A stretch of DNA of 54,866 nucleotides, taken from NCBI GenBank assembly GCA_017542305.1, contig JAFXXK010000021.1, forward strand, positions 1 through 54,866. The letters run 5' to 3'. The first letter of the stretch is position 1. Each line of letters begins with the position of its first letter. The DNA is from a bacterium. GTDB lineage: Bacteria; Cyanobacteriota; Vampirovibrionia; Gastranaerophilales; Gastranaerophilaceae. The translations under genes and the position numbers were made by a program. Shown here in pieces: positions 1-54,866 of the stretch. The notes below the pieces were generated by a model. That model was given only the letters and a program-made list of their open reading frames with translations, did no database searches and was not told the DNA's origin.

Positions 1-380
1 ACAGAATAACATCTTGCTATCACAGGCATTTCCGCTATAAAAGGGTATGAAAATGTTATTATTGTCTTGGTTACCGGATGAAACGGTGCTTTCTTCCACA
101 TTACTAACAATGCGATAAATGCACTCAGCCAATTCAAAATTTGCATTGGATACGGATACCACAACTTTAATTTTGCAAACGGCATTATCAGCAAATACCA
201 AACAAGCAAATGCCCCTCATATTTCATTTCAGCTATTAATTCTGGTATTGTAAGATTTTGAGCAAGCATATATGCATGTGCCTCATCATACCATGGTTGA
301 TGATGGGAAACTCTCAGTAAAGTTATTAAAACCCATAAGATTAAAACAATTACACCGAATATTTTACTGTTTAGCTTCAT
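1..380 (-). CDS. PMT/ArnT-like membrane glycosyltransferase, 3' truncated by window edge
   Basis: The first 126 codons of a minus-strand gene are present and the rest lies beyond base 1. It starts at an ATG (380-378) that overlaps the last 17 bases of the upstream oxidoreductase gene, so the two are probably co-transcribed and translationally coupled. The translation opens with one hydrophobic segment (about residues 6-23). The motif [18 protein letters not shown] follows, matching the first periplasmic loop of GT-C enzymes of the PMT_2/ArnT type, where the Asp-Glu pair is catalytic. Further hydrophobic helices follow. Family members move a sugar from a polyprenyl-phosphate donor to a lipid or protein in the inner membrane. 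The substrate cannot be told. The pairing with an FAD oxidoreductase suggests surface-glycan work. Family assignment rests on the loop motif plus helix pattern only. Confidence 0.75.
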
Positions 381-1923
381 GGTATTCCTTTTCTGTATTA
401 ACCAGCCATAAAATATCCTTATTGGTTTGTCCCGTTATTGCTTTTACTGCCTCTATTCCGCTCAACATAGAATGATCCATATTGTTGTATTTATGCTGCC
501 CGTTTCTACCGATGCAATACAAATTCTCAATAGTATTCAAATAGTTTTTAACGACATCGAAATCTTTATATGAGCCAAAATATGCAGGATAAGCCTTTTT
601 AACTTTTACTCTGATACTGTCAAGAACATCCTCTTTATTTATGACGTTAAGTTTTTCCAATTCGGAAATTCCAAAATCAAGCATATCATTATCCGTCATA
701 TTCCACAGTTCATCACCCTCATTACAGAAATATTCCAGACTCAGAAATACTTTATCCTTAAAATCTTTTACAAGATACGGTGACCAGTTGTTCATAATTT
801 GCATTCTGCCTGCTGTAACATCATCTTCCTGAATATAGATCCAGTTATCAGGGCAGATATTGTTAATAGTCGGGATTTTTGTATTATTTTTCAGGTTAAT
901 TTTATTGCAGTAATATCCTAGCAGAATATAATCACGATAAGGCAGTTCGCTTGCGACAGATTGAACATTTTCAGGAACATTGCTTCCTAGTCCTGCAATT
1001 AAGTCTTTTATTGGCATTGATGATATTATATAATCCGCTTCAACAGTTTTTTCAGACTCATTATCTGTAATTTTTACCGAAGTAATTTTATTTTCTGATG
1101 TATCAAATCCGATGACCTTTGTATTCAGATAAATTTCTCCCCCCATTTTCCGAACATCATTTGCCATAGCTTCCCAAAGTTGTCCGCAGCCGTATTTCGG
1201 GTAGAAAAATTCGTCAATTAAAGATGTTTCTTTTTGTTTGTTGGATAGCAGTTTAAATGGTGATAAAATTGCATTGATTATAGCCTTTGATAATGAAAGA
1301 CCTTTGATGCGCTGTTCTCCCCATTCTTTTGATATGTCCTTCGGGTGTAACCCCCAAACCTTTTGGGTATAATTCTCAAAAAACATTTTATAAAGCACTA
1401 GGCCAAAACGATTAATCATGAAATCTTCAAGATTTTTTTCTTCACGTTTTATTAATGCTGATTTAATATAGCTCATCCCGGCCTTGAAGGTTCTGCCAAT
1501 ACCCATATTCAGAATAGTAGATGCCTTGAGGCTTATCGGATAATCGAAGAACTTTCTCAGATAAAAGATACGGGAAACTCTGCGACGTTTAAGCATTACT
1601 CTGTCCGTTTCATCAGGATCGGGACCTGTTGGAGAAAGCGTTATTTCTCTGTTTAAAATTTTATCGTCTATTGGCGGCTTACCCTGAAGCGGCAATATCT
1701 CTTCCCAAAAATCAAGAATTTCCTGGCTTTTTGAGAACAAACGATGTCCTCCAAGGTCAATACCATTACCGTTATAATGAACCGTTCTTGAAATACCGCC
1801 AACTACATCTAATTCTTCATATATGACAGGTAATATATCATCAGTCATTTTTAAAAGATTATATGCAGCACTCAGACCTGCGGGACCTGCACCGATTATA
1901 ATAGCACGCTTATTCCTAACCAT
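364..1923 (-). CDS. NAD(P)/FAD-dependent oxidoreductase, UDP-galactopyranose mutase/amine-oxidase-like
   Basis: The 519-residue protein opens with a dinucleotide-binding Rossmann motif, [17 protein letters not shown] (residues 8-24). An acidic strand end (YEELDVVGG) follows, then the GGHRLFSK segment typical of the UDP-galactopyranose mutase / protoporphyrinogen-oxidase-like flavoproteins. The C-terminal part has [19 protein letters not shown], the second FAD-contacting segment of these proteins. There is no signal peptide, so the enzyme is probably cytosolic. Relatives are often encoded beside PMT-like glycosyltransferases and polysaccharide genes, as here, and may modify nucleotide- or lipid-linked sugars. 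The actual substrate is unknown. The ATG at 1923 is preceded by GGAG eight bases upstream. The stop lies inside the start of the next gene. Confidence 0.8.
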
Positions 1924-2061
1924 AAAGATATCTCCGTTTTAAAAATGTTTTAGTTCTTAATACTAACTATAACCCCTAACATGATATAACAAAAAAACAA
2001 TAATACAAACAGGACAACACTTACGCTGTATTTATGTTTAATCTTCTATAATTTAATATTA

Positions 2062-2095
2062 AAAAGGAAACAGCAAATAAAAACTGTTTCCTTTT
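2062..2095 (-). terminator. Rho-independent terminator after the uracil-DNA glycosylase gene
   Basis: A 12-bp stem (AAAAGGAAACAG / CTGTTTCCTTTT) closes a 10-base loop. On the minus strand it ends in a T run, 22 bases past the stop of the UDG gene. The hairpin is symmetrical enough to work from either side. Confidence 0.75.
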
Positions 2096-2116
2096 GTCTG
2101 TTATTAATATTACAAA

Positions 2117-2767
2117 TTAAACATTAACCAAAGTACCAAAAGCTCCTACAACATCAGAAACAAATTCAGGAGAATCCGGCAATACCGTATTTTTTATATT
2201 CAATAAGTCTTCCTGCATTAATCTTCTTGGAGAACCTTCTTCCATAGAATGGTTTCTCAGAAGATATGACGGATGGAATATTGTAATAGCTTTATACTCA
2301 ACACCGTCTACCGTAACCGTCATCCATTGACCTCTTATTTTTGAAATAGTCTGTTTTTTATCAAGAGTTACGAATGATTTTAAAGCTGTTGCACCACATA
2401 ATACAATCGCATCAGGTTTAATTATATCAATTTGCGCGTCAAGGAATTTTCTGCATGCCGCTTTTTCTTCATCGGTCGGGACTCTGTTTTCCGGCGGACG
2501 GCATTTAACGGTATTGATAATATAAACATCTCTGTCACGAGAAATTCCTGCTTCGGATAAAAATTCGGTAAGCAGCTGACCCGCTCTGCCTACAAACGGT
2601 CTGCCTGTCAAATCTTCTGTTTCTCCCGGAGCTTCCCCTATCAAAACTATTCTTGCAGTAGAAGCATTACCGTCAGAAAATACTATATTATTTCTTGTTG
2701 CACCTAATGCACATGCCTGACAACTTTCACATTTTTGTCTTACGATATTCAGACAATTTTCTTTCAT
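2117..2767 (-). CDS. Family-4 uracil-DNA glycosylase (iron-sulfur type)
   Basis: This cytosolic base-excision repair enzyme removes uracil from DNA. The 216 residues carry the family-4 signature: catalytic motif GEAPGETEDLTGRPFVGRAG (about residues 44-63) and C-terminal motif HPSYLLRN. Cysteine pairs near residues 13/16(/19) and 89/105 fit the ligand spacing of the 4Fe-4S cluster found in this family. Length fits the usual 200-220. The Shine-Dalgarno AGGAG lies inside the end of the symporter gene, and only three bases separate that stop from this ATG, so the two form one transcription unit. The pairing with an amino-acid symporter looks incidental. The hairpin at 2062-2095 ends the unit. Confidence 0.9.
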   Translation of the reverse strand: MKENCLNIVRQKCESCQACALGATRNNIVFSDGNASTARIVLIGEAPGETEDLTGRPFVGRAGQLLTEFLSEAGISRDRDVYIINTVKCRPPENRVPTDEEKAACRKFLDAQIDIIKPDAIVLCGATALKSFVTLDKKQTISKIRGQWMTVTVDGVEYKAITIFHPSYLLRNHSMEEGSPRRLMQEDLLNIKNTVLPDSPEFVSDVVGAFGTLVNV

Positions 2768-2770
2768 GTT

Positions 2771-4246
2771 CTATTTCTCCTCTTTCTCCAATCTATAAAT
2801 ACCAACATTGTATTTTTTACAATATCTTTTAAGTTCTTTTATAACAACATCCGAAAGTATGAATACTGCTATAAGATTCGGAACCGCCAAAAACAGAGTA
2901 AATGCATCCGACAGGTTAATTATACTCTTAAAGTTCATGGCTGAACCAATAACAATGAATATACAATATATTACCTGAAAAGTACGAGTTGTCAATTTTG
3001 TATCACCAAACAAAAAAGTCCACCCTTTAATTCCGTAATAAGAACCGCATAACATAGTAGACAAAACAAAACAGCTTGCCATAATTGTTAACAATATCGG
3101 GAAGAACGGACATACAGATGCAAATGCCTTTGATGTTAATTCAATACCTGCCAGTCCCGTATTGTTAAGATATACACCGCTGACAACAATTACAAATGCT
3201 GTTGCGGCTCCAACTATAACAGTATCGACAAACGGCTGAAGCATGGCAATAAATGCCTGTGCTACAGGTTTATTGGTTTTTACCGCAGAAAATGCTATCG
3301 GGGCTGTACCAAGTCCTGCTTCATTAGCGAACATTGCACGTCTGAATCCCCATAACATACATGCAAACATGCCGCCGCCTATTGCCTGCGGCTTGAATGC
3401 TTCTGTTAAAATCAAATGTATGGTATGCGGGAAATGATGAATATTTACAAGGCAGATAATAAATGCTGATGTTACGTACAGGGTACACATAACCGGCGTA
3501 ACTTTTGAAGTAAATTTACCTATCGCCTTAATGCCTCCAATAATGGTAACAAAAGTTATGATTGCAACGATTAATCCTAACAACCAGCTCTGATTATAGA
3601 AAAAGCTGTTTTCGCCACCAGTAACCTCAGTTATCTGAGTCGTCATTGCATTTATCTGGAACAAATTCCAGCCGCCTATCATTGCAAAAATACAACATAC
3701 CGCATAACTCTTAGCCAGCGTCGGAGCAAAACGTCCTAAAACCTTGTGTCGTTTCAGACCTGCCAAAATATAATACATCGGGCCGCCTGCAACAGAGCCG
3801 TCTTTTTTATTCACATAACGAAATTTTAACCCTAGTAAAACTTCCGCAAATTTTAATGCCATAGAAAAAACTCCGGCAACCATCATCCAAAATATAACAC
3901 CGGGACCGCCGACAGAAACCGCAGCGGCAGAGCCTGCTACGTTACCAATCCCCGCAGATGCGGATATTGTTGCAGTCAAAGCTTGAAAAGCCGAAACCTC
4001 ACCATGCTTTTTGCGTTCTATGGTATCGTTATGTTTATAATTTTTCGTAATCAGCTGAATTGCATGCTTAAATCCCCAAAAACCAATAAATCGGGTTCTG
4101 ACGGTAAAAAATATCGCCGCTGACATTAACAGAGCAATAAGAAATTCAACCTTAACTCCGTGAATTGTCACATGAGAAAAGATAATCCCGGAAATTTTAT
4201 CGGCTATAGGGGACAACAAAGTGTCAATTGCGCTATCTAAATTCAT
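2771..4246 (-). CDS. Sodium:alanine/glycine symporter, AGCS family
   Basis: The 491-residue, strongly hydrophobic protein has about ten membrane helices. Family-typical segments include the GPGVIFWMMVAGVFSMALKF stretch, the GGPMYYIL loop and the AMFANEAGLGTAP motif, which lies in the substrate/sodium site of AGCS transporters. It should import alanine or glycine with sodium across the inner membrane. It precedes the UDG gene by three bases. With OadGAB and the Na/Pi transporter it is one of three sodium-coupled membrane systems in the window. No clear Shine-Dalgarno precedes the ATG at 4246. Exact amino-acid preference cannot be read from sequence. Confidence 0.92.
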   Translation of the reverse strand: MNLDSAIDTLLSPIADKISGIIFSHVTIHGVKVEFLIALLMSAAIFFTVRTRFIGFWGFKHAIQLITKNYKHNDTIERKKHGEVSAFQALTATISASAGIGNVAGSAAAVSVGGPGVIFWMMVAGVFSMALKFAEVLLGLKFRYVNKKDGSVAGGPMYYILAGLKRHKVLGRFAPTLAKSYAVCCIFAMIGGWNLFQINAMTTQITEVTGGENSFFYNQSWLLGLIVAIITFVTIIGGIKAIGKFTSKVTPVMCTLYVTSAFIICLVNIHHFPHTIHLILTEAFKPQAIGGGMFACMLWGFRRAMFANEAGLGTAPIAFSAVKTNKPVAQAFIAMLQPFVDTVIVGAATAFVIVVSGVYLNNTGLAGIELTSKAFASVCPFFPILLTIMASCFVLSTMLCGSYYGIKGWTFLFGDTKLTTRTFQVIYCIFIVIGSAMNFKSIINLSDAFTLFLAVPNLIAVFILSDVVIKELKRYCKKYNVGIYRLEKEEK

Positions 4247-4311
4247 AAGTCTATTGTAACATGAACATATAATATACCCAAAATATATTATTTCAGATTA
4301 CAGTATAATTA

Positions 4312-5331
4312 TTAAACTGCGTTTTTTTGTTTTGCCTGTTTTTTGTATTCAAGGTATTTGTCACATAACAAGTTAGTAGGTTTAACTACCGCCAGCGGAA
4401 CAAAGAATCTGTAAACGAATCCGAATACAAGGATTGAACGTAATGCCGCAAAACCTTTGCTTCTTATCTTTAATCTCTTGAGCATACTTTTATCAACGAC
4501 ATGCTGTTCACCGTATTTATCAAGATAATCGTTAATTTCTATAAAGTTCTTTCTGACTATATTTTCTGTTTTTACAGCATTTGCGATTTTTTCTTTCATT
4601 TCAGCGCTGCCTGTAGCGATAATACTCTTACATTTTTGGATTAATGCGTTTTTATCTTCAGGATTAGCAACTTTTATTCCGGCATCGGCAAGTTTTTCTG
4701 CAAAGATACCCATTTTTGAATTTTTATCGAGAACGACATCACTCTTAATGAATTTTTTGACTAATTTATTTAAAGCCTTATCATCTTTAATGGTCATTTC
4801 GAGTTTTGTTTCACCCTTAGCGACTTTTTCTATAGTCTGTTTATTCATGTCTGAGTTCATTTCATTCATACCGTCCCAAGCGGAATTTCCTGCGGCATTT
4901 AATCTTAAATATCTTTCATGCTGTTTCTTCCACCAGCTTTTTAAAGAACCGTCTAATGTGTACGCGCCCAATGTAGATAATAACAATGTAAAGCCTTGAT
5001 TTACCGTTAAAGTAGCACGTCTGTCTTTATCCATTTTCTTGTTGGTATAAGTCTGGTGCATATACATACCGCTGGTAATAACGGAACCGACAGCCAGGAA
5101 GTGTTTAACAGCATTTTCACTGTTTCTTATTGTATAACCCAGCTTGTTAACTACAAAATTATCAAATATAGGTCTGCAAAAATGTTTACCTACTTCCTCA
5201 CAGAATTTATCATAACCTTTTGATATATTCATACCCGTAAAGGTTTGCGGTTGAGGTTTCGCACATCTTTTATCAAGATTATAGTTGTATTGCGTATTGA
5301 ATTTTGGAGAAATATTATGAGAAATGTTCAT
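4312..5331 (-). CDS. Lineage-specific membrane protein with N-terminal F-T-G motif
   Basis: I recognise no named family. The 339 residues begin without a signal peptide but with QTFTG at residues 29-33. A hydrophobic pair of segments follows (about 75-95 and 110-130), separated by the charged loop TNKKMDKDRRATLTVN. Next comes a long lysine/glutamate-rich helical middle, then a C-terminal hydrophobic helix with a central proline (VYRFFVPLAVVKPTN) and a basic tail. The same layout appears in the upstream 372-residue gene and in the 696-residue gene at 29918-32008, so these look like divergent paralogues. The ATG shares its A with the upstream stop (TAATG), so it is translationally coupled to that gene. 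Function unknown; membrane location is inferred from hydrophobicity. Confidence 0.8.
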   Translation of the reverse strand: MNISHNISPKFNTQYNYNLDKRCAKPQPQTFTGMNISKGYDKFCEEVGKHFCRPIFDNFVVNKLGYTIRNSENAVKHFLAVGSVITSGMYMHQTYTNKKMDKDRRATLTVNQGFTLLLSTLGAYTLDGSLKSWWKKQHERYLRLNAAGNSAWDGMNEMNSDMNKQTIEKVAKGETKLEMTIKDDKALNKLVKKFIKSDVVLDKNSKMGIFAEKLADAGIKVANPEDKNALIQKCKSIIATGSAEMKEKIANAVKTENIVRKNFIEINDYLDKYGEQHVVDKSMLKRLKIRSKGFAALRSILVFGFVYRFFVPLAVVKPTNLLCDKYLEYKKQAKQKNAV

Positions 5332-6449
5332 TACTTATCACCTCCGGTAAATTCTTTAAACGCTTTCATTGAATTAGATAATATTGCTTTATTTGCATCA
5401 ACAACTGTCTGGGTTGTTGTATTATTTTCAGCTTTTTTATTTGCCGATTTGCCTTTTTCTACATGGAATACATATTTCAAAATCGGCGGAATTAATGCTA
5501 TTGTCAGCATTGCTCTTGGTATTGCAATTGCCCATTCAGAAATATTATGCATTGTTGTATCAATACCTTTCATATGATTTTCAAGGTTCTTGATTTGTTT
5601 CATTAGATTTTCTTTTTCCATAATATCGGTTGTTGTAGCCAATAAATGTTTCAGTTCATTTACTTTATCAACTTTATCAGCTACTATCTTCAAATATCCC
5701 GGATAAAGGACTTTTGTTTCAATTACATTTCCGTTTTTATCTTTTATTTCTTTTATTACAAACTTTTTAAGCGGAATAATTTGACCCTTATTGTCTTTTA
5801 TAAACTGAGCCATTTTTTCGTGACTTATCGGATTTCCTGAATTATCTTTAAGCTGTTTCAGAATATCTTCTTTAGACAATTTATCTGATTCCATTTTATC
5901 TGCGATTTTTTCAGGAGTTAAATTATTCTTTCTTATGTAATCAGCCAATTCTTTAACTGTCAATTTGTCATAATCTTCTTTGCGCATCTTTTTGGCATCT
6001 TTGTAGATGAATTTTATACCGGAATCAATAGGGGTAGTTATCAAAGTAGAGAACCCGAAACCGATAACACCGGATGCCATTGAATGACCTGCAGCATAAA
6101 TTTTGTCTTCCAGGTCTTTTTTACCCGGTAAAGATATTGTAATTGCAGGTCTCAAACCGCCTGCAAGGAATAAAGCTATAAGAGAAGCTGCCGCTACATT
6201 GTGTTCACCGGCAAATCCGGTCAACCAATTGAAAGCTCTTGAATCCATTATCTTCTCCATTAAAGTTTTAGCGGCAGTCACACTCTCATTTGGTAACTTG
6301 CCGCTAAAATTCACATTATATCCTCTTGTATTATTCTCACCGTACATCAGTGCATAATTTCGCACATTTCTATCCGGATGCTCCGAGTCATACCCTGACT
6401 TAAGTCGTCTCTTGTGGGTAAATTCACTTGTTAAGGGTTTTATATTCAT
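5331..6449 (-). CDS. Lineage-specific membrane protein with N-terminal F-S-G motif
   Basis: The 372-residue orphan belongs with the gene that follows it. NVNFSG sits at residues 45-50 and there is no signal peptide. A hydrophobic segment (NVAAASLIALFLAGGLRP) and a loop with KKDLEDK lead to a second hydrophobic stretch (about 140-160). A highly charged helical middle (about 165-300) follows, then a C-terminal helix containing MLTIALIPPILKYVF and a basic, Asn/Thr-rich end. It has the same order of elements as the 339- and 696-residue proteins. A likely promoter lies 22-49 bases upstream, and the stop overlaps the next ATG as TAATG, giving a two-gene operon. Function unknown. Confidence 0.8.
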   Translation of the reverse strand: MNIKPLTSEFTHKRRLKSGYDSEHPDRNVRNYALMYGENNTRGYNVNFSGKLPNESVTAAKTLMEKIMDSRAFNWLTGFAGEHNVAAASLIALFLAGGLRPAITISLPGKKDLEDKIYAAGHSMASGVIGFGFSTLITTPIDSGIKFIYKDAKKMRKEDYDKLTVKELADYIRKNNLTPEKIADKMESDKLSKEDILKQLKDNSGNPISHEKMAQFIKDNKGQIIPLKKFVIKEIKDKNGNVIETKVLYPGYLKIVADKVDKVNELKHLLATTTDIMEKENLMKQIKNLENHMKGIDTTMHNISEWAIAIPRAMLTIALIPPILKYVFHVEKGKSANKKAENNTTTQTVVDANKAILSNSMKAFKEFTGGDK

Positions 6450-6470
6450 GACCTACCGTTAAATTTTTAA

Positions 6471-6498
6471 CTTATACAATTATTTTAAAACAAAGCAA
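6471..6498 (-). promoter_or_regulatory. Probable sigma-70 promoter for the 5331-6449 / 4312-5331 operon
   Basis: On the minus strand TTGCTT (6498-6493), a 16-base spacer and TATAAG (6476-6471) lie just upstream of the ATG at 6449. The region is very AT-rich, so chance matches are possible. Confidence 0.5.
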
Positions 6499-6704
6499 AC
6501 CAATTTTTGCCAAATGATTACAAAATGTTTACAATATTTTAACTAAAAGTCGTAAATTAGCTATTCTTGCGGAGTTTGAAGTTCGATTTGTTTATTTTTA
6601 ATATTTAAATATCTGTCACATTGCTTAACACAAATTATCAGACAGAATTCTGTTCTTTAAATCCTGCCCGATATACTTACTGTTAATTAGATTTTTGATT
6701 AAAG

Positions 6705-7142
6705 TTACGGGGTTTCTTCTGTACTTTCGATTACTTTATCGGCAGTATTTCTTACTTTTTTAGCTGCGTAATTAGTAGCCTTTTTAGCTCCTCTTTTAGT
6801 TGCATGACCCGCTTTTATTGCATTTTCTTTTGTGAATTCTCCTGCCTTTTTCGCTGCTTTTGCAGCATTCTTTTTTGTTGCGTGTCCTGCTTTTATTGCA
6901 CCATCTTTTGCAACTTCAGCGGCCTCAGATGATTTTTCCATTACAAAATCACCTGTTTTTTGGGCAGCTTCCTGAGTCTTTACACCCAAATCTTTTGCGG
7001 TTTCTTCAGTTTTTGTCTGAAGTTTTTCTAATGTTGTAGGATTAGCTTCCTCTGTATGAACCGTATAAACTTCATCCGCCATAGAAGAATTAAATCCCGT
7101 AATCATCAAACCCAATACTAAACAAACAATTTCTTTTCTCAT
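6705..7142 (-). CDS. Secreted LEA-like Ala/Lys repeat protein
   Basis: The 145-residue protein has a signal peptide (hydrophobic core to about residue 19, cleavage likely after SSMA), so it is exported. The mature part is nearly all Ala, Lys, Glu and Thr. It has heptad/11-mer-like periodicity and two copies of KAGHATK spaced 24 residues apart. This matches late-embryogenesis-abundant group 3 and apolipoprotein-like amphipathic helices; no enzyme motif is visible. It could coat or cushion the envelope under stress, but that is inference. The start is secure: GGAGGG precedes the ATG, and a TTGACA-N17-TAGTAT promoter lies 24-52 bases upstream. No terminator is evident after the stop. The 255 bases to the next gene hold only that gene's promoter and a 12-bp palindrome near 6642. 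Confidence 0.75.
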   Translation of the reverse strand: MRKEIVCLVLGLMITGFNSSMADEVYTVHTEEANPTTLEKLQTKTEETAKDLGVKTQEAAQKTGDFVMEKSSEAAEVAKDGAIKAGHATKKNAAKAAKKAGEFTKENAIKAGHATKRGAKKATNYAAKKVRNTADKVIESTEETP

Positions 7143-7165
7143 AATAACCCTCCTATTTAATAGAA

Positions 7166-7194
7166 ATACTAATATATTATTATTGTTATGTCAA
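7166..7194 (-). promoter_or_regulatory. Sigma-70 promoter for the LEA-like gene
   Basis: On the minus strand a perfect TTGACA (7194-7189), a 17-base spacer and TAGTAT (7171-7166) are followed by a 23-base stretch to the ATG that holds GGAGGG. The -35 box abuts the T run of the pckA terminator. Confidence 0.65.
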
Positions 7195-7226
7195 CAAAAA
7201 AGCTCCGCAAATTTGCGGAGCTTTTT
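7195..7226 (-). terminator. Terminator of pckA
   Basis: The perfect inverted repeat AGCTCCGCAAATTTGCGGAGCT (read in parts: stem GCTCCGCAA, mirror TTGCGGAGC) is flanked by A and T runs on either side. On the minus strand it ends in six Ts, 24 bases after the pckA stop. Confidence 0.85.
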
Positions 7227-7249
7227 ACTTTATATATAGTCATTAAAAA

Positions 7250-8851
7250 CTATTGAACGGTACTAAGCGGTTTAGGACCTGCATTAACAATTTCAGCCGG
7301 CATATTAGGATATTTGCTTGAGAAATTATCTGCAAACATCTGAGCCAATTTGTTAGCTGCTTCGTCATAAGCTGCTTTATCTGCCCACATACCTCTTGCA
7401 TCAAGCATTTCTGCAGGAACATTCGGACAAGAAGTCGGGTAATCAACGTTAAATACATCATGATGTTTGAATTCAACATTATCAAATGAGCCGTTCAATG
7501 CTGCAGATACCATAGCTCTTGTGTAAGACAATTTCATTCTCTTAGCACCTGAAGAAGCACTTCCGCCTGCCCATCCGGTATTTACTAAGTAAACCTTAGT
7601 GCCGTATTGGTCTAACTTATCACCTAACATCTTAGCGTAAACACTTGCATCCATAGGCATGAAAGGTTCGCCGAATAATGTTGAGAATGTCGGAACAGGT
7701 TCTGTAATACCTCTTTCAGTACCTGCCAATTTGGAAGTAAAGCCTGTTACAAAGTGGTACATTGCAGCATTCTTATCTAATCTTGAGATAGGAGGTAATA
7801 CACCGAAAGCATCTGCAGTTAAGAATACAACAACTTTCGGAATGCCGCCCATTGAAGGAATAGCTGCATTGTTAATGTAGTTTACAGGATAACCTACACG
7901 AGTATTTTCTGTTAATGAACCGTCAGCAAAATCAAATTCTCTTGTTTCAGGATCCATAATTACGTTTTCAACCAATGAACCGAATTTAATTGCGTGGTAG
8001 ATATCAGGTTCATTTTCTTCTGTAAGGTTGATACATTTTGCATAGCATCCGCCTTCGAAGTTGAATACCCCGTCAGGTGACCAGCCGTGTTCGTCATCAC
8101 CGATTAATTTTCTTGAAGGATCAGCTGATAATGTGGTTTTACCTGTTCCTGAAAGGCCAAAGAAAACTGCTGTTTCATGAGTTTCAGGATCCATATTAGC
8201 TGAACAGTGCATAGGTAATACATTCTTCTTAGTCATAACATAGTTCATAGTAGCGAATACTGATTTTTTAATTTCGCCTGCATACTGTGAACCTGCAATA
8301 ATAATTGTATGTGCTTCATAATCGATAGCTATACATGCTTCAGAGTTTGTTCCGTCAACAGCCGGATCGCATTTGAAGCCAGGAGCACAAATAATTGTGT
8401 AATCAGCTTCGCCGTAGTTTGCCAATTCTTCTGCTGTCGGTCTGATTAATAATTGGTGAATGAACATGTTTTGGCTTGCTAATTCGTTGATTACTCTGAA
8501 TTTTTGAGTATAAGTTTTATCAGCACCTGCAAAACCGTCAAAAATAAAGATTTCTTTACCGTTCAGGTAATTAATCATTTTAGATTTAATAGAGTTAAAT
8601 GTTTCTCTTGAAATAGGACGATTTACTTTGCCCCATGCTATATCATTGTGAATAGTATCAGTATCAACAATAAATTTATCCTTAGGTGAACGACCTGTAT
8701 ATTTACCTGTGGTAACAACAAGTGCACCGGTGTTACTTAAAGAACCTTCACCTCTTCTTAAAGCAGCTTCGGTCAACTGAGCCGGAGTCCAGTTTCTGTG
8801 TACTGCAGAAGGCGAGGTAATTCCTAATTTTTCAATACCATAAGTTTCCAT
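7250..8851 (-). CDS. pckA: Phosphoenolpyruvate carboxykinase (ATP)
   Basis: This enzyme interconverts oxaloacetate + ATP and PEP + CO2 + ADP in the cytosol. The 533 residues match the usual length of about 540. The kinase-1a P-loop GLSGTGKTTLS (Lys near residue 238) and the kinase-2/metal segment LIGDDEHGW are intact, as is the substrate-binding TGRSPKDKF. An in-frame extension reaches 8911. The ATG at 8851 is preferred because it follows AAAAAAGGAGG at ideal spacing and aligns with family N-termini. A promoter at 8896-8924 and a strong terminator at 7195-7226 make it monocistronic. In a fermenter it may run towards oxaloacetate, feeding the sodium-pumping decarboxylase encoded 2 kb away. That direction is inference. 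Confidence 0.97.
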   Translation of the reverse strand: METYGIEKLGITSPSAVHRNWTPAQLTEAALRRGEGSLSNTGALVVTTGKYTGRSPKDKFIVDTDTIHNDIAWGKVNRPISRETFNSIKSKMINYLNGKEIFIFDGFAGADKTYTQKFRVINELASQNMFIHQLLIRPTAEELANYGEADYTIICAPGFKCDPAVDGTNSEACIAIDYEAHTIIIAGSQYAGEIKKSVFATMNYVMTKKNVLPMHCSANMDPETHETAVFFGLSGTGKTTLSADPSRKLIGDDEHGWSPDGVFNFEGGCYAKCINLTEENEPDIYHAIKFGSLVENVIMDPETREFDFADGSLTENTRVGYPVNYINNAAIPSMGGIPKVVVFLTADAFGVLPPISRLDKNAAMYHFVTGFTSKLAGTERGITEPVPTFSTLFGEPFMPMDASVYAKMLGDKLDQYGTKVYLVNTGWAGGSASSGAKRMKLSYTRAMVSAALNGSFDNVEFKHHDVFNVDYPTSCPNVPAEMLDARGMWADKAAYDEAANKLAQMFADNFSSKYPNMPAEIVNAGPKPLSTVQ

Positions 8852-8895
8852 TATATTTCCTCCTTTTTTATGGGTATTTGTAAGTATATATAGTA

Positions 8896-8924
8896 AGTGT
8901 ACCATAAACACTAAAAAAATGCAA
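8896..8924 (-). promoter_or_regulatory. Sigma-70 promoter of pckA with extended -10
   Basis: On the minus strand TTGCAT (8924-8919), a 17-base spacer and TGGTACACT (extended -10, hexamer 8901-8896) give a leader of about 40 bases carrying AGGAGG. The match would place transcription start near 8889. Confidence 0.6.
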
Positions 8925-8957
8925 TATATTTAGTTTTGTTGTGCATCTGAGTATAAT

Positions 8958-10436
8958 TTATTTATTTTTAGAACGTTTTTTAAGATGCAAAAGATATGAC
9001 CCCGGAATCTCATACTCGTATTTGATTTCATAATCAGCTGCCCACTTTTTAAGCATCGGAATGACCGGACACCCCTGATAATCAAATGAATAAAAGAACC
9101 AATAATCCCCGTCTTTTAAGTTGTTAAGGTGTGCCATATAATCCATATGCTCAGGGAAACCATCGGTTTTTATGCATTTGGGTTTAAAATTATAATAACC
9201 GGCATAATAAGAATATTCGGAATAAGATGCATTATTTACCATAATACAACCTTTTCCGTTGTAATGTTTTACCAGTTTTTTCATAAGAATTTTCCCGTTA
9301 GTCACATGATCTCGCAGCAAAAACGGATAATTAAGCATATATGCCGGAGTATATTTACAGAAAGAAATTACCAACACCGCAGATATTATAAGGGAATAAA
9401 CTTTCCTTTTTAAGGAGAAATAATCCAGCGGTTTTAAAATTAAAACAATTAATACCGGTACTGTATATAGGGCAACTCTCTTAGACAACGGATAGATATG
9501 GAGAAATGAACAAATTAATATCAAAATAAAAGATAGTACAAGAATTATATGCGGGGAGCGTTTTATTCTTCTCAGAACACATAATATACCGCCAAAAAGC
9601 AGTATAATAATCAATAATGGGAGAAAATTCGGGTCGAAAAAGAAAACTATATTATCTTTTAATATATCGAAGTCAGACAATAAATCAAAAGTAACAAAAC
9701 CTTTAGCCCAAAAATATTCAAAATGCTTTATCATAACGTTATGCTGAGGTATAATTACGGTTATTAAATATATAATATTGATAATGCCTATCGGGAAACA
9801 AAATACTGCAAACTTTTTGAGATTATTTAATTTATTACAAATTAATTCTTTAATAAACCAGGCACCGATAACAAAAACGGTTGGAACGGATAATAACGGC
9901 AATAGTGCAATGAACAATGAGTATAATACCGTCTGTTTTACGGATAAATTCTTTAAAGAAAGTTTGTTTAAAATTACAAATGCAAGCATAAAAAACAAAA
10001 CATCCGTAGAATATTGTTTAAATTCCTGAGAATAATATATTAATTCCTTATTAACAGCAAACAAAAAACTTGCCAATAAAACAGACCATTTCCTGATTAG
10101 AAACTGTTTTGAAAAAACATAAAAAAGAGGGAGAGCCAACAATCCGCCGACAAATGGTACAATTCTCATCGCAAGTTCTTTTGTTCCGAAGATGAAAGTA
10201 AAATCTTTAACCAATATCAGGAAGAGCGGAGGGGCAGACTGCTGTCGCTCCAATTCGGTAAAGAAACCCAAGAAATTTCTGTTCAACAAACTTAATGCCA
10301 ATTGCCCTTCATCAAGCCATATCGGTCTGCCTATTAAATACACTTTTAATCTTAATAAAAACCCAAGTATAATAAATACAAACAGACATATAAAAAAAAG
10401 TTTTTTACAGTTTTTTTTAATACTTAAAAACTCCAT
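8958..10436 (-). CDS. PMT/ArnT-like glycosyltransferase family 39 membrane protein
   Basis: The 492-residue protein has about eleven hydrophobic helices. After the first one it has GRPIWLDEGQLALSLLNR, the acidic first loop of GT-C enzymes, where the Asp-Glu pair is catalytic. RQQSAPPLFLILVK follows, the conserved aromatic/proline segment before helix 3. The last 120 residues form a soluble, periplasm-facing domain rich in aromatic residues. It should transfer a sugar from a polyprenyl-phosphate donor at the inner membrane. Acceptor and sugar are unknown. It is a second member of the family truncated at the left window edge. It stands alone between pckA and the divergent birA operon. No clear Shine-Dalgarno precedes the ATG. 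Confidence 0.85.
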   Translation of the reverse strand: MEFLSIKKNCKKLFFICLFVFIILGFLLRLKVYLIGRPIWLDEGQLALSLLNRNFLGFFTELERQQSAPPLFLILVKDFTFIFGTKELAMRIVPFVGGLLALPLFYVFSKQFLIRKWSVLLASFLFAVNKELIYYSQEFKQYSTDVLFFMLAFVILNKLSLKNLSVKQTVLYSLFIALLPLLSVPTVFVIGAWFIKELICNKLNNLKKFAVFCFPIGIINIIYLITVIIPQHNVMIKHFEYFWAKGFVTFDLLSDFDILKDNIVFFFDPNFLPLLIIILLFGGILCVLRRIKRSPHIILVLSFILILICSFLHIYPLSKRVALYTVPVLIVLILKPLDYFSLKRKVYSLIISAVLVISFCKYTPAYMLNYPFLLRDHVTNGKILMKKLVKHYNGKGCIMVNNASYSEYSYYAGYYNFKPKCIKTDGFPEHMDYMAHLNNLKDGDYWFFYSFDYQGCPVIPMLKKWAADYEIKYEYEIPGSYLLHLKKRSKNK

Positions 10437-10504
10437 TTCCGCAAACTTTCTTCAAAATTTCAATCACAAATAACATGGTAACATAAATATATTTAATAAT
10501 AAGA

Positions 10505-10534
10505 TTTGCAGTATAAGATTATTCGATATAAAAT
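10505..10534 (+). promoter_or_regulatory. Possible promoter of birA-oadGAB, start point at or near the ATG
   Basis: TTTGCA (10505-10510) is followed after 16-18 bases by TATAAA/TAAAAT (10527-10534). The predicted start falls within two bases of the birA ATG at 10541, and no Shine-Dalgarno lies between them. Confidence 0.45.
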
Positions 10535-10540
10535 TTAACT

Positions 10541-11260
10541 ATGAATTTATTATTTTTAGAAGAGATTGATTCTACCAATAAATATGCAAAAGAGCATATT
10601 GCCGAAATCCCCGACGGCACAATAGTTTACACCGACAACCAGACTGCCGGCAGAGGGCGTTTAAACCGTAAATGGTCTTATATGGGAGAGGATAATATTT
10701 ATGCAAGTCTTGTACTAAAACCGTCGGATAAAATGGAAGATGTTTATTCAAATCTGACGCAGCTTTTATGTCTTGTTTTGTGTCAGACTTTTGAAGAATA
10801 CGGAGTTAAACCAAAAATTAAATGGCCGAATGATATTCAGATTAACGGGAAGAAAATTTCGGGGATATTAGCGGAAGCCGTCATGGGCGAAAACGTTTTA
10901 AAGGGAATAGTTTTAGGTTTTGGTATAAACTTAAACACAAGCAGAGAAATACTTTCACAAATCGATCAGCCTGCTACTTCTCTTAATTTAGAAATCGGAA
11001 AAACTATTGATAAAAAAGAATTTTTGGAAAAAGTTATAAACAAGTTTTGTTTGTTGTATAATGATTTTATTGAGGGTGGATTTTTATTAATTAGAGAAGA
11101 TTATATAAGAAGAGCCGGTTTCCTCAATAAAGAAGTTACCGTAAAAGTACTGAACAAAATACTTTGCGGGGTTGCGAAGGACATAACCCCAACCGGTGCC
11201 TTAAAACTTCTGGATGAAAATAATGAAGAACATATATTACTTATAGGAGATATATTATGA
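10541..11260 (+). CDS. birA: Biotin--[acetyl-CoA carboxylase/biotin-carrier protein] ligase
   Basis: This enzyme activates biotin to biotinyl-AMP and attaches it to a carrier lysine. The 239 residues hold the ligase motifs GRGRLNRKW, KWPNDIQINGKKISGILAE and GFGINLN, then a short C-terminal SH3-like domain. It begins directly with the catalytic domain (FLEEIDSTNKYAKEH), so the N-terminal DNA-binding domain of bifunctional BirA repressors is missing. It is probably a pure ligase. Its stop overlaps the oadG start by ATGA, which places it first in an operon with oadG, oadA and oadB. OadA carries a biotinyl domain, the obvious client. No ribosome-binding site precedes the ATG; see the promoter entry. 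Confidence 0.93.
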   Translation: MNLLFLEEIDSTNKYAKEHIAEIPDGTIVYTDNQTAGRGRLNRKWSYMGEDNIYASLVLKPSDKMEDVYSNLTQLLCLVLCQTFEEYGVKPKIKWPNDIQINGKKISGILAEAVMGENVLKGIVLGFGINLNTSREILSQIDQPATSLNLEIGKTIDKKEFLEKVINKFCLLYNDFIEGGFLLIREDYIRRAGFLNKEVTVKVLNKILCGVAKDITPTGALKLLDENNEEHILLIGDIL

Positions 11261-11490
11261 ACAGCGAATTATGGTTACAAGGGCTTGTCGCAATGTGTAT
11301 AGGGATGGGAACGGTATTATCTTTCCTCTGCCTAATGATTGTTTCTATGACTATAATGTCAACCATTGTGAAAAAGCTAAACCAAATTTTTCCGGAAGCA
11401 ATTCCGCAGACATCAGGAGTAAAGAAAGCTGCTGCTTCTAATGATGAAGAAATAGCTGTTGCAATACTTGCGGCGATGTTCAAAAAATAA
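11257..11490 (+). CDS. oadG: Oxaloacetate decarboxylase, gamma subunit
   Basis: This 77-residue protein has one N-terminal membrane helix (about residues 8-33, including GMGTVLSFLCLMIVSMTIMS). A short linker and a C-terminal amphipathic end, DEEIAVAILAAMFKK, follow; the latter is typical of sodium-pump decarboxylase gamma chains (EE-x-AVA-x-I/AAI-A). The gamma chain anchors the alpha subunit to the membrane beta subunit and holds the complex together. It overlaps birA by four bases and is followed 45 bases later by oadA. The family diverges quickly, so recognition rests on size, topology, the C-terminal motif and the operon. Confidence 0.88.
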   Translation: MNSELWLQGLVAMCIGMGTVLSFLCLMIVSMTIMSTIVKKLNQIFPEAIPQTSGVKKAAASNDEEIAVAILAAMFKK

Positions 11491-11535
11491 TAAACATCCG
11501 ATAATATAAAGAATCTAATTTAAAGGAGATATATA

Positions 11536-13350
11536 ATGACAAAACTAATTAAAGTAATGGATACGTCTTTCAGGGACGGTTTCCAGTCAATCTTCGGGGC
11601 TAAAGTTCTCGTAGATGACTTTATTCCTGCTTTACAGTCAGCTGTTGATGCAGGGCTCAAGCATTTCGAAACAGCAGGCGGTGCAAGATTTCAGGCTCCG
11701 ATATTTTTCTGTAATGAAAATGCTTTTGAAACTATGGATAAAATCAGAGCCGCTGTCGGACCTGATATAAAATTACAATCATTGGCGAGAGGGGTTAACG
11801 TTGTAGGTTTGAACTCTCAACCCCGTGACGTAATTGATTTGCACGCTAAAATGTTTGCAAAACACGGAGTTAACGTTATCAGAAACTTCGATGCTTTAAA
11901 TGATGTTCACAATTTAATTGACTCTGCAAAGAGCATAAAGAAACATGGACTTGAACACGAAGTTACCATTACAATGATGGAATTACCTTACGGTTGTGAA
12001 GGCGCACATGATGTTGCTTTCTATGAAAAAGTTTTGAGAAACATTCTCGATGCGGGTATTCCGTTTGACAGTCTGGCATTTAAAGATGCTTCAGGAACTT
12101 CAAATCCGAGAAAAGTATATGAAACCGTTAAAATGGCTCGTGAAATTTTGGGTAAAGATGCTCATATTCGATTCCACTCTCACGAAACTGCCGGTACAGG
12201 TTTAGCTGCATATTTGGCAGCTCTTGACGGCGGCGCTGACGGAATTGACCTTGCTATGAAACCGGTTTCCGGCGGAACAGGTCAGCCTGATATTATTTCA
12301 ATGTGGCATGCTCTTAAAGGCACTGAGTATGATTTAGGCTTAGATATCAAGAAAATTATGGAAACAGAAGAAATCTTCAAGGATTGCATGAAAGATTATC
12401 CGATTTCACCTATTTCTTTGGCTGTAAATCCGATATTGATTCAGGCACCTTTACCGGGTGGTGCTACAGCAACTACGGTAAATCAATTGAAAGATATGGG
12501 CATGCTTGACAAGTTCCCGAAACTTATCGCAAACATGAAAGAAGTTGTTGAAAGAGGCGGTTTTGCTACATCAGTTACTCCTGTTTCACAGTTCTATGCT
12601 CAGCAATCATTCTTAAATGCAATAACAGAAAATCCTTGGGAACAAGCTAATCCGGGTTATGCAAAAATGTTACTGGGATATTTCGGAAAAACTCCTTGCG
12701 AACCCGATCCGGAACTTGTTAAATGGGCTGAAGAAAAAACAGGTTTGCAACCTACAACAGAGCATGTTGTTGACCTTAACGACAAAGATCCTGAAAAAGG
12801 ATTAAAAGCTGCTGAAGAAAGATTAAAAGCTGCAGGTTTACCTGTAACTGATGAAAACTTATTCATCGCAGCAGCTTGTAAAGACGGTAACGTTGATAAA
12901 GGTATTGACTTCTTACTCGGCAAAGGTCAGGTTTCTGTTAATAAAGTTTCTGCAGATGCTCCTAAAGCATCCGCTCAGGCTTCTTCTACAGGTGAATATA
13001 CAATTAAAGTTAACGGCAAGAATTATGCGGTTAAACTTGATAGTGATAAAAAAGCAATTGTTAACGGCAAGACTTATGACATTGATGTTAAGGCCGGTAT
13101 TGAAACCAAAGCAGCTGATGATGCACCTTCCGGTGACGGTGAAGAAATTAAAGCCGGTTTGCCGGGCAATGTATTGAGAATAGAAGTTTCTGAAGGCAGC
13201 GAAGTTGCAGAAGGCGAAGTTCTTCTTGTTATGGAAGCCATGAAAATGGAAACGGAAGTTAAAGCTCCCAAAGCCGGTATTGTTCAGGCAATCCTTGTTG
13301 CTCAGGGTGATAAGGTTGTTACAGGTCAAGCTTTGGTTATTATAGGTTAG
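11536..13350 (+). CDS. oadA: Oxaloacetate decarboxylase, alpha subunit with biotinyl domain
   Basis: This is the cytosolic carboxyltransferase of the sodium-translocating decarboxylase. It moves the carboxyl group from oxaloacetate to biotin, releasing pyruvate. Of 604 residues, the N-terminal part (about 1-300) is a TIM-barrel of the HMG-CoA lyase-like type with MDTSFRDGFQS and the metal-binding HSHETAG. A conserved carboxylase domain (about 300-460) and an Ala/Ser linker follow. The C-terminal biotinyl domain has EAMKMET, with the biotin-accepting Lys at about 570, 34 residues from the end. The start follows AAAGGAGATATATA, a strong ribosome site. A pyruvate carboxylase B-type role is the alternative, but the flanking oadG and oadB favour the pump. 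Confidence 0.95.
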   Translation: MTKLIKVMDTSFRDGFQSIFGAKVLVDDFIPALQSAVDAGLKHFETAGGARFQAPIFFCNENAFETMDKIRAAVGPDIKLQSLARGVNVVGLNSQPRDVIDLHAKMFAKHGVNVIRNFDALNDVHNLIDSAKSIKKHGLEHEVTITMMELPYGCEGAHDVAFYEKVLRNILDAGIPFDSLAFKDASGTSNPRKVYETVKMAREILGKDAHIRFHSHETAGTGLAAYLAALDGGADGIDLAMKPVSGGTGQPDIISMWHALKGTEYDLGLDIKKIMETEEIFKDCMKDYPISPISLAVNPILIQAPLPGGATATTVNQLKDMGMLDKFPKLIANMKEVVERGGFATSVTPVSQFYAQQSFLNAITENPWEQANPGYAKMLLGYFGKTPCEPDPELVKWAEEKTGLQPTTEHVVDLNDKDPEKGLKAAEERLKAAGLPVTDENLFIAAACKDGNVDKGIDFLLGKGQVSVNKVSADAPKASAQASSTGEYTIKVNGKNYAVKLDSDKKAIVNGKTYDIDVKAGIETKAADDAPSGDGEEIKAGLPGNVLRIEVSEGSEVAEGEVLLVMEAMKMETEVKAPKAGIVQAILVAQGDKVVTGQALVIIG

Positions 13351-13363
13351 GGGGTAAATCAAT

Positions 13364-14554
13364 ATGACAATTAATATTCAAGACGGTTTACTTCAATTAT
13401 GGAATTCTACGGGTATTATGACGTTTTTACAACCTCAAGACCCTAATATAACAAACTGCTTTGAACAATTCTTACATGTTCACGGTCATTGGATAATGAT
13501 TTTAATCTGTTTATTCTTGCTTTGGTTAGGAATCAAAAAACAGTTTGAACCGTTACTTCTTGTACCTATAGCATTTGGCGGTTTATTATCAAACATCCCT
13601 ATGCCTTTAGGAGAAGAAATAGCAGGTCCAAACGGATTCTTGGGAATTATATTTGAAGCAGGTATCCATAAAGGACTGTTCCCGTTGATAATCTTCATGG
13701 GTGTCGGTGCAATGACTGACTTCGGCCCGTTAATTGCAAACCCGAGAATGGCACTTTTAGGCGGGGCTGCACAATTCGGTATTTTTGGTGCATTATTAAT
13801 GGCATATTGTCTCTTCGGATTTTCATTACCTGAAGCTGCATCAATAGGTATTATCGGAGGGGCTGACGGTCCGACATCAATTTATGTAACAACAAAACTT
13901 GCAGAAAATCTGCTCGGACCTATTGCGGTTGCGGCATATTCATACATGGCACTCGTACCCGTAATTCAACCGCCTATTATGAGATTATTAACAACAAAAG
14001 AAGAGCGTCAAATAAAAATGGAACAGTTAAGAGAAGTTTCAAAAAGAGAAAAAATTGTATTCCCGCTTATGATATTACTTCTCTGCGTAATCCTTTTACC
14101 GAGCGCCTGCCCGTTACTAGGAGCTTTATGTTTCGGTAATTTATGCAAGGAATGCGGTGTTGTTGATAGACTTTCAGATACTATGCAAAATGCATTAATC
14201 AATATTATAACAATATTCTTAGGTTTATCGGTAGGTTCAAAACTTTCTGCAGAACAGTTTTTGACATTACAAACGATATTTATTCTTATTTTGGGTATTA
14301 TAGCATTCTCACTTGCAACAGCAGCAGGGGTTTTGATGGCAAAATTGATGAATGTATTTTCAAAAACAAAAATCAATCCGCTCATCGGTTCTGCCGGAGT
14401 TTCTGCTGTACCGATGGCAGCCCGTGTATCAAATAAAGTAGGTTTGGAGGAAAATCCTCAAAACTTCTTACTGATGCACGCAATGGGACCAAACGTATCA
14501 GGTGTAATCGGCTCTGCGGTTGCAGCCGGTGTTCTGTTAGCATTGTGTCACTAA
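13364..14554 (+). CDS. oadB: Oxaloacetate decarboxylase, sodium-translocating beta subunit
   Basis: This 396-residue integral membrane protein decarboxylates carboxybiotin and couples it to sodium export across the inner membrane. It has about nine helices plus the re-entrant, strongly conserved [19 protein letters not shown] near residues 165-183, with the sodium/proton-binding Asp. Further family segments are [17 protein letters not shown] at the C-terminus and [16 protein letters not shown]. It starts 13 bases after oadA behind a GGGGG ribosome site and closes the birA-oadGAB operon. A hairpin terminator follows at 14579. The N-terminal 40 residues precede the first helix, as in relatives. 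Confidence 0.95.
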
Positions 14555-14578
14555 TTAGCTGAATATATATAATGAAAG

Positions 14579-14606
14579 CAGAAGTAAATTTATTTACTTC
14601 TGTTTT
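14579..14606 (+). terminator. Terminator of the birA-oadGAB operon
   Basis: A ten-base stem, CAGAAGTAAA / TTTACTTCTG, with loop TTTA is followed by TTTTC, 25 bases after the oadB stop. Confidence 0.8.
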
Positions 14607-14693
14607 CTTATGTAAAGCTTTATAAAAATTTTTAAAGTTTTTCTGTACTTGTACCGTAAATATTTATATGTGTAAGTTACAGGAGAAAATAGT

Positions 14694-16535
14694 ATGAAAA
14701 TTGACGGAGAAAATCAGGATTTTCAATCCGGCGGAGTGCCTAAAAAATCCCGTTTATTAGATATTGAAACTTTTAAAAAGCTATTAACGGTTTTTGATGC
14801 AAATACCGATGGCAAAGTTACCAGAGAAGAAGTTTTAAACGGATTGCAGTTGTCAAAAGCTTTGTCCGGCACACCGCAGAATAATGCTTTTGCGAACTTA
14901 TCTTCGGAAAAACTTCAGGAAATAATTGCTTCTAACAAAGATTTAGACGGAAATTATTCTGTTGAAGATTTGCAAAATTTTATAACTGACTATGAAGCTG
15001 AGTTTACCGAACAAACATCCGTACCTGATGATATTCCTCTGAAAATTGATGTTAAGAATCTTACAATTGAAAAGATAAAACAACTGTATAACGGTAAAGA
15101 TGTCCGGATTTCAGAAACGTTAAACGAAGAAACAAAGAAAAAAATTATTGAAGTATTTAATAAGGCAGGAGAACCTGTTGCTCGCTATGAATCAAATAAT
15201 GGAGAAGTTTATACAATTTCCGATAATTATGACAAACTAAAAGCTGCATTTGAAAGGCTGCGTTTTTATAACCAACAAGGAAATTTATTCAGATTTACCG
15301 AGGGCGGTAATTGGTATGATGTTTCACCTGATACCGGTGTTATTATAGATGATGTAGATATGGATTCGGCGGTTGAAGCCGGAGGTTTAACAACCGCAAA
15401 ATCAGGTCGCAGCAGAAAACGAAGAGCATCATCGGGGAATGTAGCCCAGATAGCAGACAACTTATATAAAGATGTTTCTAAAACCAGTTTGGGGGTTGTA
15501 CCTACAACTGATAAAAAGGGGTTGAAAAAACATGTTGCCGAAATAAATTCAAGAAATGTTCTGGATGTCTTGTATTATTATTACAAGAAGTCCAAACAAA
15601 ATCTTGCTACTGCAATTTTCCATGAAGTTGGTCTTGATGCCTCTTTAAGAGCTGAACTTGTTAAACATATCATGAATGCTGTGTGTGATGCATATAGAGC
15701 CAAAGGAATATATGTTGATGATGTACGCTCTGCTATGATGAAAGAGATTAAGTATCAAAAAAACAGAATAGGAATGATGGATGCAACCTTATTAAATAAA
15801 CTTGTTAATAAGTTGTGTGATAGATTAAAGTCAAAAACAGAAGGTCCACAAAAAAATTACAAAGCTGATGGCAAAGTAGAATGTCCGAGATCTCAGGGCA
15901 AAACCGGTGACTGCTGGCTGGTTGCAACCATAAATTCATTATCAAGATCTCCAAAAGGTCAGAAACTTTTAAATGATTCCATAAAAGTCAATTCCGATGG
16001 GAGTGTCACCGTACATCTAAAAGGGGTAAATAAAACCTACACATTTTCCAAAGCAGAGCTTAACGGCGCAATGGAATATTCAACCGGGGATTTAGACGTT
16101 AGAGCTTTAGAACTTGCTGTGGATAAATATTACATGGAAACAAAACATGATCGTCTTATAGATGATGGCGGTCGTGAAATTGATGCCTTTAAAATCCTTA
16201 TCGGAAAGAGTCATTTAGATTTTTATGGATGGGATGCTATTTGGGATGATGTTGTGGGTATATCTGATTCGTATAAGAAAAAAATAAATGCCCAAAATAC
16301 GATTTGTTTGGCTGCTTGCCACTCAACTCCTTTGTCAAATGTCCCCTCCGATAGCGATATTGCATATACTACTCCCGATGGAATTTCAATATATAAAAAC
16401 CACGCTTATAGTGTTGTCCGAGCGGATGATAAATATGCATATCTGATAAATCCGTGGGATAGTACTAAAGAAATAAGAGTTCCGTGGAAAGACTTTAAAA
16501 AGATATTTAATTCATTTAGTGATGTCACGTTATAA
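14694..16535 (+). CDS. Calpain-type (C2) cysteine protease with N-terminal EF-hand pair
   Basis: The C-terminal 230 residues carry a calpain-family catalytic core: SQGKTGDCWLVA (Cys407, Gln-box before it), NHAYSVV (His570) and LINPWDS (Asn586), in the right order and context. The N-terminus has two calcium loops. DANTDGKVTREE (35-46) is a perfect EF-hand with acidic position 12. NKDLDGNYSVED (81-92) is a good second one. The middle (about 130-370) is unassigned, with a basic patch SGRSRKRRASSG near 240 that could be a processing site. No signal peptide is seen; residues 9-10 (DF) weakly recall the N-terminal F motif of neighbouring orphans. AGGAG precedes the ATG. Calcium-controlled proteolysis is inferred; substrate and location are unknown. 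Confidence 0.85.
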   Translation: MKIDGENQDFQSGGVPKKSRLLDIETFKKLLTVFDANTDGKVTREEVLNGLQLSKALSGTPQNNAFANLSSEKLQEIIASNKDLDGNYSVEDLQNFITDYEAEFTEQTSVPDDIPLKIDVKNLTIEKIKQLYNGKDVRISETLNEETKKKIIEVFNKAGEPVARYESNNGEVYTISDNYDKLKAAFERLRFYNQQGNLFRFTEGGNWYDVSPDTGVIIDDVDMDSAVEAGGLTTAKSGRSRKRRASSGNVAQIADNLYKDVSKTSLGVVPTTDKKGLKKHVAEINSRNVLDVLYYYYKKSKQNLATAIFHEVGLDASLRAELVKHIMNAVCDAYRAKGIYVDDVRSAMMKEIKYQKNRIGMMDATLLNKLVNKLCDRLKSKTEGPQKNYKADGKVECPRSQGKTGDCWLVATINSLSRSPKGQKLLNDSIKVNSDGSVTVHLKGVNKTYTFSKAELNGAMEYSTGDLDVRALELAVDKYYMETKHDRLIDDGGREIDAFKILIGKSHLDFYGWDAIWDDVVGISDSYKKKINAQNTICLAACHSTPLSNVPSDSDIAYTTPDGISIYKNHAYSVVRADDKYAYLINPWDSTKEIRVPWKDFKKIFNSFSDVTL

Positions 16536-16556
16536 AAATTATTGCAATTATAAGAT

Positions 16557-16588
16557 GACCGCATGCTTCCTCATGCGGTCGTTTTTAT
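16557..16588 (+). terminator. Terminator of the calpain-like gene
   Basis: A nine-base perfect stem, GACCGCATG / CATGCGGTC, with loop CTTCCT is followed by GTTTTTATT, 22 bases after the stop. Confidence 0.88.
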
Positions 16589-16658
16589 TGTAAAATATTA
16601 TTAATTAATAGCAAAATTTTTTATTCACGCTTTTTGTACTTTATCAAGGAGTATCAAG

Positions 16659-17828
16659 ATGAATATATCCAAAATTTCAGCGGTAAGTTTCAGGGCAGAC
16701 AATGTTCAGCCGGAAGAAAAACCAAAAGAATCTAAAGCAAAAGAATTTTTGCATAAAAAAGAAGCTCCGTATATTATAGGAGCATCTGCTTTAGCCGCAA
16801 TAGCTATTGGAATACTCGCTGTTAAGAAAGGGAAGGGAGTAAAAAATCCACCCCACAACCCCATAACGGAACATCCTGCTCCGCATACCGAACCTCCCGT
16901 AACAAAACCCACTGGTGCAGACGGGAATATAACAGCAACCCCCAAACCGGAATCCCCCGTAACTCCGCCTGAAATGACAGTACCCGAAACGCAAGAAAGT
17001 ATCATTAATATGGGACCGTGGGATGATTCGGAATTACTTGAGATTGGTGCAAATGTTGCTCACGTTGACGTAGCTCCGGGTTATATTGAACCGGAAATCA
17101 TTAAACAAACTCAAAATCGCACAGGTCTTATTACCGAATATTTAACAAAATACATGGATAACCTTGAGATATTAGAAGGTGTTAAGGACGGGACTTTAAC
17201 TCCTTTAAAACGCTTCAAATATTTTATCAAAAATTTTGACGAAAGAATTGAGGCTTTCATAAGAAGTATTAACAGCAATTACGTTGTAGATAATATCAAT
17301 ACAAACGGATTATATCGCTACAAAAACGATTACATGACAGCTTTTAATGAATTCATAAAAGATTCTAAATCAAGCTTATTCAAAGCGAGAATTGAAGAAA
17401 ATGGCAACACCATACTTCTGACACAAAAAGACGGAAGGAAAATTCTATATACATTTGAAGAAGGCGAAAAAGGCGGACTTAAGACAATAAAAGAACTTCC
17501 GAAAGGTGATGACCAAACCTCAATAACACTCCATTATCTGCCCGATAAATACTGGGATTACGGTAAAATCGGAATCAATCGTATTCATAAAATTGAATAC
17601 CATAACACAGAAACAAATAAGCTGATACAAAGTATTACGATACATCCAGACGACAGAGCTGCTCATACGGTAATACTCAATGACCCGAATACGGGAAAAC
17701 CTGTATTAACTATGAACAGAACAGCAGAACCGAATCATTTATACTACGATACAGTACTTTATCAAAAAGGAAAACCTGCAATCAACATCAATACCCAAAA
17801 TGATACGGTACAGGTTATAAAAGATTAA
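16659..17828 (+). CDS. Membrane-anchored orphan with N-terminal S-F-R-A motif and Pro-rich linker
   Basis: The 389-residue protein matches no family I know. It starts MNISKISAVSFRADN, resembling the F-x-[GA] N-termini of other orphans here. A charged stretch leads to one hydrophobic helix (about residues 36-53), then basic residues. A Pro/Thr-rich linker (about 60-112) follows. The soluble remainder is about 270 residues; its second half is beta-rich with Asn/Asp-Gly turns (ILNDPNTGKPVLTMNR). A single-pass anchor with a spacer and a distal domain is the simplest reading. Which side of the membrane it faces is not evident. AAGGAG seven bases before the ATG fixes the start. It follows the calpain-like gene but is separated from it by a terminator. 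Confidence 0.75.
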   Translation: MNISKISAVSFRADNVQPEEKPKESKAKEFLHKKEAPYIIGASALAAIAIGILAVKKGKGVKNPPHNPITEHPAPHTEPPVTKPTGADGNITATPKPESPVTPPEMTVPETQESIINMGPWDDSELLEIGANVAHVDVAPGYIEPEIIKQTQNRTGLITEYLTKYMDNLEILEGVKDGTLTPLKRFKYFIKNFDERIEAFIRSINSNYVVDNINTNGLYRYKNDYMTAFNEFIKDSKSSLFKARIEENGNTILLTQKDGRKILYTFEEGEKGGLKTIKELPKGDDQTSITLHYLPDKYWDYGKIGINRIHKIEYHNTETNKLIQSITIHPDDRAAHTVILNDPNTGKPVLTMNRTAEPNHLYYDTVLYQKGKPAININTQNDTVQVIKD

Positions 17829-17846
17829 AAGTTACAATAATAAAAG

Positions 17847-17872
17847 TCCCTGAAATAATTTCAGGGATTTTT
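17847..17872 (+). terminator. Terminator between convergent genes
   Basis: TCCCTGAAA / TTTCAGGGA with loop TAA is followed by TTTTT on the plus strand. The reverse strand has a shorter T run, so it may also serve the metalloprotease gene, whose stop is within two bases of it. Confidence 0.85.
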
Positions 17873-17873
17873 A

Positions 17874-19226
17874 TTATTCTTTTTTTGAACCTGTCCAGAA
17901 AGGTTTGGTCTTGGTATTCATTGCGTGCTCTATATTGCTCAAAAGATCTTGGACATCTTCATTATCATCTAAGGACTGAGCCTGCTTTGCATACCCTAAA
18001 GCAGCTTCCGGTTTGTTATTATTTAAGTACATCGCAGAAATATTATATAAAATAATATATTTATCGCTATCTTCTTTTGATAAATTATATGCTTTTTGGA
18101 AAGATGCAAGGGCATTCTTAAAATCGCCCATATCATCATAGGCAATTGCCATATCTATATATCCGCCTGGAAGATCAGGTGCCTGTGCAACATAATTTTT
18201 TGCCTCTTTTAATTTTTGAGATGACATATTCTTTGCAGAACCCAAAACAACCGGTCCATATATTAATGTCTTTGTGGGAAACTCTGATATCGGGGTATTG
18301 GAAATAGTCGGTACTATATTATACAAAAGGCGAATTGTTGATATATCGGTAGGAGAAATATACTGAAAAGCACTTCTGTGTTTAATAAATAATCTGTTCT
18401 CTCCCTGATTTGCCTGATTTGCCATATACATCAAGTCATCCGTACTGTAACTGTGCCCCATGATACCTAAAGCATGTCCAATCTCGTGTAAAACTGTACT
18501 GTAAAGCTCTTTATCAGAGAAGAACGAACCGTTTGCATCTTTATCATAAACCGTAATAACCATCTTCTTTAACAGTCCGTTTCTTATTACAGGATCAGTA
18601 TGCGCAACAACATACTTGCAACCGCTGTCTGCGCAATTCGTTATGGGGGAAGGCTCATATTTCACCACAATTTGCGCAGATGATTCATTATCTATAAATT
18701 TAAAAGTTATGAAACCGGAAGATGCAGTCCACTGCCCAAAAGCTCTGGAAACTTCCGTTGTATAATAATCAGGATAATAACTATTATCCTCTGATGATAC
18801 ATAAACTTTCAGCGGAAAAGTTTTCGGATTCCAGTGTATTATTTCCGTATTCATAGGAGTTCTGTCAATATAGTTTGCACCGTATTTCTGCAACAAATTG
18901 TTCCGCCACAGACTGACCTGAATACCTGCGAAAAGTTGCGCACTGTCTTTTTTATCACTGTTTGCGAACTCAAACATTTCCTTTTGAATATTATAAGAGG
19001 GTTTAAACTTTGCAAGAGTCTGAACATAATAATACTTGTAATTAGAATTTTGTTTATTCCATAATCTGGCATTTTTTAAATTCTTATAAGCCTGAAAATA
19101 CTTACCCTGCTTAAAATAAGACACACCAGTATTGAAAAAATATTCAGGTAAAGCTATTGCACCGACAACAATAAAAAACAGCAATACCGCCAGAATTCCG
19201 ATACTAAATATGTACCTCTTTTTCAT
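17874..19226 (-). CDS. Membrane-anchored matrixin-like zinc metalloprotease with TPR repeats
   Basis: One N-terminal membrane helix (about residues 7-27) is followed by a TPR-like helical pair. A metzincin domain (about 125-310) has the zinc site HEIGHALGIMGH at 247-258 and the Met-turn DDLMY. The zinc motif is HExxHxxGxxxH, one residue longer than the textbook matrixin spacing; this variant is common in bacterial M10-like proteins. The C-terminal third has at least two TPRs (GGYIDMAIAYDDMGDFKNAL and YNISAMYLNNNKPEAALGYA). It probably cleaves proteins on the periplasmic or outer face. No propeptide cysteine switch was recognised. Its first 23 bases overlap the end of scpB, placing it last in the smc-scpA-scpB unit, an unexpected partner. 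Confidence 0.85.
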   Translation of the reverse strand: MKKRYIFSIGILAVLLFFIVVGAIALPEYFFNTGVSYFKQGKYFQAYKNLKNARLWNKQNSNYKYYYVQTLAKFKPSYNIQKEMFEFANSDKKDSAQLFAGIQVSLWRNNLLQKYGANYIDRTPMNTEIIHWNPKTFPLKVYVSSEDNSYYPDYYTTEVSRAFGQWTASSGFITFKFIDNESSAQIVVKYEPSPITNCADSGCKYVVAHTDPVIRNGLLKKMVITVYDKDANGSFFSDKELYSTVLHEIGHALGIMGHSYSTDDLMYMANQANQGENRLFIKHRSAFQYISPTDISTIRLLYNIVPTISNTPISEFPTKTLIYGPVVLGSAKNMSSQKLKEAKNYVAQAPDLPGGYIDMAIAYDDMGDFKNALASFQKAYNLSKEDSDKYIILYNISAMYLNNNKPEAALGYAKQAQSLDDNEDVQDLLSNIEHAMNTKTKPFWTGSKKE

Positions 19227-19734
19227 TATCTTTTAACCCCTTCTCAGCTTCCAAGAGTTTTGCCAAAGCCCTTGTATCTCCCTTTAATTTAAAATATTCA
19301 TCAAATTTTTGAGTAGTTCTTAAGTTATAGCTTCTTCCGTTTTTATCTCTGGTTCTGCTTATCAATCCCTTTTCCAGCAATTCCGGAATATGTTCATAAG
19401 TAGTAGAACCGCGCAGCTCTTTTAATTCCGTCTGACGAATAGGCTGTTTCAAAGCTATTACAGCCAAGGTTTTTAATACAGCAGGTTTCAGTTCAACAGG
19501 ACAAAGTTTTTCAACGATATCCATATGTTCTTCTTTTACCTGAAGAATATACCCGTTTTCATCATCAATTTCTAATGCACCCGGTCTTGAAGAATAGTCC
19601 ATGATTAATTCTAACATGGCTTCTTCTGTTTTTTCCACATCTTCTTCATCTAAGATTTCTGCAATTTCTTTTATAGTCAGAGCTTTGGCTGTTGTAAACA
19701 AAACAGCCTCAATTCTAGCCTTCAACTGTTCCAT
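19204..19734 (-). CDS. scpB: Segregation and condensation protein B
   Basis: ScpB dimerises through winged-helix domains and binds the ScpA kleisin in the SMC-ScpAB chromosome-condensing complex. The 176 residues open with KARIEAVLFTTAKALTIKEI, the family's typical first helix. They include the second winged helix, with IALKQPIRQTELKELRG and LLEKGLISRTRDKNGRSYNL. Length is normal. The start overlaps the scpA end by 20 bases, indicating translational coupling. Its own 3' end overlaps the metalloprotease start. Confidence 0.93.
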   Translation of the reverse strand: MEQLKARIEAVLFTTAKALTIKEIAEILDEEDVEKTEEAMLELIMDYSSRPGALEIDDENGYILQVKEEHMDIVEKLCPVELKPAVLKTLAVIALKQPIRQTELKELRGSTTYEHIPELLEKGLISRTRDKNGRSYNLRTTQKFDEYFKLKGDTRALAKLLEAEKGLKDNEKEVHI

Positions 19735-20521
19735 CTGTTCCCGTTCCTTTTACAACATACAAATCCGAATAAAACTTTTCCTGATACAAATCATAATCTG
19801 TGTCTACCGTCAGGAATAACAATGCAATATATGCACTAATCTTATCCATCCCCAGCAAAGTAAGCTGATTTAATTCAACTTTATCATTTGATTCAAATAT
19901 CTGCTGCAGATTATCCTTTAATCTCAGCACACATTCTTCAATATATTCTTCATGCGCAAGATTTATAATATCATCAGGAGTAAATCTTTTATAGTTGGTA
20001 ACTCTCTGTTTTGCACGTTCATGTGCATTCTTGATAGACTGCGTTCTGTCAAGTTTTTCGTAAAATTTTAACTGTCTGATTAAATCCTGCAAAGTTACAA
20101 CACGGTTTCTGTTTAACCTTACACTCGTTCTTCTCTGAAGAACATCCTCAATAGACTGAACGTTTGCTTCGGGGATAAAGTCTTCCTCGGGATATTCTAC
20201 AATAAACCCATCCTCGTCATACTCTACGCTTTCCTCCGGAGGATCCTGGAATTGCAATACATCAATACCGTCAAGTATTTTTGACTTCATGTTTAAAAGC
20301 ACGGAAGCAAACAGATACGTTCTTCCGGTAATTCTTAAATTATCCGATTTCATAGCACAACAATGCGCAAGGTATTTATCCGTAACATCAATAATATCAA
20401 TATTCCACGGATCGATTTTACCCGCTCTTGCCATTGAAACGAGAATGCCTATACCTTCATTTTCGGCATTTTTCTCTATCTCTGGCAAATCTAAATTGTA
20501 ATTAACTACCGCTGTGCTCAT
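19715..20521 (-). CDS. scpA: Segregation and condensation protein A (kleisin)
   Basis: The 268-residue kleisin bridges the SMC heads and binds ScpB. The N-terminal ILVSMARAGKIDPWNIDIID segment is the hallmark SMC-neck-binding helix. A central acidic stretch (about 90-130) is the ScpB-binding linker. The C-terminus forms the winged helix that contacts the SMC head. One base separates the smc stop from this ATG, so the two are coupled. All three condensin genes being contiguous is not universal in bacteria and makes stoichiometric expression likely. Confidence 0.93.
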   Translation of the reverse strand: MSTAVVNYNLDLPEIEKNAENEGIGILVSMARAGKIDPWNIDIIDVTDKYLAHCCAMKSDNLRITGRTYLFASVLLNMKSKILDGIDVLQFQDPPEESVEYDEDGFIVEYPEEDFIPEANVQSIEDVLQRRTSVRLNRNRVVTLQDLIRQLKFYEKLDRTQSIKNAHERAKQRVTNYKRFTPDDIINLAHEEYIEECVLRLKDNLQQIFESNDKVELNQLTLLGMDKISAYIALLFLTVDTDYDLYQEKFYSDLYVVKGTGTDGTVEG

Positions 20522-20522
20522 A

Positions 20523-23500
20523 CTAATCTCTTAATTTTACTCCGGTTACTTTTGTGATACCTTTTTCTTTTTGAGTTACACCTATTGTCCTATTAGCTGA
20601 TTCTATCATAGGTTTGCGATGGCTAACTACTATAAATTGCGTATCTTTTGATTGTTTCTGCACCATTTGGGCGATACGTTCAACATTCATTGTATCCAAA
20701 TTCGCATCAACTTCATCAAGTGCATAGAATGGAGAGGGCAGATATTTCTGAATAGCAAAAACAAAAGCCAGTGCCGTAATTGATTTTTCACCGCCCGACA
20801 AACTGCCCAACCGCTGGTGTTTTTTATCTCTGATACTTACTTTCATATCTAACCCGCCGGATAAAGGTTCTTCCGGATTTTCCAAAACCAACTCACCCTC
20901 TCCCTCGGAAAGATTATGGAACACTTCTTTGAAGTTTTCATTGATATTATTATAAGATTTCAGGAATGCTTCTTTCTTCTGCTGTTCATACCCGCTCATA
21001 CGGTCAAGAATTTCCTTACGTTCTTTTGTCAGAATTTCGATTTTTTCTTTTAATTCTTCCTGGCGTGCTAATTTTTCATCATACGTTGTTAATGCTCTCA
21101 TATTAACATCACCAAGTTCATTCATTTTCTTTTCAAGACGCTGAATTTTTGCATTAATATCATCTATGGACATTTCTACGGGTTCTAATTTTGAAATATC
21201 AGCACCGGTTTCTTCCAAGGCTTGCCGAGCGGAATCAAGCTGCGGCTCAAGTTCACGTCTGCGGGCTTTGAAAGATTCTATCTGCTCCGCAATTCTTTCT
21301 ATGTCTGAAGATTTGATATGTTTATCTTTTTCTAAATTATTAATTTCTTCAGCAATTTTATCTCTCTGTTTTATCAATTCACCAAGTTTTTCCTGAATTA
21401 CGTCAATTTGTTCGGTTAATATCTCAACTTTCTTGTTTAAACCTTCTATCTCAACCTTGAAAGTTTCTTTATCCTGCTCTAATTTTACATTACTCTTTTC
21501 TTTTTCCGTAATTGTTTCTTCATGGGTTACAATCAAACCTTCAGCAAAAGTTATCTGACGGTCGAAATCATTGCACTCATTATTTACAGACATTAGGTTG
21601 GATTCCAGACGTTTAATCTCAGCTTCAACCCCTTGTGTTTTTTCTTTTAAATCCTTAAGGTCTTGATCATTAATAAGCTTTTCAATATCTTCAATTTCAG
21701 ATTTGACATTCAACATTCTGTCATTTATCTGAAGATTTTTCTCTTCCAATCTATCAAGCTTTTTATTAATAGAATCTACCTGAGGTTCGGAAGATTTTAT
21801 GAAATCAGCCTTTTCCTTTAAAACAGTTTCGCTGTTTTCATAGTTACGAACCATATTATCAAGTTCAATTTTTGCCTTAGTGTGTTCGGTGACACAATCT
21901 GAATACTGTCCGCGAATTTCTGATAATTTGGTTTCAATATCACCTTTTTTTGTTTCTAATGCGGCAGATTTCTGCTCCATTTCTTTTAATTTCTTTTTAA
22001 CTTCTTCGAGTTCGCTGTCATCATTTTGAGAGAAAGAGAAGCCTGATTTCTTAACAGTACCGCCGGTAATAGCACCTGACTTTTCAAACAATTCACCGGC
22101 TAATGTTACCATACGATACTTACCGATAAGACGTTTTGCACATTCCATATCTTCAACAACAATGGTATCTCCAACTGCATAGAAGAATGCGTTTATGTAC
22201 TCGTCAGCGAAATCAACAAGATTAATTGCAAAATCAATAACGCCTTTATCTTTCGGTAATGCAAGCTTTGTGGGAGCTTTTGCCACTTTATTAAGCGGAA
22301 TAAAAGTTGTTCTGCCGGCTTTTGCGGATTTTAACAGTTCTATTGCAACGGAAGCTACATGTTCATCGTCAACAACAATATGTCCCATCCTGCCACCGAA
22401 TGCTATCTCCAAAGCTGTTGCATATTCTTTATCTACAGTCCCCAACTTCATTAGAGGCGCATGGACACCTTTTAATTTCGCATCCATTACGGTATCTATA
22501 GCTATATTCGATGCCGAATTACTTGCTATTTGTTTTGCAGTTTCAAGACGGTTTAGCTTCCCGTATACCATTTTGATATTATAATTCAAGTCATTTATTT
22601 CATTATCGGTTGTATCAAGTTCATGCATCTTTGACTGCTGAATTGCCTTTAATTCCTGCATTTCCTGTGCCAACTGTTCCACAAGAGTTTTCTTAAGGTC
22701 ATGATCCGCTGCATAATTAGCTTTCATTTCCTCTAATTCTGCAAGTTTTTGTTTTGCTTCCTCTAAAGACTTAGTTAAGGTTTTCAGGTCGCTTTCAAGC
22801 GGATATTTATCTTTAAGAAGTTGAGCTTCTTTATCCTGTAAATCTTCTAACTCTTTGCGTAATCTGTTACGGTTTTCAATATGCTGTTCAGCCGTACTGC
22901 TTAATCCGGTCATATCTTTTAAAATCTTTGAAAGCTCCGCATTCTTTTCTTTTATATTCGCTTCGATATTTTGAGCATTCTCTATGTTTAAAGTTTTCTG
23001 TAACTTTAAATCCTCAATTTTCTTTTTATGAGCTTCTATACCATTTTTGGCATTTTCTATTGTTCTTTTATTTTCTAATATTTGCTTATCCGCAAAGATT
23101 ACAGCATTGTTTTTACGATCTATCTCACCTTTTAAGGATTCTTCCTGTCGCTTTAACTCAAGCTGCTGCGCTTCGCCCTTTTCAGAAACTTCTTGTTTTA
23201 TCTGCTCGTATTTACCGCGAATGAGATTAATTTTTTCATCAATATCTTTATTCTTTAATTCTTCTTCTTTTTTCTTCTTGGAAAATTCCAAAATGTTTTC
23301 ATGAGCCTGTTCAAGGTTACGCTTAATGTCAAAGAAACGGACTTTTACAACCTGACCTTCAAGTCCTTGTTTTTCTTCTCTGAGTTTTTGATATTTTATC
23401 GCAACTTCACGTTCTTCTTTTAACTGTTCAAGCATAGCCGAAATCTCTGTTAAAATAAGATTCGAACGTTCAACTCTGCTTTCAACATCCGTTAATTCAT

Positions 23501-24017
23501 TGGTCGCCTGTTCTATACGGCGGTTAAAATCAGCAATGCCTGCAATCTCATCAATAATCTTACGTCTTTCTTTGGTATTACAATTTGTAATCCAAAGTAC
23601 ATCACCCTGCATCATAACATTATAGCTGTTAGGTGTAACGTTATATTTTTCAAGCAATGCATGAACATTAGTTAACGTAGTAACACTGTCATTTATATAA
23701 TATGTACTTGCATAGCCCTGGCTAGTTTTACGGATACGTCTGGCAATATTCAGTTCACCCTCACCGTCAACATCCCCAAAAGTAACCTTTACGGCTGCTT
23801 CATTACGTTTTGTATAATTTGAAATAAACTGAGAAAGATTTTCTGCACGCAAATCGCTCGCCTTTGCGAGTCCTAATGCGAAAAGAACACTGTCAATAAT
23901 ATTACTCTTTCCCGAACCATTTGGTCCTGAAACAGTGGTAAAACCTTTTAAAAGGGGTATTTCCGACTTATTGGCAAATGACTTAAAATTATCTATTTCC
24001 AGTTGTTTTATATACAT
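20523..24017 (-). CDS. smc: Chromosome segregation protein SMC
   Basis: The 1164-residue condensin ATPase starts at the ATG at 24017 (MYIKQLEIDNFKSF). A longer in-frame start at 24077 lies within the -35 box of the promoter and lacks family support. The Walker A GPNGSGKSNIIDS is near residue 33. Two long coiled coils flank the hinge (about 500-650, with VHAPLMKLG and GGRMGHIVVDD). The C-terminal head has the ABC signature LSGGEKS and Walker B FYALDEVDANLD. It loops and compacts the chromosome with ScpA and ScpB, encoded directly downstream. A TTGACA-N17-TCTAAT promoter gives a leader of about 24 bases. Confidence 0.97.
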   Translation of the reverse strand: MYIKQLEIDNFKSFANKSEIPLLKGFTTVSGPNGSGKSNIIDSVLFALGLAKASDLRAENLSQFISNYTKRNEAAVKVTFGDVDGEGELNIARRIRKTSQGYASTYYINDSVTTLTNVHALLEKYNVTPNSYNVMMQGDVLWITNCNTKERRKIIDEIAGIADFNRRIEQATNELTDVESRVERSNLILTEISAMLEQLKEEREVAIKYQKLREEKQGLEGQVVKVRFFDIKRNLEQAHENILEFSKKKKEEELKNKDIDEKINLIRGKYEQIKQEVSEKGEAQQLELKRQEESLKGEIDRKNNAVIFADKQILENKRTIENAKNGIEAHKKKIEDLKLQKTLNIENAQNIEANIKEKNAELSKILKDMTGLSSTAEQHIENRNRLRKELEDLQDKEAQLLKDKYPLESDLKTLTKSLEEAKQKLAELEEMKANYAADHDLKKTLVEQLAQEMQELKAIQQSKMHELDTTDNEINDLNYNIKMVYGKLNRLETAKQIASNSASNIAIDTVMDAKLKGVHAPLMKLGTVDKEYATALEIAFGGRMGHIVVDDEHVASVAIELLKSAKAGRTTFIPLNKVAKAPTKLALPKDKGVIDFAINLVDFADEYINAFFYAVGDTIVVEDMECAKRLIGKYRMVTLAGELFEKSGAITGGTVKKSGFSFSQNDDSELEEVKKKLKEMEQKSAALETKKGDIETKLSEIRGQYSDCVTEHTKAKIELDNMVRNYENSETVLKEKADFIKSSEPQVDSINKKLDRLEEKNLQINDRMLNVKSEIEDIEKLINDQDLKDLKEKTQGVEAEIKRLESNLMSVNNECNDFDRQITFAEGLIVTHEETITEKEKSNVKLEQDKETFKVEIEGLNKKVEILTEQIDVIQEKLGELIKQRDKIAEEINNLEKDKHIKSSDIERIAEQIESFKARRRELEPQLDSARQALEETGADISKLEPVEMSIDDINAKIQRLEKKMNELGDVNMRALTTYDEKLARQEELKEKIEILTKERKEILDRMSGYEQQKKEAFLKSYNNINENFKEVFHNLSEGEGELVLENPEEPLSGGLDMKVSIRDKKHQRLGSLSGGEKSITALAFVFAIQKYLPSPFYALDEVDANLDTMNVERIAQMVQKQSKDTQFIVVSHRKPMIESANRTIGVTQKEKGITKVTGVKLRD

Positions 24018-24048
24018 AATTTTCCCGTTTATACACGTCCCTTTTACT

Positions 24049-24077
24049 ATTAGACTATATTTTTTGCTATATGTCAA
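24049..24077 (-). promoter_or_regulatory. Sigma-70 promoter of the smc-scpA-scpB operon
   Basis: On the minus strand a perfect TTGACA (24077-24072), a 17-base spacer and TCTAAT (24054-24049) predict a start near 24042. It supports the 24017 ATG over the upstream in-frame start. Confidence 0.65.
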
Positions 24078-24121
24078 ACAGGTTTACAAATTTTTAGAAT
24101 ACTTGATGAAAACAAACCGAA

Positions 24122-24150
24122 TTGACGAACCCCACAAAATATGATATATT
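24122..24150 (+). promoter_or_regulatory. Sigma-70 promoter of the small secreted protein gene
   Basis: TTGACG, a 17-base spacer and TATATT preceded by TGA (extended -10) give a leader of about 36 bases. It is divergent from the smc promoter, with 44 bases between the -35 boxes. Confidence 0.65.
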
Positions 24151-24192
24151 TACCTGCGTAGAGAGCATACTATTCTATGAAAGGTTGGTATT

Positions 24193-24633
24193 ATGAAAAA
24201 TTTTGCAAAATCATTGGTTATTTTTAGTGTATTGGCACTAACAGCCGTTCCGGCATTTGCAAGAACATGGATTGAAATCGGAAACGGTCACTATATAGAT
24301 TCTGAAAGTATTAAACCATACTCTAACTATGGTTCTTATACTATGGACACAAAATATATAGGTAAAAATGCACCTATAGACAAAATTGACGGCAAAGATG
24401 TATGGACTATTAAAACATATTCATACATTGACTGCAAATCAGCTTATGCAAAAACTCTTTCTATGACAGCACTAGATTCTGATGACAGAGTTGTTCATAC
24501 TGATAAAAACATTGGAAAACAATGGTACGGAATTAACAATCCCGGCTCAAGAGCTTATGAATCATACTCATTTGTATGCTCTGACAAATATCTGAATGTC
24601 CGTCCGGGATATAACAATTTATGGTGGTACTAA
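24193..24633 (+). CDS. Small secreted protein, possibly surface-adhesin-E-like
   Basis: The 146 residues begin with a clear signal peptide (KSLVIFSVLALTAVPAFA, cleavage after AFA at about residue 23). The mature 123 residues are rich in Tyr and Ser with two cysteines (in YIDCKSAYA and SFVCSDKY) that could form a disulfide. The order W-I-E-I-G...Y-I-D-S-E-S-I...Y-x-D-C, then a late cysteine, resembles the small Adhesin_E-type proteins. That match is weak, and function is best treated as unknown. It probably sits in the periplasm or on the surface. It has its own promoter (24122-24150) and terminator (24654-24678), so it is a single-gene unit. Confidence 0.8.
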   Translation: MKNFAKSLVIFSVLALTAVPAFARTWIEIGNGHYIDSESIKPYSNYGSYTMDTKYIGKNAPIDKIDGKDVWTIKTYSYIDCKSAYAKTLSMTALDSDDRVVHTDKNIGKQWYGINNPGSRAYESYSFVCSDKYLNVRPGYNNLWWY

Positions 24634-24653
24634 ACCATATAAAATATAAAACG

Positions 24654-24678
24654 ACACCGCAGAAATGCGGTGTTTTTT
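24654..24678 (+). terminator. Terminator of the small secreted protein gene
   Basis: ACACCGC / GCGGTGT with loop AGAAAT runs into TTTTTT, 21 bases after the stop. Confidence 0.87.
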
Positions 24679-24687
24679 ATACAAAAT

Positions 24688-24715
24688 TTGCATTGCGGAC
24701 AAAATATGCTATAAT
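24688..24715 (+). promoter_or_regulatory. Strong promoter of the PadR-like gene, predicted leaderless
   Basis: TTGCAT, a 16-base spacer and a perfect TATAAT with TG one base upstream are followed by exactly six bases and then ATG (24722). The canonical start point therefore coincides with the A of the start codon, and no Shine-Dalgarno is present. Confidence 0.65.
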
Positions 24716-24721
24716 CCGTAT

Positions 24722-25246
24722 ATGATTGAACTTCTGATATTATATGTATTAACACGCAGAGAGTTTACGATGTACGGAATCTCAAAGGAAATTGAGGGCC
24801 GTTTTGATGTATATACAAGACCAAGTTTCGGAGCATTAAAACCTGCCTTGCGCAAGCTTATTTCGGGCGGATTTATCGATGCCAGAAAATCTATGTCCGA
24901 GGGCGGAAAACTTTCCGTATATTATTCCATTACGAATGACGGGGAAAAGGAATTAAAAAAACTCATAAAAAAAGAACTTTCCACAAACCCTGTCCAATTT
25001 ATAGCTAATGCAAAAATCAAATTATCTGCAGCGGATAAATTAAATAAAGAGGAACGTGCAGAATTGTTTTTGCACCTGAAAACACTGGCAATCTCGTTTA
25101 AAAATTCTGCCGAAAATATTTTGAATGATGAATATACTGAGAAGAATTTCTATCAGAAAATTTTGCTTGATAATTCAAGTGTTGTATACTCCAACTTGAT
25201 AAAAGTTATTGAAGGATTTGAAAAAGATAATGAGCGCAACGGTTGA
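24722..25246 (+). CDS. PadR-family transcriptional regulator
   Basis: The 174 residues start MIELLILYVLTRREFTMYGI, the typical first helices of the PadR winged-helix domain. The wing follows, with SEGGKLSVYYSITNDGEKEL, and then a C-terminal helical (Vir-like) dimerisation region. PadR proteins usually repress neighbouring genes until a ligand is bound. The 3' end overlaps the radical-SAM gene by 17 bases, so regulator and enzyme are co-expressed. The ATG at 24722 is chosen over an in-frame codon at 24665 because the latter lies inside the upstream terminator and the family alignment starts here. The message appears leaderless. Confidence 0.85.
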   Translation: MIELLILYVLTRREFTMYGISKEIEGRFDVYTRPSFGALKPALRKLISGGFIDARKSMSEGGKLSVYYSITNDGEKELKKLIKKELSTNPVQFIANAKIKLSAADKLNKEERAELFLHLKTLAISFKNSAENILNDEYTEKNFYQKILLDNSSVVYSNLIKVIEGFEKDNERNG

Positions 25247-26504
25247 TAAAGTTATAACAGGCTCAATTGCAGAAGAGTTGGAAATTGAAGCCGGAGATGA
25301 AATTCTGTCAATTGATGACACAAAAATGGAAGATATGATTGATTATAACTTCCTTTGCAAATCCGATTTTATAACACTTGAAATTAAAAAGAAAAACGGC
25401 GAAATTGAAGTAATTGAATTAGAAAAAGATTACGATGAGGATTTGGGTATAGTATTTGAAAGTGCCGTCTTTAACAAAATAAAACCCTGCCTTAACCATT
25501 GTATATTCTGCTTTGTAGACCAGCAGCCAAAAGGATTACGAGATACGTTATATATTAAAGACGATGATTACAGATTATCCTATCTGCAAGGCACATATAT
25601 TACGCTAACAAACCTTACGGAAAAAGATAAAGAACGAATCAAAAGAATGCACCTCGGTCCGTTTTATGTTTCCGTACATACAACAAACCCCGAACTGCGC
25701 GTAAAAATGCTCAGAAATCCTAATGCCGGAAAAGCCTTAGAAAATTTACAATGGCTCAGAAAAAATAAAATACCGTTTCATGCACAAATCGTGCTGTGTC
25801 CGGGTTACAATGACGGCAAAGAACTTGACAGAACTTTGTCGGATTTGGCAAAATTAAAAAAGACTGTTCTTTCTGTTGCAATAGTTCCTGTAGGGATAAC
25901 TCAATTCAGAAAAGGAGAAAAACTCAGACAAGTTGATAAAAAATGTGCAGCAGAAACTATAAAGATTGCATCAAAATATAAGAGGGTCTGTTGTTCTGAT
26001 GAGTTTTTCCTTTTAGCCGGCGAAAAAATTCCAAACGCAAAATATTACGGAAGTTTCTCACAATTGGACGACGGCGTCGGCTCTTTGAGGTATTTGCTGG
26101 AAAATTTCAAAAAACTTGAATTACCCAAAGCTGTTAATAAAAACCTAAAAATAGTTTTGGCAACTTCTTATGCTGCATTATATGCGGTAGAAAAAATCAG
26201 CAAAAAATTAAACAAAATAAATAATTTAACAACAAAAGTCATACCCGTAAAATCTGATTATTGGGGCGAAAATATAACCGTTGCAGGCTTAATCACCTCC
26301 GACGATTTGGTTAACTCAATAAAAAACGAGAAATGCGATTTTGTAGTCATACCTACAGTAATGCTGCGTCCGTATAGCGAAGACTTTTTAGACGGAAACA
26401 ATCTGGATTATGTAAAACAAAAATCCGGCAAAGAATTTTTTATTTTGAAAAACAATTATTCTATGTCGGATTTTATTGATTATTTATGGTCAATTTCAGA
26501 CTAA
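25230..26504 (+). CDS. PDZ / radical-SAM / DUF512 protein (TIGR03279-like)
   Basis: The 424-residue protein starts with a short PDZ-like domain (TGSIAEELEIEAGDEILSID). The radical-SAM cluster motif CLNHCIFC (CxxxCxxC) follows, with the strongly conserved FVDQQPKGLRDTLYIKDDDY. The rest is the DUF512 region. It should bind a 4Fe-4S cluster and S-adenosylmethionine in the cytosol; its reaction is not established. The family is conserved in cyanobacteria and their relatives and in Firmicutes. The ATG at 25230 follows GAAGGA; an in-frame TTG at 25209 is the alternative. It follows the PadR gene with overlap. Its stop overlaps that of pheS tail to tail by four bases. Confidence 0.88.
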   Translation: MSATVDKVITGSIAEELEIEAGDEILSIDDTKMEDMIDYNFLCKSDFITLEIKKKNGEIEVIELEKDYDEDLGIVFESAVFNKIKPCLNHCIFCFVDQQPKGLRDTLYIKDDDYRLSYLQGTYITLTNLTEKDKERIKRMHLGPFYVSVHTTNPELRVKMLRNPNAGKALENLQWLRKNKIPFHAQIVLCPGYNDGKELDRTLSDLAKLKKTVLSVAIVPVGITQFRKGEKLRQVDKKCAAETIKIASKYKRVCCSDEFFLLAGEKIPNAKYYGSFSQLDDGVGSLRYLLENFKKLELPKAVNKNLKIVLATSYAALYAVEKISKKLNKINNLTTKVIPVKSDYWGENITVAGLITSDDLVNSIKNEKCDFVVIPTVMLRPYSEDFLDGNNLDYVKQKSGKEFFILKNNYSMSDFIDYLWSISD

Positions 26505-27535
26505 AACTGTTTCAAAAACCTTACGTCATCATTGAAAAACAGTCTTATATCATCGATTGCATATTTAAGCATTGCAAATCTTTCTACGCCCATTCCGAAT
26601 GCAAAACCGGAATAAACTTCAGGGTCAATACCAACCCCTCTTAACACGTTGGGGTCAACCATACCTGCACCCAAAACTTCTAACCAGCCTGTTCCTGAAC
26701 ATGTCTTGCAACCTTTACCGCCGCACATTATACATTGAACATCAACTTCAGCTGACGGTTCTGTAAACGGGAAAAAGCTACTTCTGAATCGTGTAGGACG
26801 GCTTGCCCCGAAATATATTCTTATAAATTCGTTCAAAACACCTTTCAAATCACCAAATGTGATATTTTTATCAATATACAACCCTTCTATCTGATGGAAG
26901 AAATTGTTTTTACGTGCATTTATATTTTCGTTACGATAAACTCTTCCCGGAGAAATAACTCTGATAGGAGGTTTTTGATTTTCCATAACGTGGATTTGAG
27001 CACCTGAAGTCTGACTTCTTAATACAACATTCTGTGCTACCGTTGTAAAAAACGTATCCTGAACATCACGGGCAGGATGGTCTTGCGGGATATTTAACAT
27101 ATCGAAGTTAAAGTATTCTGTTTCAACTTCCGGAGAATCTTTACTCTCAACAACCGAGAAACCAAGACTCTGCAATATTGATACAATCTCATTGGTAGTC
27201 GAAGTCAGCGGATGAACTTTCCCTCTCGGAGAAAATTTACCCGGCAAAGTAACATCGAGTCTTTGTTTTTCAAGTTTTTGATTCAATTCAACTTTATAAA
27301 ATTGGTCATGTTTTGCCTGAATTGAAGTTTCCAGCTTTTTTGTAATTTCATTTGCCAAAGAACCAACAATTCTCTTATCTTCATCAGATAAATTCTTCAG
27401 GTTCTTTTTTATTTCATTAAATTCGCCCTTGCGGCTGAGATATTTCGCGCGCACTTCTTCCAAATCATTGATTGATGCCGCTTTATCAATATCCGCAGCT
27501 GCCAGAGAATATATTTTTTCAAGCTGTTCTTTCAT
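26501..27535 (-). CDS. pheS: Phenylalanyl-tRNA synthetase, alpha subunit
   Basis: The catalytic subunit charges tRNA-Phe in the cytosol. The 344 residues have the N-terminal coiled-coil arm (about 1-85) and HPLTSTTNEIVSIL at the start of the class II core. Motif 2 is RFRSSFFPFTEPSAEVDV, and motif 3 is GFAFGMGVERFAMLKY. Between them lies the cysteine-rich CIMCGGKGCKTCSGTGW, a four-Cys knuckle found in a subset of bacterial PheS. The usual partner pheT is not adjacent and must lie outside the window. GAGG precedes the ATG. Five bases separate it from the upstream MBL gene, suggesting a kdsA-MBL-pheS unit. Confidence 0.96.
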   Translation of the reverse strand: MKEQLEKIYSLAAADIDKAASINDLEEVRAKYLSRKGEFNEIKKNLKNLSDEDKRIVGSLANEITKKLETSIQAKHDQFYKVELNQKLEKQRLDVTLPGKFSPRGKVHPLTSTTNEIVSILQSLGFSVVESKDSPEVETEYFNFDMLNIPQDHPARDVQDTFFTTVAQNVVLRSQTSGAQIHVMENQKPPIRVISPGRVYRNENINARKNNFFHQIEGLYIDKNITFGDLKGVLNEFIRIYFGASRPTRFRSSFFPFTEPSAEVDVQCIMCGGKGCKTCSGTGWLEVLGAGMVDPNVLRGVGIDPEVYSGFAFGMGVERFAMLKYAIDDIRLFFNDDVRFLKQF

Positions 27536-27540
27536 TTCTG

Positions 27541-28164
27541 CTACCTCATAATGTCGTTATACACTTTTTCGTATTTAATTGTTGTTTCATCTCCATGTCC
27601 GGGATATGCAACAATATTATCATCTAATTTTAATATAATATCATTCAGACTTGCCTTAATTTTGTCAAAATCACCGCCAAACAAATCAGTTCTTCCATAA
27701 CTGCCTCTGAAAAGAGTATCGCCGCAAAACAGTTTGTCGCCAATCTTATAACAAACACCGCCTTCAGTATGACCGGGAGTATAAATAACTCTTACTTCTT
27801 CATTTCCAAATTGCAACACATCACCCTCTTTTACATAAAAATCTACCTGAGGTATTTCAAGCTGCGGCAAACCTAAGAAAATATTTCCGAATTCGTTGAT
27901 ATTTTCAACTAAAACACTGTCATTTTTATGAAGTACGACCTGAGCATTTAGAGTTCTTTTCATAGCGTTTACCCCCATAACGTGGTCAAAATGACCGTGC
28001 GTAAGCAGGATATATTTTACATTCAGGTTCTCCTTTTCCACATCATTCAGAATATCTTCACAATAATCTGAACAATCAATAAGGATTGCTTCTTTTGTAC
28101 TTTCATCCCATATCAGATAATTATTGGCATCAATGGGTCCGGCTATGTAAGTTTTCATTTTCAT
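27541..28164 (-). CDS. Metallo-beta-lactamase-fold hydrolase, glyoxalase II-like
   Basis: The 207-residue cytosolic hydrolase has the full metal set of the MBL fold: HGHFDH (HxHxDH), the GHTEGG histidine, the GDTLF aspartate and the terminal PGHG histidine. It also has the SYGRTDLFGG segment common in YcbL/GloB-like enzymes. It likely hydrolyses a thioester such as S-lactoylglutathione or a related small substrate. A glutathione-type synthesis gene (gshA) lies 4 kb away, which makes a thiol link possible but unproven. Five bases separate its start from the kdsA stop; no strong ribosome site is visible. Confidence 0.9.
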   Translation of the reverse strand: MKMKTYIAGPIDANNYLIWDESTKEAILIDCSDYCEDILNDVEKENLNVKYILLTHGHFDHVMGVNAMKRTLNAQVVLHKNDSVLVENINEFGNIFLGLPQLEIPQVDFYVKEGDVLQFGNEEVRVIYTPGHTEGGVCYKIGDKLFCGDTLFRGSYGRTDLFGGDFDKIKASLNDIILKLDDNIVAYPGHGDETTIKYEKVYNDIMR

Positions 28165-28169
28165 AATAT

Positions 28170-28991
28170 TTAAGTTCTCACCAATTCAAAAATATCACGG
28201 CACATCGTAAATAACTTTTCAGTATTGTCCAAAGCTACCATATTAGGTCCGTCACAAAGTGCTTTATCAGGATCAGGGTGAATTTCGAAGAACAAAACAT
28301 TAGCTCCTGCAGCCATTGCTGATTGTGCCAATATAGGAACAAATCTTCTGTCTCCGCCTGAGCATATGCCGTTAGCACCAGGCAGCTGAACGCTATGAGT
28401 AGCATCAAAGACAACAGGATATCCGAATGCCTGCATTATCGGAATACCTCTGAAATCTACAACAAGATTATTGTATCCGAATGTTGTACCTCTATCCGTA
28501 AGCATTATTTGAAAGTTACCGCTGTCCTCAACTTTTCTGATAAGCGGTTCCATTTGTTCCGGTGCCAAAAACTGACCTTTTTTGATATTTATTATTTTCC
28601 CTGTTTTAGCCGCAGCAACAAGCAAATCTGTCTGACGGCATAAGAATGCAGGGATTTGTATTACATCGGCAACCTCTGCCGCATATTTCGCCTGCTCGGG
28701 AGAATGAATATCAGTAACTATCGGCAAATCAAACTTGTCTTTGACCTTCTGCAGCATTTCCAGACCTTTTTCCATACCCGGTCCTCTGTACGATGTTATA
28801 GAAGAACGATTTGCCTTATCAAAGGAGGATTTGAAAATGTAATTAATCCCCAGCTTTGTCGTAAGTTCTTTTATCTTTTCCGCAGTTCTGTCAAGTATTT
28901 CCTGACTTTCAATAGCACAAGGACCTGCCATAATTGTCAGCTTGTCCCCGCCTATCTCGAAATCTCTTAATTTTAATTTTCTCATATCCAT
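28170..28991 (-). CDS. kdsA: 3-deoxy-8-phosphooctulonate (KDO-8-P) synthase
   Basis: KdsA condenses PEP with arabinose-5-phosphate to KDO-8-phosphate, the first committed step to the KDO sugar of lipopolysaccharide or related glycans. The 273 residues contain MAGPCAIESQEIL, YIFKSSFDKANRSS, LTDRGTTFGYNNLVVD and FFEIHPDPDKALCDGPN, all family signatures. Start choice: an in-frame codon at 29039 precedes the promoter and is rejected. ATG 28991 sits at the predicted transcription start, and ATG 28985 is a second option. The gene supports a diderm envelope. It heads a kdsA-MBL-pheS cluster. Confidence 0.95.
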   Translation of the reverse strand: MDMRKLKLRDFEIGGDKLTIMAGPCAIESQEILDRTAEKIKELTTKLGINYIFKSSFDKANRSSITSYRGPGMEKGLEMLQKVKDKFDLPIVTDIHSPEQAKYAAEVADVIQIPAFLCRQTDLLVAAAKTGKIINIKKGQFLAPEQMEPLIRKVEDSGNFQIMLTDRGTTFGYNNLVVDFRGIPIMQAFGYPVVFDATHSVQLPGANGICSGGDRRFVPILAQSAMAAGANVLFFEIHPDPDKALCDGPNMVALDNTEKLFTMCRDIFELVRT

Positions 28992-28997
28992 ACAGTA

Positions 28998-29026
28998 ATT
29001 ATATAAAAAACAAAAGGATATGACAA
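28998..29026 (-). promoter_or_regulatory. Strong promoter of kdsA, predicted leaderless
   Basis: On the minus strand TTGTCA (29026-29021), a 17-base spacer and a perfect TATAAT (29003-28998) are followed by six bases and then ATG at 28991. The canonical +1 is the A of the start codon, and no Shine-Dalgarno is present. Confidence 0.7.
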
Positions 29027-29031
29027 GTTCA

Positions 29032-29856
29032 TTAGCCAAATTTTATTGAAAGAATTATAACAATTATGAAATAGGTAATCAAAAGAAGTATAAATTCTCC
29101 GATATACCCGAATAAAGCCAAAGCTGAACCTTTTTCGTCCCTTTTATTTGCGCAATAAGCCTGTCCGATCAGATTATTGAAGCTTAACCTGAAAATCGGG
29201 GCAAGCAGCAAAGGAATAATATAAAAAAGCGCATACTTTAAACTTACCATAGTGCAACTGCCCATAAAGCCCAATATTACAGAAAGGCTGAGTATAGCAA
29301 ATAATGCGGTAAAATAATTTATGCTGAAATATGAAAAAACTTTTTTTAAGTTATACAGGGCAAAAAGATCTTCGTTCTGTTCAAGGTATGCAAAAAGAAA
29401 TCCCGGACCTGCCAGAATTAAAACAATTTCAACAATTGCAAACAAAAAGAACGGTATTATAAGCAGGACAAGGAATGCTTTGCTTACCGTTGAAAGCATT
29501 GCAACAGAAACCAACAAAACCAAAAATACCGCTATTATAGGCATAGCAAGCATTAAAATTGCAGTTATAAATTTTATACCGGTTATAAAAATATCACCAG
29601 GTTTTGACCAATCCGGCAATAGCGCATTTTCATCGTTCATAAGATTTTGAATATATTTTAAATGATATCCGTAATCAAAAATCATAGCCAAAAAATAAAG
29701 CGGAATAGCTATCGGCAACAAATCATAATTCTTTGCTACCATTATAAAAGTCATCAGTCCCATTGCAAAAGTTAATACAACCAAAACCGAATATTTTGAC
29801 AAAAAATCTTTGTCTTTAAATATATTTTTAAACGCACTTCTCGTACTTACTGCCAT
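29032..29856 (-). CDS. DUF4013-like integral membrane protein
   Basis: The 274-residue protein has six or more hydrophobic segments and a short N-terminal amphipathic stretch, STRSAFKNIFKDKDFLSKY. The loop LPDWSKPGDIFITGIKF resembles the DUF4013 family, whose function is unknown. It has no transport signature I can name. ATG 29856 is chosen over ATG 29862 because GGAG lies eight bases before the former and only two before the latter. It has its own promoter at 29889-29916. It ends 41 bases before kdsA, in which the kdsA promoter lies. Confidence 0.75.
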   Translation of the reverse strand: MAVSTRSAFKNIFKDKDFLSKYSVLVVLTFAMGLMTFIMVAKNYDLLPIAIPLYFLAMIFDYGYHLKYIQNLMNDENALLPDWSKPGDIFITGIKFITAILMLAMPIIAVFLVLLVSVAMLSTVSKAFLVLLIIPFFLFAIVEIVLILAGPGFLFAYLEQNEDLFALYNLKKVFSYFSINYFTALFAILSLSVILGFMGSCTMVSLKYALFYIIPLLLAPIFRLSFNNLIGQAYCANKRDEKGSALALFGYIGEFILLLITYFIIVIILSIKFG

Positions 29857-29888
29857 AATCATATCTCCATCTCAAAATCAATATTTTA

Positions 29889-29916
29889 ATATTAACAGAA
29901 TGAGATGAATTGTCAA
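29889..29916 (-). promoter_or_regulatory. Sigma-70 promoter of the DUF4013-like gene
   Basis: On the minus strand a perfect TTGACA (29916-29911), a 16-base spacer and TGTTAATAT (extended -10, hexamer 29894-29889) lie directly after the stop of the 696-residue gene. Confidence 0.62.
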
Positions 29917-29917
29917 A

Positions 29918-32008
29918 TTACTTTGCTAAAAAGCCCTGCATTGATATTTTTGTTCCGGGATGTGCAAAATGCACCTGTTCGTCTTTGACATTAGCAAAAA
30001 CAGGAATAGCACCGGAATTAATTTGAGCTTCCAAATCACGAGCTCTTGCTTTTCTTGTCATCTTATCACAAGTTCTTGCCAACCATACCATAAATAGCGG
30101 AACTAATGCTATAGTTGATAAGCAAGTGAACATACTGTTATATATTTTTGCGTGTTTTACAAATTTGTTTTTGCTGTTTTTGAATATGTTCTCAAATGTT
30201 TCAAGAGCATCGGTCTGTGCCTTGTTATTAGAATCAATGTTCTTGAATGCCTGTTTGATTTCATTATCATCAACAACATCTTTAATGTCTTTACCAAGTA
30301 TAGCTCTCAGGCTGCCTGTCATTTCCGCACTCTTGTCTTTGGATAATAATTTTTTCAGGTTACCGCCGTTTTCGGTAACGAAATCGAAGAATCCGTTAAC
30401 ACCGCCGTTGAACTTGTGTATATCCGTATATTTCGAGGTTAATTCTTTATTAGACAGAACATTTATACCGCCAAAACCTTTTGGAGCAAAATAATCCCTG
30501 ATGTATTTGGTATAGAAATTCGTATCATGATCTTTTGGTGCGATATTCAATGCCAAACCTGATACTTTAGAGAATACATTAGAGAATGCTCTTTCAAGTC
30601 CGTTCGCAGCAAACAAAATTGCGCCAAAACTTGTGAAGTCACGCAGCCATGTTTCTCTTCTGTCATATTTGTCGGGTGCATTGTATAATCTTGTCGGCAG
30701 ACAGAAACCGTATAATAATGCCAGCATTGCTGAAACAGACATTGAAGCATCGTCAAATTCAAAATGATTTAAGACACCTTTCAGTTTATTCGAATTTAAT
30801 ACTTGTTTTGCCGTCTTTTCAAATATTTCGTGTTTCCCGCTGAAGGAAATCTCTTTTGGCGCAGCATTAGCATTGACAGTTGAAGCATGCTTGCTTGCGT
30901 TCAGCTTTTCAGCTTCTTCTTTTGCTCTTTGTTCATGAGCAAACGCCGGATTCTGACCATGCAATCCCCAAGAATATAATTTTGGGATAAAGGCATAAAA
31001 TGCTACTACAGCACCCCACATTCCGACAATTGAAAGAATTCTGGAACCGGTTCTTCTGTTTACAAAGCCGTTTAAAAATCTCTCAGGGTCAAATGTCCTA
31101 TCTTTCAGCTTCTTCATTGCATTACCGGTAGAATCTATAACATCATCCGTAAAATCTGTCATAGTCTTAAGAAGCTTTTTGAATGAAACTCCGGTCTTTT
31201 CTTCAACTACTGAAGAAGTTTCGGTTGCTTTATCAAATTTTTGAGTTTTAAAGGATATTTCAGCAGACATTTCATTTGCAGAAGGACTTAAATAAGCCTT
31301 CTTCAATTTCATGAAATCATCTAACAAACTGTCGGTTAAATCTTGCGGTGAACCTTCGACCTTTTTATTGATAAGAACCTTCCATAACGGTTTTTTCTTA
31401 TCTTTTGCCAACTCAATTTCTATAGCTCTGTCTGCAAATTCTTTTGCAGCCTGCTCTAACTTATCGGCAGGTAAATTACCTTCAAGTGTAGTATTCAGAA
31501 CATTTTTAAATACTTTATGATAGAATTCTGATTTTGTTTTTGAAACATTATCAAGAGTTGCAGAATTTTCATTTGCATATTCAATGAAGTTATTACCTAA
31601 ACTCTGAATCATATTTATCGGAACATTATTTGCCGTTCCTGAATATTTTTTAATAAAATGAAGAAGTATCCAAGGAATAATAAATGCACTCGGACCACTC
31701 AGGATTTCGCGAATACCTTCACGTCGAGCGAAAGCCCAATTGTAAGGACCCTCTTTTTTACCTGTTTTATCATTTACTGGTCGTCGGTTGATGCCTTCCA
31801 ATACACGAGGACCGGCCATGCCGAAAAAGTCCTGAGCAATAAAAGACACAATGAAACCACCGTTAGTTAAAGCATCTGCTACAGCTACCGGAATCTGTTC
31901 CAAACCCTGAAAAGATGGCTGAGCCGCAGTTTTTACAACCTGGGGCTGAACATTTTTTTTATTGTTTACAGATTTTATATCTGCTGCTTTTATTGCCTGT
32001 ATCGCCAT
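29918..32008 (-). CDS. Large lineage-specific membrane protein with two F-x-G segments
   Basis: No named family is recognised. The 696 residues have PSFQG at 31-35 and a second EISFSG near the middle, each followed by similar material. The first is followed by a hydrophobic helix with GPRVLEGINRRP, a charged loop and another hydrophobic helix (about 105-125). The second is followed by a hydrophobic segment, LPTRLYNAPDKYDRRETWLR, and another helix. This looks like an internal duplication of a two-helix module. A long charged middle and a C-terminal helix, STIALVPLFMVWLAR, with a basic end match the 339- and 372-residue proteins. AGGA precedes the ATG. Function unknown; it is probably an inner-membrane protein. 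Confidence 0.8.
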   Translation of the reverse strand: MAIQAIKAADIKSVNNKKNVQPQVVKTAAQPSFQGLEQIPVAVADALTNGGFIVSFIAQDFFGMAGPRVLEGINRRPVNDKTGKKEGPYNWAFARREGIREILSGPSAFIIPWILLHFIKKYSGTANNVPINMIQSLGNNFIEYANENSATLDNVSKTKSEFYHKVFKNVLNTTLEGNLPADKLEQAAKEFADRAIEIELAKDKKKPLWKVLINKKVEGSPQDLTDSLLDDFMKLKKAYLSPSANEMSAEISFKTQKFDKATETSSVVEEKTGVSFKKLLKTMTDFTDDVIDSTGNAMKKLKDRTFDPERFLNGFVNRRTGSRILSIVGMWGAVVAFYAFIPKLYSWGLHGQNPAFAHEQRAKEEAEKLNASKHASTVNANAAPKEISFSGKHEIFEKTAKQVLNSNKLKGVLNHFEFDDASMSVSAMLALLYGFCLPTRLYNAPDKYDRRETWLRDFTSFGAILFAANGLERAFSNVFSKVSGLALNIAPKDHDTNFYTKYIRDYFAPKGFGGINVLSNKELTSKYTDIHKFNGGVNGFFDFVTENGGNLKKLLSKDKSAEMTGSLRAILGKDIKDVVDDNEIKQAFKNIDSNNKAQTDALETFENIFKNSKNKFVKHAKIYNSMFTCLSTIALVPLFMVWLARTCDKMTRKARARDLEAQINSGAIPVFANVKDEQVHFAHPGTKISMQGFLAK

Positions 32009-32130
32009 GTTCCTACTTTACTTATTCATAACTAACTACACATATCATATAAATATAAAAACTTTCACTCATTATCTATTGCTTTTTTGTGGGGGTTTCA
32101 TTAAGTTATTTTAACAAACCGCATGACAAC

Positions 32131-32149
32131 AAGTGTACTTAGTATACTT
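32131..32149. promoter_or_regulatory. Near-perfect inverted repeat upstream of the 696-residue gene
   Basis: AAGTGTAC TTA GTATACTT is an 8-base inverted repeat with one mismatch, in the 207-base gap between gshA and the 696-residue gene. No T run follows, so it is more like an operator than a terminator. The rest of the gap is AT-rich with no clear feature. Confidence 0.25.
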
Positions 32150-32215
32150 AATACAAAACAAAAATTCAAGCTTTTTACTACAAATATAACAGAATATTAC
32201 AAAATCTTTAAAGTA

Positions 32216-33544
32216 TTATGAATAATAAGCAAGAAGATTATCAATATTCTTATTCCAGCTTCCGTACCAATTTTTGAGAGTAACATCCGCAGGAGAAAGA
32301 CCGTCAGTAATATACTGTTTAATATATTCAAGATAAACAGCCTCCTGCGGATAGGCTTCCCTTAAACCATGCTCGGCAATACTTACTATTTCTTTTGCAA
32401 ACGGTAATATTGAACCGTTTTTCAACGGAGTTTGAAGAGCATACTTCGGAACATTATATCTTAACTCGGTATAATCTTCTTTTGACAAATCCTTTAATAA
32501 AGCTTCTATATCCTCTATAGCCGTATCAGAATATAAAATTCCCTTATATAAAGCCAGCATGGCAAACGGTGCAGAACCATTACAACAGTCATGATTTCTG
32601 ACCTCTATAAAGTTCCTGAGTCTTACTTCGGGGAAGCACAAATTCGCCTGTAATAAATAATCTTCCATGCACGCATTAAATCCGGCATGCCCGTATTCCA
32701 TATAATCTTTGAAATTTTTATCTCCGGAAATAACAAAAGGTTCATCATTCCTGTTTATGAAAAGCATAGGTATTTCAAGGACTTTATCAATATAACTGTC
32801 AAAACTTTTAGACACATCATCAAAATCACAGAAAAAACCGCAGCGGTCATTATCCGTATTCAGCCAGCTTAACGCCCTGAAAGACTTATAACCCGTATCA
32901 ACACCGCCTCTTATCGGAGAATTCGCAAACATTGCAGTAACAAACGGGGATAACATATTTGCTATCCTGAACTTGCGCATGGCATCTTCTTCATCCGTAA
33001 AATCGAAAGTACCCTGAATACCTGCAGTTTCTCTCATCATCACATCCGCCAAAATACCCCACAAATATTTTGCCATAATTTCATACCTTTTTTTAGGTAT
33101 TAATCTTATATTTTTATAGGTAGAAACCGGTGATACTCCATATTTTAGCAATTTAATTTGTTTTTGTTCCAAAAAAGGTTTCATTAAATTATCAAGTGTA
33201 TTAACCCGCTGTTCCAATTCGGATATATTTGTTTTTGGCTCAAGGCTGAACTCGAGCTGGCAACCCGGCTCTAAGGTAATAGTATCGTGACATTGTTTTA
33301 AACCTATTATATTAAGATTGTCCGTTATATAATCCCAATTTTCAAATCGGGCAAATGACCTTAAAAACTCACAAATACCGTTCTCTCCGCAGTATGCGGC
33401 AGCCTGACCGTCAATACAATTCACAGGCAGTCTTTCGTACTCCAAACCTATTTTTAAATCAGATTTAGGTTTAAAACCTGATATATAAATATTCTTAATA
33501 TCACTGTATGACAAATGTGATAAAGTATCAGCAGTCGTATTCAA
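32216..33544 (-). CDS. gshA: Glutamate-cysteine ligase (GCS2-like)
   Basis: The enzyme joins glutamate and cysteine with ATP, the first step of glutathione synthesis, in the cytosol. The 442 residues contain KIGLEYERLP and the active-site strand ITLEPGCQLEFSL near residues 93-105. They also contain METAGIQGTFDF-like (MMRETAGIQGTFDF) and FIEVRNHDCC, segments that fit the plant/alphaproteobacterial/cyanobacterial-type ligases. The start codon is TTG at 33544, six bases after a perfect GGAGGT; no in-frame ATG fits better. No gshB is in the window, so the product could be gamma-glutamylcysteine or be completed elsewhere. It shares a divergent promoter region with rsmA. Confidence 0.88.
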   Translation of the reverse strand: MNTTADTLSHLSYSDIKNIYISGFKPKSDLKIGLEYERLPVNCIDGQAAAYCGENGICEFLRSFARFENWDYITDNLNIIGLKQCHDTITLEPGCQLEFSLEPKTNISELEQRVNTLDNLMKPFLEQKQIKLLKYGVSPVSTYKNIRLIPKKRYEIMAKYLWGILADVMMRETAGIQGTFDFTDEEDAMRKFRIANMLSPFVTAMFANSPIRGGVDTGYKSFRALSWLNTDNDRCGFFCDFDDVSKSFDSYIDKVLEIPMLFINRNDEPFVISGDKNFKDYMEYGHAGFNACMEDYLLQANLCFPEVRLRNFIEVRNHDCCNGSAPFAMLALYKGILYSDTAIEDIEALLKDLSKEDYTELRYNVPKYALQTPLKNGSILPFAKEIVSIAEHGLREAYPQEAVYLEYIKQYITDGLSPADVTLKNWYGSWNKNIDNLLAYYS

Positions 33545-33564
33545 AAGATGACCTCCATATATAT

Positions 33565-33593
33565 ATTATAACATCAAACATAATATCAGATAA
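33565..33593 (-). promoter_or_regulatory. Promoter of gshA with extended -10
   Basis: On the minus strand TTATCT (33593-33588), a 17-base spacer and TGTTATAAT (hexamer 33570-33565, perfect TATAAT) predict a leader of about 14 bases carrying GGAGGT before the TTG start. Confidence 0.6.
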
Positions 33594-33600
33594 CATTTTG

Positions 33601-33628
33601 TTACACATTACCCTGCTTGTGATATTAT
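33601..33628 (+). promoter_or_regulatory. Promoter of rsmA-ispE
   Basis: TTACAC, a 16-base spacer and TGATATTAT (extended -10, hexamer 33623-33628) put the start about three bases before the ATG at 33638. AGGA is present but would lie at or upstream of +1. Confidence 0.5.
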
Positions 33629-33637
33629 AGGATTAAG

Positions 33638-34477
33638 ATGAATTACTTTGAACAAGCTAAATATTTCAGAACAAAAAAGAGATTAGGTCAAAACTTTCTT
33701 ATTAACGGGGAAGTTATACAGAACATATTGGAATACTCTGATATTCAACCGACGGACACAGTACTTGAAATAGGTCCCGGTGTCGGATTTGTAACAGAAC
33801 AGCTCATAAAAAAAGCGAAAAAGGTAATTGCGGTAGAATTAGACGAAGAAGCAATTAAAGAACTTGAAAAACTAAATGCGCCTAATCTGACAATTATACA
33901 TAAAGACATCTTAAAAACGGATTTGTCAGAATTATGCGACGAAAAAATCAAGGTCGTTGCGAATATTCCTTATTATATAACGAGTCCGATATTAGCGCAT
34001 TTACTTGGTGAAATAGATGATTTAAACAACAAAAACAGAAACAAAATTACGGATATTTTGCTGATGGTTCAGGAGGAAGTTGCAAGGAGAATGGTTGCGA
34101 CTGAAAAATCTCCGTCTAAACAGTACGGACTGCTGACTTTATTATCACAGTTCTGGGCAAATGTAGCAATAAAAGAACTTGTAGGTCGACGCTCATTTTT
34201 CCCTGCTCCAAAAGTCAATTCAGCACTTGTTTATCTGAAAGTAAGAGAAAAACCGTTATTGGAGTTGAGTGACTACAGCCATTTCAGAAAAACCGTAAAA
34301 GCAGCGTTTTCACAAAGACGAAAAAATATAAAGAACTGTTTACTCAGCGGAGGTTTTTCAAAAGAAGCCATCCAAAAGTCAATGGCTGAACTTGGTTTAG
34401 ATGAAAATACCCGTGGGGAGAAGTTGTCTGTTGAGATGTTCGGGAAATTATCGGAGGCATTGATCCGTAATGCATGA
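33638..34477 (+). CDS. rsmA: 16S rRNA (adenine1518/1519-N6) dimethyltransferase
   Basis: RsmA (KsgA) dimethylates two adjacent adenines near the 3' end of 16S rRNA during small-subunit maturation. The 279 residues have the N-terminal KKRLGQNFLING, SAM motif I LEIGPGVGFVTEQL, the acidic VIAVELDEEA and catalytic motif IV NIPYYITSPIL. The C-terminal helical domain includes AAFSQRRKNIKNCL. Length is typical. The last eight bases overlap ispE, giving a coupled two-gene operon, an arrangement seen in many bacteria. Confidence 0.96.
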   Translation: MNYFEQAKYFRTKKRLGQNFLINGEVIQNILEYSDIQPTDTVLEIGPGVGFVTEQLIKKAKKVIAVELDEEAIKELEKLNAPNLTIIHKDILKTDLSELCDEKIKVVANIPYYITSPILAHLLGEIDDLNNKNRNKITDILLMVQEEVARRMVATEKSPSKQYGLLTLLSQFWANVAIKELVGRRSFFPAPKVNSALVYLKVREKPLLELSDYSHFRKTVKAAFSQRRKNIKNCLLSGGFSKEAIQKSMAELGLDENTRGEKLSVEMFGKLSEALIRNA

Positions 34478-35288
34478 AATCAAAATTCAATGCCCCGCAA
34501 AAATCAATTTAACTCTCAAAATAACAGGTAAACGTCCTGACGGTTTCCATAATCTGGAAAGTATTATGCAGACAATCAGTCTGTACGATTATCTGAATAT
34601 ATCTGTAAATCCGTCAGAAAAATCCGGAATTCTTTTATCGGGAAACAGTAACGAAATTCCTTATAACGAAAAAAATTTGGTCTATAAAGCAGCGAAACTT
34701 TTTTTAGATGAGTTTAAGCCTGATAGAAATTATGAAATAGATATTTATATTGATAAAAATATTCCTGTAGCGGCAGGACTTGCCGGCGGGAGTACGGATG
34801 CCGCAGGAACACTTTACGGATTAAACGAATTGTTTGAAAAACCTTTCAGTCGCGAAGAACTTCATTCTTTATGTGCGCAGCTCGGTTCGGATTTGAATTT
34901 TTGTCTTGAGGGAGGGGCTCAGCTTACGACAGGCAGGGGTGAGGTTTTAACTCGTGCCGAATACAAAGAGCATACAGTATCACTCATTAAGCCGATAAAT
35001 TTGGGAATAAGCGCAAAAGAAGCCTATACAAAATTTGCCCGAAAGCACAGTTTTAGTGATGAAAACAGAGATAAGTTTATCAACGATTTGGAATGGGCAA
35101 TAATCAATGATTATCCCGAATTACAAACAATTAAAAACAAATATCCGTTATCGGTTATGTCGGGTTCAGGTTCAACTTATTTTATATTAGGTCATACCTT
35201 TGAGCAAATGACGGATTATTGGGTTATGAATAACCTCAAAACAACGACAAAAGGTGTTATTGCGGTTGAACCGCAGAATCTTCCGTAA
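34470..35288 (+). CDS. ispE: 4-diphosphocytidyl-2-C-methyl-D-erythritol kinase
   Basis: IspE phosphorylates CDP-methylerythritol in the non-mevalonate isoprenoid pathway; the products feed undecaprenyl carriers used by envelope glycosylation. The 272 residues show CPAKINLTLKI at the N-terminus, the GHMP ATP loop PVAAGLAGGSTDAAGTL, LGSDLNFCLEGG, and the C-terminal SVMSGSGSTYF. It overlaps rsmA by eight bases. Its last 32 bases overlap the 3' end of the convergent Na/Pi cotransporter gene, so the two messages would be complementary there. No terminator is seen between them. Confidence 0.96.
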   Translation: MHEIKIQCPAKINLTLKITGKRPDGFHNLESIMQTISLYDYLNISVNPSEKSGILLSGNSNEIPYNEKNLVYKAAKLFLDEFKPDRNYEIDIYIDKNIPVAAGLAGGSTDAAGTLYGLNELFEKPFSREELHSLCAQLGSDLNFCLEGGAQLTTGRGEVLTRAEYKEHTVSLIKPINLGISAKEAYTKFARKHSFSDENRDKFINDLEWAIINDYPELQTIKNKYPLSVMSGSGSTYFILGHTFEQMTDYWVMNNLKTTTKGVIAVEPQNLP

Positions 35289-37044
35289 TTTTCTTTTCAA
35301 CACGGTATCTTGACTTGTAATCTTTATAACGTGTTTTAAATTCCAAATCTTCGTCTTTGTTTCTGTGGTTGTATTCGTGTTTATCCAAGGTCGTGTCGTA
35401 AAGCTGAATTACGCTTGTTGCAATATTTCCGGCATGAGCCGCTATTCTTCTGAAATCATTTAACAAATCAGAGAACAGGAAGCTGACTTCAGCGCAGCAT
35501 TGACCGTCTTTGAGACGCTGGATATGGTTGTTTTTGGCACGTCTTACACCTTTTTTAATAACGGCTTCAAGCGGTTCAACTTTTTGTGCCAATTCCATAT
35601 CATCATTTTTATATGCCTGGAATGACATATCAAAAATTTCAGATACCGCATTAACGATAATTTTAAGTTCCTCTATGGCTTCCGGTGAAAGCTTCTTTTC
35701 CATATCTTTGAGTTTTTCGGCTACTTTAAGTATATGTACGCAATGGTCGCCCATTCTTTCAATATCCCCGATAGCGAGAAGTATATGAGAAATTTTATTA
35801 CTGTCCTCTTCGTTCAAATCTTTACCTGACAGTTTGAGTAAAAATGCACCGAGCTTATCTTCATATTTATCGATGGTTGTTTCATTTTCGTTAATTTGAT
35901 CTGCTTTTTTATGATGGTAACTTTTCAGCATTTTAGAAGAACTGATATAGTTATAATGTACCAGTTCCGCCATATCTATGGTTTTTCTGAAACATTCAGA
36001 AATAGCCAAAGATGGCGAAAGCAACAGTCTATCATCCAAAAATACAACTTTTTCTGATTCTGTTTGTTTATCCGGAATGAATTTTATTGTAAGTTTTTCA
36101 ATAAGTTTTATAAACGGGAACAGCATTAATGCCGTAAAAACGTTATATATTGTATGGAATACGGCAATCCCAAAAGGAGAAATAGATGTTGATAAAAATT
36201 TAAATCTAAAAATAAGGTTTAATATTATAAACAGAGGTAAACAAATACCAACACTTAATATATTATAAACAATATGGATTCCTGCAACACGTTTTGCGTT
36301 TGTTGATACTCCGATACTAGCTAATATTGCTGAAATACATGTACCCAAGTTTTGACCTAAAATAATCGGTATAGCAACACCCCACGAAACCCCGCCGCCT
36401 ATTGATAATGCCTGCAAAATACCAATGGAAGCTGATGAGCTTTGGATTATAGCCGTCAAAATCAGACCGACCATGAACCCTAAAAACGGGTTTTTAAATG
36501 CAATCATCAAGTTTTGAAATTCAGGCATTGAAGCCAACGGTGACATTGCACCTGCCATAAGCTCCATACCGTACATCAGAATTGCAAAACCTATAAGAAC
36601 TGAGCCGACACTTTTTCTTTTGTTGCTCTTAGATCTCATAATCATAATGATTCCAATAAAAGCAAGTATTGGCGCAAAGGTTTCAGGTTTAAGCATTTTT
36701 AAGATACTTCCTGCACTTTCCTGAATGCCCGTTAAACTTAACAACCAGGCAGTAATTGTTGTACCGAGGTTAGCCCCGATAATTACGCTGACAGTTTGTG
36801 ACAACTGCATAATACCTGAATTTACCAGCCCAATTAACATAACCGTTACGGCTGAGGATGACTGAATTACTGCAGTAATTCCCGCACCCAAAACGAAGCT
36901 CTTTAAGGGATTTGAGGTCATTTTCTTCAGCAGTTTTTCCAGTCTGCCGCCGGCAACTTTTTCAAGTCCCGAGGACATAATAGAAATACCGTAAAGGAAA
37001 AATGCTAACCCGCCTATGAGTGTTATTAATGAATATATATCCAT
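35257..37044 (-). CDS. Na/Pi cotransporter family protein with C-terminal PhoU domain
   Basis: The 595-residue protein has an N-terminal membrane domain of about eight to nine helices. It contains the inverted-repeat signatures GITAVIQSSSAVTVMLIGL and ILTAIIQSSSASIGILQAL; the paired QSSS motifs mark the NptA/PF02690 family. From about residue 340 the protein is helical and PhoU-like, with acidic metal-binding type segments (LLAIGDIERMGDHCVHILK). It should couple phosphate movement to sodium, perhaps for export or homeostasis. Direction is uncertain in bacterial members. AAGGA precedes the ATG, and a TATAAT lies at 37096-37091. It is one of three sodium-linked membrane systems here. Confidence 0.92.
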   Translation of the reverse strand: MDIYSLITLIGGLAFFLYGISIMSSGLEKVAGGRLEKLLKKMTSNPLKSFVLGAGITAVIQSSSAVTVMLIGLVNSGIMQLSQTVSVIIGANLGTTITAWLLSLTGIQESAGSILKMLKPETFAPILAFIGIIMIMRSKSNKRKSVGSVLIGFAILMYGMELMAGAMSPLASMPEFQNLMIAFKNPFLGFMVGLILTAIIQSSSASIGILQALSIGGGVSWGVAIPIILGQNLGTCISAILASIGVSTNAKRVAGIHIVYNILSVGICLPLFIILNLIFRFKFLSTSISPFGIAVFHTIYNVFTALMLFPFIKLIEKLTIKFIPDKQTESEKVVFLDDRLLLSPSLAISECFRKTIDMAELVHYNYISSSKMLKSYHHKKADQINENETTIDKYEDKLGAFLLKLSGKDLNEEDSNKISHILLAIGDIERMGDHCVHILKVAEKLKDMEKKLSPEAIEELKIIVNAVSEIFDMSFQAYKNDDMELAQKVEPLEAVIKKGVRRAKNNHIQRLKDGQCCAEVSFLFSDLLNDFRRIAAHAGNIATSVIQLYDTTLDKHEYNHRNKDEDLEFKTRYKDYKSRYRVEKKITEDSAVQPQ

Positions 37045-37141
37045 ACTATTCCTTACATGACTATTTCTTTTTTATACACAGATATATCGTATTATAAAAA
37101 AACTGTTTTATCAACAAAAATACTTTTATTTTAGATAATAC

Positions 37142-37172
37142 TTGACATAAGTATATTACTCCATGGTAGAAT
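37142..37172 (+). promoter_or_regulatory. Promoter of the flavodoxin gene
   Basis: A perfect TTGACA (37142-37147) is followed after 19 bases by TGGTAGAAT (extended -10, hexamer 37167-37172). The leader contains AAGGAG seven bases before the ATG. The long spacer is typical of activator-dependent promoters, but no regulator gene is adjacent. Confidence 0.55.
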
Positions 37173-37201
37173 TATTATGTGTTGAAATAAGGAGTATCTA
37201 T

Positions 37202-37687
37202 ATGAGCAAAAATTTAGTAGCATATTTTTCAGCGACCGGTATTACTAAAGGAGTAGCTGAAAACTTGGCTAAAGCAGCAAATGCCGATTTGTATGAAATT
37301 AAACCGTTAGTGCCGTATTCTGAAGCTGACCTCAATTGGATGGATAAAACCGCCAGAAGCACAATAGAAATGAAAGACAGAAACTCTCGTCCGGAAATCG
37401 TTGATGACAAATTGTCCGTTGACAAATACGATACAATATATCTTGGATTTCCGATATGGTGGTATTATGCCCCAACTATTATAAACACTTTTCTCGAAAA
37501 ACATGATTTCTCAAACAAGAAAATTATTCTGTTTGCAACCTCCGGAGGAAGCCGTTTTGGCGGTGCCGTTATAAACTTGAAGAACAGTGTCTCAGAAACA
37601 ACGGAAATCATTGAGGGAGAGATTTTCAACGAACATCCGACCGTCGAAGATTTAAAGGATTGGCTGAAACTGGCTGTAAAACAATAA
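37202..37687 (+). CDS. Flavodoxin-family protein
   Basis: The 161-residue cytosolic FMN protein starts MSKNLVAYFSATGITKGVAE. The phosphate-binding loop FSATGITKG is at residues 9-17. The isoalloxazine loops are LGFPIWWYYAPTI and FATSGGSRFGG. It is of the short flavodoxin_4-type and probably carries electrons or reduces small substrates. An in-frame start at 37163 is rejected because it lies over the -10 box, and AAGGAG supports the ATG at 37202. It is a single gene between the convergent/divergent Na/Pi gene and pilT. No hairpin terminator was found after it. Confidence 0.9.
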   Translation: MSKNLVAYFSATGITKGVAENLAKAANADLYEIKPLVPYSEADLNWMDKTARSTIEMKDRNSRPEIVDDKLSVDKYDTIYLGFPIWWYYAPTIINTFLEKHDFSNKKIILFATSGGSRFGGAVINLKNSVSETTEIIEGEIFNEHPTVEDLKDWLKLAVKQ

Positions 37688-37713
37688 TAAAATGTATTTT
37701 TTACAATTTAATG

Positions 37714-37742
37714 TTTACAAAATCCGAGAAATTTGTTATCAT
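37714..37742 (+). promoter_or_regulatory. Promoter of pilT
   Basis: TTTACA, a 17-base spacer and TATCAT give a leader of about 50 bases that ends with GGAGG next to the pilT start. Confidence 0.5.
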
Positions 37743-37797
37743 ATAAACATTACAATGAAGAAGAGAGTTTATTTAAAGAAAGAAATATGGAGGCAAT

Positions 37798-38895
37798 ATG
37801 GCAATGTTCGACGTTAATGAGTTTTTAAAAAAAGCCGTTGAATCCGGTGCTTCTGATATCCACTTAAAAGTAGATCAGCCACCGATGATACGACGCAACG
37901 GATTAATTTTAAAATCCAAGTTACCGCCACTTACAAAAGAAATAATGAATGATATTATTACACTGATTACGCCTTACTTTTTCCGTTCAAAAATCGGTTC
38001 GGAAACTGATATGGACTTTTCTTATCACATCAAAGATGTATCAAGATTCAGGGTTAACGTATCACAATCAATGTACACTCCAAATATAGTTTTCCGTAAG
38101 ATTCCTTACGAAATTGAAAAACTTGAAGATTTGGGGTTACCAGGCACATTAAGACAATTTGCAGAATACAATAACGGTCTTGTTTTGGTTACAGGTCCTA
38201 CAGGTACAGGTAAATCAACAACATTATCATCTTTGATTGATTATATTAACGGTAAATACCAAAAACACATTATTACAATTGAAGACCCTGTTGAATTTGT
38301 ATTTAGCGATAAATTATGTAAAGTATCACAACGTCAGGTAGGTATTGATACTCCGACATTTGCATCAGGTATCAAATACGCATTACGTCAGGACCCTGAT
38401 GTTATATTCGTAGGTGAAATCCGTGACCTGGATACTCTTGATGCAGCATTAAAAGCTGCAGAAACAGGTCACCTTGTATTTGCAACACTTCACACAAACG
38501 ATGCTGTTCAAACCCTATACAGAATCATTAATATGTATGATCCGGGTGTAAGAGAACAAATCAGAAGACAAATTGCTCAAACTTTAAGAGGAACAATTGC
38601 ACAAAAACTTGTCAGAACAGCTGACGGTAACAGCAGAAGACCTGCTCTTGAAGTTCTTGTTGTTACATCTACAGTTAAAGATTTAATCATTAAAAACCAA
38701 ATTGAAGATATCTATGAATATATCAATAAAGGCGGATATGATAACATGATTACGATGAACAGCTCATTAATTAATCTTGTTGATGCCGGATTAATTACCC
38801 GTGAAATCGCTCTTGAAGCTTCAGATAACAGAACTGAAATGGAACAATACTTCAGAGGGGTATACAGAGGTACCAAAAACGGAGATGATGATTAA
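37798..38895 (+). CDS. pilT: Twitching motility ATPase PilT
   Basis: PilT is the hexameric ATPase that retracts type IV pili at the inner-membrane base. The 365 residues contain GASDIHLKVDQPPMIRRNG at the N-terminus and Walker A GPTGTGKSTT with Lys139. They also contain the Asp box ITIEDPVEFVF, Walker B DVIFVGEIRD, the His box HLVFATLHTNDA and the AQTLRGTIAQKLV arginine region. Length matches PilT (about 345-370) rather than PilB. GGAGG lies four bases before ATG 37798 and ten before the in-frame ATG 37804, so either may be used. No other pilus gene is in the window. A strong terminator follows. Confidence 0.95.
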   Translation: MAMFDVNEFLKKAVESGASDIHLKVDQPPMIRRNGLILKSKLPPLTKEIMNDIITLITPYFFRSKIGSETDMDFSYHIKDVSRFRVNVSQSMYTPNIVFRKIPYEIEKLEDLGLPGTLRQFAEYNNGLVLVTGPTGTGKSTTLSSLIDYINGKYQKHIITIEDPVEFVFSDKLCKVSQRQVGIDTPTFASGIKYALRQDPDVIFVGEIRDLDTLDAALKAAETGHLVFATLHTNDAVQTLYRIINMYDPGVREQIRRQIAQTLRGTIAQKLVRTADGNSRRPALEVLVVTSTVKDLIIKNQIEDIYEYINKGGYDNMITMNSSLINLVDAGLITREIALEASDNRTEMEQYFRGVYRGTKNGDDD

Positions 38896-38916
38896 TTCGC
38901 AAACATTCAGAACTGG

Positions 38917-38945
38917 AAAAAGACCGATATTAAATCGGTCTTTTT
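38917..38945 (+). terminator. Terminator of pilT
   Basis: AAAAA, stem GACCGAT / ATCGGTC with loop ATTAA, then TTTTT, 22 bases after the stop. A and T runs on both sides would let it act in either direction. Confidence 0.87.
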
Positions 38946-38982
38946 CGTTAAAATTATCTTTTAAATAATAAGAAAGTCAAAC

Positions 38983-40260
38983 ATGCAAGGTAACAAAATA
39001 AAAATTTTACATTTAAGCAGGAGTTTTTCAAACATTTCCGGTGCGGCACTTATTGCAAATAATACCTACAGATTATTTAATAATGATGAATTTGAAAGTG
39101 AAGTTTTTTCGCAGGCTAGTGATAATGATGACGAATTCAGATACCGTGAATATTTTGTAAAATCAAACTATACAGGGACATCTCTTGATAAATTCCTGTA
39201 TTTTTATAATTGGACCGGCAAAAAGAACATTGAACCTGTACTGGATGATTTCAAACCCGACATAATCCATATTCACGATATGAGTACTACATATATGTCC
39301 TGGTTTGTATTAAAACCATGCCTGAAAAGAAACATTCCGACAGTTATGACATTACACGATTGTTCTTTCATTTGCCCATGCGTAACATTTACGCATGGTA
39401 ATGGTAAGAAATGTAAAAAAATACTGTGCAAAGGCTATAACAAAGTTTACTGCATGTTATACAGATGTTTTTCTAACAATATATTTTTAAGTTCAGCAAT
39501 GTCCTTATTAAGTTTTATCCCGCAATTAGCAGGCTTTGATAAAGCAATTTCTATGTACATAACACCGTCAGAAGCGTTAAAAAAGTTAATTGCAGAAAAG
39601 CATAACCACATAACTGCAGATAAAATCGTTACAATAAATAACTATTTAGTAAATGATGAAATTAAAAATACACAACCAAATTATAACAATAACGGATATT
39701 TTTTATATATCGGGCGTTTAGATATTACCGTAAAAGGATTGGATACTCTGCTTCAGGCAATGAAAGATTTACCCGGAGATATAAATCTGCGCATTATAGG
39801 AAAAGAAGAACATAAAGGACAAGAAGAAATTTTAAAACAATACGCAAAAGAAAACCATTTAGATAATGTAAAATTTTGTGGATTTAAAAACCGGAAAGAA
39901 ATAAAAGAAGAATATCAAAATTGTATTGCTTCAATACTGCCAAGTACCGCTTTTGAATCGTTTGGATTAACAACAATTGAAGCCGCAATTAACGGTAAAC
40001 CTTCAATTGCTTCTAATATTGGCGGAATTCCCGAAATCGTAGAACATAATAAAACCGGTTTACTGTTTGAACCAAGAAATACAGAACAATTAAAAGAATG
40101 TATTTTAACATATTGGAACAATCCGGATTTGGTAAAAGAACACGGAGAAAATGCATATAAAAAAGCGATTGAAAAATATACAGAAGAGAGATATTATAAA
40201 GAAACGGCAAATATGTACCGAATGGTATTAGCTAAAAAGAAAAATTATGGAAAAGCATAA
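38983..40260 (+). CDS. GT4-family glycosyltransferase
   Basis: The 425-residue cytosolic enzyme has the two Rossmann domains of GT-B enzymes. The N-terminal half has ILHLSRSFSNISGAALIAN and DIIHIHDMS, plus a cysteine-rich insert CKKILCKGYNKVYCMLYRC, a feature seen in some GT4 proteins. The C-terminal half has YIGRLDITVKGLDTLL and the donor-binding FESFGLTTIEAAINGKPSIA (E-x7-E). It should add a sugar from a nucleotide donor to a lipid-linked glycan. It overlaps the flippase gene by 14 bases, so the two work in the same polysaccharide pathway. No strong ribosome site precedes the ATG. Confidence 0.93.
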   Translation: MQGNKIKILHLSRSFSNISGAALIANNTYRLFNNDEFESEVFSQASDNDDEFRYREYFVKSNYTGTSLDKFLYFYNWTGKKNIEPVLDDFKPDIIHIHDMSTTYMSWFVLKPCLKRNIPTVMTLHDCSFICPCVTFTHGNGKKCKKILCKGYNKVYCMLYRCFSNNIFLSSAMSLLSFIPQLAGFDKAISMYITPSEALKKLIAEKHNHITADKIVTINNYLVNDEIKNTQPNYNNNGYFLYIGRLDITVKGLDTLLQAMKDLPGDINLRIIGKEEHKGQEEILKQYAKENHLDNVKFCGFKNRKEIKEEYQNCIASILPSTAFESFGLTTIEAAINGKPSIASNIGGIPEIVEHNKTGLLFEPRNTEQLKECILTYWNNPDLVKEHGENAYKKAIEKYTEERYYKETANMYRMVLAKKKNYGKA

Positions 40261-41482
40261 AAAGACATTACTTGAAAATTTTTTATCATTAAGCGCCTGG
40301 CAAGCGGTGAATTATATCATTCCGCTTATAACTTTACCTTACCAATCAAGAGTTTTAGGAGTAGAGAAATTCGGACTTGTTTATTTTGCAATTGCATTTA
40401 CTGTTTATTTTTTAGTATTAACTGACTTTGGTTTTGATTTATCTGCCACAAGAGAAATTGCAGTAAAAAGACATAATAAAAAAATCATATCCAACATATT
40501 CAGTTCTGTTTTAACCATAAAATTGTTATTAGTCATTTTGAGTTATATTATTTTGGTAATTACAACAATATTTATACCCAAAATTCATGATAATTGGTTA
40601 TTATTCCATGTATCCTTTATTACGGTAATAGGGTATGCGCTATACCCCGGATGGTATTTTCAGGGGCTTGAAAAAATGAAATATGTTTCAAGTATAAATA
40701 TTCTAGCAAAATTAGTTTTTCTTTTTTCTATATTTATATTTGTAAAAAGCGAAAGCGATTACATAATGGTACCGTTATTATACTCATTAGGATACCTGGC
40801 ATCCGGAATTATAGGAATATATTTTTCAATAAAACATCTCGGAGCAAAATTTTATATACCAAAATTAAAATCGCTAAAAAAACAATTTAAGTACAGTTCA
40901 AACTTCTTTTTATCGGGAGTATCCTCAGTTTTGATAACAAATACCAATTCATTTTGTCTGGGCTTAACCGGCTCAAATATAATCGTCGGCTACTATGTCG
41001 CAGCCGAAAAAATCTATCTTGCAATGCAGGGTTTATCCCAACCTCTGAACAATTCCCTGTATCCTTTTGTTGCAAAAAATCGTGATATTAAATTGTATAA
41101 AAAGATTTTTTATATCGCTTGTTTGTTAAATGTATTAGCATGCGCAATAATATTTTTACTTTCCAAATATATAATTACTATAGTTTATGGGCAGCAGATG
41201 CTCCCCGCCTACAACATATTAAAAATCTTCTGCGTAATTATTTTATTTGAATTTCCTTCTTTTTTAATTGGTTATCCATTAATTGGGGCAATGGGCTATA
41301 CAAAAGAAGTGAATAAAAGTGTCATTTACAGTGCGCTGTTCCACCTGACCGGATTATGTATTTTATATTTCACCGGGAATTTAAATTTGAATAATGTTTC
41401 ATATTTAATCGGATTTTCGGCTGCAATAACCTTATTATACAGATTAAGAATAATAATAAAATATAATTTATGGAATAACTAA
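40247..41482 (+). CDS. Wzx-like polysaccharide flippase
   Basis: The 411-residue integral membrane protein has about twelve helices. It begins LSAWQAVNYIIPLITLPYQS, then RVLGVEKFGLVYFAIAF, the conserved N-terminus of Wzx/RfbX-type (Polysacc_synt) flippases. These move undecaprenyl-linked oligosaccharide units from the cytosolic to the periplasmic face. It overlaps the upstream GT4 gene, supporting a shared pathway. The gene ends 28 bases before the convergent autotransporter gene. I found no hairpin between them, so transcripts may run into each other. Confidence 0.93.
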   Translation: MEKHKKTLLENFLSLSAWQAVNYIIPLITLPYQSRVLGVEKFGLVYFAIAFTVYFLVLTDFGFDLSATREIAVKRHNKKIISNIFSSVLTIKLLLVILSYIILVITTIFIPKIHDNWLLFHVSFITVIGYALYPGWYFQGLEKMKYVSSINILAKLVFLFSIFIFVKSESDYIMVPLLYSLGYLASGIIGIYFSIKHLGAKFYIPKLKSLKKQFKYSSNFFLSGVSSVLITNTNSFCLGLTGSNIIVGYYVAAEKIYLAMQGLSQPLNNSLYPFVAKNRDIKLYKKIFYIACLLNVLACAIIFLLSKYIITIVYGQQMLPAYNILKIFCVIILFEFPSFLIGYPLIGAMGYTKEVNKSVIYSALFHLTGLCILYFTGNLNLNNVSYLIGFSAAITLLYRLRIIIKYNLWNN

Positions 41483-41510
41483 ACAGGCAGCCTATCAAGC
41501 ATCAGTTTTA

Positions 41511-44500
41511 TTAATACAAATTCGTTTTACTGAGGGCTTTATTATTTTTAGCTCTTATTGTTGATTCGAGATGCTTCTTTTCATAATCTGTTAACTTCTT
41601 AATGACTTTTTTATCGCCATTTGTATGAACCGTCTGCTGCTTAGATGAAGATTGCATAAAGCTTAACAGTTTACTGAAAAATCCCTGTTTTTTATAGGTT
41701 TTCTTTACTACATTAGGCTGTTGTTCTGCCGATGTTTGTTTAACATATTTCTGAGTTTTAACCGAAGAATTATCATATCCCGAAATTTTGGATTTATCAG
41801 GCTGCGAATTTTCATGATAATCTTTTCCGAGAGTCCATCTGAAACCTGCAGACAAAGCTACACCGTTTCTTCCGCCGTTTCTTACCATTGCCTGTAAGTA
41901 ACCTGTAAACCTTTCAGCCCAAGAACGCTGAACACCTACACCATACTGAACATAAGCTCTGTTGGATAACTGCGGCAATTTTACATCATTTGCGGTTATG
42001 GTTCTGTTGCCAACACCTATATTATACACCATACCTACACTTGCATATGGCTGCCAGCCGCTCTTTGTGTTACCTATAACTTTCAGTTCAGGCATAATCT
42101 GTATTGAGCTGTATGGATCAGATTCGATTTTTGCACCTGCAGAATTTCTGTAATCAAATGTATTTACAAACGTATAACCTACAAGTAATGTCGGTTGAAC
42201 GATTAATCTGCCGCCTTTGATTTCCCAATTATAACCTGTCTTGTTTGCAACACCGGCATTAATCATACCGAAATGATCTGTTCCGTATGGAGTTGAAGCT
42301 TCAACTCCGCTGCCGCCTGTAGATGCTGTGATACCGGTAAAGAAGTTACCTTTGTATGCGGTTCCGGTTATACCTAAAGTACCGCCCTGCATATCCATGC
42401 TTATTCCGTCATAAGACATGTGGTTTCCGTTATAGCCGATGAATGCTGATAAAACACCTTTGAAGCCATGTCCTATGTTTACAAGCTCCGTATCTCCGCC
42501 AAAGAAGTTACCGTATGCAAAGCTGTTTACCTTTGGACCGTGTCCTAAGTGAACTGTTTCCCAAGATGTATAAGGTTTGTTCCACATTCCCTTATCAGTC
42601 AGCGGATTTTCCGGCTGCGGAACTACTGTAATATTGTTATCTTCGATTGCTACTTTATTGTAGTTTTCTGCGGATAATCTTTGAGAAGCTGCATATTTTG
42701 TGTAGCTGTTCATGTGGTAGAAACCATGCTGGAAAGCTTCCAATTGAGCATTATAACCGCCGACTTGAGCTGCTACAGCAGGTGCCATTACAGCAGGATT
42801 GAAATCGTTATATCCGTTACCTCTGCCTTCATATATTAAATAATTATCATTAATTTCACCTTTTAACCACCTGATAGGAGTTAAGATTTCAGGTAAATCC
42901 TGATTTTTAACCTGCAAGTTATTTTTTGCGATTTTTGTTGTATCACTCAGGTGAATTTTAATATAATCTTCCATCGTATTACCGCTTACACAAACTCTAT
43001 CTATCATAAATTTTGCACTACCCGTGTAATTACCGATAAATTTATCACTGCTTAATGTTGATAAATCAAAGTCTATACCATCAATACCCGTATTTTTAGC
43101 AACCAAAGTATTTCCTAGTTTATATGTTGTGAGCTTGCCGTTAACAACGTTTACTATATTACCGCCGTTTGCAATAAATCCGCCTTCTGAAATATCTTTA
43201 TTCTTACCGAATATCAGGTTTCCGTTGTTAAGAGATAATGTATTTCCGTATAAATTGTTATTTAAGGTAGTTGTACCATCACCGTCAAGATGAACTGTTC
43301 CGTTTCCTCTGATATTAACAAATGTTGAACCGCTTGTTGTGTAATGGATATTTCCTTTATTGAGAATATCATCTCCGACAAGACCCTTTAATGTCGTATT
43401 AATAACACCTGACTTTTTATTGTTTATACTGCCAACCAAAGTACCGTTTTTGGTATTATTAATTTCTCCTTCATTATTAATCAGATATGTAAGACGACCC
43501 GTATTATTTACCGTACCGGAATTATTTAGTACACCTGAAATCAAATTTCTGTTATCAATTGTACCGCTGTTATTAACCCTGCCGACAATATTTCCGCTAT
43601 TATCAATATTTCCGGCATTTTTCACTATTCCCATAATTTGGGCATTATTTATTATTTGACCGTTTTCACTGTTTGTAACTGTTGTATACGGACGATAATA
43701 AGCATTCCCAACTGTTCCGTTGTTTGTAAAAGTATCATTGTTGGTAATATTACCTTTCATATAATCATTATTAGTCATTGTATTATTATTGGTTATATTA
43801 CCGGACATATTACCATTGTTGGTTAAGACACCATCATTTACAATATTTTTGCCGGTACCGCCGACATTACCGTTATTATTTGTGAAATCTCCGTCAGATG
43901 TTACTGAAAGATTATTCGATATGTTTGCGCTGTCATTAATTACAGTACCGCTTATAACGGTTTCACCCTTACCTGTTATGTTGTTTACATTTGTACCTGC
44001 GGTAAATTTCAAAGTTCCGTCATTGGTTATCGCATTTCCGGTTGTCATAGTTATATTACCCGCATCGGTAATTAACGTTCCGCCTTCCTCGTTTGTGAGA
44101 TTTTCTGCGGAAATTGTACCATTTGCACCGTTATCCCAATTTGCACTATTGGTTAATGTAGTTGCCGAAACAGTTGCATTATTTGTTACATCACCGGCAC
44201 CTGTATTTGTCATTATTGCAGTTTCAATCAAATTATTGTTTATCAATTCTCCTGAATTTGCGACCGAATTATTGATTACGCTGCCGTCATTTACAAACAA
44301 AGAAGTACTTGTAATATCGCCTGTTATAATACCGCTTGCATAGTTTTCAAGAGTACCGTCATTTTGCGTATTACCATATATCGTACCGGTATTTGAAACC
44401 GTTGCTCCTGCAGCATTGGCAATTGCGCCTGTTATTGCACCTGCATTACCTATTACACCACCTTCATTATTGGTAATATCACCCTGAATATTGCCGCCTT

Positions 44501-47500
44501 CGTAGTTTTCTACCGTACCATAGTTATTCGTATCACCGTAAACAGTTCCGACATTCTGTACCAAGCCTGCGTTTGCGATATCACCAGTAATATCTCCTGC
44601 GTTTGCAAGTACGCCGCCCTCGTTGTTAGTAACATCACCCTGAATATTGCCGCCTTCGTAGTTTTCTACCGTGCCATAGTTATTCGTATCACCGTAAACA
44701 GTTCCTGTATTATGTACCAAGCCTGCATTTGCGATATCACCCGTAATATCTCCTGCGTTTGCAAGTACGCCGCCCTCGTTGTTGGTAACATCACCCTGAA
44801 TATTACCGCCTTCGTAGTTTTCTACCGTACCATAGTTATTTGTATTGCCGTAAATTGTACCCGAATTTGAAACGGTTGCTCCGGCAGCGTTGGCAATAGC
44901 GCCTGTTATTGCACCTATGTTACCGATTACGGCACCTTCGTTATTGGTAATATTACCCTGAATATTGCCACCTTCGTAGTTTTCTACCGTACCATAGTTA
45001 TTTGTTTCGCCGTAAATTGTACCTGAATTTGAAACGGTTGCTCCTGCAGCATTGGCAATAGCGCCTGTAATTGCACCTATGTTACCGATTACGGCATTTT
45101 CGTTATTGGTAATATTTCCCTGAATATTACCGTCTTCGTAGTTTTCTACCGTACCATAGTTATTTGTTTCGCCGTATACAGTACCCTTATTTTGTACCAA
45201 GCCTGCATTTGCGATATCACCTGTAACATCGCCATCGTTAGCAAAAACGGCATTTTCGTTATTGGTAACATTTCCCTGAATATTTCCGCCATCGTAGTTA
45301 TCAACTCTGCCGAAGTTATTCGTTTCGCCATAAATTGTACCTATATTAGAAACATTTCCTGCATTTGCAATGTTGCCTGTAACATCACCGGCATTTGCAA
45401 GCGTTGCTCCTTCATTGTTAGTAATATCACCCTGAATATTGCCGCCTGCATAGTTATCTACTCTGCCGTAATTATTAACAGTATTGTAAATTATACCTGA
45501 ATTTACGACATTTCCGGCATTTGCGATAGCACCGGTTATAGCTCCGATATTTGATAATGAAGCACCTTCGTTATTGGTTATAGCGCCGGAAATATTTCCG
45601 TTAGAATAGTTTTCAATTTTTCCGGAATTGGATACCGCACCCGAAATAAGTCCGTCATTTGTAATTATTGCATCTGCGCTGCCATTTACAACATTTCCGG
45701 TAATTTTACCGTCTGAGTAGTTATCTACTCTGCCGTAATTTGTAACATCCGCAATTGTACCTGAATTTGTTACGTTACCTGCATTTGCTAATGCACCCGA
45801 AATATCACCGAAGTTTGCAATTGAACCACCGGAATTATTTGTTATAGCTTGTGTCAGGCTTCCCGTTCCGTAATTTTCCAATATTCCTGAGTTATTAATT
45901 GTGCTGTTTACGGTAGCCGCATTGCCAAGCTTGTTATCGGCATATATATTTATTGCACTCTGAGTAATAGTACCGCCGGCAGAAAAGTTTACTACGGCAT
46001 TGTTTCCGTCAGGATCAGTCTGAATATTTGTTACACCGTCACCTGTGATATTTTTTATTGTATCAGTACCATAAAGATTCAGAGTACCTCCGTTAGCAAC
46101 ATCAGCATCGGTATTATTTGCAAAAGCAACGTTTGTAAGATTTACGGTTCCGCCGTCATTTGTAATTGCCGTCTTAAATCCTGAAACTTCGGTTACATTA
46201 CTCAAGCTGAGTGTCTGCCCTGTAGTTAAGGATATACCTGCGTCACCTACGGTACTTCCGCCCGTAATTTTGTTGTAATTGCCGATAACGGATAAGCTTT
46301 CACCGCCAAGAGTCAGCGGATCAGCCGTCAAAGCGGGTTCATTTACAGGTAATGAATATACCTTTGTAGTAGCCGTAGATAAAATTGCAGTCTGCAAATT
46401 ACTAAACTCAAATTTCAGATAACCGTTTGAATTATCTACCAATGTGGCACCATCATATTTTTCAGTAGTATAAGTAATTAAATAACTGTCAATAATTGAA
46501 CTACCGGTAACATTAGAACCAAGCCCAAAATTGTCCTTCAGGTCACCGTTTGCAACAAGAACATACACAGGTACTTCAGTAGCATCTGCCAGAACATTCA
46601 GGCGATTAACAAGAATCTTACCGCCCGTAACGCTGTCCGCTGCGAAATTATCAGCTTTAGGAGTTGTCGCTAAGTTTACATCAATACCAATATTCATATT
46701 ATTGGTCAGGACAACATCGTGCAAATTAATATTATCGGTTAAGGTGTCATTAATAAATGACAGAGCTACGTCTGAAGTTGAGCTGTTTTTAATTGTGGTT
46801 ACACTTGACAGTAAACTGTCATCCGCAAGTTTCGACGAGCCGTTTACAACTTCAAAGACGGTTGTTGATACGGCTTTATTGAAGGTAACATCAGCTGTTG
46901 TATCCACCTGAGTTGTACCGTTTGCGCCACTGATAGTATAAGCTGTTTCACCGCCTGTCAGCACCAAAGTTCCGCCTGCGGTATTAACATTTTTGTCTGC
47001 TTCAGCTACAGAAGAAGTGAACGCAATTTTCTCTGCATTAGTTGTAAGTATTCCTGCATTAGTCAATGTTCCGTCAACCGTTACAGAGCCATCGCCGGAG
47101 TTAGTCCATTTGCTGCCTGCTTTATTTTCAAATATCGTTGCGGATACAGCACCTGTATTTACCAAAACATTTGTACCTGTAGTGGTATTAGTTACAGAAT
47201 ATGCAGTAACATCATTACTGTTAGCCGTTACATCAGAGAAGTTTACCGTACTTGCAGCGATTTCCGTTGCAATTTTGTTTGCGTTAGCACCACCGGTAAG
47301 ATTTAATGTACCGTTGTTTGTAATCTGCTGAGTCGAAGTATCATTTAGCACAAGATCGCTTGCATTTGAATTTAACGTACCCGTAACTATTATAGAATTT
47401 GCGGTAAGTTTTTTGCCTGCATCATTTGTAAATTCATTAGCAGTAGTTTTTTGTATAATATTTGCGGTAATATTTGCGCTGTTTTGAGTTATACCCGCAA

Positions 47501-50500
47501 GATTTACCGTACCCTTGTCTGCCGCAGAATTTGAAATTACCTGAGAATTTACTCCGCTCTTAAGATTTATAGTACCGTTATTTACAACACCTGCTTTCAA
47601 ATCACCGGCATTATCCATAGTTAAGGTATTATTTTCATTTACGTTAATTGTACCGCCTGTTTTACCGAAAGAATTTCCGTCAGCAACAACAACATTTGCG
47701 TTATAATCGGTTTCACCCAAAGTAAATGTTGAAACATTAATTGTTTTAGCTGTTACGTCAGCTTTAACATTTACATTTCTGTTAAAGATAACTGTACCGT
47801 CACCTGATACGGCATAATTCAAATCACCGCCGTCAGCTTCCTGAGAAAACAGGGTTAATTTACCAATATCAGAACCTTCGGCATTAACGGTTACGGCAGC
47901 ACCGATACCTGCAACATTTGCGTTCAGAGAACCGTTTTTTTCAACAGTTGTTGCCTGAGCAATCTGATTAATTACGGAAGTGTCAAATGTATTTTTAGTT
48001 TTAAGTACAACATCACCCGTAATTACTGTTGTACCGTCACCTGAAATACTGCTGTCAAGAGTTCCTCCGGTTAGTACCAAACCGCCTTCCGTATTATTTG
48101 TAATTCCGTCAGCGGTTGACACATCACCCAAATTAAGTATGCCGCTGTTTGTAACGGATTTTTGTATCAATGAACCTATAGTAGAAGTTCCGCCCGTAAC
48201 GGATGTTGTACCTGTTCCGTCGGTATCGATGATTTTTTCAATACTGTTAGTTCCGCTAAGAGCCAATGCCCCGCTGTTATCAATATCTGCGGCATCATTA
48301 TCGGTAAATACAACATTTTGAAGGTTTACAGTACCTTTACTTCCGTTGGTAATTGCAGGAGAAGAATGTCCTGACCATTCGGCAACATCATTTACATAAA
48401 CAGCCTGAGTAGTTGTTCCGGTACCCAATGTCATACCGTCATAATCGTTACCATGAATTTCTTTGTTTTCGCCTGTTATTGTCAGGCTCTGACCGACTAA
48501 TGTTCCAAGATTCTGTTCAACTTCTTCATTACCGTCAGGTAATATGTATACTTTTACATCGCCTGCTTTTACAACCGTTGTAGCAAGGGTATCCGTAGCT
48601 GACACGCCAAAGACAAGAATACCTTTATCCTCTGCAAGTGATGAAGATGATCCGTCAGCCCATTTACCAAAGTTTGAATAAGATACGGTGTACGAGTTCT
48701 CTACGCCGGTTGCTGTGGTTATGTTAGAAAGAATACTGTCGGACAATTTATAAACATCAGTAAATCTGTTATCATTTGTTAATGTAACATATGTGGTTTC
48801 ATCAGCACCGTCTGTCAAAATATGTATAGCATTTATTATGATGTTATGACCATCTGCCGTTAAATAGTTTTGTTCTGCTGATGTAGTCGGAATAAGAATC
48901 CTGTCTGTATTTGTATTTTCCAAATCGACATCTATACCGATATACATATCAGAATTATCTAAAGTAAGACTTTTTAAAGTATAATCATGACAAACTTCAT
49001 TAGAAAAACTTACATTAACGGGCGCATCAACAATAATATCCGAATCTATAATATCACTATACAGGTTTATTGTACTGTCACTATCCCCTGTCAATTTTGT
49101 ATCATAACCGACACCCCCGTCTATATGGTCGTACATATTTATCGTACCACCATCTTTAGCTTCAAGAGTAAGTGTTAGAGTATCACCATCGACAAATATT
49201 GCTTCATAGTTTTTATCACCTGTACCTATCTGAGTATAGTTGCCTTGGAATGTTGAAATACCATCACCTACAGACCCGTCAGCAATGATACTTAAATCCT
49301 TAGTCGTATATATAGCACCGCCTTGTGCCGCAGAGGTTTGAGAAGTTGCGTGGTTATCTATGAATTTTGAATTAATAATACCATTGGTTATAGTTCCGTC
49401 GTTAACTATTGCACCGCCATAGACATTTCCGTTAGCATTTGTTGCATAGTTACCCGTAAAGTCGCCTGTGATATAACCGATTTCGGCACCCGCTCTGTTG
49501 TATATAGCACCGCCGCCAGACAGAGAATCATCTATGTTGGCAGGATTATCGGATGTTGCAGATATAATTGCATAGTTTTCTGTAAAGTCACCCTCAATAT
49601 TGCCGATTGTACCTGCATAATTATAAATAGCACCGCCGCCTGCAGAATATGCTTTAACTAATCCTGAACCTGAAGCAGCAGCCGATATAATTGCATAGTT
49701 ACCTGTAAAATTACCGTCAATATTGCTCATATCAGCCATACAATTAAAAATGGCACCGCCGCCTGCTCTTGAAGCATCTGCATCGGAATCACTGTTAGAA
49801 GTTGCCGATATAATTGCGTAGTTTTCTGTAAAATCACCTTGTATATCACCAATATCACTTTGGTGTGCGTAGATTGCACCGCCGCCTGAAAGGATGGATT
49901 TTGCAAAGTCGGAACCTGACGAAACAGCTGATATATTGGTGTAGTTACGAGTAAAGTCACCATTTATATCACCTATCTCACCACTATGACCGAAAATAGC
50001 ACCGCCACCCGACTGCTGAGGTTGGGCGTATGTTGCAGCTTCTGTAGCTGTCGCTGATATGTCGGAATGGTTTCCTGTAAAATCACCCTCAATATTGCCG
50101 ATTGTACCATTATAATTATAAATTGCACCGCCACCCGAAGAATAATCCCTTGCAAAATCCGAGCCTGAAGACTCAGCAGACACAACGGTATAGTTATCTA
50201 TAAAGTTACCTACTATATCACCCATTTCATTATCATTGAAAATAGCACCACCGCCCGAATTAGTGTTATCTGCGAATGTAGCAGTTGTTTGAGCCTCCGC
50301 TGATATAACGGAGTAGTTACCTTCAAAGTCTGCTGTTATATCACCTATTTCACCATTCATTTCAATATAGATAGCACCACCGCCGGAAGTTGAAGCATCT
50401 GCATCTTCAGTACCTGAAGAAACAACGGAAACATTGGTATAGTTACCTGTAAATTTGCCTGCGACGTTACCTATCTCACTTACAGAGTAGATGGCACCGC

Positions 50501-53500
50501 CGCCTGACTGCCCGGCACCGGCACATTCAGAACCTGAAGACAATGCTGATACATTGGCATAGTTTTCTGTAAAATCACCTGTAATATCACCTATCGTACC
50601 AACATATTGGTAAATTGCACCGCCGCCTGCTCTTGAAGCATCTGCATCGGAATCACTGTTAGAAGTTGCCGATATAATTGCGTAGTTTTCTGTAAAATCA
50701 CCTTTAATTTCAGCAATTTCAGCAAAATCACTGTTGTAAATAGCCCCACCACCCGAAAGATCAGAATTGGCAGTACCGTCACCGGAAGAAGTTGCAGATA
50801 CATTTGTATAGTTACCAATAAAATCAGCTGTAATAACGCCGATTGTTTTACTATTGTAAATGGCACCGCCACCCGCAAGGTTACCGTCTGCTACTGATGA
50901 ACCTGCGGAATCTACTGACGAAATTGCATAGTTGTTCAGAAAGTTACCGGTGATATTGCCCATTGTACCGTTATTACGAATTGCGCCACCGCCGGAATAG
51001 TATGTATCTGCTTCTGTGGCAGTTTCTTCGGCAATCGCTGATACAATAGTATAGTTACCTGTAAAGTCACCTGTAATATTACCCATTTCACCGAAATTAT
51101 TGTTAATAGCACCGCCGCCCGACTGCTCGGCATCTGCACTTCCATCTCCTGATGCTGTTGCTGATACAATAGCATAGTTACCTATAAAATCGCCTGTAAC
51201 ATTGCCCATTTTAGCATCAGAATCTTTAAGGAAAATAGCACCACCACCCGATGCGTATGCATTAACATCTCCTGAACCTGAAGATGTTGCTGATACAGTG
51301 GCATAGTTACCAATAAAGTCGCCTTCAACATTATCCATTTTAGCAGCATTAAAAATAGCACCGCCGCCGGAAGTTGAAGCATCTGCATCTTCTGAACCTG
51401 AAGAAACCGCTGATATATTGGCATGGTTTTCAACAAAATCACCTGTAACAGAGGATATTGTTCCGCCGGCGGAATTGCTTATTGCACCGCCGCTTTCTTC
51501 CGCAGTGTTGTTACTGAATACGGAATCAGATATATTTAATTTACCGCCAACGTTAACAATAACATCTTTTCCGTTTTTCAATTCGGTATTTGAGATATTC
51601 AGAACCGAATTAGCATCTAAGTCAAACCCTTTATGACCGTCAAAATTAATTGAAGAACGGTTGTCGCCTGACTTAACCCCGTTAATATTTACCGTTCCCT
51701 TTGTTGTGGTAAGATCAACCGTCAAATCATACTGATTAGAAGAGTCTGCAAAGTTGAAGTTTTTTGCAAAATCTGTTTCCGCTCTGTTTACAACATATAA
51801 AGTATCAGCCGGAGTTACTGAAGAACCGCTTTCATCTCTCAAATATTTAACTACAATACTATCATTAGTTGTATCTGTTGTATCAAGTACAAACTTACCT
51901 ATCTTATTAATATATTCTTCATGAGCATTTAAAACATCATCCCAAGCGGTATTTTCGGTTACTTCATCATAAGTCAGGGATGTAGTTGTATGATGAAGTA
52001 CTTTTTCTGCTGCTGCATCTGTCGATAAAGCTAAATGCAAATTGTTATTCGGAGTTTTTAATAATTGAATTTTCTCTGTATCCTCAGTAATATCCCCTGC
52101 AACAATATTAAATCCGTCAATAGTAATAGTACCTGCTGAAGCATTTGTTGTGGCGATGGCATCAGCAGTTTCTGTTTCCGCATTAATATCTAAAGTCCAT
52201 TTTGCATTTGCATTAATATTAAGAGATACTAAATCCCATTGATGGTAATTATTATCTGCTAAATTCATATTAATATCTACATTGTCAGCAACTACATTTG
52301 ACCTTTTAATTTCATTATATAAGTTCATTGTACCGGTATTATCACCTGTCAAACGTGTAGTATAACCGGTTGAACCGCTAATGTAATCATATAGATTAAT
52401 TGTACCGCCGTTTTTAGCTTCAATAGTAAGGATTCTTGTGGCACCGCTTACCCATACTGCTTCATAGAGTTTTGTATCTCCATATTTTATGTAATTTCCT
52501 TTGAATGTAGAAATACCATCACCAATAGAGCCGTCTGCAATGATACTTAGATTTTTATTTGTGTATATCGCAGCTCCACCGGCATCAGTATCAGAAATTG
52601 CTTTATTGCCTATAAATTTAGAATTTATAATACCGTTTGTTATAGTACCAAAGTTAGTTATTGCAGCTCCAATTGCTACACTTGAACCTGTTGCTGTATT
52701 GCCTTCAAAAGTCGAACCTTCTATTTTATTTATGCTTGCAACAGTGCCACCATAGTTTACTATGCCACCATATACCGTTGTACCAGATAAGGTATTATTC
52801 TTAAAATCCCCTGTAATATTATTAATACGAGAATATTGGTTAAATATAACACCATATACTGTCTTACCGGATAATTGATTATTTTCGAAATTACCGGAAA
52901 TATTACCAATAGTAGAAAATTGTCCTGAAGTTGCTTGGGATGAATCAACCATATTTGAAATTATACCGGCAAGAGTTCCATTAGCGCACTCTGCCGTATT
53001 ATTTCTAAAATTTCCTGTAATATTACCGATAGTTGATACTGAAGTATTACTAATAACACTCCCTGAAAGATATGTACTCGGAGAGATTGCGGTATTGTTT
53101 TCAAAATTACCGGAAATATTTCCTATACTAGCTTCTTCATTATAGATTGCACCACCATAAAGCCAAGCCCCTGTTGCAGAATTACCTAAAAAATCTGATG
53201 ATATATTCTGAATACTTGAATTTTCATTATAAATTTGTCCTAATGCCCAATAAGTGGAATTTAAAGTATTTCCAACAAATTTCCCGCTGATATTAGCGAT
53301 AGAAGCCCCGCCGGAGTTGTTAATGCCCACACCATAAACATGAGAGCCTTCTCCAGCATTGTTTACAATATTTGCATTTATATTTCCTATTGTAGCACCT
53401 GAACTATTACTTATTGCAGCACCGACATTAGAAGTACTATTGCCATAAAAAGTTACATTTGATATTCCGGTAATATTTGCAGACGCACCTGAGTTACTTA

Positions 53501-53978
53501 TAGCTCCACCGCTGGTATTAGCCTGATTATTACTAAAGACAGTATCAGATACAGTTAACGTTCCTGCATTGTTTACACCCCCCCCGCTAGCTGATGTAAC
53601 AAAACCGTTAATGGAACTGTTCACCGTATAATCGGTAACAGCCTTGCCATCACCACTAACAGTTACGGAACCGATATTTTTTAATATGAGAGTTTGACCT
53701 GAAGCTACACTTACACCAGAATTACCATTGCCGTTGATACCGTATTTATTAGTTGCTCCTCCGTCAATTGTAAGAGTTGCATTTTCACCACCCATTGCAC
53801 CCAATGCTGAGGTGACATTTTGCGCTGACGGAAGAATAAATTCCCTTGGAGTAACCGTATCCGAAATTGCTTCCTGTATATTTACATAATCCGCTCTGGC
53901 AACATTTGGATTTGCAAACATGCAAACAACCGCAACCGCTAACATTAATTTCTTTGTAGCAAAAGATCTCTTCTTCAT
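41511..53978 (-). CDS. Giant repeat-rich autotransporter (about 4155 residues)
   Basis: This is a type Va-like surface protein. A signal peptide (KKLMLAVAVVCMFANPNVARA) is followed by a beta-helix-type passenger of Gly/Asn/Thr-rich repeats. These include an array of GGGAI units (residues about 827-1521), an Asn-Asn-Gly/Tyr-Gly array (about 2794-3213) and a low-complexity Asn/Gly/Thr array (about 3380-3530). An autotransporter beta-barrel follows (about 3794-4050, starting near GMWNKPYTSWE and ending VALSAGFRWTL). About 105 Lys/Ser-rich residues come after the barrel, which is unusual. ATG 53978 is preferred to ATG 54002: AGAGGG lies five bases before it, and the promoter would leave 54002 a leader of only nine bases. 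Adhesion is inferred. Confidence 0.9.
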   Translation of the reverse strand: MKKRSFATKKLMLAVAVVCMFANPNVARADYVNIQEAISDTVTPREFILPSAQNVTSALGAMGGENATLTIDGGATNKYGINGNGNSGVSVASGQTLILKNIGSVTVSGDGKAVTDYTVNSSINGFVTSASGGGVNNAGTLTVSDTVFSNNQANTSGGAISNSGASANITGISNVTFYGNSTSNVGAAISNSSGATIGNINANIVNNAGEGSHVYGVGINNSGGASIANISGKFVGNTLNSTYWALGQIYNENSSIQNISSDFLGNSATGAWLYGGAIYNEEASIGNISGNFENNTAISPSTYLSGSVISNTSVSTIGNITGNFRNNTAECANGTLAGIISNMVDSSQATSGQFSTIGNISGNFENNQLSGKTVYGVIFNQYSRINNITGDFKNNTLSGTTVYGGIVNYGGTVASINKIEGSTFEGNTATGSSVAIGAAITNFGTITNGIINSKFIGNKAISDTDAGGAAIYTNKNLSIIADGSIGDGISTFKGNYIKYGDTKLYEAVWVSGATRILTIEAKNGGTINLYDYISGSTGYTTRLTGDNTGTMNLYNEIKRSNVVADNVDINMNLADNNYHQWDLVSLNINANAKWTLDINAETETADAIATTNASAGTITIDGFNIVAGDITEDTEKIQLLKTPNNNLHLALSTDAAAEKVLHHTTTSLTYDEVTENTAWDDVLNAHEEYINKIGKFVLDTTDTTNDSIVVKYLRDESGSSVTPADTLYVVNRAETDFAKNFNFADSSNQYDLTVDLTTTKGTVNINGVKSGDNRSSINFDGHKGFDLDANSVLNISNTELKNGKDVIVNVGGKLNISDSVFSNNTAEESGGAISNSAGGTISSVTGDFVENHANISAVSSGSEDADASTSGGGAIFNAAKMDNVEGDFIGNYATVSATSSGSGDVNAYASGGGAIFLKDSDAKMGNVTGDFIGNYAIVSATASGDGSADAEQSGGGAINNNFGEMGNITGDFTGNYTIVSAIAEETATEADTYYSGGGAIRNNGTMGNITGNFLNNYAISSVDSAGSSVADGNLAGGGAIYNSKTIGVITADFIGNYTNVSATSSGDGTANSDLSGGGAIYNSDFAEIAEIKGDFTENYAIISATSNSDSDADASRAGGGAIYQYVGTIGDITGDFTENYANVSALSSGSECAGAGQSGGGAIYSVSEIGNVAGKFTGNYTNVSVVSSGTEDADASTSGGGAIYIEMNGEIGDITADFEGNYSVISAEAQTTATFADNTNSGGGAIFNDNEMGDIVGNFIDNYTVVSAESSGSDFARDYSSGGGAIYNYNGTIGNIEGDFTGNHSDISATATEAATYAQPQQSGGGAIFGHSGEIGDINGDFTRNYTNISAVSSGSDFAKSILSGGGAIYAHQSDIGDIQGDFTENYAIISATSNSDSDADASRAGGGAIFNCMADMSNIDGNFTGNYAIISAAASGSGLVKAYSAGGGAIYNYAGTIGNIEGDFTENYAIISATSDNPANIDDSLSGGGAIYNRAGAEIGYITGDFTGNYATNANGNVYGGAIVNDGTITNGIINSKFIDNHATSQTSAAQGGAIYTTKDLSIIADGSVGDGISTFQGNYTQIGTGDKNYEAIFVDGDTLTLTLEAKDGGTINMYDHIDGGVGYDTKLTGDSDSTINLYSDIIDSDIIVDAPVNVSFSNEVCHDYTLKSLTLDNSDMYIGIDVDLENTNTDRILIPTTSAEQNYLTADGHNIIINAIHILTDGADETTYVTLTNDNRFTDVYKLSDSILSNITTATGVENSYTVSYSNFGKWADGSSSSLAEDKGILVFGVSATDTLATTVVKAGDVKVYILPDGNEEVEQNLGTLVGQSLTITGENKEIHGNDYDGMTLGTGTTTQAVYVNDVAEWSGHSSPAITNGSKGTVNLQNVVFTDNDAADIDNSGALALSGTNSIEKIIDTDGTGTTSVTGGTSTIGSLIQKSVTNSGILNLGDVSTADGITNNTEGGLVLTGGTLDSSISGDGTTVITGDVVLKTKNTFDTSVINQIAQATTVEKNGSLNANVAGIGAAVTVNAEGSDIGKLTLFSQEADGGDLNYAVSGDGTVIFNRNVNVKADVTAKTINVSTFTLGETDYNANVVVADGNSFGKTGGTINVNENNTLTMDNAGDLKAGVVNNGTINLKSGVNSQVISNSAADKGTVNLAGITQNSANITANIIQKTTANEFTNDAGKKLTANSIIVTGTLNSNASDLVLNDTSTQQITNNGTLNLTGGANANKIATEIAASTVNFSDVTANSNDVTAYSVTNTTTGTNVLVNTGAVSATIFENKAGSKWTNSGDGSVTVDGTLTNAGILTTNAEKIAFTSSVAEADKNVNTAGGTLVLTGGETAYTISGANGTTQVDTTADVTFNKAVSTTVFEVVNGSSKLADDSLLSSVTTIKNSSTSDVALSFINDTLTDNINLHDVVLTNNMNIGIDVNLATTPKADNFAADSVTGGKILVNRLNVLADATEVPVYVLVANGDLKDNFGLGSNVTGSSIIDSYLITYTTEKYDGATLVDNSNGYLKFEFSNLQTAILSTATTKVYSLPVNEPALTADPLTLGGESLSVIGNYNKITGGSTVGDAGISLTTGQTLSLSNVTEVSGFKTAITNDGGTVNLTNVAFANNTDADVANGGTLNLYGTDTIKNITGDGVTNIQTDPDGNNAVVNFSAGGTITQSAINIYADNKLGNAATVNSTINNSGILENYGTGSLTQAITNNSGGSIANFGDISGALANAGNVTNSGTIADVTNYGRVDNYSDGKITGNVVNGSADAIITNDGLISGAVSNSGKIENYSNGNISGAITNNEGASLSNIGAITGAIANAGNVVNSGIIYNTVNNYGRVDNYAGGNIQGDITNNEGATLANAGDVTGNIANAGNVSNIGTIYGETNNFGRVDNYDGGNIQGNVTNNENAVFANDGDVTGDIANAGLVQNKGTVYGETNNYGTVENYEDGNIQGNITNNENAVIGNIGAITGAIANAAGATVSNSGTIYGETNNYGTVENYEGGNIQGNITNNEGAVIGNIGAITGAIANAAGATVSNSGTIYGNTNNYGTVENYEGGNIQGDVTNNEGGVLANAGDITGDIANAGLVHNTGTVYGDTNNYGTVENYEGGNIQGDVTNNEGGVLANAGDITGDIANAGLVQNVGTVYGDTNNYGTVENYEGGNIQGDITNNEGGVIGNAGAITGAIANAAGATVSNTGTIYGNTQNDGTLENYASGIITGDITSTSLFVNDGSVINNSVANSGELINNNLIETAIMTNTGAGDVTNNATVSATTLTNSANWDNGANGTISAENLTNEEGGTLITDAGNITMTTGNAITNDGTLKFTAGTNVNNITGKGETVISGTVINDSANISNNLSVTSDGDFTNNNGNVGGTGKNIVNDGVLTNNGNMSGNITNNNTMTNNDYMKGNITNNDTFTNNGTVGNAYYRPYTTVTNSENGQIINNAQIMGIVKNAGNIDNSGNIVGRVNNSGTIDNRNLISGVLNNSGTVNNTGRLTYLINNEGEINNTKNGTLVGSINNKKSGVINTTLKGLVGDDILNKGNIHYTTSGSTFVNIRGNGTVHLDGDGTTTLNNNLYGNTLSLNNGNLIFGKNKDISEGGFIANGGNIVNVVNGKLTTYKLGNTLVAKNTGIDGIDFDLSTLSSDKFIGNYTGSAKFMIDRVCVSGNTMEDYIKIHLSDTTKIAKNNLQVKNQDLPEILTPIRWLKGEINDNYLIYEGRGNGYNDFNPAVMAPAVAAQVGGYNAQLEAFQHGFYHMNSYTKYAASQRLSAENYNKVAIEDNNITVVPQPENPLTDKGMWNKPYTSWETVHLGHGPKVNSFAYGNFFGGDTELVNIGHGFKGVLSAFIGYNGNHMSYDGISMDMQGGTLGITGTAYKGNFFTGITASTGGSGVEASTPYGTDHFGMINAGVANKTGYNWEIKGGRLIVQPTLLVGYTFVNTFDYRNSAGAKIESDPYSSIQIMPELKVIGNTKSGWQPYASVGMVYNIGVGNRTITANDVKLPQLSNRAYVQYGVGVQRSWAERFTGYLQAMVRNGGRNGVALSAGFRWTLGKDYHENSQPDKSKISGYDNSSVKTQKYVKQTSAEQQPNVVKKTYKKQGFFSKLLSFMQSSSKQQTVHTNGDKKVIKKLTDYEKKHLESTIRAKNNKALSKTNLY
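43380..43850 (-). repeat. Short Asn/Gly/Thr repeats in the autotransporter stalk
   Basis: Degenerate units of about 12-20 residues such as GNITNNDTFTNNGT and VNNSGTIDNRNLISG follow each other. They are part of the coding sequence and probably one beta-helix rung each. Confidence 0.7.
44343..45600 (-). repeat. Tandem array of 156/162-bp units in the autotransporter
   Basis: Seven clear copies of a 52- or 54-residue unit contain GNIQG[DN][IV]TNNE, A[IN]AN, GT[IV]YG[DEN]TNNYG and VENYE. Anchor positions of the repeated CCCTGAATATT are 44482, 44638, 44794, 44956, 45118, 45274 and 45430, giving periods of 156 or 162. Neighbouring units differ at few positions (for example 44482 and 44638). Degenerate copies flank both ends. 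Confidence 0.9.
49753..49840. repeat. 88-bp perfect direct repeat, copy 1
   Basis: This stretch is identical to 50617-50704, which lies 864 bp away, about seven repeat units. It encodes ENYAIISATSNSDSDADAS and RAGGGAI. Surrounding units are far more diverged. Confidence 0.92.
50617..50704. repeat. 88-bp perfect direct repeat, copy 2
   Basis: It is identical over all 88 bases to 49753-49840. The flanks diverge at once on the 3' side of the plus strand (TAATTT versus GTATAT). Confidence 0.92.
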
Positions 53979-54017
53979 ATTATCCCTCTTAGATTTAGCC
54001 ATTCTCTCTTTAATAAA

Positions 54018-54046
54018 ATTATAGCACTAAGATATATATTTGTTAT
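54018..54046 (-). promoter_or_regulatory. Promoter of the autotransporter gene
   Basis: On the minus strand ATAACA (54046-54041), a 17-base spacer and a perfect TATAAT (54023-54018) predict a start near 54011. This leaves a leader of about 32 bases before ATG 53978, with AGAGGG in it. Confidence 0.55.
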
Positions 54047-54164
54047 TAAAAAATGGATTTTAACAATGATTTATTAATTTTAAATCTTAAAAATACTTAA
54101 AAATACAATACCTAACATATATATAAGAAGGTTAGATACTTTAACATTTGTTAACAATAAATAA

Positions 54165-54211
54165 GCTTACAACCGTAGGCACGTTTTATGCGAGCGAAAC
54201 AAGACCGGCCC
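54165..54211. other. GC-rich 47-base intergenic island of unknown nature
   Basis: The stretch from CTTACAACCGTAGGCACG to CAAGACCGGCCC has a base composition unlike the AT-rich sequence around it. It begins directly after the stop codon of the 54212-54700 gene. It has no T run or obvious stem. It could be a dispersed repeat, part of a structured RNA end, or the remnant of another gene. Confidence 0.35.
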
Positions 54212-54700
54212 TTATTGAAAGAGTGCTTCTAATAGAATGTCATCTTTTTCAAGCATTTCAATCATTATTTTTGACGTTCTATGTTTTTCTACATCTTGAA
54301 AATGGAAAATCCTATCTTCAACATCATTTAAAGATTTATTTTCTGCTAATTCAATAATCTGCCGTCTAACGTCATTATCTCTGGTTATACCCATTTTTAG
54401 CGTTTTAAATGCCAAAACTAATTTTTTAACTATTGTGGTCTGAGAATGTTCCAATAATTTATCTAATATGTCAGACGGTAAATCTATTTGCCTTGTATTA
54501 CCAAATTCATCAAAAGCACTAATATTCAACCAACCGCCAATATCTTCTCGCAATACCAGTTTGTCATTCGGATAATCTCTGGTTAACGAAGAAAATACTT
54601 TTTCTATTTTTTCAGGATACTTTAATCTGCCGGCAATCACATCAAGATTAATGTTTGCCGTAAAATTTTGGTTACATGGGTTTATTGAATTAATATACAA
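54212..54700 (-). CDS. Small orphan protein with N-terminal N-F-T-A motif
   Basis: The 162-residue protein matches no family I know. It begins MYINSINPCNQNFTANIN, so F13-T14-A15 gives it the same N-terminal F-x-[GA] pattern as other orphans in the window. The rest is charged and helical with no membrane segment, apart from a short beta-like stretch (GGWLNISAFDEFGNTRQI). The start is a TTG at 54700, nine bases after AAGGA; no upstream in-frame ATG exists. The gene lies between the rRNA terminator and the autotransporter. Cytosolic location and function are open. Confidence 0.7.
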   Translation of the reverse strand: MYINSINPCNQNFTANINLDVIAGRLKYPEKIEKVFSSLTRDYPNDKLVLREDIGGWLNISAFDEFGNTRQIDLPSDILDKLLEHSQTTIVKKLVLAFKTLKMGITRDNDVRRQIIELAENKSLNDVEDRIFHFQDVEKHRTSKIMIEMLEKDDILLEALFQ

Positions 54701-54727
54701 TATAAATTATCCTTATTTCAATTATAT

Positions 54728-54766
54728 AAAAAAGAGGAATAGACTTTTATCTTATTCCTCTTTTTT
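54728..54766 (-). terminator. Terminator of the rRNA operon
   Basis: A 14-base stem (AAAAAAGAGGAATA / TATTCCTCTTTTTT) with an 11-base loop lies ten bases after the 3' end of 5S rRNA. The A/T runs make it work in both directions. Confidence 0.87.
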
Positions 54767-54775
54767 CTTAAATTA

Positions 54776-54866
54776 GGTGCTGGCATCGGGTTATCTTCCC
54801 AGGCGGTGGCCCGCCAAGTATTTTCACTGAAGTATGTCTTTACGACCGTGTTCGGGATGGGAACGG
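54776..54866 (-). rRNA. rrf: 5S ribosomal RNA, 5' end cut by window edge
   Basis: The minus strand reads CGTTCCCATCCCGAACACGG at the start and ends GATGCCAGCACC, the conserved 5S loop B/helix III region and 3' strand. About 91 of some 117 bases are present. The missing 5' part, and presumably 23S and 16S, lie to the right. The 3' end is placed at 54776 by pairing logic; it could extend one base. Confidence 0.93.

Follow-up and report, generated by a model that had tools for sequence, protein, structure and literature searches.

A short N-terminal F-x-G motif is a likely address tag on unrelated proteins of the Gastranaerophilales

Five proteins encoded in a 54,866-nucleotide stretch of a Gastranaerophilales genome (hereafter the window, meaning the whole stretch analysed) carry a short F-x-[GA] motif near their N-termini, raising the question of whether such a motif could mark otherwise unrelated proteins for a common fate. 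All five motif sites named in the original prediction are present in the sequence, as is the DF pair at residues 9-10 of a calpain-like protein that was offered as a weak sixth case. The relevant features, among 36 genes called in the window with a simple purpose-written script, are as follows.

4312..5331, minus strand: putatively tagged orphan of 339 aa whose C-terminal part holds a hydrophobic segment (hydropathy); adjoins 5331-6449
5233..5247, minus strand: putative tag motif QTFTG, residues 29-33 of gene 4312-5331 (sequence)
5248..5331, minus strand: leader of gene 4312-5331
5331..6449, minus strand: putatively tagged orphan protein, 372 aa, with two hydrophobic segments
6300..6317, minus strand: putative tag motif NVNFSG, residues 45-50 of gene 5331-6449 (sequence)
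6318..6449, minus strand: leader of gene 5331-6449
14718..14729, plus strand: weak sixth candidate, DFQS at residues 9-12 of the EF-hand/calpain-like protein (gene 14694-16535; profile score only 3.5)
16683..16697, plus strand: putative tag motif VSFRA, residues 9-13 of gene 16659-17828 (sequence)
29918..32008, minus strand: putatively tagged protein of membrane type (696 aa), present in nearly all genomes of the order
29930..29944, minus strand: C-terminal look-alike SMQGF, residues 689-693, after the variable linker of the 29918 protein
30836..30847, minus strand: internal repeat of the motif, SFSG (residues 388-391), preceding the second half of the 29918 protein
31904..31918, minus strand: putative tag motif PSFQG, residues 31-35 of gene 29918-32008 (sequence and alignment)
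31919..32008, minus strand: leader of gene 29918-32008
54656..54670, minus strand: putative tag motif QNFTA, residues 11-15 of gene 54212-54700 (sequence)
54671..54700, minus strand: leader of gene 54212-54700

No Pfam family above the cut-off was found for the 4312 protein. A tag profile was trained on orthologues of the five window families, using family-specific patterns to pick the training sites (at locus L171, the pattern took an earlier F-A-N instead of the F-T-G). The five motif proteins score 8.7-12.3 on this profile and the other 31 window genes score at most 3.7; because the five families were used for training, only the low scores of the 31 are an independent result. The calpain-like protein has a homologue in the same genome (L020:13779-14993, E 2e-46) whose leader, ..NNNTD-FSG, scores 7.0. 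The EF-hand part of the calpain-like protein also has a weak NCBIfam match to XopAW (E 0.047; 13.5 bits, where the cut-off is 120), which was ignored.

Alignment of orthologues, a check suggested with the original prediction, reveals a motif that is conserved where the leader is not. Leaders differ in length and sequence, while 94 of the 99 orthologue loci, the window's own five counted in, retain F-x-[GASN]. In the 29918 family, F-x-[GSN] occurs in 30/30 loci, and the PSFQG site, located between a variable leader and a conserved domain, is invariant in 10/10 aligned sequences. The 4312 family retains the motif in 29/30 loci (in the last, L172, the start that was used lies beyond the leader), the 5331 family retains F[ST][GS] in 28/30, and the 54212 family retains F-x-A in 5/5, though its four other members are only 21-33% identical. 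In the 16659 family, F-x-[GAS] is found in 2/4 loci, with TFRE in L226 and a poor alignment for L228. Gly or Ala does occupy the third position as proposed, but Ser or Asn is accepted there too. The proposed variable, unstructured stretch ahead of the motif is likewise borne out in part: leaders vary among orthologues, but only 8 residues precede VSFRA in the 16659 protein. An AlphaFold model of the 29918 protein (mean pLDDT 50, pTM 0.33) was too poor for a fold search; the block means of 26-39 for residues 1-40 of this model are in keeping with a floppy leader.

These families differ in their spread. The 29918 family is present in 133/146 genomes of the order, in 1/48 sampled genomes of the class outside the order (E 1.4e-4), and in 0/49 genomes of the phylum outside the order. 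Matches to the 4312 and 5331 families occur in 78/98 and 86/98 order genomes, respectively, and those to the 54212 family in 5/98; the 16659 family is narrow (4/98).

For motif counts, the window's own genome was sampled at 48% and other genomes at 2-11%. The anticipated enrichment of the loose pattern [NQSTV][ST]?F.[GA] did not materialize, since residues 2-50 contain it in 60/678 proteins compared with 46.6±6.3 after shuffling, and interior windows are about equal. Among own-genome proteins with polar leaders, [NSTPQV]F.[GA] is found in 41/242 versus 23.0±4.5 expected; control patterns (reversed motif, L.G, I.G, V.G and Y.G) all fall within 1.6 s.d., and six genomes outside the order yield no excess (6/63 versus 5.5 expected). 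With the trained profile, and at thresholds of ≥8 and ≥9 that were set after the scores had been seen, the own genome without training proteins yields 20/673 (shuffled 1.5±1.1; permuted profiles 7, 1, 6) and 14/673 (shuffled 0.55±0.8; permuted 2, 0, 3), respectively. Six other order genomes yield 12/761 (shuffled 2.9±1.0; permuted 6, 4, 12) and 6/761 (shuffled 0.75; permuted 1, 2, 2), with homologues of window families included among the positives; this excess is modest and weaker than that in the own genome. Six genomes outside the order exhibit no excess, with 3/381 (shuffled 2.15; permuted 2, 1, 5) and 1/381 (shuffled 0.8; permuted 1, 0, 4). The excess is confined to N-termini, as interior sites number 15 versus 14-19 with permuted profiles in the own genome and 10 versus 11-21 in the other order genomes. 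A hand-made two-part rule gives 22/673 in the own genome, compared with 14, 13 and 15 when F is replaced by L, I or V. It was rejected as a detector because it does not discriminate in the other order genomes, where the count with F (16/761) is not above those with L, I and V (24, 16 and 18). Within the genomes sampled, the tag is limited to the Gastranaerophilales, and approximately 4% of sampled own-genome genes (25/678) bear a high-scoring copy.

A second element accompanies the motif. Ile or Val is present at residue 3 in 14/20 tagged own-genome proteins, with the window five left out, versus 79/609 low scorers, and in 9/12 tagged proteins of other order genomes versus 84/682. The profile does not reward this preference, because the leaders used for training contain less Ile and Val (6.8% and 4.0%) than low scorers do over residues 2-25 (9.7% and 6.2%). 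Moreover, Val, Ile or Leu lies within residues 2-5 at 92/94 orthologue sites.

The 37 tagged proteins fall into 33 unrelated clusters. As proposed, they appear to lack signal peptides, judged by eye and by hydropathy rather than with a dedicated predictor: in 24 of 25 tagged proteins scanned, no hydrophobic segment starts before residue 60, and the exception, 16659, has one TM-like segment near residue 35, C-terminal to its motif. TM-like segments occur in 9/25. Recognisable enzymes are among the carriers, since AAA ATPase, RNase T, GNAT, PPDK-type and GH77 domains occur in tagged or tag-like proteins, and the proposed restriction to orphans is therefore too strong. Several carriers look cytosolic and some have TM-like segments, features that sit uneasily with docking for export. 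Two FlgM-like candidates for tag-bearing known substrates had no Pfam or NCBIfam match and were set aside.

Copies of the motif also occur at internal positions. Residues F389 and G391 of the SFSG copy in the 29918 protein are invariant in alignment A1, and an internal F-x-G is present in 11/11 inspected loci of the 30 available. In some genera the 5331 and 4312 proteins occur as a natural fusion, and an internal PAFTG is kept in the fused ORFs L222 and L223; a copy kept in this way would be needless for an N-terminal export signal. Tandem IPTFPN-like copies are found in loci L176 and L187. At the C-terminus of the 29918 protein, M690, G692 and F693 are at least 90% conserved in A1, and an [ST]M-x-GFL tail occurs in 8/11 inspected loci; M-x-G-F was rejected as a second general tag because other proteins show no general occurrence.

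Given its conservation in orthologues, its enrichment in the presence of a suitable leader, its N-terminal position and its unrelated carriers, the F-x-G leader is likely to be a real address-like tag. The suggestion of a sorting, docking or processing tag is supported in part, with processing disfavoured. If F-x-[GA] were a cleavage site that releases the leader, the small residue two positions after an aromatic one and the freedom of the leader in length and sequence would be accommodated. However, the residue after F-x-[GAS] is variable, and the motif is not confined to places where leader removal makes sense; cleavage is disfavoured because the fused proteins (L222, L223), which it would halve, and the duplicated 29918 protein keep the motif internally. 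We consider this reading the most improbable. Hardly more probable is shared descent in the absence of shared function, whereby leaders were spread by gene fusion or arose from low-GC, Asn-rich starts and F-x-G reflects chance and family inheritance. The background frequency of the loose motif, the failure of the hand-made rule to exceed its L, I and V controls in other order genomes, and the permuted profile that equals the excess there at ≥8 (12 and 12) are consistent with this possibility. Yet F-x-G is kept amid scrambled leaders in families often only 32-50% identical over aligned parts, the carriers form 33 unrelated clusters, and the own-genome excess at ≥9 is 14 versus 0.55. For 29918, 4312 and 5331, shared descent is already hard to hold.

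Two readings in which the tag is a docking element carry more weight. We propose, tentatively and at somewhat less than even confidence, that the motif would be the central element of a bipartite N-terminal address tag that serves the whole order, comprising a small hydrophobic residue at position 3 (often at 6 too), an unstructured Asn-rich spacer of variable length, and then [SNAT]-F-x-[GAS]. The tag would stay on the protein, where F-x-G may dock its carrier to an export apparatus of the flagellar type (type III), which the order keeps even where flagellin is gone, and tagged proteins would be exported or assembled at this apparatus. Almost as likely is docking confined to the cytosol, in which the motif would bring enzymes and membrane proteins together on an intracellular hub (a scaffold, membrane patch or condensate) without export. 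Such a role would suit the retention of internal copies at the junctions of two fusions and where the halves of the 29918 protein meet, the tandem copies, and the cytosolic look of enzyme domains among carriers. A position-free motif, however, should be enriched in interior disordered stretches, where no such enrichment is observed; Ile/Val at residue 3 is left unexplained, and the hub is hypothetical.

Regarding the export apparatus, FHIPEP (the FlhA family) is present in 142/142 order genomes, and one FlhA with 86-94% identity occurs in 18/18 other home-family genomes compared. The sampled half of the own genome contains FliE, FliF, FliH, FliO, FliP, FliQ, FliR, FliMN and rod-type genes. Flagellin is found in 0/38 sampled home-family genomes versus 21/22 from other families of the order. 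The same FlhA orthologue also occurs in other orders (59-67% identity), of which small samples (G147, G152) exhibit no tag excess, an observation that runs against export docking. In genome G058, a gene starting MNVRPSSDYNNSVRFSG lies directly 3' of FlhA.

The reader of the tag could be the cytoplasmic domain of FlhA or a soluble, order-specific FlhA_C-like protein. The latter has a near end-to-end match in 33/33 order genomes and in 0/74 other genomes of the class, where matches span only the FlhA-like part; because many order-specific genes exist, this matching distribution is weak evidence. Its gene adjoins a gene with a tag-like leader in 3/4 genomes examined: the own genome (judged by eye), G031 (score 6.1, motif FRR) and G138 (score 8.9, motif FGH), with no such neighbour in G006. 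Two of these three motifs lack G/A/S, and apparent synteny between the own and G031 neighbourhoods means that they do not count as independent cases. In G138, the two genes beside the FlhA_C-like gene are homologues of window genes 4312 and 5331.

An extended form of the export proposal, in which the flagellar apparatus would have become a filament-less general sorting system, with its own order-specific tag and a dedicated soluble FlhA_C-like reader, that sends dozens of unrelated proteins per genome, membrane proteins and enzymes included, out or to the surface, is unlikely. If export docking is true, leftover flagellar parts would form a machine for export or docking that has a cargo label of its own, giving a testable answer to why flagellin-less members keep partial flagellar gene sets, and one short motif could sort a sizeable share of the proteins called 'hypothetical' in this widespread and uncultured gut lineage. 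The available text of PMC4040986 and PMC5877343 reads these gene sets as incomplete or, in one species, as probably working flagella. Among the matches listed for literature on this group, comprising titles and abstract openings and few subscription papers, no such tag or non-flagellar type III system was described in the order.

Among known targeting systems, the Sec signal peptide shares the N-terminal position of the tag. Unlike a Sec signal, the Asn-rich leader has no hydrophobic core, none being evident by hydropathy in the first ~30 residues of 25 tagged proteins. In the PEP-CTERM/exosortase sorting system, one short motif likewise occurs on many unrelated proteins of a taxon, but the tag is N-terminal and does not need a TM segment and basic cluster beside it. 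The targeting peptides used by bacterial microcompartments and encapsulins resemble the tag in being terminal peptides that dock cargo through a flexible linker, but differ in that the tag leader is Asn-rich rather than an amphipathic helix. The flagellar gate-recognition motif has the consensus F-x-x-x-hydrophobic, a pattern that the F-x-[GAS] tag does not follow, as a hydrophobic residue occupies F+4 at only 26/94 sites. The tag also differs from early flagellar signals in residing on many unrelated enzymes and membrane proteins, with conserved internal copies in fusions, and export is here a proposal. The tag nevertheless resembles the early flagellar (rod/hook) type III signals, which PMC8983047 and PMC10936197 describe as a hydrophobic extreme N-terminus followed by a downstream docking motif; the tag has a small hydrophobic residue within residues 2-5, a spacer and a short putative docking motif, in genomes that encode an export apparatus. 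In Salmonella FlgD, the signal elements lie at residues 2-5 and 36-40 (the latter given as a 'small hydrophobic sequence'), according to PMC8983047, and those of the tag lie at residue 3 and, for the motif F of the 37 tagged proteins, at residues 8-50, with a spacing shorter than that of FlgD in the 19 proteins where F precedes residue 27.

The window (36% GC) belongs to a Gastranaerophilales genome of 1.70 Mb in 27 contigs with a completeness of 77.9%. The original prediction held that five window proteins without recognised families, here named by gene start (4312, 5331, 16659, 29918 and 54212), share an N-terminal F-x-[GA] motif, with a calpain-like protein as a weak sixth case. All six motifs were found at their predicted places when the sequence was read, and none of the five proteins reaches the cut-off of any Pfam family. 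A tag profile trained on these same five families scores them at 8.7-12.3, and the other 31 called window genes at 3.7 or below. The calpain-like protein has Peptidase_C2 above cut-off, and a homologue carries FSG behind an Asn-rich leader. Further observations on products of the window are the following:

14694-16535: bacterial EF-hand and calpain-like cysteine protease (the weak sixth case), with a shorter homologue in the same genome (locus L020:13779-14993)
17874-19226: Peptidase_M10 (matrixin-type metalloprotease) domain plus TPR repeats; the N-terminal start is hydrophobic
41511-54002: repeat-rich protein of 4163 residues with a Sec-like start as judged by eye; it resembles a surface adhesin or an autotransporter

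The predicted combination of a constant motif and a variable leader is borne out among orthologues. When 29918 is aligned with nine orthologues from named public contigs, P31-S32-F33-Q34-G35 is invariant and residues 7-30 lack any invariant column; F-x-[GSN] is present in 30/30 loci of a more distant set. The motif was likewise found in 29/30 loci for 4312 (in the exception, L172, the start used lies past the leader), 28/30 for 5331, 5/5 for 54212, whose other four members are only 21-33% identical, and 2/4 for 16659. Leaders vary in sequence as well as length, such that the motif F, at sites picked by pattern, lies at residues 10-35, 44-63 and 22-49 in the three large families; the lower bound of 10 reflects an earlier F-A-N in L171, whose F-T-G sits further on. 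Copies of an IPTFPN-like unit precede the final motif in L176 and L187.

The loose pattern originally proposed does not rise above background in the whole own-genome sample (60/678 versus 46.6±6.3 when shuffled), and interior windows show a similar frequency. Among proteins with a polar, Asn-containing start, [NSTPQV]F.[GA] occurs in 41/242 versus 23.0±4.5, and the reversed motif and L, I, V and Y controls all fall within 1.6 s.d. in this set; FG is also raised (47 versus 33.0±4.5). Six genomes outside the order show no excess of this motif (6/63 versus 5.5 expected). Counts with the profile, built from the window families only and excluding the window five from own-genome values, are given below.

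Proteins reaching each profile score, with shuffled and permuted-profile controls
Own genome, at least 8: 20/673; shuffled 1.5±1.1; permuted 7, 1, 6
Own genome, at least 9: 14/673; shuffled 0.55±0.8; permuted 2, 0, 3
Six other order genomes, at least 8: 12/761; shuffled 2.9±1.0; permuted 6, 4, 12
Six other order genomes, at least 9: 6/761; shuffled 0.75±0.6; permuted 1, 2, 2
Outside the order, at least 8: 3/381; shuffled 2.15; permuted 2, 1, 5
Outside the order, at least 9: 1/381; shuffled 0.8; permuted 1, 0, 4

Within these samples the tag is restricted to the order. By these counts the excess in its other genomes is modest and carried by the highest scores. The tag is also confined to the N-terminus. 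Sites scoring at least 8 up to residue 60 number 25 in the own genome (five included; permuted 8, 2, 6) and 18 in other order genomes (permuted 12, 8, 10); beyond residue 60 there is no pile-up in either (15 versus 19, 16, 14 and 10 versus 21, 11, 17).

The layout has two parts, the second being a hydrophobic start. Leaving out the five, M-x-[IV] begins 14/20 tagged versus 79/609 other own-genome proteins (Fisher p 2e-8); in other order genomes the counts are 9/12 versus 84/682 (p 2e-6). Residues 3 and 6 are both Ile/Val in 14/25 versus 12/609 (own genome, five included) and in 4/12 versus 22/682 (other order genomes). Neither Ile nor Val in leaders is rewarded by the profile. Tagged own leaders contain 17.5% Asn (5.8% in residues 2-25 of low-scoring proteins) and 3.6% Leu (10.3%). 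A two-part rule made by hand did not discriminate in other order genomes and was rejected.

With the first 60 residues left out of the comparison, save in the shortest proteins, the 37 tagged order proteins (25 own, 12 other) fall into 33 clusters. Many tagged or tag-like proteins show no Pfam domain on scanning, and the following have a domain above cut-off:

L025:1808: GNAT
L052:5838: methyltransferase
L042:1672: PPDK_N plus glucan-water-dikinase-like domain
L020:16445: PPDK_N
L042:4296: AAA
L017:8965: HNH
L031:10315: SprA-related
L098:8796: RNase T
L098:13964: metallophosphoesterase (weaker tag)
L098:10480: phospholipase D (weaker tag)
L094:9225: GH77 (weaker tag)

Tagged genes cluster within 12 kb at L042:392-12335, where five score above 7, including the PPDK/GWD-like protein and the AAA ATPase. 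A different recurrent start, MGLAA[ST]QA[RK][FL]L, marks long proteins at L050:3750-5843, L236:8228-10600 and L042:14463-16178; the two scanned of these three have no Pfam family above cut-off. Because TM-like segments occur in 9/25 tagged own proteins versus 203/609 low scorers, membrane location is no class feature of tagged proteins.

The 5331 and 4312 proteins share one open frame in some genera (g3, g9), and PAFTG is retained at the junction in both fusions read (L222 and L223, from genomes G077 and G055). An internal F-x-G precedes the second half of 29918 in 11/11 loci inspected, and an alignment of ten sequences shows no variation at F389 or G391; a C-terminal tail, [ST]-M-x-G-F-L, is present in 8/11. 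Given these internal copies, the tag is not simply removed.

The home family, f1, has a conserved flagellar-type apparatus without flagellin. FHIPEP (the FlhA family) is present in 142/142 order genomes, with best E-values in two classes. The class near 1e-260 comprises most genomes of other families and some f1 genera; that near 1e-216 is the sole full-length class among best matches of genera g1-g12, own genome included, where no best E-value falls below 1e-222. This second FlhA (own genome, C16:161612-163696; L048:1612-3699) is 86-94% identical across genera in 18/18 other f1 genomes compared, in contrast to 29918, for which identities between genera of this family often drop to 36-45%. FliE, FliF and FliH genes adjoin it, and elsewhere the own genome has FliO, FliP, FliQ, FliR, FliMN, rod-type genes and, below cut-off, a FliK-like protein. 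Flagellin was found in 0/38 f1 genomes sampled (g1-g12 only) and in 21/22 from other families. Judging from the parts read in the own genome, flagellin-less gut members of the order appear to retain a filament-less apparatus. Partial flagellar gene sets in this order, with members inferred to be non-motile or one termite species likely motile, are described in PMC4040986 and PMC5877343. Two FlhA genes lie side by side and convergent in G012, and in G058, the one genome examined for this, a gene with SVRFSG comes straight after FlhA.

A candidate reader of the tag is a soluble FlhA_C-like protein:

L244:868-2343, minus strand: 492 residues, small N-terminal domain (weak likeness to DUF4177) plus FlhA cytoplasmic domain
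L094:11304-12782; L100:16754-18211; L119:4264-5745: further FlhA_C-like proteins

Near end-to-end matches occur in 33/33 order genomes, all from f1, at 54-74% identity outside the own genome; the L119 protein represents f6 at 36%. None was found in 74 other class genomes, where the matches listed begin at query residue 107 or later. The stand-alone form is order-specific within the class sample. Its gene adjoins one with a tag-like leader in 3/4 genomes examined: the own genome (by eye), G031 (NQITFRR on a GH77 protein, scoring 6.1) and G138, where homologues of 4312 (score 8.9, SFGH) and 5331 (score 4.0, LSFKG) come next. In G006 neither neighbour is tagged.

The tag very probably serves a genuine function. 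We tentatively propose, as a possibility somewhat short of even, that tagged proteins dock through it on the flagellar-type apparatus. The apparatus or the FlhA_C-like protein would bind F-x-G, and the hydrophobic start might engage the export gate, as described for rod and hook subunits (PMC8983047). Counting against this proposal are the F-x-x-x-hydrophobic pattern expected for gate recognition, which occurs at only 26/94 sites, the internal motif copies, the cytosolic appearance of several tagged proteins, and the occurrence of the same FlhA in other orders, where no tag was seen in the samples. Orthologues of the 1e-216 class are present there in f9, f14 and f15 (59-67% identity), mostly accompanied by a second FlhA (37-40%); f10-f12 have FlhA at 42-48%, and f8 and f13 have none. 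That the tag is instead a purely cytosolic docking motif we regard as only slightly less likely than this proposal, at about one chance in three.

N-terminal address tags are a known kind of element; no description of the Gastranaerophilales tag was found among the titles and abstract openings listed for this order. The boldest reading of docking on the apparatus would be a sorting route of a categorically new type.
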